Source: Forficula auricularia
Taxonomy: Eukaryota > Arthropoda > Insecta > Dermaptera > Forficulidae
Assembly (NCBI GenBank): GCA_024734495.1
Contig: JALMQS010000128.1
Span: 21,351,700-21,415,699, forward strand
DNA: 64,000 nt
Direction of reading: 5' to 3'
Both the position numbers and the translations under genes were made by a program. The notes beneath the pieces were generated by a model. It was given only the letters and a program-made list of their open reading frames with translations. It was not told the DNA's origin and searched no databases. Positions 1 to 64,000 of the stretch are shown piece by piece. Numbering within the stretch: the stretch's first letter is position 1; every line of letters starts with the position of its first letter.

Positions 1-1463
1 ATGCTGCTACATTCGATTACATATTGCTATTAATTTCATACATTAATTTGCTGCATATGATATCTGCAGAATATACTAAACTCTTCTGCTTCTCCTGTTC
101 ATCAGAAAGAGTTTAATCAAAATCACTGAAGTATTCCCGTGATAAGCATAAAAAGATTCTCTTTTTGCATATTAAAAATTGTCCTTCTTTTCTGTATAAC
201 TTTCCGATAATATACATACAATTTCTACTCAGATTCCACAGAAATATTTTCAACAACCTTGGTCATATATTTTGTTCATCGTATAAAGAGCATTTTGGGA
301 TTGTTTTTGTTTTTGTGGCATTCTCAGAAACTACTTCTGCCCATTTTAGGTATTGTTATGGCCATCTGTGGTAGGCATAAGAATAGAAGACTGTTGCCAA
401 AAAAAAAAATTTTGTCCACTTCATCATTAGTCCAAAGTATAACTACAAAAAACATAATAAATGAGATATATACCATTTTTGCAAAGCTTTTGAAGTTATA
501 CTAGAAACTACAAAGGCATAATTTTCTCAATTAGCTCTTTTTTCTTTCAGGCAGCTTTCATCAACATTTCATCTTAAGAGAAAAAACAATCAGAAAAACC
601 TCTTTTAAACTTTCTGTAGGCCCTACTAAAAGTTTTCCTCTGCCTTTGCCCACTATATATATACCCATTGCTGTGGCTAAATCTATCTGCTTTTTATATA
701 AATATTGACTATTCACTCTGAAAATATATTTAACTCAATAAAAGCTTCTGTTGAGTAGAATTAAATCAATATAAAAGAAGAAAAAAATTAACTGCATCTA
801 CTAACTGCTAAACAAATAATTACTACAGCTCCATAAAAAAAACTCATAATAAATATGGGTATAATAAATAAATTTACTGTTCAAGCAGAAAACTTTTGCT
901 TTCTTTTCTTGTCTTTCCTTCATTATAGTATTGTTATTGTTTATATATAGAAAGTAGCATGAGCAGAAAATTTAGAAATTAATTAAAAAATATTATTCTG
1001 ACTTTTAAAGAAAAGACAGTTCATTCTGATTAAATGTCAAGAAATTGTAACAAAAGCAGTGCATGTTCTAAGAAAGGTGTTGAAATGAAAGAAGAAGGGT
1101 TCAAATCACATTGGCTGCAGCCATTTTGATAATTTAGAATTTGCACCTTTTATTTTTTCCAGTTTCTCCTCACACTCCCTCTCTTCCTTCATCAACAGCC
1201 TCTCCTCTTTGCGCCCTCTTGAGAATGCGCAAAAAATGGTTTCTGGTATAAAGAAATAATAATATTTCTTTTCGAAATGGACATGCGTGTACATTGAATA
1301 TATAGTCTTTTATATGTAAATGACTCCTCCTTTTTTGAAGTCGGTTAAGAAGAGAGTTTCATTGATTCTCAAGAACCAATAGACAAATATACTACAAAAA
1401 AACCTATTGACTTTTAATATGAAAGATATTAATTTGCCGATGGTAATAGATTCAAATTTACTA
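1..1463. other. AT-rich non-coding stretch
   Basis: I see no supportable gene here. The short open frames are low-complexity and match no family. Near 1325-1350 there is the short phrase CTCCTCC(T)nTTTGAAGTCGGTTAA, which recurs at 2296-2322 (inverted) and 25055-25080. I recognise it as a common dispersed phrase in insect repeats, so this part is probably decayed repeat DNA. Confidence 0.6.
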
Positions 1464-1858
1464 AAAATCATAAGATGGTGTCATCTATTAAATCCGATGG
1501 AATGGAATATTTTTAATTATATGTCAGAGGGGTTGATTTTCACCCCCTCGGGAATCGAACCCGAGTGCCAGTAAAAGCAATCCGGGCCATCTGGCTCACC
1601 TGCGGGATGCGAACCTCTCTGAGATATGTAAACGCGTTGGCCCGGATTGCTGTTACTGGCGCAGAATTCGATTCCCGAGGGCCCCTGACTATATGGCTGC
1701 CGTTTATATGTCAAGAGGTTCGCATCCCGCAGGTGAGCCGGCCCGGATTGCTGTTACTGGCACTCGGGTTCGATTCGCGAGGTGTGAAAAACAACCCCTC
1801 TGACATATAATTAAAAATATTCCATTCCATCCGATTTAATGAATGACACCATGATTTT
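1464..1858. repeat. Foldback element with tRNA-like T-arms
   Basis: Arms of about 115 bp (1464-1590 and 1740-1858) are inverted copies of each other. They run from a GGTGTCAT/ATGACACC end through an AT-rich block into a GC-rich part. The GC-rich part contains B-box-like sequence (GGGTTCGATTCCCGAG) on both strands, plus a third copy near 1668-1684. A second inverted pair (1594-1615 with 1718-1739) is nested inside, and a GGCCCGGATTGCTGTTACTGG block occurs twice. The minus strand reads like a tRNA-derived SINE head (D-arm-like GAGCC..GGCCC, then a B box). I infer a tRNA-derived sequence that was duplicated in inverted orientation; it is not a functional tRNA. Confidence 0.6.
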
Positions 1859-2019
1859 CTAGTATTGACTTTTACTTTAACCTTCCGATAGGCGCCCATT
1901 ATCTATCAAATACGCAACTAAATTTTTCTTTCCTTATCTTGAAAATTAGTTGTTCTTGGAAGCCGCCCTCTTTTCTCGAGCCCCCACCATAGCTCAGTAT
2001 TAGCCGCAACTTTCTACGG

Positions 2020-2205
2020 CAGTGTTTCTCAACCTTTTTTGGTTGACGGCACAATAAAAATATCTAGAATTATTTGCGGCACATCTAAATAAAAAAAAAA
2101 ATAATAATAATAATAAAATAAAATTTGTATGATTACAAGTTACAAAACCCATGCAATTTTAACTATTTGTCAAAAACGCTCGCGGCACACAGGTTGAGAA
2201 ACGCG
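2020..2205. mobile_element. hAT-type MITE (CAGTGTTTCTCAACC ends)
   Basis: The left end CAGTGTTTCTCAACC and the right end ..CAGGTTGAGAAACGC form terminal inverted repeats of the kind typical of hAT (Charlie-like) elements. Next to them are the inverted motifs TGACGGCAC and GCGGCACAC. No open frame is present. A relative lies at 19998-20597, and the right-hand flanks of the two copies are also alike (AGAGCCCAAAA..CAGTTCTCCGCATTG), so they probably sit in copies of a larger repeat. I see no clean 8-bp target duplication. Confidence 0.6.
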
Positions 2206-2363
2206 GCTTATAGAGCCCAAAAACTAAACAGTTCTCCGCATTGAAAATATAAAAATTTTCCTACAGAACAAACTTTCTGAGACAATTTCTTTTTAACCGA
2301 CTTCAAAAGAGGAGGAGGTTCTCTATTCGACTGATTTATTTTTTTCTGTCTATGTTATAGTCC

Positions 2364-3236
2364 GAGAGCCCACGACGGCCAGACCTTCGTTATTTATAAA
2401 AGCTGAAAGTTTTTCTGTACATGTCCCCTATACAGGTAAGAACGACCAGCGACTATAGAGTTTGGGTTGTGGTTACTTTGGCAGGTAACAGGTAATAAAG
2501 GTGTATAAAATAGTACTTTAAATTCGTTAAGTATAAAGCTCGAATTTTTATATTTTCTTCAGGTAACTTTGAAATCTCGTCATCCATTGCCGGACACTTA
2601 TGACAGTTGCTACCCCTGCCAGACACCCCTAAACTTTAAGAAACTCAAGCTTGAGTGGTTTGCCATAAAGAATTTAGTCTTTTTGATTTTAAAGTCGATT
2701 CTTCCACGTTTTCAGTAGAAGTTGTCATTAATAGTCAAAACAACAAAAATGGAATGCAATAAGGTTATTCCTCTAGTATTAGATAAGAATCGATGGTTAT
2801 TTTTTGATTTTTAAATCGATACCTCCATGTCTTCACCAATGGTTATCAATAAATAACCGAAATGTCAAAAATCTATGTAAAAACCATTAAAACTGTCCGC
2901 CTATTGAGGTAACATTTTTATAGGTCGCCAAGTAACATATATAAAATTTATCCTTTATATTATAACGGAAGTATAATTATAATTTATTAAAGTTTAGGGG
3001 TGTCTGGCGGGGTAGCAACTGTCATAATCCGGCAATAGATGTTAGATTTAAAATTTATCAGTACAAAAAGAGCTTTATGCTTTAACAACAAAATTGCTAT
3101 TTTATACACCTTTATTATTTACCCCTGCCAGTAATACAAAAATTAAACTCTATAGTCGCTGGTCGTTCTGCAACGAGACATGCGCAAGAAAAAACTTTCA
3201 ACTTTATAAATAACGAAGGTCTGTCGTGGGCTCTTG
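2364..3236. repeat. Long foldback repeat
   Basis: The left arm (2364 to ~2640) and right arm (~2985 to 3236) are inverted copies. Both carry GAGCCCACGAC at the outer edge, then the ACCTTCGTTATTTATAAA block, the ACGACCAGCGACTATAGAG block, and near the centre the AGTTGCTACCCC.GCCAGACACCCC block. The middle (2650-2980) has further short inverted segments around CATTAATAGTCAA / TTATCAATAAATAACCG. No coding potential is seen. The outer flanks carry the AACCGACTTCAAAAGAGGAGG phrase. The class is unknown: it could be a foldback MITE or an inverted pair of retroelement ends. Confidence 0.6.
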
Positions 3237-3674
3237 ATCTATTACCTCATATCTCCGCCAATTGTGAACCGATTTTGATGATTTTTTTTGCATTGCTTCA
3301 GTCTGGCGATTGGTCCCGTTTTTTTCATTGGTATTGGACCTTGTTTGATTTGTTTGCTCAGGCATAACTTCTTTGTTTATGAATCGATTTTAATGATTCT
3401 TTTTTGATTGGAAAAGAGGGTGCCTTAGGGATGGCGTTCATATTAATTTGGAAGATATGATCAATGACGAAATAACGTAAATCTCAATTCTTATGACCAA
3501 ATAATCGAAATTATAAATAAATAAAATCTTTTATAAAAAAAATCTTAAAACATACATTTTAAAACCCGCAAACGTTTCGAGAGAATTTCTATATTTATGA
3601 ATTGAATTTTATTATCATTTTCTGATTCATTCGCCTGACGCTTTCTCTTACGCGAGATGCATGCAAGGTATTAT

Positions 3675-4192
3675 ATTAAGTCACTATTAATAACATCACT
3701 AAAAAAATAAAATAAAAAAATAAAAATAAAAAAATAAATGCATCAAATAAAATAAGAATAACTTAAAAATAAAATAAAATACACTATAAAAATTTTTAAG
3801 AAAAAAATAAAACCGACTTCAAAAAAATTAAATGCAAGAAATAAAATACACTAAAAGGTATAAAATAATTATTATCTTATTTAGCTACAACTAAACGACG
3901 AAATATTAACATGAAATTACTTTTTGAAGTCGGTGCCAAACAAACTATACCTATAAGCGAGCGTAACCACCAAACTTCTTACTAAGTAAGATCCGTCGAG
4001 TGCGATTCATAAGGTATATGTTTGGCACCGACTTAAAAAGTAATTTCCTGTTAATATTTCGTCATTTAGTATAACTAAATAAGATAATAATTATTTTGTG
4101 TATTTTATTTGTTGCATTTTTTAGTCGGTTTTATTTTCTTAAAAATTATTTTTATTTTTCTCTTTTAGTGATATTATTAATAGTGATTATAT
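3675..4192. repeat. Foldback family A (AAGTCGGT), full copy
   Basis: The outer edges pair as TAAGTCACTATTAATAACATCACT on the left and AGTGATATTATTAATAGTGATTATA on the right. Further in, the arms share ACCGACTTCAAAAA, a TATAAAATAATTATTATCTTATTTAG block, an ACTAAACGACGAAATATTAAC block and TTTTTGAAGTCGGTGCCAAAC. The unique centre (~3960-4015) contains AAGTAAGATCCGTCGAGT. Relatives lie at 8100-8275 (half), 45255-45745 (full, same centre) and 45890-46033 (cut by the gap). No open frame is present, so it is a non-autonomous foldback family. Confidence 0.7.
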
Positions 4193-4740
4193 CATCAGAA
4201 CTTGACCAATTTAATGGCTTTCATCCCTAAGATACCCCCTTTCCAATAAAAGAATCACATCGAAATCAGCAGTTTGGCAATTTATTCAAAGTTAAAATGA
4301 AGTATTTCAGACTTTAATAATATTTTCCGTACGAATTTAAGAATACATGTTACGTAAAAATATGTTTTAGTCCTTCTACATAGCCTATTTTCTAAAACTA
4401 TAGCATAATATAAATTCACAGAATGTTAAGCAATTATGAACTATAGAGGGGGCGGCAAATGGACATTAGCCTACCATATAGGCGGCATACTCTTAAATCC
4501 GGCCCTGTATGTGCAAAGATTGTATTTCATCTTCAGAATAATTTTATAATTTTTACACAAGTTTAATTTTTTTTATTTTTATAAATTTTGAAATACATTT
4601 TTTTAAATAATCGTTTCCCTTTTTTTTTATTGAATAACCATGAACGATATCAAATATTACTTTTTCTTGCAATAATTTGATGTTTAAAAGGGTTAAATTG
4701 CTTGTTGAAAGGATGTCGTAGTTAGATTGGAAGTAGGTGT

Positions 4741-4975
4741 ACACCTCTTTGGAAGTATTTTGAAAGTACTTGGAAATATTTGGAAGTACTTGGAAATATT
4801 TGGAAGCACTTGGAAATATTTGGAAGTACTTGGAAACATTTGAAACTGCTTAGGAATATTTGGAAGTACTCGGAAATATTTGAAAGTACTTGGAAATATT
4901 TGGAAGTACTTGGAAATATTTGGAATTACTTGGAAATATTTTGAAGTACTTGGAAATATTTGGAAGTACAAGTAG
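4741..4975. repeat. Minisatellite, ~20-bp unit
   Basis: About a dozen imperfect copies of a TTGGAAATATTTGGAAGTAC-like unit are present. They are bracketed by AAGTAGGTGTACACC on the left and AGTAGGTATACAG..AGGTCGCGGTTC on the right. The same bracketing sequences, with fewer and different TGGAATTA units, recur at 17689-17870. The array is therefore an internal part of a dispersed element. The long open frame across it on the minus strand is only a product of the repeat. Confidence 0.8.
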
Positions 4976-5264
4976 GTATACAGAATATTAGGTCGCGGTT
5001 CCCCCATCGGTTGCGAAACGCAGGGGGGTACATACGTACATAAATACGCACTGACTAATGGATTTTTTGCCTCTTTTTGGCCTCTGGGGATCACAATATC
5101 CGGTTTTATGCCTAACTCCGGTTTCCAACTATTAAAGGCATCGATTCTTTCCACCTAGAAGTTACAAAATGAAACTTTTTTCATCTCTGAGATAGAAGCT
5201 CTCAAAGTGTCAGAACCCTGGCAGACGATCGCAATACTTCACAGTACTATATTTTATAGAATAT

Positions 5265-5345
5265 AAATGTGAAAATAAAAAATAATTATAAAGGCAATCA
5301 AGGAGATTGTCCTCTGCTTGATACAAATAAACATACATACATATC
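5265..5345. repeat. Partial copy of the AGGACAA/CTCTGCTTGA block
   Basis: The phrase TTGTCCTCTGCTTGATACAAATAAACATACATAC matches the block seen intact at 35205-35255 and in inverse orientation at 35520-35575 and 59275-59320. Elsewhere that block flanks hammerhead-like foldbacks. Here only this part is recognisable. Confidence 0.5.
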
Positions 5346-5399
5346 AGTAGCGGGCGGTGACATTTCACACAGAGGATGCTGTATGGGGAATTTCGAAAC

Positions 5400-8099
5400 A
5401 AACTAAAGAGAGGAGAGTTTTGAATTGTTTGAATTAAATAAAATTACGATGGGACACCGATTATTTACAACATAGTATACCTAGTCTTTTGAAATACAGT
5501 GTGATTTTCAAGGTCCATGGTATGTCTGTTGAAGAAAAGAAACCTTATCGACAATACATAAGCAAACCCCTACCATACAACTTTTCCAGATTCTCATCCG
5601 TATCAACCGACTAGGATCATATGACTTGTACTATAGGTTTCCAAATGAAAGACTTTTGTAATTGTCTTTCGACAAATATAGAAATCACACACACACCCAG
5701 TTCTTTGTAAAATTTTGTGTTATTTTTCAAATTTAACATTAGATTTTTCGTAACCCCGCATGAAAATACTCTTGACGTTTGGAAATTTTATGGATGCGCA
5801 GCATCAACATTATCTATGGACCGCATGCCACTGATATATATATATTGAACACGATCTTGGTCCGATTCACCTCAAGATCGTGCAGTTCTGCGTGGTTTAG
5901 AACCCGCACAGATCAAGAGATGAAATCGGTTGAGTGTTTTCTCACTTGCCCTTAATAGATGTTAAATAAATTTGGAAGCGGGGGGTGTCTGAGCCGTCCA
6001 AGTGAGCTTCCAAATTAGGGTTACAACGGACTTGGTTATCTTTCTGAATGACGCTTCGAGGTTCTCTACAGTCCTTTTCTATCTCAAAGCTTAATTCTAA
6101 TGTGAGAGTGGTAGGATCACACAGGGTCACACAAATCAAAAATAACGTACACTAACTCCCATTAATTTTAAAACCAAAAGGAATTTTATTGACATCAAAA
6201 AAATATTAAGAGAATAAAATTTATGTTGTAATTTTGAAATTTTGAATTTAACAATGGATTGAAATTTTAATATTGAAATTTTTTAGTATTATTTAAGTTT
6301 GAATGAAGTTATTATTTTAGGTTATCTAATTACTTTGATTTATATTTGATAGTGGGGGCTTCAAGGGTCGATTTCGCCTTGAATGCCTTTGGATTTACAA
6401 AATTTGGTGGGGTCCTCTTGAAGTGACTCTATATAAGACAATTGTGAAAAAAATTTGTATTATTTTCAATGTTATAATCTATAAATTAATGTTTAATTAT
6501 TTATTTAATTCAATGTTTTTATTTTAATTTATACTTTTGTTAATTTAATTAATCTAATTTATTTATTTTAATTGTATTTTTTTTTAACTATTATACAAAA
6601 ATTATTATTGAGCCCATGAATCCATTTTCTAATTTGCTTGATAAATTGGAGAGAATTTTTTTTAATTTATTTTCGGACCTAGGTCAATATGAATCCGTGC
6701 AACCCCTTTTATCTTTATTTTACTAATTTTTTAACTATTACTAGGGTCCGTAATTCACTTTTTTCATCTTTTTTTTGCCTAAATTAGGTATTCTCTCGAA
6801 TTTATCAAGTGTTAATTAATAGAATCTAAATTCATGCCCTTTTAGAATATTTTTTTAAATTAAATTAACATTATTTATTACTTATATCTCTGTTTTATTT
6901 AAATATTATTATTAATTAGACTACACTAAAGTTCATGTTTATTTATTTTTATAAATTGTTTTTTTAACTGCAGTTATTTTTATAGTTAGAATCATTAATT
7001 AGGAGAGGAGAGATTTTGCTTATCTTTTCACTGTCTGGTATTCTGAAGATTCCATTGGCGGTCCAGGTCTATTTGCTCAGGAGGACGCTGGGAGACACCG
7101 TTGTCCAGATGACCAATTATCCAGGCCTAGTGTTTTACTACGCTGGAGAATGTTACTTAACCCTGGCGTCCCAAAGTTCAACAATCTTCCCAGTGTAGTA
7201 GGTTTCAGCAGGTCCCAAATTGAGGCCTATTTCCCACGTGGATGTTGTTCGGACTTGTTCAGGGAACTGGCGCTAGATCATCATAGGAGCAGCCCTTTTT
7301 TTTTTTTTTGGTTTTCTTCTTTAACGTTTTTAATTATACTATTAGATGTTGGTTGTTTAGAATCTTTAATTGTAATTTTAAGGTGTTGTTTATTTAAAGT
7401 TTCGAATTATAATATAGGTGTTTATTATTTCAAGTTTTCTATTGTACTGTCCTCCAGCCATTCGCCCCTCCGTTCAACTTTTTGATAGGAGAATCTTTCT
7501 CCCACTCTTAATCTATCTTTCTCTCCTATCTTTTTTTAAAGTTATTTTACAAGACTTTATATTAAAAACAAAACATATTTGATTTAAAATTAGCATTCAC
7601 TTTTTTTTTTCTATTTTAAATTTCTTTTTCCAAGGTATTCATTTCGATTTGGACCTTAGCCCCTTTTCAAGTTAATTTTTTATTTTAAACATTTTAACTT
7701 AAATTCAATATAAAAATTGTTTTAAATACATAATCTTTTTTTTCTTCCGAAATTTCAATTTATTAATTATTTTGGTTTTAAATTTAGAAATTGTCTTGGA
7801 TTCCAATAAAATTTCCTTTTAATACCCTTTAATTCAAAAAAACTCAGAAAAATGTCCCCAAAACTAATATTTTTCCAAAATTTTGCCCCCTAAACAGTGC
7901 TAAAAACAGCCAAAAACTTGGGTGGATTTTGAGGTCGTGTACATACCTCTCCTGAATTCTTAGCTAATCCTTTAGGATCAGATGAGAATTCACTAAAGCA
8001 TACAAGACTCTATCTCAGCTGTCCTACCCTGCTTAAAAAAATTTTCCCCTTTTAAACTAATTGAAATATAATATATAATTTTAGAACATATATGATTCA
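5400..8099. other. AT-rich stretch, no supported gene
   Basis: The sequence is mostly A/T with long T runs. A moderately GC-richer patch at 7030-7290 (GGTCCAGGTCTATTTGCTCA, GACGCTGGGAGACACCG) could be the remnant of a retroelement, but I cannot place it. Its two open frames overlap in different phases and match no family I recognise. Confidence 0.5.
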
Positions 8100-8275
8100 T
8101 CCTTATAGGTATAGTTTGTTTGGTACCGACTTCAAAAAGTAATTTCATGTTAATATTTCGCCGTTTAGTTGTAGCTAAATAAGATAATAATTATTTTATA
8201 CCTTTTAGTGTATTTTTTTGAAGTCGGTTTTTATTTTTTTCTTAAAAATTATTTTTTTGATTTTCAGTTGATTCC
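8100..8275. repeat. Half copy of foldback family A
   Basis: This is one arm of the 3675-4192 family. It runs from GTTTGGTACCGACTTCAAAAAG through the TAATATTTCGCCGTTTAG block to TTTTTGAAGTCGGTTTTTATTT. The partner arm is missing. Confidence 0.65.
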
Positions 8276-8439
8276 CCCAGATCCTCGGCAAAGATAACGG
8301 ATGCGATAACAACGCAGTTGGTATGGTTACTTATAAAATTTCCTCTCAAAATTAGCATTTACACAGAGAAGCCTATTCATTCTTACTAAAACAAGGTTAA
8401 TGTCCTATATTAAACCAACTAAATAACTACATTAAAAAA

Positions 8440-9970
8440 AATTACTTGCTTAATATAGAGGAATGTACTCTGAAATGTAATTCATTAAAACCTTTACTTA
8501 ACCTTAAATTTGATCACAAATGATTAATCCATTTTGAAAATATTTAGAAAAAATTAAAAATGCATTGAAATAAAGTACTAATGTTTGGGGGCCGTTATGT
8601 ACCAAATACTAATCACGTTTATGTCGTTAAAATAATTGTTTGTTTTCAATTTCATTTCAATCTGTTTAACAGTCTGAAAAAAAATCGTTAACGAAAAAAA
8701 GGAATACATACATACCTAATATACATACATGGTGCTGGCAAATAGACCTCGCGAAATATTCGTTTTCAAAATTACCGCCGTGTCAAATGGGAAAATAGAT
8801 GGGGCTGTATGTATCGATATTTTGAGGCACTAATTGCTATCTTCTTTCTGTTTTCATTGCTTTTTTTCTGACCTTAGTACTAATTTATCTTAAACTCATT
8901 CTTTATTCTGATGTCGTTAAAGAATGATCTTAGTCCTTTGATAGCTCCTCGAATACCGGAAAATTGATGAATTTTACAATGTAATCGCATCTTGTTTTCT
9001 CTCCCAATCAGACTCCCAATCAGGAAAAAGACAACCAACCAGATGACTAATTAATTATTGTGATAAACCGATAAGCAACATTTGTTTTTGAACCTACGCA
9101 GAGAGCGTTAATATGAATTGTTGAGTGCCCAAAATTCATGATAATAGCAGATAGATCGCAGGCATATTTTTATTTGTTTTTTCATCAATTTAGATTGATC
9201 TATAGTTTTTTTTTCTATTTGTTTATTTGATTTACAACCAAATAGAGAATAGATTAAATTGTGTTGCCCGCTGCGATCATCTGGCTATATATTATATGTT
9301 TAGCAATTGTGCTAAAAAATGCAATTGGCGTTTATTAATTAACTAAACTTTAACTTTACTAAAATTAAACGGAAGTATACGAACATTTTCTTCATCTTAA
9401 ATTGAATTAATTTATATTATTACTTTGATTATATTATTTGCAATTGGCTTAACTTTTAAATTACTTTTTATATATATAATTTATTTATATTTTGTGCAAT
9501 TTATATTTTTGCAATTAGCTGAACCTTTAACTTCTTTATTTTTATATATATAGTTTTAATTTAATCCTAACATAAAATCACTTGTATTCAATTTTAAAAA
9601 TTAATATTTTATAAACCAAAAATTTATATTAAATTCCATTAAAAACAACTTACAGTCCACTTTCTTATCGATAATTAATTTTTTATTTTTCTTAATATTA
9701 AATTAATATTCCCAGCTGCAGTGAGCGGCACCACATACATATAATTAATTGCCCACGGACTAAAGGAAAAAATCGTAATTTTCCCACTCTAGTTGACTCC
9801 CCATAGTATTTTTGGAAAAATCGTCAGTTCCTAGAACTCGACCTGAATGGATACTACAATTTGTGATTTTTGTTGAGACCATGAGTTCCGTAGTCTTTAT
9901 CTGATGATTCTTTGAAGCCGAGCTTGGAGCAAAACCGATTACAATACTTTACTCTTGTTTTGTTATTGTT
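8440..9970. repeat. Remnants of dispersed family B
   Basis: Two separated parts (about 8440-8760 and 9760-9970) match a family also seen at 36715-37235 and, inverted, at 62050-62640. Shared phrases include TTTCAATTTCATTTCAATCTG, a TACATACATACC run, ATACTACAATTTGTGA, TCCGTAGTCTTTA and a final ATACTTTAC. The AT-rich DNA between the parts is probably a later insertion. No reading frame survives. I guess a non-LTR retroelement 3' region, but the class is not shown by the sequence. Confidence 0.5.
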
Positions 9971-10535
9971 TAGCTAAAAATGTTAATTTCCTATACTCAG
10001 ATCATAACCAAAATCTAACCAGTTCTCCATACTAGAAATATAAATATTTTGTCACCGGAAATCACTTTTTACAACTATTCGTTTTTGGCTCATCTGAATT
10101 CAGACACAGACATGAATAAATCACGATTGAAAATAATTTTTTACCACATTTCAGACATTTTTATAGATAATTTTAGGTTTTCATGTCTATGGGTTTATGT
10201 GATCAGTAATTATTTTCGAATGACTAAAAATGTATTTTTACAATTATAATTTGTTTCTTACATAATCTCTTCATAGTCCATATGTAATACAGGTTTTACA
10301 CTTCAAATTGAACACCTTACAAATCAAATTGAACAGTTAAATAATTTATTCATTGGCTATTTATTTACGAACATAATAATTTAATATAAAAGTAAAGATT
10401 TGAGCATCTTATTTTCAAAAATAGTTGGAATGTTTTTCAAAAATGAGCTCGGGTTTAGATTAACAAATCAATTTTAAACGAAAAAGAATTTAATTTTTAG
10501 GACAGATTCTAAGATTTTAATAGAAATATTATTAA

Positions 10536-10648
10536 ATTGCGATATCAGAGGAGATTCATCCCCCCAGTAGTCGAACCTGAGAACTAACATGCTTTCCGCG
10601 AAGTCAGCTCACACCCTCGAGACAAAAAATCTCTCTCTGAATCGCAAT
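10536..10648 (-). repeat. Small tRNA-like foldback
   Basis: The inverted edges ATTGCGATATCAGAGGAGAT and ATCTCTCTCTGAATCGCAAT enclose a tRNA-like minus-strand sequence. It has a GTGTGAGCTGA D-arm-like part, a CTTCGCGGAAAG anticodon-arm-like part and a B-box-like GGTTCGACTAC. The anticodon-like segment resembles that at 53869-53937. This is probably a tRNA-derived SINE head or its decayed foldback, not a working tRNA. Confidence 0.45.
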
Positions 10649-11349
10649 ATTTGATATAAGCATATAAATTCTTCACTCCATTAATATATAACGGAAATTA
10701 AAAAATTTAGCTTAAAATGAAAAAAGTTTTTTATGATGAATAAAAAATTATTTGTTTAATTATATAATTATTATAATTATAACATGAATTTGTCACACTA
10801 AAATAATTAAAACTAGTGCAAATTCCATGTAAATCTTGATGAATTAAAATATGTATGTATTATGTATTACATAATTGAGGTTAGTTTTTAAAAACTTCCC
10901 TGAACATGTACATATATACAGTTAAACAAAAAAAATACATACCTATGTATGTTTGTACAAAAATTTAATTTATAAACGTTCTTTTGCGGCAGCAGCTAGT
11001 AGTTTCATGTACATAGTCATAAAATATTTATAACAATCTGCAGAAATGATAGTTGCAATAGACTGATTAAATTTTTTTTCAAAATACATTAAAATGTTCA
11101 ATTTGGTTTGTAAAATGTCCAATTTGATTTGTAAAATGTTCAATTTCAAGTGTAAAACTTGTATAAAGTTTCTCTGTGTAAATTCTTCCAATTTAAACAA
11201 ATAATTTTCAAAAAAAATTACGCAAAAAAAGAGAGAAATTCCATGTTTCAATACTTCGTATAGAAACATTAATTTGAATCGACTCACAAAAAAATATATA
11301 ATTAAATTATGATTTAGATTTAAAGCATTAGGAATAAAATGAAATAAAA

Positions 11350-11380
<31 letters not shown>

Positions 11381-11989
11381 AATAAATTTAAATCGTTTCA
11401 CAAAAAAAATGTATAATTAAATTATGATTTAGACATTTAGAGCATTGGGAATGAAATGAAATAGAATTGTATTGATCTGACGAATAGAAATAATTAATTA
11501 TAATAAAATCTAATTCATTTGCAAGCTCGCAATGGTCAAAGTGATTTAGAAGGGTTTTGAACTTTTTTCTATATTTTTGAAATTTCAAATCAATAGCCCA
11601 CAAATAATAATAATATGGATTAACCTTTGGAAAGAAAGAAAAGATTAACAAAATGTAATTCTTCTTTTATAGAGAAATTTCGGATCTTTTTAAAACATCT
11701 GAAAGAGTAAATAATTAATTCCCTTGGAAATTATCTTTCAAAACAAAAAGACTAAATAAATCATCTAGGTAAAAATAACGAAAAACGAGGGATTCGAATC
11801 CTCGATTGACCTTAGGCCTCTATTTAAATTTTTCTTTAACCTTAATAATATTTTTCATAAATATCTTTTACTCAAGACAAATCCTAAATGAAATTCAAAG
11901 TTATAGATAAAGAAGAAATGTTCATACTCCACCCTGTCCTTATAGTACTCTCGTATATTATATCAATATACAAGTACGGATATAGTAAT

Positions 11990-12060
11990 AGCCCCCGCAA
12001 GGGAGGTCCAAGTGTACCTGTGGGGCCCGGGCTCGGGGCCGATATTTGATGCGGGGGCCA
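11990..12060. repeat. Short GC-rich terminal-repeat element
   Basis: GCCCCCGC at 11991 and GCGGGGGC at 12051 form short inverted ends around a GC-rich core (GGGGCCCGGGCTCGGGGCCG) in otherwise AT-rich DNA. It looks like a short MITE or the tip of a hAT-type element; the class is uncertain. Confidence 0.4.
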
Positions 12061-12566
12061 TGAGTACGGAATTTTCTATCTGTGTACTATTGAAATTTTG
12101 TTTTTGTAAAAAAATTATTTTTTAGAGATATCTTTGAACAATATTTATTACTTAAGCTGAGTAAAAGGGAAAAAAAAGTTTGGAATACTTTGGTTTAACA
12201 CGATTAACCTTAATTAATACATTATGATTGGGGAACCGAGCTTCGCTCGCTAATTTTTTAATTTCAATTAATGCTTATTTAATTGACCTCATGTTGTGTT
12301 TTGTTTCAGACACCTGTTAATAATTAGTTTAATTATAAAACCTATCAAAATATTTTTGAAATAAATTTTTATATTATTTTTTATGCAAATAAATGAATAT
12401 AGTTCTTTATGAAATCAATCATACAACGATTATTAATAATTCAAACGTTTCGGGAGAAAAGGATCTACGAGGAGGAGTAGAAAAATAAGTTTCCCCTGTC
12501 GACTGTGGTCAGAGTTGTGTATGAAAGTCAAAAAATAGAATGAGACACCAAAGATATAACAAACCT

Positions 12567-12990
12567 TTATTTTTCCACATAGGTACCAAGTACATTGAGA
12601 CATTTGTCATATCGCTTAATAAGCTTCAAAAAGCCCTCCAGGAAAAAATCAGGGCTTTGCATACGGAAGAATCGTTGAACGGCTTGTTTCACTTCCGTAT
12701 TGCTTCCAAAGCGCCTTCCCCCGAGATTTGTCTTCAAAGCCGGAAACAGATGGAAGTCGCTTGGTGCGAGATCAGGACTGTATGGCGGATGGTGTAGGCG
12801 CTCCCAACCAAGAGTTGCAATATGGTTTTGCGTTGCCCTCGCCGAATGTGGTCTGGCATTGTCATCCAACAGCAGAACGCCAGATGTGAGAAGGCCAGGC
12901 CGCTTTTTCCGAATAGACTTCCATAGACTTGCTTGCAGCGACCTCTACCCAATGGTGTATCGGTGACTTGCGCGTTTTCCTGCTGTGTCG
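12567..12990 (-). pseudogene. Mariner transposase, C-terminal fragment
   Basis: Minus-strand frames encode the catalytic C-terminal half of a mariner transposase. The DDNARPHSA motif carries the second catalytic aspartate. The HPPYSPDLAPSDFHLF motif carries the third aspartate, giving a mariner (DD34D) pattern. The tail ends LIKRYDKCLN.. before a stop near 12567. The first catalytic aspartate region and the N-terminal helix-turn-helix DNA-binding part are missing. A frame change occurs near 12850-12870. A second, inverted copy of the last ~35 codons lies on the plus strand at 13003-13111. The family is clear; the gene is dead. Confidence 0.85.
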
Positions 12991-13002
12991 CCTTTCGCCC
13001 AT

Positions 13003-13111
13003 AGCCGTTCAACGCTTCTTCCATATGCAAAGCCCTGAATTTTTCTTGGAGGACTTTTTGAAGCTTATCAAGCGATATGACAAATGTCTCAACGTACTCG
13101 TACGAGAATAA
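13003..13111 (+). pseudogene. Inverted second copy of the mariner transposase tail
   Basis: The plus strand encodes AVQRFFHMQSPEFFLEDFL and then LIKRYDKCLNVL, the same tail as the minus-strand fragment of this element with a few substitutions. It shows that the 3' end of the gene was joined in opposite orientation in place of the 5' half. Confidence 0.8.
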
Positions 13112-13218
13112 TAAAATAAAGGTATGTCATATCTTTAATGTCTCATTCTATTTTTTGACTTTCATACACAACTCTGACCACAGTCGACAGGGGAAACTTA
13201 TTTTTCAACTCCTCCTCG

Positions 13219-15350
13219 TATATTTGTATATTTTGAGAAAAATGACCTGACCCAACCAATTGACTGTGTGGATATAAAAGAGATAGGAAAACTTTTAAGA
13301 ACCCAAACTTAGCATTCCTTTACCTATAAATAATTACTTTAATTAAGAAAAACAATCAAATTAAAAGCACACGAAGATGAGACCCTGACAGGTTTATTTG
13401 TCAATCCAAATATACCTAATCCCGGATTAATATGGAAATCGTTAAAGCCGTTTTCGAAGAACGATTCTTATAATATATAGGTATATAATATAGTATATAT
13501 ACATATATATATATATATATACAGGTATATATACTAATTTTATTATATTCTTCGTTTTTTTTTTTTGCAAATTTCATCGAATACGACATCATTTTCGTTA
13601 TTTTTCAAATTTAACATTAGATTTGGGACCTTCGCCCTAAACTGCGTTGTGTGAGTGAGGGTAGGAGTCAGAAATTAATTCTTGTGACTTAAGCTCCACA
13701 GTTTCCTGAGATGGAAATCGACTATCTTCCACAATGAATCAGCCTGTCCTTTAAGAAAATCTTAAATTTCTCCCAATTCTATTTCTATAAGTAAGCTTAT
13801 GACTTGCCTATACAACTCATAGTTATTTCCGATCTTATATTTGAGAGATCTTAGAAATGGATTACTCCAAAGATTCCCCAATCATCTTTATTTATTCCTT
13901 TTTTTATATTATTAGTATTTTAATAGTTCCTTATTGAGAACAATTTTTATTCGACTAAAACTCGTCTGAACTTGTCTTTGCCATGCTTGAACTGGAAAAT
14001 ATACCAGGCAGAGAGAGGCCTCTTTTTCAGAAAAATCATTCATTTTGATTGCCCCTATATGCAGCGATTTCATTTCAATCAGAGAACCAATAATATTCTT
14101 TTCAAAATAAAAAATGTTTTTTATATAAATATTTGAAAAAACGGATAATCAATTTAAAATTTAAAGATCCTACTTAATTTATGAAAATACTCTAAATGTT
14201 TGACATTTTAACGATGCGCCAAATCCACAGCATCCATGAATCGCACGCTACTGATAGAGATAATATATAATATATTATATATTATATACATCTAAAGAAT
14301 TGCTTATTTAATACAATTTGTAAACGCCTGCAGGTTAGGCATTCATTGTTTTTAAAAAAATATTGGTTGCATACCCTCTAGGCTACACCAGGCAAAATGT
14401 TTTAAAAATTTAAAACGACTGGTTTAAAATTTAGAAATTGTAAAACGGGACTCTGATAAATGATATTTAATTATTTTGGTGAATATTTTAACTTCATCAG
14501 ACCTTTAGAGTTATGGGTCAATAAATTACCTAGTAGGTAGATTTTAATATATATATGTATAAAGTGTTTGATGTTTACTCATTCATAAATAAATTCCGTT
14601 ATCTTGTTGGGGTTATACACTGGCTATAGATCGATCCACTAGAATACCGGATAACGCCAACACCCCCACACCTTCTTGACTTGACACCAATCAAACTTAT
14701 ATAAATTTACAGCTAATATATATCAATTTTGTTAAGGGAGAATGGAGAAGGTTCTTGGTGAAACATTTCAAATAAAGTAAAGAAAATTTTTCAAAATTTT
14801 CTTTACGTTATTAACTAAGAGTGCATAGACAAGTCATAGCTTTCTTTTAGCAATAGAGTTTGCAGAAATTTAAGATTTTCTTATAGGACAGGCAGATTCA
14901 TTGTGGAAGTTGGTCGATTTCTATCTCAGGGACTGTGGAGTTTAAGCCACAATAATTAATTTCTGACTCCTACCCTCTCTCATAAAAAGCAGTATCCGTT
15001 TGGGGCGAAGGTCCCAAAATATACTTTTAAAAAATTTAATGTCAAATTTGAAAAATCACGAAAATTATCATTAAAACACACAAACAAAAAAACGAAAATT
15101 AAAATGAAATTTCAAAAAATGAAGGGTACTTTTTTAGACAACATCCATCCCCTGGTTGAAAAGTCACCAAACTCCAGTGATATTTATGTATTTATACATT
15201 TAATAAAAAACAATAAAATGAATAAAAATATTAATAAAAACTTAATAAACTTTAAAATATGAATGTTATTTTAATTTTTTTTTTTTATATAATAAAAACA
15301 AATAAAAATTTATTGATTTTTTGGAAAATAACATATTTTATTCATCCCGT
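13219..15350. other. AT-rich stretch, no supported gene
   Basis: It contains (AT)n runs near 13490-13530 and 14255-14290. A phrase pair (TTGGGACCTTCGCCC at 13622 and, inverted, GGGCGAAGGTCCCAA at 15001) marks an imperfect large inverted repeat, roughly 13590-13800 against 14850-15080. I see no coding sequence. Confidence 0.5.
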
Positions 15351-15361
15351 GAAACAAAATC

Positions 15362-15500
15362 TTTTCGTGTTAAGCGATTTTTGTTTAGTGTGTTAAAAAA
15401 AAATTGTATGAAAATATCTAGTATTTTGTCGGGACCGCATTATTATTTCGTGTTAACCGATTTTCCATGTTAAACGTTTTCGCGTTAAACGATTTCGTCT
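15362..15500. repeat. Iterated TTCGTGTTAARCGATTT motif
   Basis: Four variants of CGTGTTAARCGATTT lie at about 15365, 15448, 15466 and 15480 (the last CGCGTTAAACGATTTCG). This style of iterated end resembles the inverted ends of pogo/Tigger-type MITEs such as 16512-16932, but I cannot define both ends. Confidence 0.35.
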
Positions 15501-16511
15501 GTAGGTACTTATGATTCAAAAAAGCTAAGTAATGGAGTAGTTGACAAAAAACAAATATAAAGTAATTTTTATTTACTCTTTTTCTGAAAATACCTTATTA
15601 TTATTAAATAGCTATTAAGATTTATTGTTATCGTGAACTTTCTTAAAGAATTCTTTGTTATTTTAAATCGAGCCCGTTTTCGTGCTGCCTAATTGCCATT
15701 TTGACTTGGTGTATATTCGGAAATTTTTAATTTTTATTTTCCAAATTACAGGGACAAAATTATACTCTGTCCAGGGCGCCGGGACCATACCTTAAAACAG
15801 GGACAGTCCTGGTCAAATCGGGACATAGCCTAATATATCTTGTATACTTCGCACACTGAACTTTATACCTCTTGCATTAAACAATTTAATGAACCTTAAA
15901 TACCGTTATAGACAACATTACTGTCACGAATATTTCGTAACTTTTTATTAGGTTTAATTGAAAAAAATCACAACTCTCAGTCTCTCTCCGGGGAAGAAAA
16001 CTTTTTCAAGACTCGATGTCTTTTTTTTACAATTTTAGCTATTTTATAATAAATTATTTAAATTTATTTGACAGGGAACGTTATTAGATTTGAAAGTTGA
16101 CACAAAGTTTTATTAATATCTACTTGTGTACCTGCTACAATGTTCGAGAACTCTATTTGACTTTATTTAGTGAGGATTTGTAATTTATTAACAAATTTTC
16201 AATTATTTTTACGCCGCCTTAATTTCCTTGATATTCGTATGATAAAAATTATCATATTCGCAAATATAAATTGTTTGCAATATAAATATTAAAAAAGATT
16301 TTTATACGGAAGTTCCGCTTCTATCGTGTGTTCCAAATACTCATAATATTTTGTTAATATTCATATTTCATATATTTAATTAAGTATTACTCAGTAAATA
16401 ACTCTTTTCTTCTAATAATAGTACTAACTGGTTTTTAGTTTAATTTTTTACTTTATTATTTTTTTATTAATTTTTTATAGTTGGGAAAAATTAATGAAAT
16501 TTATTTAAATA

Positions 16512-16932
16512 CAGTCGACTCTCGATAATTCGAACTCTTCGTCTCTCAACTTCGGTAAATCGAAAAAATACTATGTATTTTGATACAATCGATAATTCAA
16601 AATCCTTTTCGTAACAAGATGGGGAGATAACGTTCTATAATTCGAACTAGGCCACTTCCCCTCTTTATAATTCGAATTTTTTCTAGAAATGTTACTCATC
16701 ATTTTCCGTGTAATGTATGTAATTTTTTTATTCTTTTTGTCGTTTTCATTGTTTTTACTTTTTTAGTTGAGGCTATATATAAAATTTATGTAAACTGATA
16801 TATAATTTCAAAAATATAATAAAAATTCTTAATAATTCGAATTTTTTTTTCTTTCTTCTTGATAATTCGAAGTCTCGATAATTCGAATCTTTCTTGTAGT
16901 CCCTTGGATTTCGAATTATCGAGAGTCGACTG
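16512..16932. mobile_element. Pogo-like MITE, 421 bp
   Basis: The inverted ends CAGTCGACTCTCGATAATTCGAA and its complement are perfect over more than 20 bp. A TA lies directly outside both ends (16510-16511 and 16933-16934). Several further ATAATTCGAA motifs repeat inside. This is the pattern of non-autonomous pogo/Tigger elements. No open frame is present. Confidence 0.8.
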
Positions 16933-16971
16933 TATATATTTATTTATTATAGCGGCTTAAGCAGGGGCGGA

Positions 16972-17354
16972 TCTATTTATGGGATTTTTGGGATGCAGCC
17001 TACGGCCCCAAGCCTCCATTGAAGACAATTTCTTTTCAGCAGAGATGTCTATTTCAGAATTTCTTTAGGTTAACGGCCCTTATTTGATTTGTTTGATCAA
17101 AAAATACGAGCTGATTCAACTCTAATTTGGTCAATTTCTGACTTTGAAGGCCGAGGGCATCCTCTTTGAAGAAATGTTTTTGTATCTAAGTCATATTAAA
17201 TAAATAAAATATATTATTATCCTAATTTTTTTCCTATATCGTACACATCATTATAGAAAACTATTTTTTGACAAAATGGCATTTAGTTTGATTAATTAGG
17301 TAGGCCCCCAAGTAATGTTATCCCAGGGCCCCACAAATTCACGGTCCGCCCCTG
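16972..17354. mobile_element. hAT-like MITE (CAGGGGCGGA ends)
   Basis: The left end CAGGGGCGGATCTA and the right end CGGTCCGCCCCTG form an imperfect terminal inverted repeat of hAT style. The inner sequence contains purine-rich GGCCCCAAGCC / GGCCCCCAAG blocks. Its right part (17260-17354) is duplicated at 19148-19259. I see no clear 8-bp target duplication. Confidence 0.55.
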
Positions 17355-17688
17355 ATTACAATGATTATTAAACTACATTAAATTTCTTACAAAAAATCTT
17401 AAATGGATGAAATCTCTAAAATGAATGGTTTTCGAGTTATAAGAATTTAAATATTTTTCAATACGTGTATAAGAATTGAAGTCCAAATAATTTTTTGAAT
17501 AACAAAATAATGTATTTGGCTGATGATTCGGAGTTTGATCAAAATATTCACATTAGTGGACATATTCCCCTTTATATCAAACCGATTATAATTTCATAAA
17601 ATGGTGTTTAGTTTTACCAGAAAAAATTCTTAAAAATTGAAATTAAAATACTTTCTAACTACTAAAATATTGATCTGAGCTAATTATC

Positions 17689-17870
17689 TATATACGAGGG
17701 GTGAACCGCGATTGGAATTAGGTGTACACCGTCTTTGGAATTATTTGGAATTACTTTGGAATTCATTAGATAATCTATTGTCATCTATTGTCTTGTACCT
17801 GGAAATGAAAGTGGAAGTGGAATTAGGTGTACACGAGTTTAGGTCGCAGTTCACCCCTTCGCCTATATAT
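17689..17870. repeat. Element bracketed by AGGGGTGAACYGCGA
   Basis: The inverted edges TATACGAGGGGTGAACCGCGA and TCGCAGTTCACCCCTTCGCCTATA enclose GGAATTAGGTGTACAC at both sides and a few TTGGAATTA units. It is a relative of the minisatellite element at 4725-5010. Confidence 0.55.
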
Positions 17871-18099
17871 AATGTCAATTATTTTAGGATATTGAATTAT
17901 CACAATGATACCTACTTATTCCTGAGAGTTTTTCTATAGGTTGAATATCTAGACATCTAGAGCGATAGAGTAGTGTGCAACGGTCTTGCAATGAGCACGT
18001 GAATTCTTCGAAGTCAAACAATTAAAGTATATTTTTTATTTAGAATTTTATATATATGTATATGTAATTTATTAATTAGTGAGACTGATGAGTTCTAGA

Positions 18100-18960
18100 T
18101 AAAATAAGCATGAGTGACCAGCAATGACATACATTGAGAGCATAACGAGAGAGGAATGACCGCACCAGTTCAGAGTTCAGAGAGAGAAAACACACACAAG
18201 GTAGTCTTCTCTGAGCAAGAGACATAGCAGGACACAAGAGAGTCTATTCCGAGACACGACAGCGAGGGGAGTCTACTCCGAGCCACCGGAGAGAGAGAAT
18301 CGCTCAGACCTGCAGAGAGTGAAGAAAAAGATAAATTCTCCTTCTACATACTTTAACATCGATCGGCCCGAAGTTACCCAAGGCGGATACTTCATTTTAT
18401 TGCTATTCGTCCTTCTCGAGGGAAGAATTACCGGCGTAAGAAGCGCACACCGCTAAATATATATGTAATTATATACATTGAGCCACCAAAGAAGCACACC
18501 TGATTCGGTCCTCAAACCAGCTATATCTATATATTACCTTCGCCCGCCGTTCTCCAACATCGGAAGTCTACCATTAAAATACTCCGCCAGAATCAACAGT
18601 GTTCTCCGTGTACGCCTCCAAATAGAGCTTACATATACACAGGTTCCTCCCCCTCAGCTGGGAAACTACATAGGAGATATTTCACTACCTCGCCGTAATT
18701 ATTTGTAAATGCTCAAAAATGAACATCTCATTCTCTTGTTATATGCTGGTCAGTATTTGTAATTATTTCTAGATATAAGCACCAGGAAATCCATATCCTC
18801 ATCTCCTTCACTATCATATACATATCGTTCTTCATTAAAGGGACGCCGACACTTGGATTAAGATACACCCATACCCCATAAAAAGTCGAAGCAGATCAAA
18901 ACATAATAATATAATAATAAAACAATAAAGTAAATGAAATAAAGCCCAATTCCCTTTGAA
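18100..18960. other. GC-richer block of unknown origin, possible solo LTR
   Basis: This part is distinctly less AT-rich than its surroundings. It is rich in GAGAGAG / CGAGACACG style purine runs (18170-18310) and then CTCC/CGCC runs. It ends in two AATAAAG-like signals (18920-18945). A 76-codon open frame at 18478-18708 matches no family I know. The composition and the polyadenylation-like end suggest an LTR or an untranslated exon, but I see no matching second copy and no clear target duplication. Confidence 0.25.
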
Positions 18961-19147
18961 CATAAGATTACACCCCCCGCCCCTAATCGTCCTCCACCCC
19001 CTCGCGAGTGTTTATCTAACTTTTATATAAATTTCACCATTACTGCCTAACCCTTTGAGTTATACAAATTTATATTTTTTATTAAAGAATATTTAATTTC
19101 CAACAGAAAAGTTCATATGAGTGAAAAGTCTAAAATCAATAGTTTAC

Positions 19148-19259
19148 AGTACACATCACTATAGAAAACAATTTTTTGACAAAATATAATTAGTTTGATT
19201 AATTAGGCCCCCAAGTAGTGTTAGCCTAGGGCTGCACAAATTCACGGTCCGTCCCTGGG
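19148..19259. repeat. Partial copy of the 17260-17354 hAT-like end
   Basis: It shares TACACATCA.TATAGAAAAC, TTTTTTGACAAAAT, AGTTTGATTAATTAGG, GGCCCCCAAGTA and CAAATTCACGGTCCG.CCCTG with the right part of the MITE at 16972-17354. The left end is missing. Confidence 0.6.
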
Positions 19260-19605
19260 CCTAAGGAAGTCCGCTTTGAGGGCATTCCCGGGCCATAATA
19301 AATAGCCAGTGAAAGAGGCTATGTCGCTCCCCCTGATAGCTGGTTTATAACAAAGGCCACTTTACCTTAATTGTGGTGGATGTCCAGTGAGAAAAGCTTA
19401 ATTTGAAAATCTAACACACATTTGTTCTAATTGAATTTATTAATGCGACAATCTATTCACAAAAATAAATGGTTAGGTACTTGAAAAATATAATACAATA
19501 ACATATCAGTTTGTTTTGTATAGCATATTTTTTTTATTAATTCGCACTACCGGCTTAAGGAAGTCCGATTTGATTGCGGTAATATATTATTTATTAATAA
19601 AATAA

Positions 19606-19720
19606 AGTTAAAGGAGACAATTAAAGAGTGTCTTCTGCTGCAGAAGACACTTTTTTATTGTCTCATTTAATTTATAAAAAGTTTCCTACTCTCTGCAAAA
19701 GAAACTTTCAATTTAAAATA
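19606..19720. repeat. Hairpin of the GAGACAAT/TCTTCTGCTG block
   Basis: AAGGAGACAATTAAAGAGTG and TCTTCTGCTG pair with CAGAAGACAC and TTTTTTATTGTCTC, giving a ~30-bp hairpin. It is followed by an inverted copy of the GCAGAGAGTAG..AAACTTTC phrase. The same block occurs at 26595-26745 and 55105-55185, and in a variant form at 35160-35255 and 59270-59360. Confidence 0.6.
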
Positions 19721-19997
19721 AACTTATTTTCACCAACTCAAGATGTTCACCTTCTGATGAGACCTTAAAGTTTTTTTTCCCTTTTTAATTAAAAGTAAAT
19801 TATTTTTATATGGCAGTAAGGGAGCTTTCTTTTTGAAGTTTTTTGAACCTCCCTAAATGTAACAGATCATAACTAATAAATTGAATAGCCCCCCCTGTGT
19901 TTAATGTGTTACGTAATACTTGAACGCTCCCTAAGATACTTTACAATTTTACCAGACCCATTATTGTCTGTAAAGGCATTAAGAAAAATCATTAGAT

Positions 19998-20597
19998 CAG
20001 TGTTTTTCAACCTTTTTTGCTTGACGGCACACTAAAAATATCTGGAATCATTTGCGGTACACTGAATATAAAAAAATGTAAAATTTATATCATAATAAAG
20101 AGATAATAGATCATTACAATTATTATTATATATTAGACTTTGCCAATTTTATTAATTAAATGTATTTTTCTATAAAATAATTTATTCGAATATCAATTTC
20201 ATTCTCTTAAAAAATACGACAATTCGAAGTATCGTGCCTCATTCTTCAGGATTTAAAAGGGTCAACAAAATAACCTCCGGGTATATTAAAATTATTTTTA
20301 ATTACAATTACATTCAAAACTTTGTGGCCAGTGATATGTCTTAATGATAGCCATAGCAGGTTGGTAAAAATATAAATTAAGTTTTACTTCAATTTTATTT
20401 TATTTTGGCTCCGAATAAAAATCGACATTTTTAACTTTTTTTAACTGAATTTAAAATTAAAAATAAAATTAATATATCCCTTTTAACTGAATCAAAAAAT
20501 TACCGAGCATCGCTCGGTGTTCCAGGTACTTTTAATTATTTGTCAAAAACGCTCTCTATTTGACAATCCCTCGCGGCACACAGGTTGAGAAATACTG
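19998..20597. mobile_element. hAT-type MITE, longer relative of 2020-2205
   Basis: The ends CAGTGTTTTTCAACC and GGTTGAGAAATACTG form hAT-style terminal inverted repeats, with TTGACGGCACAC and TCGCGGCACACAG next to them. The flanking octamers CATTAGAT and ACTTAGAG agree at five of eight positions and may be an eroded target duplication. A copy-specific insert occupies the middle. Confidence 0.65.
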
Positions 20598-20699
20598 ACT
20601 TAGAGAGCCCAAAATCTAATCAGTTCTCCGCATTGAAAATATAAAAATTTTGCTACAGAGCAAACTAAGACGATTTCTTTTTATGAATTTAATTTTTCT

Positions 20700-21780
20700 A
20701 TTGAATGATAAAAATAAAGAAAAAAGTAAAAGCTTTTTCACAACCCAGTAAGTACGTTCGCCAGTTAGAACAAGTATTTTTTTTCACATTATTGTCTGAA
20801 TTTTAATGAAGTTCAATTAAACATTTGCTCTCTCTATGACGAGTATAATTTTGATCCGAGAGCAGAATGCCATTTCTAGAATAATAGAAATTAAAAATTG
20901 AATCTTTAATAGTCTGAACAGGTCTTGACTTGTTCGAGATTTGGCATCCTTCGCTATAAAGAAAGAAGTTAGATAATTCTATCCACATCCTTTTTAGTGA
21001 TTTTCCTCGATCGGATTCTAATGAAAGAATCGCCCCCGCACATTTATTAATTAAGAAAAAAGTGAAAAATTTTCAAAGACTCGAGTCCCTAGATATGCCA
21101 TATTAATTAATAATTAACTTAAATATAATTGTTTATTTTTGCCTATATTATAACTTCGTAATTAAAATCTCTATAATTTTTTTTTTTTGCATTTTTGAAC
21201 AGGAACTTTTAAAGCTAGAGATTAGAGAATCAAGAAAATCCTTGAAATCTAAAACTTGTTGACAAGCACAACTGTTACAACATGTTAGTTAAGCCAGAAA
21301 ACATTTCCCAACTTTACAATTAGGGGGCTAATTACCCTCATGACCGTATAATAGCTATTTGAAGGAGGTTATCAGACTAATTAATATAGTAGCGCAGAAA
21401 ATTGGTATAGTTCTCAAAGTATATTTGTTTTTATTGTTATAGGTTTAGCTAATTTTCATATTTAAATAGTAATTACACGATCAAAGTTCTACTAAAGAAA
21501 ACTGAAAAATTTTTAGTTGAAAAACAAATAGTCAATAATCTTAATAACTTTTTAGTTTTATTTTCTCATATTTTTTTAAAAAGGGGTTGCTTGTTCATAG
21601 GGGTGGCAAAACTGAAAAGGTTAGGAAAAACTGTTCTAAACTCAAAAATCCCTTAGAATTTTGAACAAGGATACTGAATCGGGAATCTGGTGTAGGTAAT
21701 GGGGGGTATTTTGAACAAATTTAAGACGAATATTTTTTTTTTATAATGATATTGATACCAGAAAAAGTTCCACCAAAAAG
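20700..21780. other. AT-rich stretch, no supported gene
   Basis: The open frames are short and of low complexity. I see no repeat boundaries that I can define. Confidence 0.5.
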
Positions 21781-21800
21781 GTACAACCTCCGTAGTCCGT

Positions 21801-22500
21801 GGTGGACCCATGTATCGTAAAAATAAGAAGTGATTTTGGGATTAGGTCGGAGTTTAAGGTGTCTGTGGATCCGGGTTTTGAAAGATTGAATGTTATATGT
21901 TGCTGGGAAGAAGATCCGAAGAAGAGAGTTCCACTATCTAGATGTCATAGGGATAAACGAATTGGCGAATGCGCTTTTTTGGTTAGTATCCAATTTAAGC
22001 GCGTAGGGGTGTTGAGTCTTAGAAAATCGTGTATTTCGCACAAATGAAATCTTTGGAGGGATTATTGATTTTATCTCCTCAGAACAAAAGCCATGGTAAT
22101 AATATCTATAAAAAAAAGAGTAAGGGTGGACTTTGTATCGTGAAAATAAGAAGAGATTTAGGGATTGAGTCGGAGTTGAAGGTATCTGTGGACGCGGGTC
22201 TTGAAAGATTGAAGGTTATATGTTGCTGAGAATAAGTTCGAAGAAGAGAGTTCAAGTCTCTATATATCATAGAGATAAACGAATTGGCGAATGCCTTTGT
22301 TCGGTTAGTATCCAATTTAAGAAAGTCTTAGAAAATCGTGTATTTTGCGCAAATGAAGCCTTTGGAGAGATTATTGATTTTATCTCGTCAGAACAAAAGC
22401 CATGGTAATAAAATCTATAAAAAAGAGTAAGGGTGGACTATGTATCGGGAAAATATCGGGAAAATAAGAAGAGATTTAGGAATTCGGTCGGAGTTGAAAT
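21801..22500. repeat. Tandem repeat, two and a fraction ~310-bp units
   Basis: Units start at GGTGGA 21801, GGTGGA 22125 and GGTGGA 22432 (periods 324 and 307). The third unit stops after about 70 bases near 22500. Shared landmarks are TATCGTRAAAATAAGAAG, GGTCGGAGT, TGAAAGATTGAA.GTTATATG, GATAAACGAATTGGCGAATG and AACAAAAGCCATGGTAATA. Open frames of 60-80 codons appear in the same relative place in each unit but match no family. It could be a short satellite array or a tandem duplication. Confidence 0.75.
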
Positions 22501-23870
22501 TTCTCAAGATTCATGGCACGTCCGCCACAATATTTAGCAGCATATCACTACGAATTAAAAATAAAATATTTCTTCCTTATAACCATTTCCAGACAAAATA
22601 ATTAACAAATCACGGAAATTGAACAGAGCGAGCCGAGTCTTGAAAATACATTCATATTTTCTCCAATTTTAAATTAAATTATAAAAAAATAATTAATTAA
22701 AAAACTGTACATATTTTTTGTAAAAATTGTACTTATTTCATCCCTCTGGAATTGGGTATAGTGAGTGTCCAATATTTTAACTATTTAAAAATCTTCATAA
22801 ACGGTTTGAAATTTTCCTTGTTTTATTTTGTACATTTTATTAATAATATTTTTAAACTGCTCAGGTTGAGTAGAAAATATTAAAATTTTAAAGGACTCTT
22901 CAACAAACTTTGACTTTAAGAGAGGAAACAAATTCAACGAAATTTCGCAATCCACTCGTTACTTGAAATATACTTGAAGATTCTAATAAAAAGTTCATTG
23001 CTTGATTTACTACACCTTAAAAGGGAGATCTTTTTGACCAATAAGCAGCCATAATCTATTCATTCCTTATATAGCCTATGAAAATCCACTTATTGATTTT
23101 TATTTGTAAAAAGGGAATTTCACGTGAAGTGGACAACGAAAAAATGTAAGATTCTGAAATTCGTTCATAATCGGCCAAATTGTATTTCTAGAAGGTATGA
23201 ACAATATTTTTTGTTATGAGGTATAATAATTGGACATCTAAAGAATTGACGTTATTGAATTTCAGATTTTTTGGAAGCGATTTTTCGAAGTAAACAAATT
23301 TACAATAAAATAGTAAACGTAGCGTTTTATATAGAAAATTTACTGTTCTTGTTAATTATGAAATCAGATTTGAAATTGAATTTTTTTTCATGTACAAAAC
23401 CGGAAGTTCACATTTCAAATCAGAATTTTAATAACTTTGACCATTTTTTTTTTAATTATTTTAATTTAAAATTATAGCTTAAAGTATAGAATACACTAAA
23501 GTTTCAAAATGGAAGTTATATTAGTTTAGGAGATAAATGAATTAAAGTACATACGTGTCGCATTGAGCGTGGTAGCTGACGCTTGCTAGGTCGGCGGGTT
23601 TGTAAAAAACTCATTAAAACGATATTAATGCGATATTAAAATATAATAACCTATTTAAGCATATTTAGGCTCTAACAATGATGTATGATGATAGGTAATA
23701 TTCAAATTTTAAAATAAAATGTATAATTTTTAACAAAACCACACACACACACACAAACACTCAATGGCCAAAATGGGATATGGTTTCCCCAAGGACATTA
23801 AAAAATAAGCTGACGTGTTCTGATGTGGCCATACACTTGACTTAACTATACAACCTGGCCCCTCACTTAT
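22500..23870. other. AT-rich stretch, no supported gene
   Basis: No convincing open frame or element boundary is seen. A short (AC)n run lies at 23742-23758. Confidence 0.5.
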
Positions 23871-24665
23871 ATTTAATATTTAATAAAATTATTTATAATC
23901 ATGTAGGGGACGGGGATTAGTTTTTCCATTTTTAGACTTCTGGGGTCCCACTGATTATGTATACAAAATTTGGTTGAGTTTGGTACAAGAGCCTATATTT
24001 TCATTTTTTGACGCTACACCCCCCGCCCCATTTTGGGCGGTTAGTTTTTGCATTTTTAGATTACTATAGGCCCACTGATTATGTAAATATACAAAATTTG
24101 GTTAAGTTTGGTAAATGGCAAATATTTTCATTTTTTGACCCTACACCCCCCTCCCATTTTGGGCGGTTAGTTTTTGCATTTTTAAATTACTGGGGTCCCA
24201 CTGATTATGTATACAAAATCTGGTTGAGTTTGGTCAAATGGCCTAGATTTTTAATTCTTAACCCCCCCTCCATTACCATTCATTTTGGGTCGATATGCAC
24301 CAAAATCTATTCAGCTCTTAATCTCAATGGACCAAAACTACGTGGGAAATTTGGTTTCAATATTCACACTAGTTTTTGAGCTAGCTCGTCCACAAAAATT
24401 TGGTAACGTACAGACTAACTAACGTACAACCAGACTGACCAACAGACATTTTGATAAAACAATAATTATTTCGAAAAAAAAAAATTTCGATGTTTATTTA
24501 TTAGGGCTTTTTTGTAGAGCGAAATGCCATGGTTTTGCTCAATTTTTTTAATCAAAATTGCTTAAGCCGTTTTTGAGATATTTCGAAAAAAAGAAGGAAA
24601 AAATCTTTTTCTTTTTCATGCAGGAATACAATACTTGGTCATACCCTGTATGGTAAAGTAAAAAT
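23860..24665. repeat. Dispersed family C, copy 1
   Basis: This copy matches the inverse of 49895-50765. Shared phrases include TTATATTTAATATTTAATAA, a GACTTCTGGGGTCCCACTGA line repeated three times here with small changes, GAGCTAGCTCGTCCACAAA, ATGCCATGGTTTTGCTCAA, TTTTTGAGATATTTCGAAAA and ATACCCTGTATGGTAAAGTA. The internal three-fold repeat (about 23935, 24045, 24185) is specific to this copy. No frame survives across it. At about 23877-23890 it preserves the uninterrupted target of the foldback at 50403-50690. Confidence 0.7.
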
Positions 24666-25220
24666 ATTTTACATAGGTAGTATAAGAATTTTAGAGAGGC
24701 TTAGATGGGGCATAGCAAAAAAAGGTTGAAAAACACTCAACTAGGGGCTAGAACAAATACTTTTAAATTACAGTTGATTTAGAAAAAATGGAAAAACCTT
24801 TACTTGAAAATTTTTTCGTTTTGCTATTTTTCCAATAAAGGCTGTAACGATTCTTTTTTTCTTGTAATAATCCTTACATTTATCAAATATCTTGACTTCT
24901 TCAAATTCCGATTTTAATTAGGGTAGGAGAAAGAATTAGTTGTATCGCAAATAAACATTATTTTAAACGTTCATATTTCGTATATGGTATGTCGCAGAGC
25001 TTTGAGCCATGAAACTTATAACATAGATACAAAAAAAATTCAGTCAAATTGAGAACCTCCTCCTTTTTGAAGTCGGTTAAAAACATCTATGGCTATAAGA
25101 AGTACCTACCCTATGTTTTTGATTGAATATATAGAAGAGTATTTGAAAAATTAGAAAGGGTTCGAATTAGTGGTGATTCACAAATTAAAAATTGAAATAA
25201 TGTTTTTTGTTTACTGAATA

Positions 25221-25258
25221 TTCTAGAATAGTTAGGGTTTTTAGCCCATCATCGGGAG
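25221..25258 (-). ncRNA. Degenerate hammerhead-like motif
   Basis: The minus strand reads CCGATGA, a linker base, GGG..loop..CCC and then a decayed GAAAC position. It resembles the motif at 25390-25428 but has lost core bases. It is listed only as a decayed member of the set. Confidence 0.2.
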
Positions 25259-25304
25259 TTTATGCAAAATTCTGTCTTTTATATATATACAAGATTTGCT
25301 CGTT

Positions 25305-25585
25305 TAATATAATAAGATTAATAAAATTTGCGTAAAATTGCGAGGTAGGTTTCACAAAAAAAGGAAATAAAACAAAAATGGGTTTAGAATTCGAAATATT
25401 TCGGGTATCAGCCCATCTTCAGGAGTCAGAGAAAAATGGATAAAATTGGAAAAAATTTTACAAATAATAATTTTTTGGAAATATGTATGGTGAGGGGAGA
25501 AAACGTACTGAGAATTAATATTTTCGACAGATGGAACAAGTGAGTTTTGTGAAACCTACCTCACATACGCAATTTTTATCTTAAT
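25305..25585. repeat. Foldback with GAAACCTACCTC arms
   Basis: The inverted edges GCGAGGTAGGTTTCACAAAA (about 25340) and TTTTGTGAAACCTACCTC (about 25543) are extended by GCGTAAAATTG / CATACGCAATTTTTATC. They enclose a hammerhead-like motif on the minus strand. A related half element is at 53450-53600 (AGGTAGGTTTCATAAAA followed by the same motif). Confidence 0.55.
25390..25428 (-). ncRNA. Hammerhead-like motif, weak
   Basis: The minus strand has CUGAAGA, a U linker, a 3-bp stem II (GGG/CCC) and GAAAU. The GUC cleavage triplet expected after it is replaced by UUC in AUAUUUCGAA. The close relative at 53520-53558 has the same form. It is probably a decayed member, or a subfamily with a different stem III. 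Confidence 0.3.
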
Positions 25586-26149
25586 ATAATATAAAAAGAG
25601 AAGGTGATGTTTCACCATTCATCTATTAACGCACAGCCTAAACCGCTTGACATAGAAATCTGGAGTGTATATTCTTTCACTTTCTCATTTTTCATTTATG
25701 GGTATGGTAAGAAGAGATTTTTTGAAATTCTAACCCTAAAGGAGGGAAAGGGTCCCAAAATGGGTTTTTTGAGTTTTTCAAAATATCTTAAACCAGAAAA
25801 TATGTCGATATGAATTTAATTTAGAAAGATGAAGCATTGAAATACAAAAAATCGTTTTTGAGTATTTTGCTCTATATGTCCCCGAAAGGGAGATATAGTC
25901 ATTTTCGGGTAAATTTTTGAAATATTTAAAGTGCTCTATCTCCTATTTTAAGTTATAGCATTCAAATTTGGTACATGGGTTTATTAATGCTAAATCTCGG
26001 GAAGATTTTTTTATTTTTTCGAAATTTGACCCCTGAACTGAAAAATGGGGGATTTTTGATTTTGTGGTCTAAAACACAAAAGTCTTCGTATTTTTCTTGC
26101 CCTTGGACCAAACTCAACCAAATTTTGTATACATAATCTGTGGGCCTCC

Positions 26150-26430
26150 AGGGAGCTAAAAATGCAAAAACTGGATGCGGGATTGGGTGCAGGGAGCCCG
26201 GGGTGGGTGTGGGGGTGGAATGGGTGGGAAGGGTGCGTAGTGAGGTAAAAGGCTGAGGTAGAATGGGATTATGGCGCGGGGGTGGGGCGCAGGGGGCCCG
26301 GGGACGGTGTGGAGGTGAAGTGGGAAGGAAGGGTGCGTAGTGGGGTGCAAGGTGGGTGCGGAGGTCGAATGGGGTTTGAGTGCGGGGATGGGGGTCCAGG
26401 CGGCGTAGCTTCCTGGCCAGTGGAGCCACC
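26150..26430. repeat. G-rich degenerate tandem sequence
   Basis: The plus strand carries many runs of three to five G (for example GGGGTGGGTGTGGGGGTGG). They are organised as two imperfect copies of a GGAAGGGTGCGTAGTGRGGT-containing unit. The strand bias and spacing allow G-quadruplex formation. It belongs to the same repeat as 39590-39700, where the complementary C-rich strand is shorter. The long minus-strand open frame here is proline-rich only because of the base composition. Confidence 0.7.
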
Positions 26431-26450
26431 CGCCGAAGGCGGGCTTCTCA
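26430..26450. repeat. GCCCGCC-TTCG-GGCGGGC hairpin
   Basis: A compact palindromic hairpin (CCCGCC, then a short CGAAGG turn, then GGCGGGC) sits at the edge of the G-rich repeat. The same hairpin (GGCCGCCTTCGGCGGACC) occurs at 39598-39615, where the CTGGACCCC phrase follows. Confidence 0.6.
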
Positions 26451-26594
26451 GCTAGTTATTATATAAAAATGTCTCACTTAGAACCAACACCTATCTCCTT
26501 AAAAGTTAAGGAGTTATAGATTTTTACCATTTGGAAATTGCTTCAGAATAAACACCGCTGTGAATAAACTAAATAACTTTCTTTTAAAGTTTTT

Positions 26595-26745
26595 GTGCCG
26601 AGAGTAGCAGAATTTTTATATATTGAAGGAGACAATAAATGAGTCTGTCTTCTGCTGGAATTATAATATCGTTATAAATAAATAAAATTTATAATTCCAG
26701 CAGAAGACACACTCTTTTGTTGTCTCCTTCAATAAATAACTTTCA
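26595..26745. repeat. Foldback of the GAGACAAT/TCTTCTGCTG block
   Basis: GAAGGAGACAATAAATGAGT and GTCTTCTGCTGGAATTATAA pair with TTATAATTCCAGCAGAAGAC and TTGTTGTCTCCTTCAA. GCCGAGAGTAGCAGAATTTT precedes the left arm. This is the clearest isolated copy of the block that flanks several ribozyme foldbacks. Confidence 0.65.
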
Positions 26746-27199
26746 TCAAATTTCTAATTTCACCATGGGTAGTAGGTAGGTACAACCAAAAGAAATACTT
26801 CTGTTATAATAATTTCTATTAACTACAAATAATATTAAAAATCTATAGAGAATATGAAAGAGATTTAAGTGTTTATTTTATTTTTCTCAAATTCTCGTGC
26901 TTGTCGTTTCCAACGAAAAATTAAAAAAACCTTTGATCTCTATATGTACAGGTGTACAACCTAAAAGCTAGCTACAAAATGTTTGGCTTAGCGCTCTTTG
27001 TCAAGTTGTTAGTAAATTCTCTCCGACCTTGTTTTCGAGTGAATTCTTACAAATCATCTGATTGTAAAGTACATGGTAGAAATTTTATTTTTATTTATTT
27101 TTTTAACAAAATGTTTATTTTTATATATCTAGTTTCGTATTTTGTGTATCTTTCGCTTTTTGTTGAATTTGCCTTTGTTTTTAAATACAATCTATATAA

Positions 27200-27828
27200 C
27201 AGGTGTGTCAAACTGGCGGCCCGCGGGCAGCATCTGTGGATTCATTTTTGTGCCCCCTTAAGAAAATTGGAGATTATAAATAAGGCTTTTATAAAAAAAA
27301 ATATGTTGTATAAAAAAAATTAGACGAACACAAGATAAATAATATGGTATTATTACGTTCGATTTGAGTGTTAATTTAATAGCGGGGGGAAATTTCTAAT
27401 GCCCATGTAAATGTTACCTATCACATAAATGGCCTGCAACATAAATGAATCTAATTTTCTCATTAATATATCAAATAATAATTAACACATTAACGAGAAT
27501 TGTTTTGATCGCGCTTTTTAAACAAGATATATATCGCGAAACTACTGCGGTTGAAGCATTCATTCTCTCTTGGTCCAGACTCAGCAGACTCCAATAGCTT
27601 CAACCGCAGTAGTCTCGCGATATATATCTTGTTTAAAAAGCGCGATCAAAACAATTCTCGTTAATGTGTTAATTATTCTTTGATATATTAATGAGAAAAT
27701 TAACTTCACTATTTCAAATTAGAAATATATAAATTCGGATATTATTTTCACTTAATATTCGACAAAAATCATCTTCATTCGTTTCGCGATTGAATCAAAT
27801 ACAGGAAACTTATTATTTGACACTCCTG
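27200..27828. mobile_element. hAT element, 629 bp, 8-bp target duplication
   Basis: The left end CAGGTGTGTCAAACTGGCGG and the right end TTTGACACTCCTG are typical hAT termini. The octamer CTATATAA is present directly outside both (27192-27199 and 27829-27836). No transposase frame is present, so the element is non-autonomous. A long palindrome (27450-27715) forms most of the inside. The right-hand part (TTTCGCGATTGAATCAAATAC and neighbours) recurs inverted at 63717-64000, which is the start of another copy. Confidence 0.85.
27450..27715. repeat. Near-perfect palindrome inside the hAT element
   Basis: Arms of about 115 bp run from TTTTCTCATTAATATATCAA to ACTACTGCGGTTGAAGC on the left and return in inverse order on the right. 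The loop is about 30 bases (27566-27596). The arms differ at only a few positions. The block AGTAGTCTCGCGATATATAT also occurs at 63930, so it is part of the family and not a chance insertion. Confidence 0.8.
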
Positions 27829-28686
27829 CTATATAATATGAAACATATCTACAATATATAAAATAAAGACATGTGTTAACTCGGAAATTAAAACCCACTT
27901 CTAGAGATCTGAAATTTCGTCTTCATAAAGAAAATTATTTCAAACTTAAGGAAAAAATTATTTCAATAATTAAAAGTGAAAATAGGATTAGGTGAAACAT
28001 CTTTTCATGTAAGTACAGAGAATCTCAAAATACTGCTGATAGTTGAATTAAATTTTCAATGTAAGAGCAAAACAAGTGAGTAAATAAAAAATGGTTTTTA
28101 AAAAAATCTAACTTCACTAAAGGGCCTAGCCAAGTTTGATTCGAGAATGCGTTATTAGATAATCAAAGGCGAATTAATGAAGCCCAAGGACATAAATACT
28201 ACAAATTTCGTATAAAAAATTTTTATTGGAACGTCATTTTCATTTTCTTAAAAACTAATAGAGTAACTTCTCTCTTTCTTCAGATGTTTAAAGGGCCAAT
28301 TAGGGAAGTATGTAACCATCTCCTTCTTTGTATCCTTTAACAGTACTTGTAATTTTCTAGGGTTAGAATTTTCCAGTGACATTAACAAATAGGTATATAT
28401 ACTTACGATAAGTCAAGAAAGAAACGCCATAGAAAGTTTGTTTTGGTGTCTAAATGGATGTATTTTTATAAGATTTTGGACTTTAGTTTCAGAACTTCTG
28501 GTTAACAATGCAGGGTGCGTTAGTTCACTCTTCCCATAATCTTCTGCAAAATTTGTAGGAAGCGCATCAAGTCTTGAAAAGTTGTTACTATTTTCTCCAA
28601 TTAGAAATGACAAATTATTGGAATTTTCTCTATATTTTTATTTATGCATTTATTTAAAGAAATATTGTTATTGTTGATCGTCATTA

Positions 28687-28950
28687 GGGGCCGTCCATAA
28701 ATTACGTCAAACAGTAAGGGGGGAATCTCAGATTTGTGAGAAAATTTGACAGGGGAGCCCGGGGAACATAAAAATTGTCACAAAAGTCAAATTAAAATTT
28801 TAAAATTTTTCAAATATAAAAAATAAATGTAAAAGTGATAGTGTGACGTTACAATACAGGGGGGTTCAATGAAAATTAGACAGAATGTGACAGAGGGGGC
28901 GGGGGCCTGAAAATATTGAAATTCGTGTGACGTAATTTATGGAAGGTCCC
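28687..28950. mobile_element. MITE with GGGGCCGTCCATAAATTACG ends
   Basis: The terminal inverted repeats GGGGCCGTCCATAAATTACG and its near complement (CGTAATTTATGGAAGGTCCC) are flanked by TTA on both sides (28684-28686 and 28951-28953). A 3-bp TTA duplication fits PIF/Harbinger-type MITEs. No open frame is present. This terminal sequence is one I recognise as frequent in insect genomes. Confidence 0.75.
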
Positions 28951-29799
28951 TTACATTGATAATATTCTATTTTTTACTTTTGTCTGTTTTAAAAGTAATT
29001 GCCTGATTTAAAGATGACTTTAAACCTTTTGACCTACGCGGGCCACATTTCAAGAAAAAAAAATTGTCTCGGAACGAGGATAAAATATTATAATTCTATT
29101 GATATTTGTTATTCAAAAAAGATAGTTAATAATGTAGAAATAAGAACTTTATTTTTTTAGCTCATAGTGAGCTTCTAATTACACTTTCGGAAATTGTATA
29201 CTTGAAAATCGCTTCTCTAAAATAGATCAAAATGATGATCATTTTTTCGGAAATCTTGAAATTTAGTTCAAGATTCAAAATTTAAAATTAGCACTTTTAT
29301 TTTTCGAAAACTTCACAGACGATTTTAGATTTTTTATTTTAGAGATAAAAAATTATCAGGCCAAATTGTTGTGTGTTTTCCAGTATCTACATATAAATCT
29401 CAATGTTTTAAGTACTTTTATGACTTTATATTGGGTCATGGGTTGGACAGTCCTGGTTTAAATCGAATGGGATTAATGAAGGATATGAGGAATGATAATT
29501 TATTTTTTAAAAGTAACGGATATAATAATCCCTGACCATCCATTATCTATTAACATGTAAGAACATGCAAAGATCTAAAAGAGAAGTCTTGAAAAGTTTT
29601 AGTCCAGGTGAGAAATTATTAATCTTAATTGTTATTGTTCTAGAAAAAGTCAATTCCTAGTCTCCTGGTACTAGAATAATATAACCATATGTACTTGGTT
29701 AGTGTCGTAGCATATAAATTACTGAAATAATAAATATTTTAGAAAATGAAAATTTGAGAAGAAGAATTTTAAAATATTGTTAGAGTTCGTGGCTGTGAT

Positions 29800-30085
29800 G
29801 ATACTGTACTAGATGAAGGAGGAGGTATCATTTTTGGCAAGGCTTGGTTCGATCACATATGTTTACCGCATTTTGTGTATAACTGTAAGTCTAAACAACC
29901 ATCTTCTTCAACTTATAATTTTTTATAAAAAATATATCAATTAACATCCATTTGTAAAAAAAAGTTTTAGCCTAATTGACTGAAGATGGCCAAATAAAAT
30001 TCAGGCCGAAACGTCTTATTAAAGGTGTTTTATTGAACCCAGTGATTCCATCTTTGGCTGATATCTCCTCCTTCATCTAGAACAG
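29800..30085. repeat. Foldback with a hammerhead-like motif
   Basis: The edges CTAGATGAAGGAGGAGGTATCA (about 29808) and TGATATCTCCTCCTTCATCTAG (about 30060) are inverted copies. Further in, TTTTTGGCAAGGCTTGGTTCG partly pairs with the right arm. A hammerhead-like motif lies at 29974-30022 in the right half. Confidence 0.6.
29974..30022 (+). ncRNA. Hammerhead-like motif
   Basis: CUGAAGA is at 29980-29986, followed by a U linker, stem II GGCC/GGCC around a 12-base loop, and GAAACGUC ending at 30015. Stem I (AAUUGA with UUAUU) is weak: two or three pairs including a wobble. A UUAUUAAA stretch follows the predicted cleavage site, as in the other members. The conserved core is intact, but helical support is limited to stem II. 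Confidence 0.4.
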
Positions 30086-30484
30086 AATTTTAAAATATTC
30101 GAAACTTCATTATTATTTTTTTATTTTATATAGTTGAGCTTATCATTTTGCTTTTAGTGAATTTTATTCTTGAAAAAAGGATTACGTATTTTACAAATGT
30201 AAATTCATATTTCGAAAAAGGGAATAAATATATCTCTACATATAAATCTCAATGTTTTAGGGAAGTTTATGATTTTATGTTGGGCCACACTCATTGCAGT
30301 GCTGGGCAGCCCTGCTTTAAATAAAAAAGAAAGTGGAAGATGAGGCAAGTATATGTTATGCTGCTGGAGTGTAAGTATTAATCTCGGAAATGGTACTACG
30401 GTTATATTGAATTGGATGTTTGTGCGTGGTATCAACGACAAGTAAGAGGAAATTCGATACCTAAGTATTTTCGAAAATAAAAGA

Positions 30485-31050
30485 TTACGGAATGGAACAC
30501 TTAAGGAGGTTCTTTCGCGACAATCCACACAAAAAGTTTTAGCCTCGTACTCACTCTATAAATATGAACGGAACTAAAATTTTAAGTTATGTTTTTTTAA
30601 CGTGACTGTCCACTTACACTACGAAATCTCTATACGGATACACACATACTTGCCGGACCGTTTCCAAGCCATTGTACTTATATCCCCTCCACTAAAAATA
30701 ATCGCCCAAATATGTTTGTTTTTTGTGTTTTTTATCAAAACTACGTGGTAAATAATTTCAATTTTTTTTTAAGTTACTCCGAATATATTATTCTAACTTA
30801 TGTTAGTTTTTCATCAAGATGGTGAAAGTCCTTCAATGAAAAAAAATAAAATAATCATCATATCCCCACCCTTTTCCTATCTACCATATGTAAAAAATGT
30901 CATTTTTAATTGCAATTATTTCATGTTTGGTGTGGTAAATCGTCTTCAAATTTGACAGTATGTATATTATGCTTTTAATTATTATTCCTAGTTTCAAAAA
31001 CTTCTTGAATTTTTGCATTTGTGAAAGAACTACCTTAATATGAGGTCCAA
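30485..31050. repeat. Dispersed family D, copy 1
   Basis: About 560 bp match the inverse of 60190-60735. Shared phrases include GACAATCCACACAAAAAGTT, ACACATACTTGCCGGA, AAGCCATTGTACTTATA, CATCAAGATGGTGAAAGTCC and ATCGTCTTCAAATTTGACAG. Poly-A/T lengths differ. There is no open frame. The left boundary here (TTAAGGAGGTTCTTTCGCG) coincides with the insertion point of the MITE at 60729-60866 in the other copy. Confidence 0.75.
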
Positions 31051-32629
31051 CTCACGCTTGGCCGGCTTATTACTATTTTTGATTCGGAACACTAAAAATT
31101 ACTTCGCTTAATTCTTTTTTAATTTCATCAATGAAGTCAGTTTTACTTTCGAGTAGATCGTTAAAGAACAGCTCTTTTGACAGCTACTTATTCGGTGCTG
31201 CCTCATGGTTCATACCACTAAATCTCAACAAGCCGGCCTCTTCATTTATGGATTGCCTCCGACTTCTTTTGCTTCCCACGAGATTGACAGCAACCACTTA
31301 AAGCCTATTTTGCTGCCCCAAGCATTAACTCCTGTCCCACGAGATTTTTTTTTTTCAAAGCTTGTGATATAGCCTTGAAAATGGTATATTCTGATAATTT
31401 ATTCAATCTGTAAATTTTGTAAAATTTTAATCATGCATCAACGGAAAACTTTTTAGTAAAATTGATATTTTTATTTGATAAGAATAATAAATAATTCAAT
31501 AAAAGTTCACTCAATCTCCTGAGAATTTAATACAAAATGAAACATCTAAACTTCTCGAAATATGAGTGTCGGGTCGAAAGAGGGGCAAAATATTGAAATT
31601 CTAATTTTTTGTTCAATCTATACCAAATTTAGTACATTTAACCTTTAGAATAATGTATAATTGCTAAAAATTCATAAAACGTTTATTAATAATTAAAACC
31701 TATCGGGAGGGGGGGATATATTTAAAGTATTTGTAGAAATAAAAAGTCGGTTTAAAATGACTAGTCTAAGAACTAATAAACATTTTGGACGATTATTTCA
31801 GAATGCAAATAACATATCCCATATTGTGGTTGTGATCAGCACACAACCCCAAAGCGAAATTCTTACTCGCCAAATCCAGTCGTTTTTACTGGTAAATGAC
31901 CACTTCAGGATTTTGTAAAAGTGTTTCATAAATTTAATTTTTAGAAGAGATATAAAAATAAATATTACTTATATATATGCTCTGTATATAATATAATTTT
32001 AGAATATATTAAAATTTCTTTAAAAGTAAAACTTTATTTTTTTTTAAAAATCGGAAAATTAGAGGTTTATTTTCTTAAGCAAGGGTTCTTACCAAAACAG
32101 AGAATATTGCAAGGGGGTCTAAGAGACAAAAATTTTGAGAGCCTCTGGCCTAGTCCAAGAGTATCAGCCTATACATTTCTTCTACAAGACCTTTGGGGAA
32201 ATTGACCCGCCTAGCCGATTATTTTGTGTGGTTATAAAAGAAAAAGAAATCATTTTTAAAAACCTCAAATTAATCATTCCTTTACTTGTGAATAATTAAG
32301 ACAAAACAACCAAAATTAAAGTTTCACTAAAATGAGAGAGGCCACTACTTTACAATATCTTATATTATTTAACGAGCAAGTCTTATATACACTCAGCGGC
32401 ACAATTAACCGCCCACCTAACTTTTATTAAATATTTTACAATTAAACAAATTTTCATTTAATTTATTTATTACATTCAATTTCTAGGATCACCAAAGATT
32501 AAAAAACCATGATTTAAACAAGAAAATTTATTTTTATTTAAAAAAACAAAACATGAAATTAAAAAAATGTCATTTTTCCATGAAAGCCATTTTTACATCA
32601 GCCCTTATTTTTCAAATTTATTTATTGAA

Positions 32630-33470
32630 TTTAACATTTAAATAACATGTGTTGCCTCTTCTGGCTTTAATGACCTCCTGTAAGCTATTGGAAATACTAT
32701 CGATAATGCTTTTGATATAGGCTTGTGGTATATTATTCCACTCCTCCAAAACCGCATCTTTCAGTTCAGGGAAAGTGGTTGGTGGTAATATTCGACTCCG
32801 AATACCTATTTTTAAGTTTCTCATATGTGTTCGATAGGGTTGAGGTCTGGAATGCGCGCTGGCCATAGTAATCTTCTAATGCCGATTGTATCCAGGTACT
32901 CAGTAACAATTCTCGCGACGTGTGGGGGTGGGGATTATCTTGCATAAGAAGAAAATATTCTCCAATAAATGGTGCAAACGGTATAACACGTGGTTCCAAG
33001 ACAGCTTCCAAGTACGCATTGATTGCTCCTCTTTCTAAAATCACCAAGTCCGTGCGGGCTTCATAAGAAATGCCACCCCACAGCATAATGGACCCATTTT
33101 AAAAACCAACCGTTTCCACTATGGTACATAGCAAAAACCTTTGGTTCGGACGTCGATACACTCGGTGACGACCATCTGGACCAATTAATGATATTCTGGT
33201 TTCATCCGAGAATAGAACATTGATGCATTGTGCAATCGGCATGTTCGCGAGCGAAACGAAGCCGCTCTCTTCTATGTTGAGGAAGAAGTTGTGGGGCTCG
33301 AACAGGCCTGAAAGCTTTTCAATTTCTTTCTGCCAGCCTTCTTTTAACTAGTCTTAAGATCACTCTTACATTTCTTTTAATTGACTACGTATCTCAGAAG
33401 ATGATATAAAACGATTTCGTAAAACGTTGCTCACCATTAAAATTATCATCTCGAGCTGAAGTGCACATTT
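32630..33470 (-). pseudogene. Tc1/mariner-type transposase, left copy
   Basis: Minus-strand frames give, in order: part of the N-terminal domain (RPVRAPQLLPQHRRE near 33270-33310), the first catalytic aspartate in FSDETRISL, then MLWGGISYEARTD, the second aspartate in LLMQDNPHPHT, a decayed third-acidic-residue region, and the C-terminal PELKDAVLEEWNNIPQ.. followed by SLQEVIKARRGNT. This is the standard order of a DDE transposase of the Tc1/mariner superfamily. Stops and frameshifts break it at several points (for example near 33105 and 32830), and the N-terminal helix-turn-helix region is absent or unreadable. Confidence 0.8.
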
Positions 33471-33479
33471 TGCGGGCTT

Positions 33480-33965
33480 AACCCTATCGAACACATATGG
33501 GACAACTTATAAAGACGTATTCGGAGTCGAATATTCCCACCAACCACTATACCTGAACTGAAAGATGCGGTTTTGGAGGAGTGGAATAATATACCAAAAG
33601 CCTCTATCAAAAACATTATCGATAGTTTAATTGTTTAATTAATGAATCAAGGCCAACGCTGCAAAAAATGAACGAGGAAGAGATTAAAGAAATTCCATAA
33701 TTCATATAGATATTAGGTATTAGTTTGGGTTCGGGGATCAGTGGCTAAGAAGATATAGGACCTAAAGTTTTTATTACAAAGCATCGCAGTACACATTCGA
33801 AGATCCCGGGTTCGAGCCCGGGCTGATCCTTTTGTCTATCATAAAAATAATCTTTACTTAGTTCCCTAAATTTAAATTATCGATAATATTCCCAATCGTT
33901 TACAGGAGGTCATTAAAAGCAGAGGAGGCAACACGTGTAATTAAAATGTTAAATTCAATAAATAA
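33480..33965 (+). pseudogene. Transposase C-terminus, inverted right copy
   Basis: The plus strand encodes GLNPIEHIWDNL with the third acidic residue, a stop, and PELKDAVLEEWNNIPKASIK. The reading is then interrupted at 33625 by the tRNA-like insert and resumes at 33886 with QEVIKSRGGNT-like sequence. It is the same gene end as on the minus strand of this element, diverged at several positions. In this copy the E of NPIEH marks the acidic residue, so the family is closer to Tc1 (DDE) than to classical mariner (DDD). Confidence 0.75.
33625..33876 (+). mobile_element. tRNA-derived insertion with 9-bp duplication
   Basis: The insert splits the transposase copy and is bounded by TTATCGATA at 33616-33624 and 33877-33885. 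Inside, 33735-33829 has a perfect 7-bp acceptor-like pair (GGATCAG with CTGATCC) and a perfect T-arm (CCCGG, GTTCGAG, CCGGG). The D-arm and anticodon regions are longer and irregular. I read it as a tRNA-derived SINE or a tRNA-like retroposed sequence, not a functional tRNA. Confidence 0.6.
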
Positions 33966-35314
33966 ATTTAAAAAATTAAGTGCTGATGCAAAAATGGCTT
34001 TCATGTAAGAATGACATTTTTTTTAATTTCAAGTTTTTTTTTTTTTAAATTAAAATAAATATTCCTGTTTAAATTATAATTTTTTAATCTTTTATTATCC
34101 TAGAAATTGAATGTAATAAATAAATTAAGTGAACATTTGTTTAATTGAAAAATATTTAATAAAACTTAAGTGGGCGGTTAATTGTGTCACTGAGTGTATA
34201 TAAGACTTGCTCGTTAAATAATATAAGATATTGTAAAGTAGTATCATGGAATATCAACAAAAGCTAGGGATATCAGGTAAGTGAAAATCATAGGGCATAT
34301 CGTTAAATGATTGTTTAGAAATTTAATATATCTCGTTTGAAGCATAGGTGCTATTATTTTACGTAACTTTTACATATACATGTATCACTTCTTTATATTC
34401 AATTACAGATGAAAAAGGATGCATTTGGTTGAAAAATATCCTTTCATTTCCAAATAAAAGGATCAAATTAATTGGAGTTGTTGTCACGTTGCAAAGTCGT
34501 GTGGCGCCGGATTTCCACGTGAACATTATATAATATGCCCATTATGATCATTAACAGATATGGATCGACTGGGTTAAATCAGTCAAGTTATTACTAATTT
34601 CATTTATTTGATTAAACTCAGCTTTTAATACAAATCTTTCAAAGCGTGCTAAACTCTGATAATTAAAAAAAGAACTCGTTCAATTGTCCTTTTTTGAAAT
34701 ACTTAACTTTTGTTGTTATTCAACTTTAACAATGATTCGAATTATTCAAGTTTAATTAATTTGAAGATCGAAAATGGCAAAATTACATAAAACAATAAAT
34801 TTGAAACTCCAGACTTTTTGAGAGGTTTCCAACTGAATTTGCCGAATTGGGAATTCAATTTAAATTTACGCATAAGTTCATCTAATGTTTTAATGAAATC
34901 ATTAAAAATGGATTTAATACAAAACATTTTCAATGTTCATTTATCTATTTTCAGCTTAAACTTAGTATTAATAAGATAAAAAAAAATTGCAACGGATAAT
35001 TGGTAGTATTTATCCAAAGTCATTTGAAATACTAGTATTAATATGTTTATTCCTTTATTATTAATCAGATATCACTGGCTATTTGTAGTCCATGTTGACT
35101 TAAAATCAAAAATAACGATCGATTCTTACCTACTACTAGAGGAATAACCTTATTATATTCCTTGAAAAGTTTTTGTTTTGCCGAGAGTAGCAGAGTTGTT
35201 GATTCACAAAGAGAAACAAAGAGGTTGTCCTCTGCTTGATGCAAATAAACATACACACATATATGTCGAAATGATATATCTGTATATACTCGTATATAGA
35301 TATTATTTATTTGT

Positions 35315-35357
35315 TTGAGACTATACTTTCGAAGACTTGGTCTTCATCATCAGTCTT
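35315..35357 (-). ncRNA. Hammerhead-like motif, left arm
   Basis: The minus strand has CUGAUGA, a U linker, a perfect 6-bp stem II (GAAGAC/GUCUUC) with loop CAA, then GAAAG, UAUA and GUC. The base after GAAA would be C in the consensus. Stem I is only GA/UC (2 bp). The inner GAAGAC/GUCUUC pair is kept in the other arm with a G-U change (GAAGGC/GUCUUC), which supports a paired RNA structure. Confidence 0.4.
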
Positions 35358-35427
35358 TTTTAATTATAAATTTTGTTTTTCACCGTATTGATATTGACTC
35401 CATGAAAAACAATATTTATAATTAAAA

Positions 35428-35470
35428 AAGACTGATAATGAAGGCCAAGTCTTCGAAACTATAGTCCCAA
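35428..35470 (+). ncRNA. Hammerhead-like motif, right arm
   Basis: The plus strand has CUGAUAA (core G8 changed to A), a U linker, stem II GAAGGC/GUCUUC with loop CAA, then GAAAC, UAUA and GUC. A minimal stem III (AC/GU with loop UAUA) can form. AAAUAAAUU follows. The core change would probably reduce or abolish activity. Confidence 0.35.
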
Positions 35471-35759
35471 ACAAATAAATTATATATATATACAGATATA
35501 TCATTTCGATATATATGTGTGTATGTTTATTTGCATCAAGCAGAGGACAACCTCTTTGTTTCTCTTTGTGTTATTATATTCCATTTTTGATGTTTTGACC
35601 ATGAACTCAACACTTCAAATGAATAAATTTTAAGGAATTAAAAAAAGTATCATCTTACTTAGAGTTTCTCTCCCGGGATTTCTCGTTCCCGATTTGCCGG
35701 GAAATTCGCATAAATATCTATTTCCGATTTCCCGAAAAAAATGTCATTTATCATCATAT

Positions 35760-36145
35760 ATGAAAAATAAATATTCTAAAACTACTTGTTTTAGCGCATT
35801 GATTTCCGATAAGGAAAACTATATAGAAGCAGAAATGCCGGCGAATGATTTGAAACGAAAGCTTGAAATTGCTAGAAATGTGAGCACTAAAAAAGAAAAT
35901 ACAGAAGATTCAGAATTTAAGTCTATATTAAAAGAATTTAATTTATTTGACGACGGAGTAAAATTAACAAAAAATTTGAAAATGCTCTTAAATGGTCTCC
36001 TTTGTATTGAACCAACCTAAGTGGAAAGCGAAATAATATTTTTCGACTGCTACCCTTTTTGTAACCAAAATTAGGTCACGACTCAACGACAATTCGGTTA
36101 ATCCCCTAGTTTGTCTCAGAACTCATAAAAACTCTTTTGATAAAT
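35760..36145 (+). pseudogene. hAT transposase C-terminal remnant
   Basis: The first part reads as an open frame of about 100 codons (ending ..LNGLLCIEPT). After a stop, the frame continues as VESE.IF, then VTK.RSRLND and LVCLRTHKN-like residues. This is the order expected for the conserved hAT C-terminal dimerisation region (PTSVESERIFS..). The conserved serine is replaced by a stop and at least one frameshift follows. The N-terminal BED finger and the catalytic region are missing. Confidence 0.65.
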
Positions 36146-36224
36146 AACATTTTTTGTTAAGTATTAAGTTTTATGTTTTAATGACAAAATAAATGAAAAT
36201 TTTAATTGTTTTTTTTTAATTATA

Positions 36225-36580
36225 GGTGCGCAACTAAGTTCTCGCTGTTTTTTTTATGAAAATGCAACTTTATTGTGAAGAAATAGTTACAAATGAATAA
36301 TTAAAACTATCGCTTTCCACAAATTTTTCCCATTTTTCTGTCAGAGCTCGAATATGTACCCTGACGACAGAAGTGTTAATCTTTTGACGCTATCCACAAA
36401 TCAAGACATTTTTTGATGTCTTCATATGAGGTTAACTGCTGATCATGTGCCATGCTAGACCATGTGCCATGGAACGAAACAAGTGATAATCGGACGGCGC
36501 AATATTTGGGGAATATGGCGGGTGGGGTAGGACTTCCCATTTGAGCGTTGCCAAGTAGGTTTTAACAGGTTTGGCAACGT
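36225..36580 (-). pseudogene. Mariner transposase C-terminus nested in the hAT element
   Basis: The minus strand encodes HPPYSPNIAPSDYHLFRSMA, then TSYEDIKKCLDLWIASKD, followed by a stop and a decayed tail. This is the third catalytic aspartate region and end of a mariner (DD34D) transposase, here with D to N in SPDIAPSD. The element end GGTGCGCAACTAAGTTCTCG starts at 36225, directly after a TA. The other end is lost near 36580. Confidence 0.75.
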
Positions 36581-36714
36581 GATAAATTTATTTTAATTAG
36601 TAAATATTAAAACCCGGCTTACCAGGGAATCCCGAGAATATCTTCGAAATATTCTCGTTTCCCGGGAATTATTATTTGCCGGAAAATAAGAAACCCTGAT
36701 CTTACTCTATGGTA

Positions 36715-37235
36715 AAGTACTTTAAAATAAAATTTTACTAAAAACTTTGTATAACCTGTTTTGTGGTCCTCAATTAAAATATTAAATGTGATCAAAATTG
36801 GTTAAGCCATTTTGAAGATATTTAGAAAAATCTTAAAAAGTACTAGAAAAAAGTAGTAATTTTTGTGGACCGATATGTACGAAAAACTAGTCAGCGTTTC
36901 ATTTTGTTAAATTAATGGTAGGTTTTCAATTTCATTTCAATCTGTTGAACGGTATGGAAAAAATCGTATGTTAAAATGAGTAACATACCTACATACATAC
37001 GTTTATTCATCCACACACTAAATGAAAAAATCGCACATTTTGGCCTTTGGACAAGACACTACGTAATTTTTGGGGAAAATCGTCTTGTGCTAAAATTCAA
37101 CCTAATTGAATACTACAATTTGTGACTTTAATTGAGTACATGGGTTCCGTAGTCTTTACCTGAGGACTCTTTGAAGTCGCGCTTTGAGAATGACCGATTC
37201 CAATACTTTACCCATGCATCGCATTGGATAAAGTA
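36715..37235. repeat. Dispersed family B, fullest plus-strand copy
   Basis: It runs from AAGTACTTTAAAATAAAATT through GGACCGATATGTACGAAAAA, the TTCAATTTCATTTCAATCTG phrase, a run of ACATAC, AATACTACAATTTGTGACTT and TCCGTAGTCTTTACCTGAGG to CCAATACTTTACCCATGC. Inverted counterpart: 62050-62640. No open frame is present. Confidence 0.65.
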
Positions 37236-38120
37236 AAAAAATAGGCATTTATATTTTAAAATTTGATGCGCAAATCAATAATGATATAATTGTTATCTTA
37301 TTAAAAATTCAGTTACCTAATAATTTATTAATATTTATTCATTAGATTACGCATATGTTAAACAATTTTTTTCTTTTATTAAATTAAATAATCGGACTAT
37401 TAATTAACTAGGGATGTCTGTATTTTCGGACAAAGTTAAATAATGTAAAAATGTTTAGAAATTTGAAATATAGATATTTTCTTCTGAACATATTCTTAAT
37501 TCAAGATTCTTGAAAAATGATTAGCTTCGAAATAGCATATGTATAAAATATATATATATCACTTAGGGAATATAACAACTACTGGTGTTTCAGCCTTTCA
37601 GGTATCTTATCCATAATCATAACTTTTTCTTATCGAAAAATATCGATAACATCCAGGGAAAAAAAAACAAAATTTAGTGATGTCCAATTCAGGATATACT
37701 TGATAGTATTTATTTACATTAAATCACTATTAAAAAATTCGGGTGTGTGCTTAGGACCACACGACAGAAGTGATAACTTATGTGGCATTTATAATTTTAA
37801 TAATTAATAATAAATTAATTAATTATTTTATTATAAATAATAAAATAAATAATGACTTTTATTATCCAATACAAAAAAATACAAATATTTTACAAATACA
37901 AAAAAAACTTCGACCTCGAGGCCCAAAAGCCTCACCATCGAATGTCCATTTTTTTTTTTAATTTTTAACATATTTTTGATACTCCTTATTTTGCTAAGGG
38001 AAAAAATTGATAAAAAACCCCATACTTTTTATTTTTAACATAAAAAAGAAAAAAAAACACAAAAACAAAACAAAATGAATAATGATGAAATGAAGAGCAC
38101 TAAATGAGAAATGAAGTGTC
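37236..38120. other. AT-rich stretch, no supported gene
   Basis: On the minus strand around 37575-37612 there is a short GAUACCUGAAAGGCUGAAAC phrase that looks like a hammerhead motif lacking stem II. Otherwise I see only low-complexity sequence. Confidence 0.4.
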
Positions 38121-38122
38121 TG

Positions 38123-38401
38123 TCACATCCGGTATATTTCGTTAATTAGAGGGTTGAGATTTGATTGCGCATTATTTTCGAATTTTTTAACACTATTTTC
38201 TAGGTTTTCTTTTAGAGAAGTCATGTTTAGTCCGATTCTTATTATATGGTTGTTGATTCCAGGTGGAGGAATGGTCATTTTCCTTAATGTTTTTGACTGG
38301 ACCCTTTCCAAATCGTTGAGCCTGGTTTTGGAGGCGAAGGGGAGCCACGCAGGGGCAGCGTATCCCATGATTGGCCGAACAAGCATTTTATACAGAGTCA
38401 T
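38123..38401 (-). pseudogene. Non-LTR retrotransposon RT, C-terminal tail (Jockey-like)
   Basis: The 92-codon minus-strand frame contains LYKMLVRPIMGYAAPAWLP, then RLNDLERVQSKTLRKM and, near the end, a KKFENNAQSNLNPLI segment. This is the typical order at the C-terminal end of Jockey-clade reverse transcriptase ORFs (the LY..LIRP...YG.P.W motif, the LQ.VQNK.LR motif and the terminal F..A..H.N.LI segment). The catalytic RT motifs are not present. Upstream on this strand lies a T-rich run, so the copy is 5'-truncated, as is common for LINE insertions. Confidence 0.75.
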
Positions 38402-39096
38402 TTTTTTTTTTAATTTTATTGAACCAATTATTTTACATGAATTAATGCATACATTGTTTTTGAGCTTCGACTCCGGAGATTACTTCTCCACCATCGACTG
38501 TCCTTGATCATCTTTGTAGTCCTTGTTTTTAATAAGAGGAAAAAACTAATTAAATAAAAAACCTCTTTTCCGATAATTATTCCAATTCCATTTTGATTCA
38601 TCCAATAATTTATATTACCTCTATGTCCTTATTTATTTAAACTTTCGCAGTCTCATTGATTAAAAAAATAAAAGTTAATGCTGAAGTGCCAACTGTGGCT
38701 TGAATTGGTACAAGATCAAGACAAAGAGCCCAATCGTGATGATTGGCAACCGTTACCACTGACAATTGGCAACCGTTACAGCTTAATCCCATTTACTGCC
38801 AAGTAAAATAAAAAGTGTACAAAACGCGCCAAAAGAAGTTCTCACTTAAAAAAAACATTAAAAACTTGCATATAGTGGTTCTTATTCATTGCTAGAACGC
38901 GTTGTGATCAATTATTATCAAAAGAACTCAAGATTAATTTTAGCTTTATGGCAGTTTTAAATCAAGTGGAAGTTTTTTGTAATAGTCTCGACATGAATTT
39001 AGCTGGCCGTCCAGATTTGTCTCGAGCTCCACTCGATGTTCATAGCCTGGGCACAATCAAAGTTGGTGGAAGCTAGGCAGCGAGCATTGGTTAAGG

Positions 39097-39469
39097 CAGT
39101 TGTTCTTAACATTTTTAATCCACGACCCACATTTGAGAAATATGTTAATGTAGCGACCCAACAAAAAGCCAAATTTTTCCATTAACTATTTTTTAATTAA
39201 TACTTGAAAAATTTTCTTCAATTCTACAATGATGACCTTTTTTTTACAAAGATATAATTGTATTTTTTAAATTAAGATAAAAAAGGTACTTTTCGATCCA
39301 AGGAAAATTTAATAAAAAAAGTAGGCTATTTTAAAAAAGTATTGAGAAAATTAAGATATATTTTTAAACTTATTGAAAATAAATGTAGTAAAATATTTTT
39401 AACGACTCAGCGCGACCCAAAGAATATGCTTCGCGAGCCAACTAATTGTGATATCGGCGAACGCCACTG
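39097..39469. mobile_element. hAT-type MITE (CAGTTGTTCTTAAC end)
   Basis: The left end CAGTTGTTCTTAACATTTTT followed by CCACGACCCAC, and the right end CGCGACCCAA..GGCGAACGCCACTG, are hAT (Charlie-like) style ends. There is no open frame. Target duplications are not clear. Confidence 0.55.
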
Positions 39470-39552
39470 TTTCCAATGACACAGCGTGTATTATCTCTGG
39501 AATGCCGCCTATCGATATCATAGTAAATGAACACTCTAGGCTAAAAATTTGG

Positions 39553-39709
39553 ATTGTCTAAGACATGCTTAGAGCCTTGTATAAAAACTAGCTGCAAGGC
39601 CGCCTTCGGCGGACCTCTTGCTAGCCAGGGAACTCTCCCCCTGGACCCCTACCCTGAAACCCCACTCAGCACCCCCATCTACCCCACCACCCCAATGTAC
39701 AGACAAAAC
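39553..39709. repeat. Repeat with CCGCCTTCGGCGG hairpin
   Basis: It contains the CGGCGG hairpin, GCTAGCCAGGGAACTCTCC, CCCTGGACCCC and a C-rich tail. It is related to the complement of 26150-26450. It ends in AATGTACAGACAAAAC (39694-39709), which is repeated at 42396-42411 on the far side of the GC-rich island. Confidence 0.55.
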
Positions 39710-42395
39710 GAGCTAGCGAGGCTAGCTGTTAGAGAACGAGCTAAAGGCAACGAAGCTGAATCTCTACACTAGGCAGCCTCTGGGAGTAACACCACCTCCT
39801 TGTGGTCTAGCTGGATATCCGTACCTTTCGGAGAACTGAGAGTGTTACCCTTGGCGAAGAACGCACTGTTGTCATCTCGGCATATATAGAAATATTTCTA
39901 TGTTTTTAGTACATCTGGAAAATGCGCTAGATATGCTATATTATGTCATTAGACATATATAGTCCCATGGATGATCCTTCCTTATGGGCTATCTTTTTAG
40001 TATATCTGGTGGGCCAAGATGTGCTATGTTATGCCGGGAGTTGTCAATAGGATGCAGCAGCTGCTGCATCAAAACCAACTATGGTGACTACATCTCTTGA
40101 ATTTATCTGATAAATTCCAAAAGAGATAAAATGCTATGATATTACACTAGAAATATCATAAACACGTTTGTTTCTACAAATCCTATAACATCGACTCTGT
40201 CGGTTAATGAACAGATACAAATTTATGAATATATCACTCTAAAAATGATGCTGATATCACATTGTATAAACAATTATGCAAGAATGAATGTATTGGAATA
40301 GTGACTCAAACATCTCGTCATATATAGAATTTCTTCTATCCTTTTAGTATATTTCGGTTCGATCCTGCCCAGATATGCTATTTTATGTTTATGACATATA
40401 TAGTAAGAGATACTCTATCCTTTTAGTATATTCAGAAATTGCTCTGGATATGCTTCATTATGCCGAGATGTTGCCGATCAGATGCAGTAATCACTGCGTC
40501 AGGCTTGAACCAAATACGCCGACCTTGCGGGCTTTGACCTGGTTGAGTGCACCACTGCGTGCGGCCGGGCTGATCAATGGCACAGCAGCAAGCCAAAAAT
40601 ACCGTACGGTATTAAATACTTAGCTTAAGTATAACTCACGGCGCATGGTTTGATGGTGGCCATGCAGATTGATAAGCATAACTAAGCTGTCACTCTTTGA
40701 TGACAATTGTTACTATTTCATAAGACAGTAAACAGTATTAAACTGTAACCAGCAGTTGAGGGCGCTGCTGGAAATATGCTTATCAATATAAATAATTCAT
40801 AATTGCCGATGAGAATCACCAGTATATGGTGATGGTTGCAAAAGCTGGCCATGATTGATTCCGTGACTAGCTCATCGGCTTCCACGCTCGGAGTACCGCG
40901 GCATCCACGTAATCAGGAACTGACAAACCTGCAAGCCTTATTGGTGTTTCACTGGCATTATGTTTGCTAATCAGTGTGGGCGGGGGACGTACGTGCATTG
41001 TACCCGCTCACGTGTCATGGCATTTGACATGACAAGGCATTTGGCTAAACCTCTGATTTAAAATGGCCCGGCGGGCACATCTGACGGTGGTTCAGATTGG
41101 GCATAGCGAGCCCACGCTGTGTACGTGCTAGTCAGCGCGGCGGGAAGATAGTACCGCTCGCGTATCATGACTCGATTTTTATCCATCATGGTAGGGTATC
41201 TGGTCGCACCCATGACTTACAAGGCCCGGCGGGCACATCTGACGGTGGTGGGCTGTCATTAACTTGATGATTTACCCCCGGCAGACATTAGGCATAGCAA
41301 GCCTTCGCTGTGTGCGTGCTAATCAGCGCGGGTTGGGAAAGTACATAGGTGTATTGTACCGCTCGTGTGTCATGAATGGATTTATCCGTCATGATAGGGT
41401 GCCGGCCACACCACCCCTGATTTAAAAACGGCCCGGCGGACACATCTGGCGGCGGCCTGGATGTCATTTACTTGGCATTTATACCCCTGTCAGATATTAG
41501 GAGTGGCGATCCTTCGCTGTGTGTATGCCAACGGTGCACACGTCTGAAAGTGAAGTGCGGCTGTCATTTAATTGATGACTTACAAGTCACTCAAGAATAA
41601 GGGTGTGGCGCCTCTCACCGTAGTGAATGCCAATCTGTGCCACTTGACTGTGGTATTCATGGTTGATATCATGTAGACCGAAATCTGCATGGTTATATAT
41701 CATGTAGAAGAGGTTGCCGACTTCCAGATTTAACAGGCAAAACCTGGGTTGGCACAAAAGGTGGCGAACCGTTGGCCAAGCGGACAACCGGTTCGCGTGC
41801 CTGGGCTGGAGATTTTGAATCTTCACATCCTACAAGCTGTTTCACAGCGGGTGTGAGCCGGCTTGGACGATTTGCAAGCGATTCGTCAGGTGTATGCGAT
41901 GTTGCAATCGCTTCAGGTAAACCAACCGCACATACAGTCGATCACGTACTAGGACTGTGGGAAGAGAGTCCGAATCTGAAGAGGTGGAGCATGGAAAGTC
42001 ATGTGCAAGAGAAACCTCGAGCAACCATACCAAAGGTTGTTAAAAACTAAGGTGCCATGGGGAATGGAGAAAGCCCTAGGCACGAAAGTTCTTAGCTCCA
42101 TTCGACTGAGGTTGGACTCGTGGTGGCATAAGGATTCGACTAGATAGCTCTGTTGTTAACTCGCCAGATGTTGATAGCTTCAACACTCGCGAGGGTGGAA
42201 TACACGCCCGCTGTATTTCACGTATACACATACCTCTGTGTATACACTTACACCTTGATTGATGCCATTCGTGGCTCTCTCAGGGTTACATGCGAGACGA
42301 GAGTCCTGTATGCGCTGTTTGCGAGTGAGGGAGAAGGCCGTTGAGGTTAGGTACCCCACTTTAAACAATTCGGTGCGTCTTGCGCTGTCAGATCA
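39710..42395. repeat. GC-rich island with internal repeats, 16-bp flanking repeat
   Basis: This 2.7-kb block has clearly higher GC than anything around it and no convincing gene. Two kinds of repeat are visible. Four copies of a CATATATAG .. TTTTTAGTATAT .. ATATGCTATNTTATG unit start at about 39881, 39953, 40317 and 40393. Then three to four copies of a GGCCCGGCGGGCACATCTG .. CGCTGTGTRCGTGCTARTCA unit lie between about 40960 and 41580. The direct repeat AATGTACAGACAAAAC lies at both outer edges. The style recalls ribosomal intergenic-spacer subrepeats and promoter duplications, but no rRNA is seen. An unknown retroposed or transposed unit is equally possible. Confidence 0.45.
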
Positions 42396-42655
42396 AATGT
42401 ACAGACAAAACCTTAATTTTATATGTATATATATATGTTAACATTGAATATATATATATATAATTTTATTTAAATTGGTAGCTATGACGACCCCTGGACC
42501 CCCCCCCCCCCCAAAAAAAAAAAAACCCCACCCAGGATCCTCACCCCAATGTACAGAAAAAACCTTAATTTATATATATATATATATATAGATAATTTCA
42601 TTTAAATTGGTAACCATGACGACTGTTTTTGTTGCGTGACGGACATAGGTACATA
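42396..42655. repeat. Duplicated AT-rich unit with C14/A12 run
   Basis: Two copies of GTACAGA.AAAACCTTAATT followed by (AT)n, TTTAAATTGGTA and CATGACGAC lie at 42399-42490 and 42549-42625. Between them is a run of about 14 C followed by about 12 A (42499-42524). Lengths of such runs are unreliable in assemblies. Confidence 0.6.
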
Positions 42656-42944
42656 CGAGCCCTGCCCCATCTCAATTGGCCCATCAATATTTTTTCTTTT
42701 TAAATAAAATTATGCTAATTCACGGTAAATTTAATTAAAATATTTATTTTTATTATCATTTGGAATAACATTTTAAACAATTTAAAACATTTTACTTAAA
42801 ATTATTTTTTAATTGCTAAAAACATATTTTTATATAAAAAATAGTTCTTTGTTTTTCACAATTTTTTTTTAAGAATCTTCGAATATGTAAAATAGGCCTT
42901 GCCTTTTTCCAACAAATAGTTTGTTTTGTTTATTATTAGTAAAA

Positions 42945-44030
42945 ATGACTCGTGGAAAGGTTGTTGTTGAAAAAATTCGCTCAATTATTATCAATTTATT
43001 AAAAAAGGGAAAATCGAACGCGGAAATTGGCGATCTAGTTAATTTATCAAAGTTTACTGTCAGAAATATTATTCGAGTTTATAAAACAACGGGTACAATA
43101 GCTACAAAACCTCGGTATGCGTCGAAATCCAAAATATCAGATGCTGATAGACGGGCATTGAAAAAGATTATTAGAAAAAACAGGCGTTCGAACTATGGTG
43201 AATTATCTGTTCTTTGGAGCGATGCTGTGGGGCGAAGTGTTTCAAGATCCACGTGCCATAGAGAAGCCCTTAAGTTAGGTTTTAAAACTTACCAGGTAAT
43301 TTTATTGCAGCTTATTCCAAATTTTTTTTTTTTTTAATTTTAGTAATTTTTTTTAGGCGAAAGAAAAGCCACTCTTGACATTAAAACAAAAGAAAAACCG
43401 GCTTAAATGGGCTAAAAGTCACATTAATTGGACGAGTGATGAATGGAATAGTGTCCATTGGAGTGATGAGTCTCGTTTTGAAATTTGTGTTGGGGACAAT
43501 CGAAGCAGAGTTATTCGTCAGAAAAATGAAACTTTCAATTCAGATTGTTTAAAAAAGAAAGTAAAATTTCCTGCTTTAGTTATGGTATGGGGTTCAATGT
43601 CTGCTAGAGGTGTTGGAAAACTTCACTTCGTTGATGGAATTGTAAATACCAATAAATATTTAGAGATTTTAAAAAATCGTTACTTCCAACAATGGTAGAT
43701 GCATTGCAGAATAATAATAATTTTGTGTTCCAACAAGACGGGGTGGTCTGCCATACATCAAGAAAATCTTTAAAATGGCTTTCTGATCATAATGTTCCAC
43801 TTTTGGATTGGGTGGCAAACAGTCCCGACTTGTCACCAATAGAAACTTTTTGGCAAACAATGAAAAAGCTATTACGAATACAACCAGCTAGAAACGTAGT
43901 CGAATTTAAACACAAACTTCAAAATATTTGGGATACTTTCACACAAGATGAGTGTCAAAAGTTAATAAGTACGTTGCCCAAAAGAATTCAAGCCGTAATT
44001 AAAAATAAAGGCGACGTCACACAGTGGTAA
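42945..44030 (+). pseudogene. Tc1 transposase (DD34E), one intron, one frameshift
   Basis: It cuts and pastes the surrounding element. Exon 1 (42945-43295) starts at an ATG in AAAAATGACTCG. It encodes a helix-turn-helix (KSNAEIGDLVNLSKFTVRNI) and a second DNA-binding part ending FKTYQ. Exon 2 begins AKEKPLLTLKQ at 43357, giving the usual Tc1 wording across the junction. The catalytic residues are D in HWSDESRF (43465), D in FQQDG (43737) and E in SPIETFW (43842), with 34 residues between the last two. The C-terminus is ..NKGDVTQW and the total is about 340 residues, full length for Tc1. The frame shifts just before 43692 (the first frame ends in TAG at 43696), so this copy is inactive unless the shift is a sequencing error. 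Confidence 0.88.
43296..43356 (+). other. 61-nt spliceosomal intron in the Tc1 transposase
   Basis: The donor GTAATT follows codon CAG, and the acceptor TTTTTTTTTAG precedes GCG AAA GAA. Removing 61 bases joins TYQ to AKEKP in phase 0 and puts exon 1 in frame with exon 2. The intron is T-rich, and a second AG at 43342-43343 would give a different junction. Most Tc1 elements lack an intron here, but short introns occur in some. Confidence 0.75.
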
Positions 44031-44634
44031 AGATTTTGGATTTTGTAGGTTTTTCTTGTTTTTAACAATTAAAAAATAATTTTAAGTTAAATGTTACAAT
44101 AAAATGAATTAAATTGTTTAAAATGTTGTTCCAAATGATAATAAAAATAAATATTTAAATTAAATTTACCGTGAATTAGCATAATATTATTTAAAAAGAA
44201 AAAATATTGGTGGGCCAATTGAGATGGGACGGGCTCGTATATAGGTACAGAAGCAGGCACAAATGCGCTTTAGTAGTATAGGATTTTTATAAAATTGAAA
44301 TTTTTTCGTTTTTTTACATGATCAATTTTTGAGTTATACAAGATCGAAGAGGAGAATAACTAATACTGTTGTTATAAGATTATTATTAAGGCGACTCTAA
44401 CTGGTGGGCATAGGGAGTCATGAAAAATATTCAACTTTTTTTTTAATTTTTTTTTCGTTTCACGACTGGCTAAAAAAAGATAGAGAAAGTCATGTAGGTA
44501 TGTTTTTGACATAGTTAAGCAAGCCTTTGATTTAAGTAATTCAGCGCCGCGCCTGTAAAGGGAAAGATATGCATTCGAATTGAACGCCCTGCATTGCGGA
44601 TTGCGTTGACAGGCGCTGAATTTCTCACTAGTAC

Positions 44635-44700
44635 AGTGGTTCCTAACCTTGCGAAGGCTGAGGTCTACCTAGCTCGCATCTTACTCAAGTTTTATTATTA
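44635..44700. repeat. Lone hAT-like end
   Basis: CAGTGGTTCCTAACCTTGCG is a typical hAT (Charlie-like) terminus. I cannot identify the matching right end, so the element is truncated or strongly diverged. AAAATGTTTCACCTAGAACC just after it (about 44706) is shared with 26468 and 45846. Confidence 0.4.
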
Positions 44701-45209
44701 AATTAAAATGTTTCACCTAGAACCAACAAATAACTCGTTAAAAATTTTTAATATAAGAGTTCACATTGCCAATAGAAGTAGACTTAGGTATTTTATATTC
44801 AATTTGGGGAAAGTCATTGCTCTTAAAATTTTGAAGATAGTTAAAAATGTTCTTCAAAATTCAAAACACTCAACTACTTTTATTTAAATTATTATATTCG
44901 GTGATGGATTAGTAAAATATGGGGCCCTAGAGGGAAAGATTTTATCTTGGGCCTCCCGGTCCCCCCATTTTATTTAAAGAAAATTAAAAATTATATAAAT
45001 AGGTATAATATTGAAATTTCGATATACAGAAATATCATAGTGGGGGTAACGGTTCCGCCAAATCTCAGACTAATTGAAACCCGACTAATCGGAACTAGAT
45101 AGATATAAAAAAATGAAAATTGGTTTAAAGTAACTTAAAATTTTTAAACTATATAATCTGCCCCATCATCTTCGAAACTAATATAATACGCCCTTGCTTT
45201 ATTATTTTA

Positions 45210-45745
45210 TTACAATTTTCTGTTTCATTCGCCCGACCTTTTCTCTTACGAGATGCATGCAAGGTATTATATTAAGTCACTATTAATAACATCAGTAAAA
45301 AGAGAAAAATAAAAATAATTTTTTAAAAAAAAAATAAAACCGACTTGAAAAAATATAAAAAAATAATAAAACTCAAAAATAAAATAAAATAAAAAAGATA
45401 TAAAATAATAATCTAATTTAGTTACAACTAAACGACGAAATATTTATATAAAATCACTTTTTGAAGTCGCTGCTAAACAAACAATATAAGCGAGCGTACC
45501 TCCCAAAACGTATCAAGTAAGATCCGTCGAGTTAGATTCATAAAATGTATATGTTTGGCACCGACTTCAAAAAGTAATTTCATGTTAATATTTCGTCGTT
45601 TAGTTGTAATTAAATTAGATTATTATTTTATACCTTTAAGTGCATTTTATTTTATTTTTGAGTTTTATTATTTTATTTGTTACATTTAATTTTTCTGAAG
45701 TCGCTTTTAATTTTTTTATAAAAATCATTTTTCTCTAACACCTAA
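45210..45745. repeat. Foldback family A, second full copy
   Basis: It matches 3605-4192 from the CGAGATGCATGCAAGGTATT phrase, through the inverted arms with ACCGACTT, to the unique centre AAGTAAGATCCGTCGAG, and then the right arm to TTCTGAAGTCGCTTTT. The right outer edge is less well preserved than in the first copy. Confidence 0.7.
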
Positions 45746-45889
45746 TAGCCGGAAATATATCGAAATATAAACTCACTTTTGGTTTTATTTCATTTTATGC
45801 GAAACCCACTTCGCAATTTTACCCAATTTTTTATTATTATCTAAAAATGTTTCACCCAGAACCACCACCTATCTCCTTAAAAGTTATCA

Positions 45890-46033
45890 AAAAAAAATTT
45901 TTAAGAAAAAAATAAAAACCGACTTCAAAAAATTAAGTGCAACAAATATAAAAATACACTAAAAGGTATAAAATAATTATTATCTTATTTAGTTACAACT
46001 AAACGACGAAATATTAACACGAAATTACTTTTT
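45890..46033. repeat. Foldback family A, third copy cut by the gap
   Basis: AAAAACCGACTTCAAAAAAT to GACGAAATATTAACACGAAA, then TTACTTTTT at the gap edge. The inverted structure probably continues into the unresolved bases and may be the cause of the gap. Confidence 0.65.
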
Positions 46034-46997
46034 NNNNNNNNNNNNNNNNNNNNNNNNNNNNNNNNNNNNNNNNNNNNNNNNNNNNNNNNNNNNNNNNNNN
46101 NNNNNNNNNNNNNNNNNNNNNNNNNNNNNNNNNNNNNNNNNNNNNNNNNNNNNNNNNNNNNNNNNNNNNNNNNNNNNNNNNNNNNNNNNNNNNNNNNNNN
46201 NNNNNNNNNNNNNNNNNNNNNNNNNNNNNNNNNNNNNNNNNNNNNNNNNNNNNNNNNNNNNNNNNNNNNNNNNNNNNNNNNNNNNNNNNNNNNNNNNNNN
46301 NNNNNNNNNNNNNNNNNNNNNNNNNNNNNNNNNNNNNNNNNNNNNNNNNNNNNNNNNNNNNNNNNNNNNNNNNNNNNNNNNNNNNNNNNNNNNNNNNNNN
46401 NNNNNNNNNNNNNNNNNNNNNNNNNNNNNNNNNNNNNNNNNNNNNNNNNNNNNNNNNNNNNNNNNNNNNNNNNNNNNNNNNNNNNNNNNNNNNNNNNNNN
46501 NNNNNNNNNNNNNNNNNNNNNNNNNNNNNNNNNNNNNNNNNNNNNNNNNNNNNNNNNNNNNNNNNNNNNNNNNNNNNNNNNNNNNNNNNNNNNNNNNNNN
46601 NNNNNNNNNNNNNNNNNNNNNNNNNNNNNNNNNNNNNNNNNNNNNNNNNNNNNNNNNNNNNNNNNNNNNNNNNNNNNNNNNNNNNNNNNNNNNNNNNNNN
46701 NNNNNNNNNNNNNNNNNNNNNNNNNNNNNNNNNNNNNNNNNNNNNNNNNNNNNNNNNNNNNNNNNNNNNNNNNNNNNNNNNNNNNNNNNNNNNNNNNNNN
46801 NNNNNNNNNNNNNNNNNNNNNNNNNNNNNNNNNNNNNNNNNNNNNNNNNNNNNNNNNNNNNNNNNNNNNNNNNNNNNNNNNNNNNNNNNNNNNNNNNNNN
46901 NNNNNNNNNNNNNNNNNNNNNNNNNNNNNNNNNNNNNNNNNNNNNNNNNNNNNNNNNNNNNNNNNNNNNNNNNNNNNNNNNNNNNNNNNNNNNNNNN
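46034..46997. other. Assembly gap (964 N)
   Basis: Unknown bases. The open frames reported through it are artefacts of translating N. Confidence 0.99.
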
Positions 46998-47075
46998 TTC
47001 CTTCTTCAGTGAATTTATCCAACTTTTCCCTACTTTGTAAATCAAATTTCTTCTCTTTTATTAATAGCTATTAAC

Positions 47076-47125
47076 AGGGGTGTAGTGGAGGGTATACGTC
47101 GGTATACGGCGTATACCCTATGATT
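47076..47125. repeat. hAT-like end CAGGGGTGTAGTGGAG
   Basis: CAGGGGTGTAGTGGAGGGTATACGTCGGTATACGGCG matches the inverse of 63588-63631 (..CGCCGTATACTCTCCACTACAGCCCTG). Each site shows one terminus with iterated GTATAC motifs. Neither has an identifiable partner end nearby. Confidence 0.5.
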
Positions 47126-47253
47126 TGATCTGAACAAAGAGACTGTCCTATTTGAAAATTATAATAAAAAACGGTAGATCATTCGTATCCATAATAAGCA
47201 TTAATTAACAGAATAGCAGGAATTAAAAATAAAAAACAGAGTTTTTATTAAAT

Positions 47254-47298
47254 GGGGCCAGACGTTTCGTCGATAATTTCGACTTTTTCAGTGGCCCC
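47254..47298 (-). ncRNA. Hammerhead-like ribozyme motif, left arm
   Basis: The minus strand has a perfect 7-bp stem I (GGGGCCA with UGGCCCC), the core CUGAAAA (G8 changed to A), an A linker, stem II GUCGA/UCGAC with loop AAUUA, then GAAAC directly followed by GUC. The topology is type I. Stem III is only the palindrome ACGU, which cannot fold on itself and would need a dimer. UUUAAUAAAAACUCUG follows cleavage. Confidence 0.5.
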
Positions 47299-47651
47299 TA
47301 TCACTCTTGTCAAAACCCACTACGCGATTTGTTTTTTAATCCTTTATTAAACTATAATACATTGTTGGACTAATTAAACAAGAACAACTTTTACACACTT
47401 GATAATCAGATGATCACAAAAAAATAATATAAGCTCTATTTTTTAAACAGACAAAGAAAGGATTTCTTTGTCTGTTTAAAGAGTAGAAACATATTATTTT
47501 TTTGTGATAAATTTTGATTGTCAAGTGTGTAAAAGTTCAAGATTCTTGAGCAATTGGGGCATGATCCAACAATGTATTATAGTTTGAATAAAAAGGATTA
47601 AAGGATGTTTCGTCGCGTAGTGGAATGTCTTTTGACAAAGAGTGATAGAAT

Positions 47652-47694
47652 GAGCCACTGAGGAAGTCGAAATTAATCACAAAACGTCTGGCCC
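47652..47694 (+). ncRNA. Hammerhead-like ribozyme motif, right arm
   Basis: The core CUGAGGA is intact. Then come an A linker, a degraded stem II (GUCGA with AUCAC) and AAAAC-GUC (GAAA changed to AAAA). Stem I is GAGCCA/UGGCCC with one mismatch. The two arms thus differ in which parts are damaged; together they give a full consensus. Confidence 0.4.
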
Positions 47695-47769
47695 ATTTAA
47701 TAAAAACTCTGTTTTTTATTTTTATCCAATTCCCTGCTATTCCTGTTAATTAATAATAAAAACATTTTA

Positions 47770-49894
47770 TTTAATCCATATATATATATATAAAAAGCGA
47801 ACACTATCTACTCACTCACACAACACGAAATCTCCTAAACTAATAGACCTAGGGGCTTGAAATTTAGAATATTGGTACTTTATACGCCATAGATGTCAGC
47901 TAAGAAGTGATTTTACGAAAATCCACCTAGATCTGTGATTGGCTGATTCTGTTGCCATGTTTTTGTTTACTTAAATTTGTTTTTTTAATGATGAAATTAT
48001 ATAAAAATTAAAAACATGAAGAATAACCATTCTACATTGGATTTTTGATTTTTCGGCAATTATTGGTAACCATTGATAAAGACATGGAGGTATGGAGTCA
48101 AAATGAAAATTCTAGCCCTTGGACCAAACTAATGAATTCTATAACCTTTTTGTCTCTCCTATGACCAAGTAAGGTGTATGCTTTACAAATGTTAAAAAAA
48201 ATATGAGAAAATAAAATTTAAAATTAGGATTAAAGACTGTTTACCATTTGTTTTTGTGTCATATTTTAAATGTTCTATCAGTTTCAATTTATAGAACTTT
48301 GATCGTCTTATAAATATTCAAATATGAAAATTCTCTAAACTTATGACAATAAAAAAAAAAAATACTTTATGATCTAGTAAATTTTTCCGGAACTACTAAA
48401 TATATTAATTATTCTGATTACTTTCTTCAAATAGCTATTATTCCCCCCCATGGTGTAATTATCTTTAGTTTAGGAAACATGGTCATGAAACGGATAACTG
48501 TAAAATTTGTTCCGAATCCTGATAAAGGGTTCTCTATTTCGGCGTCCAAAATATCCCTCCACGTTTCAAATAGATTTTGTAATTTTCAAAATTTGAGAGA
48601 AGGGGATTTGGGTTGCCAAATCATCCCGTGATTTTACGTTGTCGCGATGATAGAAGCCTGTCTTTGGAGCTTGAATTTTTTGACGACTGGGGCGAAATAA
48701 AATTCACAAAATATCATGTTTAAATAAATTTTAAAAAGGCCTATTTAATAAAACTATACTTGATGAGGTGCGCGAAATTTTTGTTTATCAGCACTCTTAT
48801 GATTGGCAAAATGTCCTTTTTTTTTTTTTGACTTTGACGATTGGACGAACTGTAGAGATCAACAAACTCTGCCTACATATTAAATTTCACTAATACTTTT
48901 AAGTTTAGGGGTACAGAGGCAATGAATTCTCATCAAAGTATTCCGATTTAGATTTTTGAGTTATGGAACCCTAAGAGTAACAAAATTAAATGGTCGATGT
49001 CACATTATTATATAATTACCTCAATATCTCTCCTCTCTTTCTTTTTACATAAACATTGGCCTGAAATATTAAAAATTATTAGTAAAATCAATTAGAAATT
49101 AATAATTTATTAATTTAATGTAAATTCATACCCATTTTCCTGTATTTTTTTGAATATTTTGATAAAAATATTATCTGCTCGTTTTTTTTTCTAGTTCTAT
49201 ATTTTGTAGCCTTAGAACTGTGGCAACATACTTATTGTTGGAATTAATTATATAGACTTCGAGTAAATATGCCGTTGCTAGGATTCGATACAAGAGTGGA
49301 CTAGAGATATCATCACATACTATTAAAGGGCATTTGTGCCTGTATCTGCTTATTTATATATATATATTCCGTCCCCCCAGGCTTGTCTGTATGTCTGTCC
49401 CCCTAGAAATATTCAATCAAATAACTCCTAAACTTTTGTCTCTACTACAAATTCCATTAGATTCAAATTGTAGAGAATGTAATTTTTGATATTTTTGTTT
49501 AAAAAATTTGGAAAATAACCACCCAAATTGAGGTGGGTCAGAAATGAAAATTCTAGTTGAAAAATTCATGTTGAAAAAAATTTCCAAAACTTTTTATTTA
49601 GAGGACATAATAAATTGCATATTTGCACTTCAACATAAAAATTCTTGATTAATATTTCCTTAAATACATATGTACTTAGATTGTTCCTTTCAAATTTGAG
49701 AGGAAGCAACATTTTTTGTTCTTTTTAAAAAAATTTTACCAATGAAAAAGGGAGAAATTCAATCGCAAGATTCTAAAGGTCTTAGCACAGACTCTTTCCT
49801 GTGCCTACTGGTTAGCACTAAGAGACGAAATAATGTTTATATCTTATTATCTTGACTTGACCCGAAATATATACCTATTGATTCTTGCTCATAA
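47770..49894. other. AT-rich stretch with repeat remnants
   Basis: AT runs followed by a phrase ending CCTAAAC (47775-47850, 49345-49440) occur twice in different wording, each being a typical start of a decayed dispersed repeat. CATTTGTGCCTGTATCTGCT at 49330 is the inverse of AGCAGGCACAAATGCGC.. at 44253. I see no coding sequence. Confidence 0.4.
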
Positions 49895-50402
49895 GCAATA
49901 TATCTTTACTTTACCATACAGGGCATGGTCAAGTATTGTAATCGTGCATGAAAAAGCGGTTTTTTTTCCTTCTTTTTTTCGAAATATCTCAAAAACGGCT
50001 GAAAGTATTGAGCAAAACCATGGCATTTTTTTCTAAAAAGCTCTAATAAGTGAACATTGAAAAAATTATATTTTTTGAGAAAATAATTGTTTTGTCAAAA
50101 TGTCTGTTAGTCTGTCTGTTAGTTAGTCTGTGCGTTACCAAATATTTGTGGACGAGCTAGCTCAAAAACTAGTGTGAATAACGAAACCAAATTTCACACT
50201 TAGTTTTGGTCCATAGAGATTAAGAGCTGATTAGATTTTGGTGCATATCGAGGGGGTGGAGGGGGGTTAAAAATTAAAAATCTGGCCTATTTGAGCAAAC
50301 TCAACCAAATTTTGTAAACATAACTAGTGGGACCCCAGAAGTCTAAACATGCAAAAACTAACCCCCCCCTTTCCCTACATGAATATAAATAATTTTATTA
50401 AA

Positions 50403-50690
50403 ATTGGATGTTGATGAAGGCAGTCCACAGTGGTTGTAAAAAAAAACAAGACTATAATGGTTTTAGCTATCTTACGTTTATTCGTTAAACCGATGTTGAT
50501 TTGAATCCATTACTGACTTTTCGTTACCCTGAAGAAGGAGAGAATAAATCTCCGAAACTTCGGTTTAACGAATAAATGTAAGATAATAAATCCATTATAG
50601 TCTCATTTTTTTTACAACCACTGTGGACTGCCTTCATCAACATCGAATTTAATATTTATACCAGTCCGTCTCCTAAAGAAAAACGCTATC
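50403..50690. mobile_element. Ribozyme foldback with 12-bp target duplication
   Basis: AATTTTATTAAA is present at 50391-50402 and at 50691-50702. The related repeat at 23877-23890 has it once (as its complement), so this is a true insertion of 288 bp. The arms (about 50406-50493 and 50559-50646) are inverted: TGTTGATGAAGGCAGTCCAC and its partner at the outside, ATTCGTTAAACCGA inside. The right end continues past the arm into CAGTCCGTCTCCTAAAG, a phrase also found at the end of the 55525-55950 foldback. A variable-length, long duplication fits a retrotransposition-type insertion, not a cut-and-paste MITE. Confidence 0.8.
50520..50572 (+). ncRNA. Hammerhead-like ribozyme motif
   Basis: Stem I is UUCGUUACC with GGU-UU-AACGAA (9 bp with a two-base bulge). 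The core CUGAAGA is perfect. Then come an A linker, a perfect 5-bp stem II (GGAGA/UCUCC) with a seven-base loop, then GAAAC followed by UUC in place of GUC. The U and C at the last two positions fit the hammerhead U16-H17 rule. AACGAAUAAAUGUAAG follows. Confidence 0.5.
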
Positions 50691-51303
50691 AATTTTATTA
50701 AATATTAAATATAAGTGTGGGGCCAGGTTGTTTGGTAAAGTCAAGTGATGGCCACATCAGAACACGTCAGCTTATTTTATTTGGTGGTGCCACCTATTAA
50801 TCCATTTTTAATTTTAATAAATAGTTTTCACCTTGAACCTAAAACATTTTCCCTAAGTAAAATTGGTTCTTTCTTAAAAAATTCAATTTTATAATATATC
50901 CATATGAAATATGATCTCAAAGTATTTAATACCTATTACCTATTGATTTTAATAAAATAATTTTTTTATTATAATCTTATCCTATAATAATAATAAATAT
51001 ATAATATTATATAAAACAATTTATTTTTATCCCACTATAAAATAAAATAACAAACTAATTTGAAAAATATAAAATTCGGTTAATTAAAAATTGCATTTTG
51101 TCCAATAATGCACAAATGATCAGGCACATTTCTTAGTTAAATTCTTGTTTATTAGGAAAAAATAACTTAAAATAATATAATAAGTATCTTCAATCAATAG
51201 TTAGTAAAAAAAGGTATCTACTTTTAATTAACAAAAAAATAAATATTCAAATAACTTTTAAGTTTGTTTTTTATTAAAATTAAGTAATTTCAATACGTAT
51301 ACC

Positions 51304-51723
51304 AGCACCGTTTGTTATTGTTGCTGACGAAGCGTTTGGACAATCTGATAAAGTTATGAGACCGTTTGATGGATCAAATTTAATAACGAAGAAAAAAAAT
51401 TTAATTATCGACTTTCTCGTGCTCGACGATATATCGGATGTTCATTCGGCATATTAGCAAATAAGTGGCAGATTTTTCACAGACCTATTAATGTGAATTT
51501 GGATCTAGTAATAAGCATCGTTAAAACATGTTGCGTTCTTCACAACTATGTTCGAGAAAGAGACGGATACAAATTCGAAGATACCCTGTCAATTCCTGGC
51601 TTAGAAGAAGTGCTAAATGGTATCCAAAGATCTACGCGACTTGGTTTATCATACACAGATATGTTTGCTGATTATTTTATAACTGAGGGTCAATTATCTT
51701 GGCAGATGAGCAGAATTCATTAA
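51304..51723 (+). pseudogene. PIF/Harbinger transposase, C-terminal part
   Basis: The plus strand encodes PFVIVADEAFGQSDKVMRPF. After a one-base shift in an A8 run (about 51390-51400) it continues FNYRLSRARRYIGCSFGILANKW and VISIVKTCCVLHNYVRERDG. This is the DDE_4 domain of Harbinger transposases: VGDEAF carries the second aspartate, and RLSRARR.VEN.FGIL.NRW carries the catalytic glutamate. Here that glutamate is replaced (IGCSFG), so catalysis is lost as well as the frame. The first aspartate region is missing on the left. It ends at TAA 51721-51723. Confidence 0.85.
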
Positions 51724-51743
51724 ATTAAATGACATGTAATTAC

Positions 51744-51918
51744 CTAAGTTTTTTCTTTCTTCCTTTGTCAATCCTTCACCTCCAAATAACTCCACTATTT
51801 CTTCCCACTGTTTTATCTTCAAATCCCGATTGGAATATTCGTCACTAGATAGATCCCAAATAGCTTTACGATATTCTATTTCCATTATACATTTTTCTGT
51901 ATCGAAAGCCTGAGCCAT
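51744..51918 (-). pseudogene. MADF-domain protein, first exon (Harbinger ORF2 type)
   Basis: From ATG at 51916-51918 the minus strand encodes a MADF-like start: CIMEIEYRKAIWDLSSDEY, NRDLKIKQWEEIVELFG and LTKEERKNLG, then a splice donor (AG|GTAATT) at 51744/51743. MADF (Myb/SANT-like) proteins are the usual partner encoded by PIF/Harbinger elements and bind DNA to help the transposase. It is convergent with the transposase fragment on the other strand. The downstream exons would have to lie where the transposase remnant is, so the element is rearranged. Confidence 0.75.
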
Positions 51919-52150
51919 TTTTGTGCTCGACGTCCGGTCGTCTCAATTGTTGCTCGCAGTGTGAACGCTTCTTCGGCAACCGGCAGTGTCGCTCGTGTGT
52001 CGCCCGTGCGTCGCCACCGCACGACGACTCGCAAAATCACCCGGGCGACAGGCAACCAAGTGCGTACACACTCATTTAAAGTATAGAAAGTCACAGTCAC
52101 CGTCGACCAAGTCTCCGGCGACCAGTCGACAGAGCGTAATAGGCCTTAAA
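51919..52150. promoter_or_regulatory. GC-rich leader/end region of the Harbinger remnant
   Basis: A sudden GC-rich stretch upstream of the MADF start contains repeated short CGTCGxx words (for example GGCGACCAGTCGACAGAGCG at about 52118). It is probably the element's terminal and promoter sequence. I could not find the opposite terminus. Confidence 0.4.
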
Positions 52151-53445
52151 GATTAATACAAAAGAATAACATGAGTATTGAGAAATTACACAGAATGGGA
52201 TTCAATAAACAAAACAAATAGCGCATATATGATAATGTATATATGACTATAGGAAGCTTAGATACTACGAGATAGATATAACTTAGATATAACGCATGTT
52301 TTAACTATGACAAACATCAATTTTTCAAGACTTAAATAAAAATTAAAAATAGTTCTGATTGCTGATTTGTGCTGCTCGCTAAATGAAACCATTTTATTAT
52401 AAATCATATTTTATAAAATAGTTATTCTTTATAATGACAATGTAAAATTTTTCTCAAAATAGTTTAATAATTATTTTTTTCCATTAATTTGCATAATATG
52501 TTGAAAAAAATACTTATAGTATAAAGTACACTATATACTGAAGTTTTATTGTTTGTGTTTACAATTATGAAACAGCAAATATAGCTGTATATTAATCTCA
52601 TCATAATTATTGACCAGTGGGTTCGGCCATAAATGCAGAAACTAGATTATTAATAATAATAATAATAAAAATAATGTTTAATTATGCTTAAATTATCTGT
52701 TTACAATTATAAATTTTTAATTAAATGACCTAAATATATACACAATTAGCACAAAAATATACTTAGCGTCTCTAAGACGCCGCGCGACCTTCATCGAAAC
52801 AAAATGCCATCATGCTATTTTTTTTTTTTTTTTTTGCATGTTGTAAAAATACACTTTGGGTGGTCTGTTTCCACGTCCCACCACTCAAATGGTCTGAGGT
52901 GAATATATTATGTTTATAATTGACTATAAATTATAATTTTAATTAATTTTTTTAATTAAAGTCCCAAATTGTAGTATTCATTTAAGTTGAATTTTAGCAC
53001 GAGAAGGTTTTGCCGAAAATTCCAGAGGCCAAAAGTGCGCAAATAACAAGCTTGTGCTCCGATTTTACTGTAAAATGTAAATTTTTTGGTCATTTTCACA
53101 AATGCTGACAAAATTGATTATATAAATCCTTTAACATATATCCAGTTAAAATTTCAAATAAATACTATATATCTTTTTAAAAAAAAGTGTTCATAAAATG
53201 TATATCGAAAATTCTTAAAATTTTTCTACTCAAATATGATGAATTATTTATTGTAATTTCAAATTAACAATAAAATTAGTTTTGGTCAGCCAAATTGGCC
53301 AAATACCCCACTGTGTATTGAAAATAAACTAGAAACTTTTAAGCAATTTCCTAATTTCATCATAGGTAATCAATTTTGTAAATGTGGGTTCTTGCTGAAA
53401 CATTTTAAATAAAGTAAAGAAAATTTTGAAAAATTTTTGAAACTT
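52151..53445. other. AT-rich stretch, no supported gene
   Basis: A fragment of family B (AATTGTAGTATTCATTTAAG, then TTGAATTTTAGCACGAG) lies at 52970-53050. Otherwise it is low-complexity. Confidence 0.45.
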
Positions 53446-53519
53446 TTTAAAATTTAAAATATAAGGTACTAGGTAGGTTTCATAAAAATAAAAGATAAGA
53501 TGCTTGTTTAGCACGACTT

Positions 53520-53558
53520 TATATATATTTCGGGGTATGAGGCTATCTTCAGGAGTTC
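53520..53558 (-). ncRNA. Hammerhead-like motif, weak
   Basis: The minus strand has ACUCCUGAAGAU, a weak stem II (imperfect AGCC..CCCC) and GAAAUAUAUA. It is the relative of 25390-25428. The AAAGUCGUGC that follows could supply a distant GUC, but this is speculative. Confidence 0.25.
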
Positions 53559-53868
53559 ACAGAGGAAACTTCTTTTAGTATTAGTAATTTAAATTTTCCA
53601 AAGTTACAAAAAATTTTCAAAATTTTCTTTACTTTATAGGTAATCGAACTGGAAAGAATTATTCAGTTCATCAACTTTGCAATCAAAACCCCAATAAGTA
53701 GATTCTCAATATATTTTTCTGATTAAAAAGCGACTGCCCTATACTTTATTGAATCAATTTGAACCGCGAAAGTTAAATAATATGATCAATAATTTCTTAT
53801 GTTAATTCTATATTAAGAAAATTATTTTATTATTTTTTGATTTTTTGAAAAGGAAAAATAAATTGAGC

Positions 53869-53937
53869 ATCCGACGGGACTCGAACCGGTGTCTCTCTCC
53901 TTTACGCGAAGGGCGGCTTACCAACTAGCCCACGGAT
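53869..53937 (-). ncRNA. tRNA-like sequence, probably a SINE head or pseudo-tRNA
   Basis: The minus strand has GGGCTAGTTGGTAAGCC (A-box and D-arm like) and CACCGGTTCGAGTCCCGT (B box, T-arm with one mismatch). Acceptor pairing is limited to ATCCG/CGGAT. The anticodon arm CCTT-CGCGTA-AAGG has a six-base loop, so a normal anticodon cannot be read. The CTTCGCG.AAAG segment matches the tRNA-like repeat at 10536-10648. A functional tRNA is unlikely. Confidence 0.45.
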
Positions 53938-54977
53938 ACGTCAGATAAGCTCTTTAGATTGAATGTCATTTTTCCTTTATTGAATGTTTTTTTTTTTTTT
54001 TTTTGTTAAATTTATCTTTCGATGGAAATTTTTTATTTAAATATTGTGTAATCCTCAAAGAGTTCAACAGATCTCAGAGCAAAGATAAATCTATCTATTT
54101 ATCTATTTTTCCGAATCGTTCAACGATCAATCTTTTAAGACCCAGGTCTAGGCCTCCATTCTCTTCTTTCCATTCCCTGAGTGTTTTTGTCTTTTCAGAA
54201 ATGCTCGGACTTATCAACATGACTTATAGCTGCTAAAACTTCCATGTGTAAACCCTTCAACTATACTTATAATTAAAAAATATATGACAAAACAAATAAA
54301 ACCATTTAGTGTTTTCAGAAAATTATTCAACAAATAACAAGCATATTGCATAATGTAGGTGATCAAATCGGAATTTATGTATTCCAGTGCATTTTCCTAT
54401 AAATATTATGTAACTTTTAAAAAGCCGGATATTAAATATATATTCCTATTATCTTTTATATAACTTTTTGTTATTATTTTTTATTCATACTCTCCTTTAA
54501 ATTTTTTTCCTTAAAAATCATAAACAAATTTCAAAATTATTATAACTATAAATACGTATAGTAATATGGCTCTTGAAAATGATTCATTTCGTAAATATAA
54601 TTGATAATAATACTAAACTTAGTAAATGAATAAATTCTTTAAATAAATTTTTTCCACAGTCTAAATACAAAAATAATACATTTCTATTTTTATATTATAT
54701 AAATATTCGTTTTAAATAAATAAAAGTCCCTGGAAGATAGATAACCTAATAGGCTTACTGACGTAGCGTGTAAGAGAAATCAGGGGCAGAACTCAAAAGA
54801 AATTTCCGACAGATGGCAGAACAAGTCAAATGAGGGATTAAATATTATTTTCAAATTATAATTATGTATGTTTAGAATATATAAATAAGGAAACTTAGAA
54901 ATTATTTTACCTACAAAAACTTGGCACATATTTCAGAGAAAAAAAAATAACTGACTGAATTTTTTATTTATTTATAA

Positions 54978-55022
54978 CTACACTTTAGTTTCGAGGGTTT
55001 TGCCCTTTTCATTAGTCTATTA
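54978..55022 (-). ncRNA. Hammerhead-like motif, left arm
   Basis: The minus strand has CUAAUGA (core G5 changed to A), an A linker, stem II AGGGC/ACCCU-like with loop AAA, then GAAAC, UAAA and GUG in place of GUC. It is the damaged partner of the motif at 55043-55090. Confidence 0.3.
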
Positions 55023-55042
55023 CAATTGATTCAGAGGAATGC

Positions 55043-55090
55043 AATAGACTGATGAAGAGGGCAAAGCCCTCGAAACTAAAGTCTAGTTAT
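55043..55090 (+). ncRNA. Hammerhead-like motif, right arm
   Basis: The core CUGAUGA is at 55049-55055. Then come an A linker, a perfect 6-bp stem II (GAGGGC/GCCCUC) with loop AAA, then GAAAC, UAAA and GUC (55081-55083). A minimal two-pair stem III (AC/GU, loop UAAA) forms as in minimal hammerheads. Stem I is poor next to the core; an alternative outer helix UAGACU/AGUCUA is perfect but would use core bases. UUAUAAAUAAAUU follows. Confidence 0.45.
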
Positions 55091-55614
55091 AAATAAATTT
55101 ATTTTTCCAGCAGAAGACACACTCTTTTATTGTCTCCTTTAATTTATAAAAATTATGCTACTCTCGGCAAAGAGAAACTTTAAATTTAAAAATAGCAAAA
55201 TTTAACAAAAGGAAAAAACCGGGTCTTGGTTATAAATATATACAGAGACGGATCTATGTAAGGGCTAATATTGATTGAGCCCAGGCCCCCAAGGTATTAA
55301 AGGGGCCCCTATAGTAAATAAAATGAATTTTAAAGATAAATGTTTGTAGAATTCTTTTATGATGCAATATATTATTATATTATATGTTTGTAAATTATTT
55401 TATGATGCAATATATTATTACTCAATATATGTTTGTAAATTATTTTTATGATGCAATATATTATTATATTATATGTTTGAAAATTATTTTATGATGCAAT
55501 ATATTATTATATTATAAGATTGAGTTATTTTGGAGACGGACTGATAAGTGAATTAAGTGGATATCGATGAGGCAGTCGAAAAGAGAAGATAGTTACATAT
55601 ACTTTTATTCCATA

Positions 55615-55658
55615 AAACCGACGTTTCGGAGGCTATTCCCTCCTTCGCTTCAGGGTTT
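55615..55658 (-). ncRNA. Hammerhead-like ribozyme motif, left arm
   Basis: The minus strand has a perfect 5-bp stem I (AAACC/GGUUU) and a core of CUGAAG-CG-A with two extra bases compared with CUGAAGA. Then come an A linker, a perfect 5-bp stem II (GGAGG/CCUCC) with loop GAAUAG, and GAAACGUC. UUUAUGGAAUAAAAG follows. Except for the two-base insertion it matches the 50520-50572 motif. Confidence 0.45.
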
Positions 55659-55835
55659 GAAAAGTCAGTGAAGGAAATCCAATGCGACATTCCCCTCTGT
55701 CTCCTCTTTCAGTGGCAGTAACAATAATATAATGTATATACGTAGTAATTACTACATTATAATTGTGCTGAGATGATATACATTATATTATTGTTACTGC
55801 CACTGGAAAGGGTCAGAGCGGAATGTCGCATTGGA

Positions 55836-55880
55836 TGACTCAATGAAGAAGGAGGAGCCTCAATTCGGTTTTATGAATAA
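55836..55880 (+). ncRNA. Degenerate hammerhead motif, right arm
   Basis: AUGAAGAAGGAGG, AG, CCUC and AAUUCGGUUUUAUGAAUAAA are recognisable as the decayed partner of the left-arm motif: the loop and the GAAACG segment are largely lost. Confidence 0.25.
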
Positions 55881-56227
55881 AAAGATAATATATTATCTTC
55901 TTCTTTTTTTGGACTGCCTCATCGATATCCACTTAATTATATTATACATATGTTTGTAAATTATTTTATGATGCAATATAAATAGCCCTTCATTAATCTA
56001 AGATTAAAGCATTAAAGATTATGCATCCAAAAATATTAGAGAATTAATTAAAGCTGTAAAACTATGTAAGGTATGAGCACCAGTAGTTGTCCATAGTAGC
56101 TGGGCATTTGCAAGAAAAGTGCAAAAATTAAGAACCCTAATGCTTATCCAGCTTTGAAAAATAGTTGTAGTGGTAAAATACGCTTTTAAGTGGCCAACTT
56201 CTGGTGCTTCTATTTTAATGTATATAT

Positions 56228-56868
56228 TAGGGTGGTCTATATTTTGGGGATTTTCGAATTTTTCCGCTGACAGAGCCTCATATAGTTCGAAATAAATAAG
56301 AAAAAATATTCCTAAAGTTTCAAGTCTCTATCTCAATTTTAACCAATGGCGCACAGCGATGTAAGTTTCCCATCTAAATAACATGGAATTTTTGGCATTG
56401 AACGATACGTTTTTTATTCCGGTTAAAGTAATGGTTCAAAAAATTTGAAACTCTGTTGACTTTATCCTTATAATAGTAGCTATCCTTCAGAATTTTTACA
56501 GATTTTTACCTATTATAATTTTGGAGTTAAAGCTAGATAAAATACTGTTATATCTTAGTGTTAGTATAAATTATTGACTCCAAAATTATAATAGCTAAAA
56601 ATATGTAAAAATTCTGAGGGATAGCTACTATTATAAGGATAAAGTCTACAGAGTTTCAAGTTTTTTGAACTATTACTTTGGCCGGAATATAAAATTGATC
56701 GTTCAATGCCAAAAACCCGATGTTATTTAGATGGGAAACTTGCATCGCTGTGCAGTGTACAGCACAGGTTAAAATTGAAATAGAGACTTGAATCTTTATT
56801 TATTTCGAACCACATGGCCTTCTGTGTAAAAATTCGAAAATACACAAAATAAGGACCACTCTAGTGTA
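56228..56868. repeat. Long palindrome, ~290-bp arms
   Basis: The outer edges AGGGTGGTCTATATTTTG and CAAAATAAGGACCACTCT are inverted. Inner shared blocks include GAGACTTGA.., ATGGGAAACTT.CATCGCTGTG, TTGAACGAT, AAACTCTGT..ACTTTATCCT and AGTAGCTATCC, closing on AATTATAATAG / CTATTATAATT near 56550. There is no hammerhead core and no open frame. It belongs to a different foldback family from the ribozyme elements. Confidence 0.75.
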
Positions 56869-57169
56869 TATACGATTTATTTAATTATTTTAAAATAAAA
56901 AAATTAATGTCGGTTTTTTTTTTTGTTTTTTTACTGTGTCCATAATTTTTCAAGGACTCCCCCGGCTCTAATATCCTCCAGCTTAGGACTTCCAAGAAAC
57001 TAGATCCGGCCCTGAATATATAATAAGAAAAAGTAAAGTGTGTCTTGTGCTTAGTATAAATACATATTTTTATATACCTATATATTTTATATAATTTTTT
57101 CATTCTAGATTGGCTACATTTTTGAAATTCTTACCTTCATCTTCAGTTTAATACGAATCCCAGTAAAAA

Positions 57170-57745
57170 CAATTGTGTCAAAAAAGGCCAAGTTCGATTA
57201 ATAAAAACCGTTTGAAAAAAAAGTAGTGAAATCTAATGTGCTGCCAAGTTAAACATCATCAATTTATTAAATGAGTCGAGAATAAAGTAACTTCAATTAA
57301 AAGCCATGTTTTTCATTTTATATAGTCATCTATATTTATTGATTTTATATTTTTAGTTGAAATTATTTTCCTGAAACTTCGCATTTACGCATTATGTTAT
57401 TATTTTTATATTTTTTATGGCATCCGCCTCTCCCTTTTTACCCCTCAATCTCCCCACTTATGATCTCATGATATGGTAACTTAATTCATGACATACATAC
57501 TATAACAATGCGTAAATACCAAGTTTCAGAAAAAATTTAAACTAAAAATATGAAATCAATAAATATAGAAACATGTAAAATGAAAAACATGCCTTCTAAT
57601 TGAAGTTACTATATTCTTGACTCATTGAATCAATTGATGATGTTGAACTTGGCAGCATATTAGATCTCTCTACGTTTTTTTGCAAATGGTTTTTATTAAT
57701 CGAACTTGGTTTTTTTTTACTCAAGTGTTTTTGCTTGGGTTTCGC
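57170..57745. repeat. Foldback, ~220-bp arms
   Basis: The left arm (about 57170-57405) and right arm (57510-57745) share the GTTCGATTAATAAAAACC block, CTGCCAAGTT.AACATCATC, AATTGAAGTTACT, ATGTTTTTCATTTTA and CTGAAACTT. The centre (57410-57510) is unique and GC-richer. No open frame and no hammerhead core are seen. Confidence 0.7.
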
Positions 57746-58083
57746 TTCTTTTTGTACGTATTTATGTCCTGAATAAGAAAATGTTTCGATTTTACGATTT
57801 CACCCTTTACTAATACACCAAACTCTATCAAAATACCAAGTCGATATCAATTAAGCCTATAAATTTCGCCTCTTCTCTACAAGTTTGCCAAATTTCAGCA
57901 TTCTAGGATCAGCGGAAGTACTCTAGAATTTTGATGAGCCAATCGAAGCCTATCTTTGGCTTCTTCTAACTTAGATTGTATAATAAATAGAAATATTAAA
58001 TGTTGTATCATTTGCATCCATAGTAAATTTGTAACAGGAATAGCAGGGAAATGGACAACATTAAAAACAAAGAGTTTTTATAA

Positions 58084-58131
58084 ATGGGCCAGACGTTTCG
58101 TCAATTTATTTTGACTTCCACAGTGGCCCAT
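58084..58131 (-). ncRNA. Hammerhead-like ribozyme motif, left arm
   Basis: The minus strand has a perfect 8-bp stem I (AUGGGCCA with UGGCCCAU) and the core CUGUGGA (A6 changed to U). Then come an A linker, a perfect 5-bp stem II (GUCAA/UUGAC), then GAAACGUC. Compared with the motif at 47254-47298, stem I has GGGC in place of GGGGC and stem II has GUCAA/UUGAC in place of GUCGA/UCGAC, a compensatory change (A-U for G-C at the helix end). Confidence 0.5.
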
Positions 58132-58312
58132 TTTATTACTCTTTGTCAAGAAACAATTTCACTATAAGACAAAGCATCATTAATATTTTTTTAACATATT
58201 CTTGGGTCAAATTAATCAACAATCTTGAACTTTTCTTTAACAATTAAAAAAAAAATGTTAAAGAAAAATCCAAGATTGTTTATTGATTTGAGTCAAGAAT
58301 GTGTTAAAAAAA

Positions 58313-58490
58313 AATTGGGGTCAGATAGGTTAGGGGTTAGCGCAACAGTCTGCTAACCAAGTGGACCCGAGTTCGAATCCGACTCGAGGCATCCGGCTAA
58401 AATCTGACCCCGGGGGTACAGACAAATTTGAAAAAATAAATAGTATCGTAAATTGGCTTATGACTAGAAAGGCCAAAAAGCCAAAAAAAA
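58313..58490 (+). mobile_element. tRNA-derived SINE with 11-bp target duplication
   Basis: The insert is bounded by TGTTAAAAAAA at 58302-58312 and 58491-58501. It starts TTGGGGTCAGATAGG, has an A-box-like GGTTAGCGCAACAG and a B box GAGTTCGAATCC (about 58372), a short non-tRNA body, and an A-rich end (AAAAAGCCAAAAAAAA). GGGGTCAGAT and ATCTGACCCC near the head form an inverted pair. The order tRNA-like head, body, A-rich tail and duplication is that of a SINE. It is younger than its host palindrome. Confidence 0.75.
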
Positions 58491-58549
58491 TGTTAAAAAA
58501 AGATTAATGATGTTTTGTCTTTTAGTGAAATTGTTTTTTAACAAAGAGT

Positions 58550-58600
58550 CACTGAGCAACTGAGGAAGTCAAAATAAATTGACGAAATGTCTGTGTCATT
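58550..58600 (+). ncRNA. Hammerhead-like ribozyme motif, right arm
   Basis: The core CUGAGGA is at 58560-58566. Then come an A linker, a perfect 5-bp stem II (GUCAA/UUGAC), then GAAAU-GUC. Stem I is damaged (GAGCAA against UGUGUC), in contrast to the left arm, where stem I is perfect. UUUAAUAAAAACUCUG follows, as in the other copies. Confidence 0.4.
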
Positions 58601-58857
58601 TAATAAAAACTCTGTGTTTTTAATTTTGTCCAATTCCCTGTTATACCTGTTATAAAAATATTAAATTTGTTACTTTAATGCTTATACGATTAAATCCTAC
58701 TAAACTGTCTTATATATGATCGTTAAGTCTGCGTGTAGTCTGCAAGGGCTCTAACTTGGTATATACAATAGAAATATGAAATTTCATAATTTAGTTAATC
58801 TTATGAACTAGTATTATGTCTCAAAAAACTTAGACTCCCCCCTAGAAACAAATAAAT

Positions 58858-59240
58858 AATATAAGTAATATATATATATATGTTGCAGTGAAAACCCGTT
58901 TTTTAGTAAAAACTGGTTCTTACTAATTAAAACGCGTTTCATGTGATACTTTTATTGGGGCAACTAGAATTTACTGATGCTGGTTGAGTTTGGTCCAAAG
59001 ATCTAGCATATTCATTTTTGACATTATTTTCAAAATGTCAAAAATTAAATAATTACATAATTTTTGACATTTTCGTTTAAAAAATGAGGCGGAAGGTCAA
59101 AAATTAAGATTCTAGACCTTTGAACCAAACTCAACCAACATCAGTAAATTCAAGTTGCCACAAAGGAATTCAGTGAAACGCGTTTTAACTAATAAGAACC
59201 CGTTCGTACTAAAAACGGGTTTTTACCTCAACATATATAC
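58858..59240. repeat. Foldback family E, copy 1
   Basis: The edges TGTTGCAGTGAAAACCCG and CGGGTTTTTACCTCAACA are followed by TTTTTAGTA hairpins, AAAACGCGTTTCA, TAGAATTTACTGATG and GGTTGAGTTTGGTCCAAAG, all present in inverse order in the other arm. The centre is AT-rich. A second copy is at 62836-63256. No open frame is present. Confidence 0.8.
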
Positions 59241-59269
59241 ATATATATAATTATATATATTTGATATAT

Positions 59270-59360
59270 ATGTGTGTATGTTTATTTGCATCAAGCAGAG
59301 AACAACTCTTTGTTTCTCTTTATGAATCTACAACTCTGCCACTTTCGGCAAAATAAAAAA
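59270..59360. repeat. Lone CTCTGCTTGA / GCCGAAAGTGGCAG block
   Basis: Inverse of the block before the ribozyme foldback at 35160-35255: TGTATGTTTATTTGCATCAA, CAGAGAACAACTCTTTGTTT, then CTGCCACTTTCGGCAAAAT. No ribozyme core is attached here. Confidence 0.6.
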
Positions 59361-59639
59361 TTTTCAATTATATGCAATCATTTTGGCACTAGTATGAACT
59401 TTCTACGGGCTTCCTTGAGTTCTCATGTGTATCGAAATCCAAACATAGAGGCAGAAAAAAATGTGCTGGCTGCAAAATGATTTTACTTTTACTTTCTAAA
59501 CACGACTAAGCAAAGAAAAAATTAAATTTTTAAGTGAATATAATGAGATAAGGCCTGTCGTGTGTATCAAAAGTATATTATTTTTTTCATTCTAAGTTGA
59601 TGTGATTAGAAATAGTGTCTAATGAAAAGCAGTATATAG

Positions 59640-59863
59640 TAATATACGAGTAATTGAGATTGTTATTGAGTTCCACATCTGCCAACGTGTAAAGCTGACC
59701 CGGGTGGGGGGTGGTGGGGGCCGGGCGAGGGGGGAGGGGAGTGCCGATTGCAGGAAAGCCTCCGTGCTTGGAGTTGAGCTGTCAGTAACCGTGAAGTTTA
59801 AATGAGAGTTCATAAGAAAAGAGCTTGGCTTTACGACCACTGCAACTTTCCAATACAACCGCG
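59640..59863 (+). promoter_or_regulatory. G-rich promoter/5' UTR of the MFSD11-like gene
   Basis: A sharp GC rise in AT-rich surroundings includes CCCGGGTGGGGGGTGGTGGG and GGGCGAGGGGGGAGGGG (59699-59740). It has G-runs able to form a quadruplex on the coding strand about 125-165 bases before the ATG. It leads directly into the start codon. Position and composition suggest promoter plus 5' UTR; I see no clear TATA box or initiator. Confidence 0.5.
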
Positions 59864-59956
59864 ATGGAGTTCGATCGACGGCTTCTCAATGTCATCATGC
59901 TGGGTGTCGGCTTTTTGCTTGTCTTCACTGCATTCCAAACCCTAGGAAATATAGAG
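59864..59956 (+). CDS. UNC93-like protein MFSD11, first coding exon (partial gene)
   Basis: The 31-codon exon starts MEFDRRLLNVIMLGVGFLLV, continues FTAFQTLGNIE, and is followed by a good splice donor (GAG|GTTAGT) in phase 0. The MLGVGFLLVFTAFQTLGN stretch is the first transmembrane segment of UNC93-like major-facilitator proteins. FTAFQT.GN is particularly characteristic of MFSD11, an orphan transporter-like membrane protein found in most animals. The start is chosen because the family begins only about ten residues before this helix. The remaining helices are not found in the 4 kb that follow, so intron 1 extends beyond the window. It is the only host gene I can support here. Confidence 0.75.
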
Positions 59957-60189
59957 GTTAGTACTTTATCGTAAGATTATTTCATCTATAGAATGATTGT
60001 AAAAATAAATATTAAGTTTCTTTCACTCTAATAATTTATGGACTGATATAATAGATAATTTTAATTAGAAATTAAAGATAAAATAAAAATTCTGGTAAAT
60101 TTAAATTAAGCGCTATTGATCTGGCAGACGACTTAAATCCCGCTATATATGAATATTAGTTGCGAGGACCGCTGAAGGCCTCTTGGCTT

Positions 60190-60735
60190 TTAAGGTAGTT
60201 GTTTCACAAATGCAAAAATTCAAGAAGTCTTTGAAACTTGGAATAAAAGTCATTAAAATCATAATACACATACTGTTAAAATTTGAAGACGATTTACCAC
60301 ACCAAACATGAATTAATTCCAATTAAAAATGACTTATTTACATAGTGTAGATAGGGAAAGTGTGGCGAAATGATCATTATTTTATTTTTTTTCATTGAAG
60401 GACTTTCACCATCTTGATGAAAAACTAATATTTGTTAGAATAATATATTCGGAGTAAGTGAAAAAAAAATTGAAATTATTTATCTTTTAGTTTTGATAAA
60501 AAAAAAAAAAAAAAAAAAACATATTTGGGAGATTATTTTTAGTGGAGGGAATATAAGTACAATGGCTTAGAAACGATCCGGCAAGTATGTGTGTATCCAT
60601 ATAGAGATTTCGTAGTGTGAGAGGACAGTCACGTTAAAAAAACATAACCTAAAATTTTAGTTCCGTTCATATTTATTATTTACGAGGCTAAAACTTTTTG
60701 TGTGGATTGTCGCGAAAGAACCTCCTTAGGGCCAG
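60190..60735. repeat. Dispersed family D, copy 2
   Basis: This is the inverse of 30485-31050 (AACTTTTTGTGTGGATTGTC, TGCCGGA-type ATCCGGCAAGTATGTGTG, GGACTTTCACCATCTTGATG, CTGTTAAAATTTGAAGACG). It lies inside intron 1 of the MFSD11-like gene and carries a poly-A run of about 21 at 60499-60520. Confidence 0.75.
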
Positions 60736-60866
60736 TTGTATGTCGGTTGGTAAACTTTTTTTAACCGTTGGCAAAGGGTAAAAGGCTGGGATGGCCAATC
60801 AGATGAAAGTGCCTGCCAATCAGATGACAGTTAAAAAGAGTTTACCAACCGACATACAACCGGCCC
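60729..60866. mobile_element. 138-bp MITE with TTA duplication
   Basis: The terminal inverted repeats GGGCCAGTTGTATGTCGGTT and AACCGACATACAACCGGCCC have TTA on both sides (60726-60728, 60867-60869). A direct repeat GCCAATCAGATGA lies inside. TTA duplication and size fit a PIF/Harbinger-type MITE. It lies in intron 1 of the MFSD11-like gene. Confidence 0.8.
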
Positions 60867-61102
60867 TTAGACTTATATATTCGCTATATAACCACTATTG
60901 CCACCTAGTCCCTAAGTAAGTAAGCTTTCCAATACAAACATAGACAATTTTTATTGATTAATTAGTCATAAAAATAGATAAATAAAGGAAATATTAAAGT
61001 TAGGTATTTATTTATTTACATTTTTAAATTAAAGGATTTCTTAGTCACATAAAATAAATAAATACAATAAATTTTATCAATTATTATTATTTATTTGATT
61101 AA

Positions 61103-61151
61103 TTTACCAGACAGTTTCGGTCACCTTTGGGTGACCATCTTCAGTAGTAAA
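61103..61151 (-). ncRNA. Hammerhead-like ribozyme motif, best preserved
   Basis: On the minus strand stem I is a full 7 bp (UUUACUA with UGGUAAA, one G-U). The core CUGAAGA is intact. Then come a U linker, a perfect 7-bp stem II (GGUCACC/GGUGACC) with loop CAAA, GAAAC, a single U, and GUC; predicted cleavage is between 61110 and 61109. Stem III can be only one pair with a three-base loop (CUG), the minimal form. The one extra base between A9 and stem II is unlike textbook hammerheads but is shared by all members here. It lies antisense in intron 1 of the MFSD11-like gene. UUAAUCAAAUAAAUAA follows. Confidence 0.6.
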
Positions 61152-61293
61152 TATCGTTCAAAATTTGGAATTTGTCACTTTGCACACATAACTCATCCCT
61201 AACTTAGTAACATAGATATTTCAATAATTTATAAACCATCGTCATTGATTATAATCTATTTTGATCTTATTTATTTATTTATTAGAAGATTAT

Positions 61294-61605
61294 AGTGGAG
61301 CGTCGATAATCCGGATATCAAAAATCCGGACCGTCGATAATCCGGATTCAGTTCCGAAGAAAAAAAGTGAATACATACATACATACATATTCTTTCATTA
61401 AATTTCAATATAAGTTCATATTAATTAATGGTTTTAATTATCTGCTGCGATTATTTAACCACTAAAGTGAAATTAACGGTTTTAGCAAGTTTTCTTTTTG
61501 TTATGAACTCAAACGACCTTTTTTTTGTTCTTTTCGAAAATCCGGACATTTTATAATCCGGGTAGGGTCCGGTTACAATTAATTAATATTATCGACGCTC
61601 TACTG
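61294..61605. mobile_element. Pogo-like MITE (AGTGGAGCGTCGATAATCC)
   Basis: The left end AGTGGAGCGTCGATAATCCG and the right end TATCGACGCTCTACTG are inverted. AATCCGGA motifs are iterated inside both ends (CGATAATCCGGA, AAAATCCGGAC, ATAATCCGG), the style of Tigger/pogo MITEs. A TA lies to the left; the right-hand TA is not clear. Confidence 0.65.
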
Positions 61606-61674
61606 ATTTAGTAGCAGTAGCTTACGAACAGGAGAGTACGTGGGTACATTGTCATTTCGCATTGAATAAAAAAT

Positions 61675-61762
61675 AATACTGTTCAAACGGGTTCAGGTTT
61701 GGCTAAAACGAAATCGCGCAGGGCTAAATCAGGTGATCTAGCTGGCCAATTATTTAAACCTC
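61675..61762 (-). pseudogene. Short mariner-superfamily transposase fragment
   Basis: The minus strand reads NWPARSPDLALRDFVLAKPE, the motif around the third catalytic acidic residue (WPARSPDL.P.DFFLW in many mariner-like transposases). The rest of the gene is not recognisable on either side. Confidence 0.5.
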
Positions 61763-62049
61763 CTTAACAATCCAAAATTTTGGAAAACATTAGGCTATGT
61801 AATTACAATTTAATGACTGACTGCAATATCTACCATGTTGATAATAGAAAACATTAACTTGATTAGAATAATTTCTAATATAATATGTTTAATAGCAAAT
61901 TTAATGCTTTTGTGGTTGAGTTGTTTATCAAAAGAAAGTTTGGGCTGATTACTCAGGTTTAATGAGAAAATATCTCTCCAAAAATAGAGGTCGAAATGTC
62001 GTGCATTCTGATGAGATTTTCTCATTCAAAATATGCAATGTACGTGGGT

Positions 62050-62640
62050 TCAGCTAAATCTTTTCTTTCTATAACTGCCTAATTTTTACTTTATCCAATG
62101 CGAAGCATGGGAGAAAGTATTGGAATCGCTCTCGCGGCAAGCGCGACTTCAAAGGGTCCTCAGGTAAAGACTACGGAACCCATAGACTCAATTAAGGTCA
62201 CAAATTGAAGTATTCAATAAGATTGAATTTTAGCACGTGACAGTTTTGCCAAAAATTACCTGGAATCTCGCCGAGGGGCAAAAAGTGCCATTTTTTTGGA
62301 AGTGCGTGGGGATGGATGGATGGATGTATGTAAGTTATCGTTTATTTCGTCCACGAATTTTTCCACACCGTTGCACCGATTGAATTGAAATTGAAAACCT
62401 ACCAGTATTTTAACAAAATGAAGCGCTGATTAGCTTTTGGTACATATCGGTCCACAAACATTAGTACTTTATTTCAGTACTTTTTTATTTTTTTCTAAAT
62501 ATCTTGAAAATGACTTAACCAATTTTGATGAAATTTAATATCCTAATTAAGTACCTTGGGGACCACAAAAAAGGTTAAATAAAGTTTTTAGTAAAATTAT
62601 ATTTTAAAGTACTTTACTCTAGAACATATTAATATTTCAA
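62050..62640. repeat. Dispersed family B, inverted copy
   Basis: This is the inverse of 36715-37235, from TTTACTTTATCCAATGCGAA through CGACTTCAAAGGGTCCTCAG, CTACGGAACCCATAGACTCA, CACAAATTGAAGTATTCAAT, TGAAATTGAAAACCTACCAG and GGTACATATCGGTCCACAAA to AAGTACTTTACTC. Confidence 0.7.
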
Positions 62641-62835
62641 ATGAATTTGGATAAAGTTTAGCAACGATCCGTTGCAGTTTATTTATTTTTTATATGTCTT
62701 TTATATCTTTTCATAATTTATCGGAGGAAAGTGTCATTGAATTTAATGGAGTTTTTAATTAGAAAATCATTTGCCTATTTATATTTTTGTTCTTAAACAG
62801 ACACCCGGCGGGGCATATATAATTTATAATTATAT

Positions 62836-63256
62836 ATATATGTTGCAGTAAAACCCCGTTTTTAGTAAGAACGGGTTCTTACTAGTTAAAACACGTTTCA
62901 GTGAATGCCTTTATGGCAACTAGAATTTACTGATGTTGGTTGAGTTTGGTCCAAAGGTCTAGAATCTTCATTTTTGACCTTTTTAGGTGTTTATTTTCAA
63001 AAATATTTTTAAACGAAAACGTCAAAAATTAGATCCTCTACAACTTTGCTAGTAAATTTCAACATTTTCGTTTGAAAATTTTTTAAAATAAACACCGAAA
63101 TGAGGCGGAAGGTCAAAAATGAAGATTCTAGACCTTTGGACCAAACTCAACCAACATCAGTAAATTCTAGTTTCCACAAAGTTATTCAGGGAAACGCGTT
63201 TTAACTAGTAAGAACCCGTTCTTACTAAAAAACGGGTTTTCACTTCAACATTTATA
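62836..63256. repeat. Foldback family E, copy 2
   Basis: It has the same edges and arms as 58858-59240 (TGTTGCAGTAAAACCCCG at the left, CGGGTTTTCACTTCAACA at the right). The centre is longer, with AAATTTTTTAAAATAAACAC pairing across it. The two copies agree closely in the arms. Confidence 0.8.
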
Positions 63257-63587
63257 TATTAGAAATATAATTTTTACTCATTCTTTATCTTCATCACCAA
63301 AGCTTCACCATAAATAACAATAATAATTAATAATTGTATAATGAAAAATTCAATTCTCCTTTAAAACAGCGGTATTATGCCAAGGAGTACGCCTGGTTAT
63401 CTATATAAAATTACGAATTTCATCTTATTTTTGATGTTTTGCCAACTGAACTATACCTTTTGTTTTTTCGAGTTCCTTTTAGAAAAAACGGAGAGATCAG
63501 AGGGTATACACTATATGGTACTCCGCGAAGAGAGTATTTAATAAATGATGAAACTGTAATATAATATAAAATCTACAATCTAGCACA

Positions 63588-63631
63588 GGGTATACTCGTA
63601 TACCGCCGTATACTCTCCACTACAGCCCTGG
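63588..63631. repeat. hAT-like end with GTATAC motifs
   Basis: CAGGGTATACTCGTATACCG, CCGTATACTCTCC and ACTACAGCCCTG: the inverse of the end at 47076. It might be the right end of an element starting further left in 63260-63588, but I cannot find the left end. Confidence 0.45.
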
Positions 63632-63716
63632 GTCAAGAAAAATGGTGAAAACCCTTAAATTATAACTAAATCTTTCGATAAATTAGAATTATCGTAATAC
63701 TAAAAATTAATTTAAA

Positions 63717-64000
63717 TAGGTGTCATATTGAAAAGATTTTAATCGAATGTTTCCTACATTTGATTCAATCGCGAATCAAATGTAGGTGATTTTTGTCAAA
63801 TATTGAGTGAAAATAATATCTGAACTTATATATTTCTAACTTGAAATAATGATGTTAAATAAATTTATAATTTTTCTCTTTAATATAAGACTAAATTAAG
63901 ACTCCGTAGACTCCAATAGCGTCATCCGCAGTAGTCTCGCGATATATATATATTTTTTCAAAAAAGCGCGGTCAGAACAATTCTCATTAATATATCAATT
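63717..64000. mobile_element. Start of a second copy of the 27200-27828 hAT family
   Basis: It begins near AGGTGTCATATTG and carries GTTTCCTACATTTGATTCAA, TCGCGAA, GATTTTTGTCAAATATT.AG and TGAAAATAATATC, all in inverse order to 27716-27820. It then has AGACTCCAATAGC and AGTAGTCTCGCGATATATAT from the palindrome of that family. It runs off the right edge of the window. Confidence 0.65.

Follow-up and report, generated by a model that had tools for sequence, protein, structure and literature searches.

The window, by which we mean the whole 64-kb stretch of DNA analysed, raises the question of whether the hammerhead-like motifs recurring along it form a genuine set and, if so, what kind of element carries them. 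The original prediction listed 15 motifs, which are referred to here by their coordinates, and the sequence at every one of these was read out individually. Searching for the strict pattern CTGANGA..GAAAC(0-4)GTC gave three exact matches in the window (29980+, 55049+ and 61110-) where 0.02 were expected, and none of 100 shuffled windows contained at least three. A relaxed scan combined with stem scoring found eight sites with a score of at least 10, all within the earlier 15, against a shuffle mean of 0.3 (n = 20), and six sites with a score of at least 12 against none in 20 shuffles. Two kinds of model search were among the checks suggested originally. The first, a custom covariance model, was made from 15 copies all lying outside the window and recovered 11 of the 15 sites at E ≤ 0.025. 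Sites 47652 (E = 0.19) and 53520 (E = 3.8) were weaker, and 25390 and 55836 were absent from the model matches up to E = 5. The second, a search with Rfam, gave no hammerhead at the curated cut-offs nor any up to E = 10. Both boxes, CTGANGA and GAAA, are intact at eight sites (25390, 29974, 35315, 50520, 53520, 55043, 58550 and 61103), the other seven having substitutions or indels in the core, so the statement that the core stays constant was too strong. Stem II is lost at 53520. The repeated motifs are thus real, but fewer are intact than was claimed and only three of the 15 match the pattern exactly.

The pattern occurs 68,674 times in the host genome (1.06 Gb) against 152 times for a reversed control; without the linker it gives 255 matches. 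These 68,674 matches have the CUGANGA and GAAA boxes and the NUH triplet of a minimal type I hammerhead, and the two boxes are also present at the eight intact sites of the window. The linker was counted in the 61 exact matches in the loci examined, a stem II being accepted if it had at least three contiguous pairs. Such a stem is formed in 55 of the 61, the remaining six having none under this parse, and every one of the 55 has exactly one linker base (A in 29, T in 26), which bears out the constant extra base after A9 noted originally. The first pair of stem II is G-C in 53 and G-U in two. In the canonical hammerhead, stem II is stacked directly on A9 without a linker, whereas all 55 scored motifs here have one unpaired A or U before the stem. 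This unpaired base and the copy number are the striking features of the set.

Pairing in stems I and II was examined in a hand-chosen set of 17 sequences. All 102 scored cells were paired, against a mean of 59 and a maximum of 77 in 10,000 shuffles, in agreement with the earlier claim that both stems are kept by paired changes. A second covariation test, confined to stem II in a MAFFT alignment of 15 copies, gave 96.7% paired cells and a covariation of 0.883 versus 0.251. None of 500 shuffles reached the observed value on four of five measures; the fifth, pairs changed on both sides, was reached by 230 of the 500. Stem III segments are perfectly self-complementary in 50 of the 61 exact matches. 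The motifs appear, as originally proposed, to be minimal type I hammerheads akin to those of Penelope-like elements (PLEs), with almost no stem III.

The arrangement of the motifs is that of inverted pairs, Table 1. Among 99 genome motif matches listed, 21 of the 22 close neighbours (≤500 bp) are in the order (-,+), no direct repeats occur within 500 bp among these 22, and 48 of the 99 (24 pairs) lie less than 1.5 kb from an exact match in divergent orientation. The inverted layout noted originally is therefore present, but calling it unusual is not supported as head-to-head inverted pLTRs have already been described for PLEs (PMC3846280). Target-site duplications of 10–16 bp flank six window copies. 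One of the six, the 11-bp repeat of the F2 pair, was read by eye, the automated search having chosen a 23-bp host tandem repeat instead, and the search windows for 29974, 47254, 50520 and 58084 were fixed after the repeats had been noticed by eye. No duplication was found at 54978/55043, where the best repeat of 7 bp was equalled in 78% of controls, and 61103 showed neither a clear pair nor a clear target duplication. For family F4, a direct repeat of at least 9 bp was present near the ends of six of the eight elements checked versus 6 of 400 random places; no target-site duplication was found for the other two, L013 and L027.

Table 1. Elements, hammerhead motifs and flanking repeats in the window.
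Feature	Position	Strand	Evidence and remarks
Weak inverted element, degenerate motif 25390(-)	25299..25600		arms 78% identical; missed by model
Family F6 insertion	29779..30083		16-bp direct repeats AGAATTTTAAAATATT at 29763-29778, 30084-30099; good match left in only ~26 nt of outer arms; sequence beyond left arm found again beyond left arm of L041 (arms 123 nt, 98% identical)
Hammerhead, strict pattern match	29980..30015	+	relaxed scan; model E=2.1e-6
Left target-site duplication TTATTATATTCC	35150..35161		12 bp, zero offset at both element ends
Complete PLE insertion, family F4 inverted pLTR pair	35162..35570		blastn to L051 pLTR, 90-92% identity; arms 35382-35162 = pLTR 50-256, with tail, and 35389-35570 = pLTR 36-213, no tail
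Hammerhead motif, left arm of F4 pair	35319..35353	-	model E=1e-5; relaxed scan
Hammerhead motif, right arm of F4 pair, mutated core CTGATAA	35432..35466	+	model E=3e-5; relaxed scan
Right target-site duplication TTATTATATTCC	35571..35582		12 bp, matches left copy
Head-to-head inverted pair	47171..47752		10-bp repeats ATAATAAAAA at 47161-47170, 47753-47762; arms 47200-47458 and 47464-47754, 79% identical
Hammerhead, mutated core CTGAAAA	47261..47291	-	model E=0.025
Decayed partner motif, right arm of 47171..47752	47650..47696	+	model E=0.19
Inverted pair	50403..50690		12-bp repeats AATTTTATTAAA at 50391-50402, 50691-50702; tail CCAGTCCGTCTCC on right arm only
Hammerhead, cleavage triplet UUC	50529..50561	+	top model match, E=6.4e-7
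Weak inverted element, decayed motif 53520(-)	53409..53637		arms 88% identical; model E=3.8
Family F5 inverted pLTR pair, short left arm	54966..55190		arms 54966-55024, 55040-55098; right arm extends into F4-related tail, to pLTR position 261 (55098-55190, blastn, 72% identity)
Partner motif, F5, mutated core CTAATGA	54977..55023	-	model E=0.0028
Hammerhead, strict pattern match, F5	55049..55083	+	model E=4.9e-6
Family F2 inverted pair	55517..55935		11-bp repeats ATTATATTATA at 55506-55516, 55936-55946; tail on left arm only
Hammerhead, 2-base core insertion, F2	55612..55661	-	model E=2.2e-5
Head-to-head inverted pair, other repeats in spacer	58002..58655		11-bp repeats AAATATTAAAT at 57991-58001, 58656-58666
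Hammerhead, mutated core CTGTGGA, long stem I	58092..58123	-	model E=0.016; relaxed scan
Hammerhead, right arm of 58002..58655	58560..58591	+	model E=0.00045
F4 pLTR fragment (positions 120-262, with tail), no hammerhead	59233..59373	+	blastn, 87.5% identity
Solo hammerhead, 7-bp stem II, 8-bp stem I	61103..61152	-	top relaxed-scan score; model E=0.00054

A tblastn search of the window with one PLE protein detected no PLE ORF. Elsewhere in the genome, locus L051 contains a complete open frame that spans 858 codons between stops (827 aa counted from the first Met), with RVT_1 (E = 1.6e-16) and GIY-YIG (E = 8e-6) domains, and the end of a second frame at a period of 2,909 bp. Three GIY-YIG matches spaced by 2.9 kb indicate head-to-tail tandem copies with pLTRs, as in PLEs, and a complete F4 hammerhead lies between the tandem ORFs with the palindrome TCAATATCCATATGATATTGA just before it. 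The PLE combination of RT and GIY-YIG in one ORF, tied to the repeats, is therefore found for F4, and for this family only. Among the GIY-YIG matches listed, an exact F4 hammerhead lies 386–396 bp downstream on the same strand in all six that fall within the stretch covered by the hammerhead listing, five in C4 and one in C5 and all in the L051 score group. L053, a separate locus examined for its GIY-YIG domain only, carries its own hammerhead motif. At L050, the sequence separating the two inverted pLTRs still codes for the C-terminal 57 PLE residues, with 94.7% identity. Homologous proteins at E ≤ 0.001 number 215, those named including proteins from beetles, butterflies and a bdelloid rotifer. 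PLE pLTR identity is thus established for F4 and supported for one further GIY-YIG locus. The remaining families (29974, 47254/58084, 50520/55615, 61103 and 25390/53520), without an ORF-bearing partner, would be PLEs on the grounds of their architecture. Taken as a set, the motifs very probably belong to pLTRs of Penelope-like retrotransposons, in which they would act as minimal type I hammerheads.

All nine complete F4 pairs (counted without solo fragments and without L001, L033, L034 and L044, which are incomplete or interrupted) have one arm ending at pLTR position 212–219 and the other at 256–265, the extra part being the PLE ‘tail’. In families other than F4, one-sided outer sequence was seen by eye in the flanks and was not counted. 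The inverted arms and target duplications, together with the Tc1/mariner-like remnants present in the window, might recall MITE-like foldback DNA transposons whose inverted repeats carry a hairpin motif by chance. However, in each complete F4 pair one arm exceeds the other by ~45 nt, which leaves the element without symmetric outer termini. The arms themselves are PLE pLTRs, and part of a PLE ORF is present in one spacer. These observations contradict such an origin for F4, and for the set as a whole we regard it as extremely unlikely.

The original prediction had instead read the motifs as non-autonomous relatives of Penelope-like retroelements and retrozymes. A view close to this, in which the pairs form a class of their own made up of small, retrozyme-like elements spread via circular RNAs excised by the hammerheads, would suit the small size and the ribozymes; retrozymes and PLEs are also published as coexisting (PMC7229834). 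Metazoan non-LTR retrozymes likewise carry type I hammerheads in small repeats, but those repeats follow one another directly in tandem and their bounding hammerheads are of the canonical kind, which have loop-loop contacts (PMC7229834), whereas here the hammerheads are minimal and the close neighbours are divergent in all but one case. Furthermore, F4 copies terminate downstream of the ribozyme at two fixed positions, and the inner ends of their arms show no build-up around the cleavage site: 1 of 35 lies within 3 nt of it, about the chance number. Cleaved RNA thus does not look like the usual template, and a retrozyme-like origin is very improbable. Given the one-sided tail, the target-site duplications and the spacer with a truncated ORF, the best-studied pairs are PLE pLTRs and a separate class is not supported.

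For PLEs, a mode of insertion can be proposed. Intact-looking PLEs lie in head-to-tail tandem, so that two hammerheads could be present on one transcript. Their stem III, which is short and self-complementary (ACGU or ACUAUAGU), could pair in a dimer and allow cutting at the pLTR. Target-primed reverse transcription would start ~100–155 nt downstream of the ribozyme, at one of two sites ~45 nt apart, both end points being observed for F4. Each insertion would then combine, head to head, a copy from one start site with a copy from the other, in many cases heavily truncated at the 5' end, and the product would be a short foldback with target duplications on either side. As sense and antisense hammerheads face each other in them, the inverted copies are probably by-products and not working elements. 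We propose tentatively, at somewhat less than an even chance, that each insertion follows a two-start rule (the tail site and a site ~45 nt upstream, on opposite target strands, joined via self-complementary sequence such as the pLTR-start palindrome) and that the hammerheads form a distinct subclass with one unpaired A/U between A9 and a G-C closed stem II. The two-start rule, if true, would give the pLTR-start palindrome and the tail a function.

The inverted arm could also arise by self-priming on one molecule in place of two target-primed starts, a mechanism suggested for bdelloid PLEs on the basis of palindromes found where the inverted copies meet (PMC3846280), and the inverted junctions of L013 and L043 do fall in the palindrome at the pLTR start. 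Self-priming would, however, be expected to leave the tail in both arms or to shorten them at random, in contrast to the two fixed end points of the F4 pairs, and the PLE enzyme of Anolis uses two start sites and extends each of the two target strands (PMC11167929). This alternative concerns a single step and leaves PLE identity unchanged, so that its likelihood stands beside that of the identity; we consider it a real possibility, though rather doubtful.

PLEs with hammerhead terminal repeats, often reduced to small head-to-head pairs, are a known kind of element that is very abundant here, and both the inverted layout and the minimal PLE hammerheads have already been published. This genome has ~68,700 motif matches, tandem PLEs that look intact and numerous inverted copies between target duplications, and so offers a large natural collection of insertion junctions that bears on the mode of PLE insertion and the role of the hammerhead. 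The small part examined argues against cleaved RNA being the template in most cases (1/35) and in favour of two fixed end points. Annotators should be aware that foldbacks of this type may be remnants of PLEs instead of MITEs.

The primary accounts of minimal PLE hammerheads are reportedly those of Cervera and de la Pena (2014) and Lunse et al. (2017). The motifs described here resemble such hammerheads in being type I with a nearly absent stem III within PLE repeats, in having a palindromic stem III and (here as a prediction) acting as dimers, and in forming thousands of dispersed copies (PMC7761336, PMC6155905, PMC6466107). Endonuclease-positive PLEs with inverted pLTRs, Pen2a of Adineta vaga among them, are on record, and the Pen2a type likewise has pLTRs and an ORF, of 842 aa, with RT and GIY-YIG domains (PMC3846280). 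Bdelloid PLEs also share a head-to-head inverted pLTR that is 37 bp shorter, an optional 31-bp tail on one inverted pLTR, palindromes at the pLTR start or junction, and target duplications, theirs being 8–10 bp in several copies (PMC3846280); the word hammerhead is absent from the main text of that paper. The elements described here differ in the offset between the end points, ~45 nt versus 37 bp, in their duplications, of 10–16 bp in the window versus 8–10 bp, and in number, with tens of thousands of motif matches versus few copies in bdelloids (PMC3846280). Poseidon of Anolis carolinensis (PAc) is alike in its tandem copies, its hammerhead at the pLTR/ORF junction and its two reverse transcription start sites matching the tail, but its ORF begins at stem II (PMC11167929) whereas the first ATG of L051 lies ~200 nt downstream of the motif. 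With the Anolis PLE, the ribozyme without added protein did not cut and hammerhead mutants still inserted in vitro (PMC11167929).

The hammerhead motifs of this region are real, well conserved and largely explained. The window (C33:21351700-21415699 in an 845-contig genome of 1.06 Gb) has a GC content of 26-33% in 14 of its 16 bins of 4 kb. The strict pattern CTGANGA..GAAAC(0-4)GTC has three matches in it against 0.02 expected, and a relaxed scan gave eight sites scoring at least 10 where shuffled sequences gave 0.3. Across the genome the strict pattern was found 34,216 + 34,458 times, a count that includes some overlapping double matches of single sites, while the reversed control gave 69 + 83. 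A custom covariance model built from 15 copies, all outside the window, recovered 11 of the 15 predicted sites at E<=0.025; the site at 47652 was borderline (E=0.19), that at 53520 weak (E=3.8), and 25390 and 55836 were absent from its matches in the window. The search is a membership test rather than evidence of an independent kind, because most rows of the model share families with the window copies. The predicted set of motifs was borne out in part; the constancy claimed for its core is too strong, since the core is damaged at 7 of the 15 sites. Many of the window motifs are therefore fossils.

Pairing of the stems was examined in 17 sequences, taking the first four pairs of stem II and the first two of stem I. 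All 102 positions form standard pairs, whereas random re-pairing of the same sequences gave a mean of 59 and a maximum of 77 in 10,000 trials; in stem I the next pair, the third, is already mixed. The figure of 102 is favoured by the choice of sequences, because they were picked by hand, are partly interrelated (F1, F2, F3 and 50520 are alike, 61103 resembles L007, 47254 resembles 58084 and F4 resembles L049) and in five cases (L043, L053, 50520, 58084 and 47254) depart from the strict pattern under the parse used and were included with their stems in view. A chance-like match (L049:4480), a degenerate family (L010:2409/25390) and forms known only from listings were excluded. In a MAFFT alignment of the 15 outside copies, largely of the same families as the hand-picked sequences, stem II is paired in 96.7% of cells, 19 of them changed on both sides, and the best slid register reaches 67.4%. 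Four of five measures on this alignment were reached by none of 500 shuffles; the fifth, pairs with change on both sides (3 versus 2.4), was reached by 230 of the 500. A within-family comparison at one stem II position of F4, covering the A-U and A-C forms only, found 6,038 genomic copies of the former and 45 of the latter, mismatched, form.

The original prediction also described a constant extra base after A9, and this was confirmed: among 61 strict hits, all 55 stems with at least three contiguous pairs have exactly one unpaired A or T before stem II, closed by G-C in 53 and by G-U in two. The linkerless form is rare (255 genome matches), some examples looking like deletions and others belonging to a repeated type, CTGATGAGCC...GGCGAAACTAGTC. 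A minority linkerless hammerhead type with a self-complementary stem III, CTGATGAGCCAAACTTTGGCGAAACTAGTC, was also observed, for example at C33:1411450-1411479 of the assembly G000. Stem III is perfectly self-complementary (ACGU or ACUAUAGU) in 50 of the 61 hits, as expected for hammerheads working as dimers; such dimer-acting hammerheads are described for Penelope-like elements (PLEs) in the available text of PMC6466107. As a separate observation, 47 of the 61 hits in the examined loci are followed within 60 nt by AATAAA, against a 15% background, copies of one family not being independent in this count; the hexamer might be a poly(A) signal directly following the ribozyme.

The host element of family F4 was found through GIY-YIG loci, of which the genome has many (150 were scored out of 3,423 candidates); three of these follow one another at a regular spacing of 2.9 kb. 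The locus L051, cut from this series, has one complete open frame (858 codons, counted stop to stop) that encodes RVT_1 and GIY-YIG domains, followed or preceded in tandem by the end of a second frame. Between the two frames sits a 35-nt F4 hammerhead, embedded in sequence that is 90-92% identical to the arms of element 35162-35570 in the window. Among the matches listed, an exact F4 motif lies 386-396 bp downstream of GIY-YIG in six of six cases (five in contig C4, one in C5), an association that bears on F4 only because all six belong to the L051 score group. The motif of L051 recurs in L052, which lies close to another GIY-YIG hit, and L053, a different GIY-YIG locus, has a different hammerhead-like motif with a GUU triplet about 600 nt after the end of the open frame. 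Of 7,991 candidates scored, 215 are homologous to the L051 protein at E<=0.001, among them named proteins of Diabrotica, Euphydryas and Adineta. No PLE relatives were found in viral contigs, one doubtful 27-residue match was found in a genome-contig collection, and the 50520 element gave no match to phages. The F4 motifs are hammerheads of PLE pseudo-LTRs (pLTRs) lying in inverted insertion remnants, and we infer the same for the other families.

Retrozyme and MITE readings of the foldbacks were weighed and rejected. All 18 divergent pairs aligned have inverted arms, of 59-278 nt and 86-98% identity, with spacers of 1-838 nt. Among 99 listed genome places, neighbours no more than 500 bp apart are in (-,+) order in 21 of 22 cases; the share is 24 of 27 up to 1,500 bp and 9 of 68 beyond that distance. 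An exact partner was found for 48 of the 99 motifs, the others being solo or having a decayed partner.

F4 has a tandem arrangement, two end points, one short and one long arm per pair, target duplications in most elements, and truncation. Omitting overlapping loci (L002, L009, L014, L016, L027 and L028), 32 pLTR hits reach position 190, of which 14 end at 209-219 and 16 at 256-265; of the remaining two, one ends at 195, where a locus border cuts it off, and the other at 245. In all nine loci with a complete pair (L008, L010, L013, L032, L038, L041, L043, L050 and the window) the two arms fall into different end groups; this count leaves out solo fragments and four loci that were incomplete or interrupted. 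The spacer of L050 encodes the last 57 PLE residues at 94.7% identity, which identifies at least this foldback as a PLE copy truncated at its 5' end and capped with an inverted pLTR.

The window element 35162-35570 is flanked on either side by an exact 12-bp duplication, TTATTATATTCC. Direct repeats of 9-13 bp lie near the ends of six of eight F4 elements, against 6 of 400 random places; none was found near the ends of L013 and L027. Other window elements have repeats at the expected places, of 16 bp (29974), 12 bp (50520), 11 bp (58084) and 10 bp (47254). Repeats no shorter than these turn up in 1-4% of equally sized random windows, the search windows having been drawn after several repeats had been spotted by eye. 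The 55615 element has an 11-bp repeat, read by eye. No target duplication was found at 54978/55043, where the left arm is cut short.

The F4 arm ends are probably starts of reverse transcription, and two starts from opposite target strands may meet and be joined by self-complementary sequence. In L013 and L043 the inner junction falls within a palindrome at the pLTR start, and in L041 the two arms of a second F4 pair both start at pLTR position 127, where the sequence is rich in TA. For the arm-joining step the main alternative is self-priming, as proposed for bdelloid PLEs. The 50520 element had raised the idea that arms start at the predicted hammerhead cleavage site; this was unsupported, as one of 35 F4 inner ends lies within 3 nt of it (local-alignment starts, with F5 hits excluded and one copy split by the L044/L045 border). 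This lack of clustering at the predicted cut agrees with the available text of PMC11167929, in which hammerhead mutants of an Anolis element still insert in vitro.

Other features of the window are collected in the table. In the Tc1/mariner-like remnant, one ORF carries a helix-turn-helix domain and another matches DDE_3, though below the cut-off. Reading by eye also picked out, at 58317-58400, a sequence that resembles a tRNA and includes a box-B-like GTTCGAATCC; it lies between the arms of the inverted element 58002-58655 and is perhaps a tRNA-derived SINE. The inverted-repeat elements 58955-59163 and 62850-63240 carry mirrored copies of a CTGATGT..GGTTGAGTTTGGTC motif, whose likeness to the hammerhead core arose by chance or by descent.

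Additional features of the window
Feature	Position	Strand	Details
Second transposase remnant	12463-13223		DDE_3 below cut-off; 111-nt inverted arms, 95% complementary
Tc1/mariner-like remnant	42661-44233		134-nt inverted arms, 94% complementary
Run of 964 N	46034-46997		
Predicted tRNA-Thr (CGT), gene or SINE	53865-53939	-	

What makes these elements interesting is how many copies there are, how uniform the linker is and how many junctions they offer. The inverted-pair layout had been called unusual, a view that is not supported: it is no sign of a new class of element, because the same architecture is in print for PLEs. The available text of PMC3846280 describes head-to-head inverted pLTRs, one shorter and one with a 31-bp tail, together with palindromes at the junction and duplications of 8-10 bp. 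That of PMC11167929 places the PLE hammerhead at the junction of pLTR and ORF, with two reverse transcription start sites defining the tail. Minimal hammerheads dispersed in thousands, some in PLE pLTRs and thought to act as dimers, are likewise described in the accessible parts of PMC7761336 and PMC6155905.
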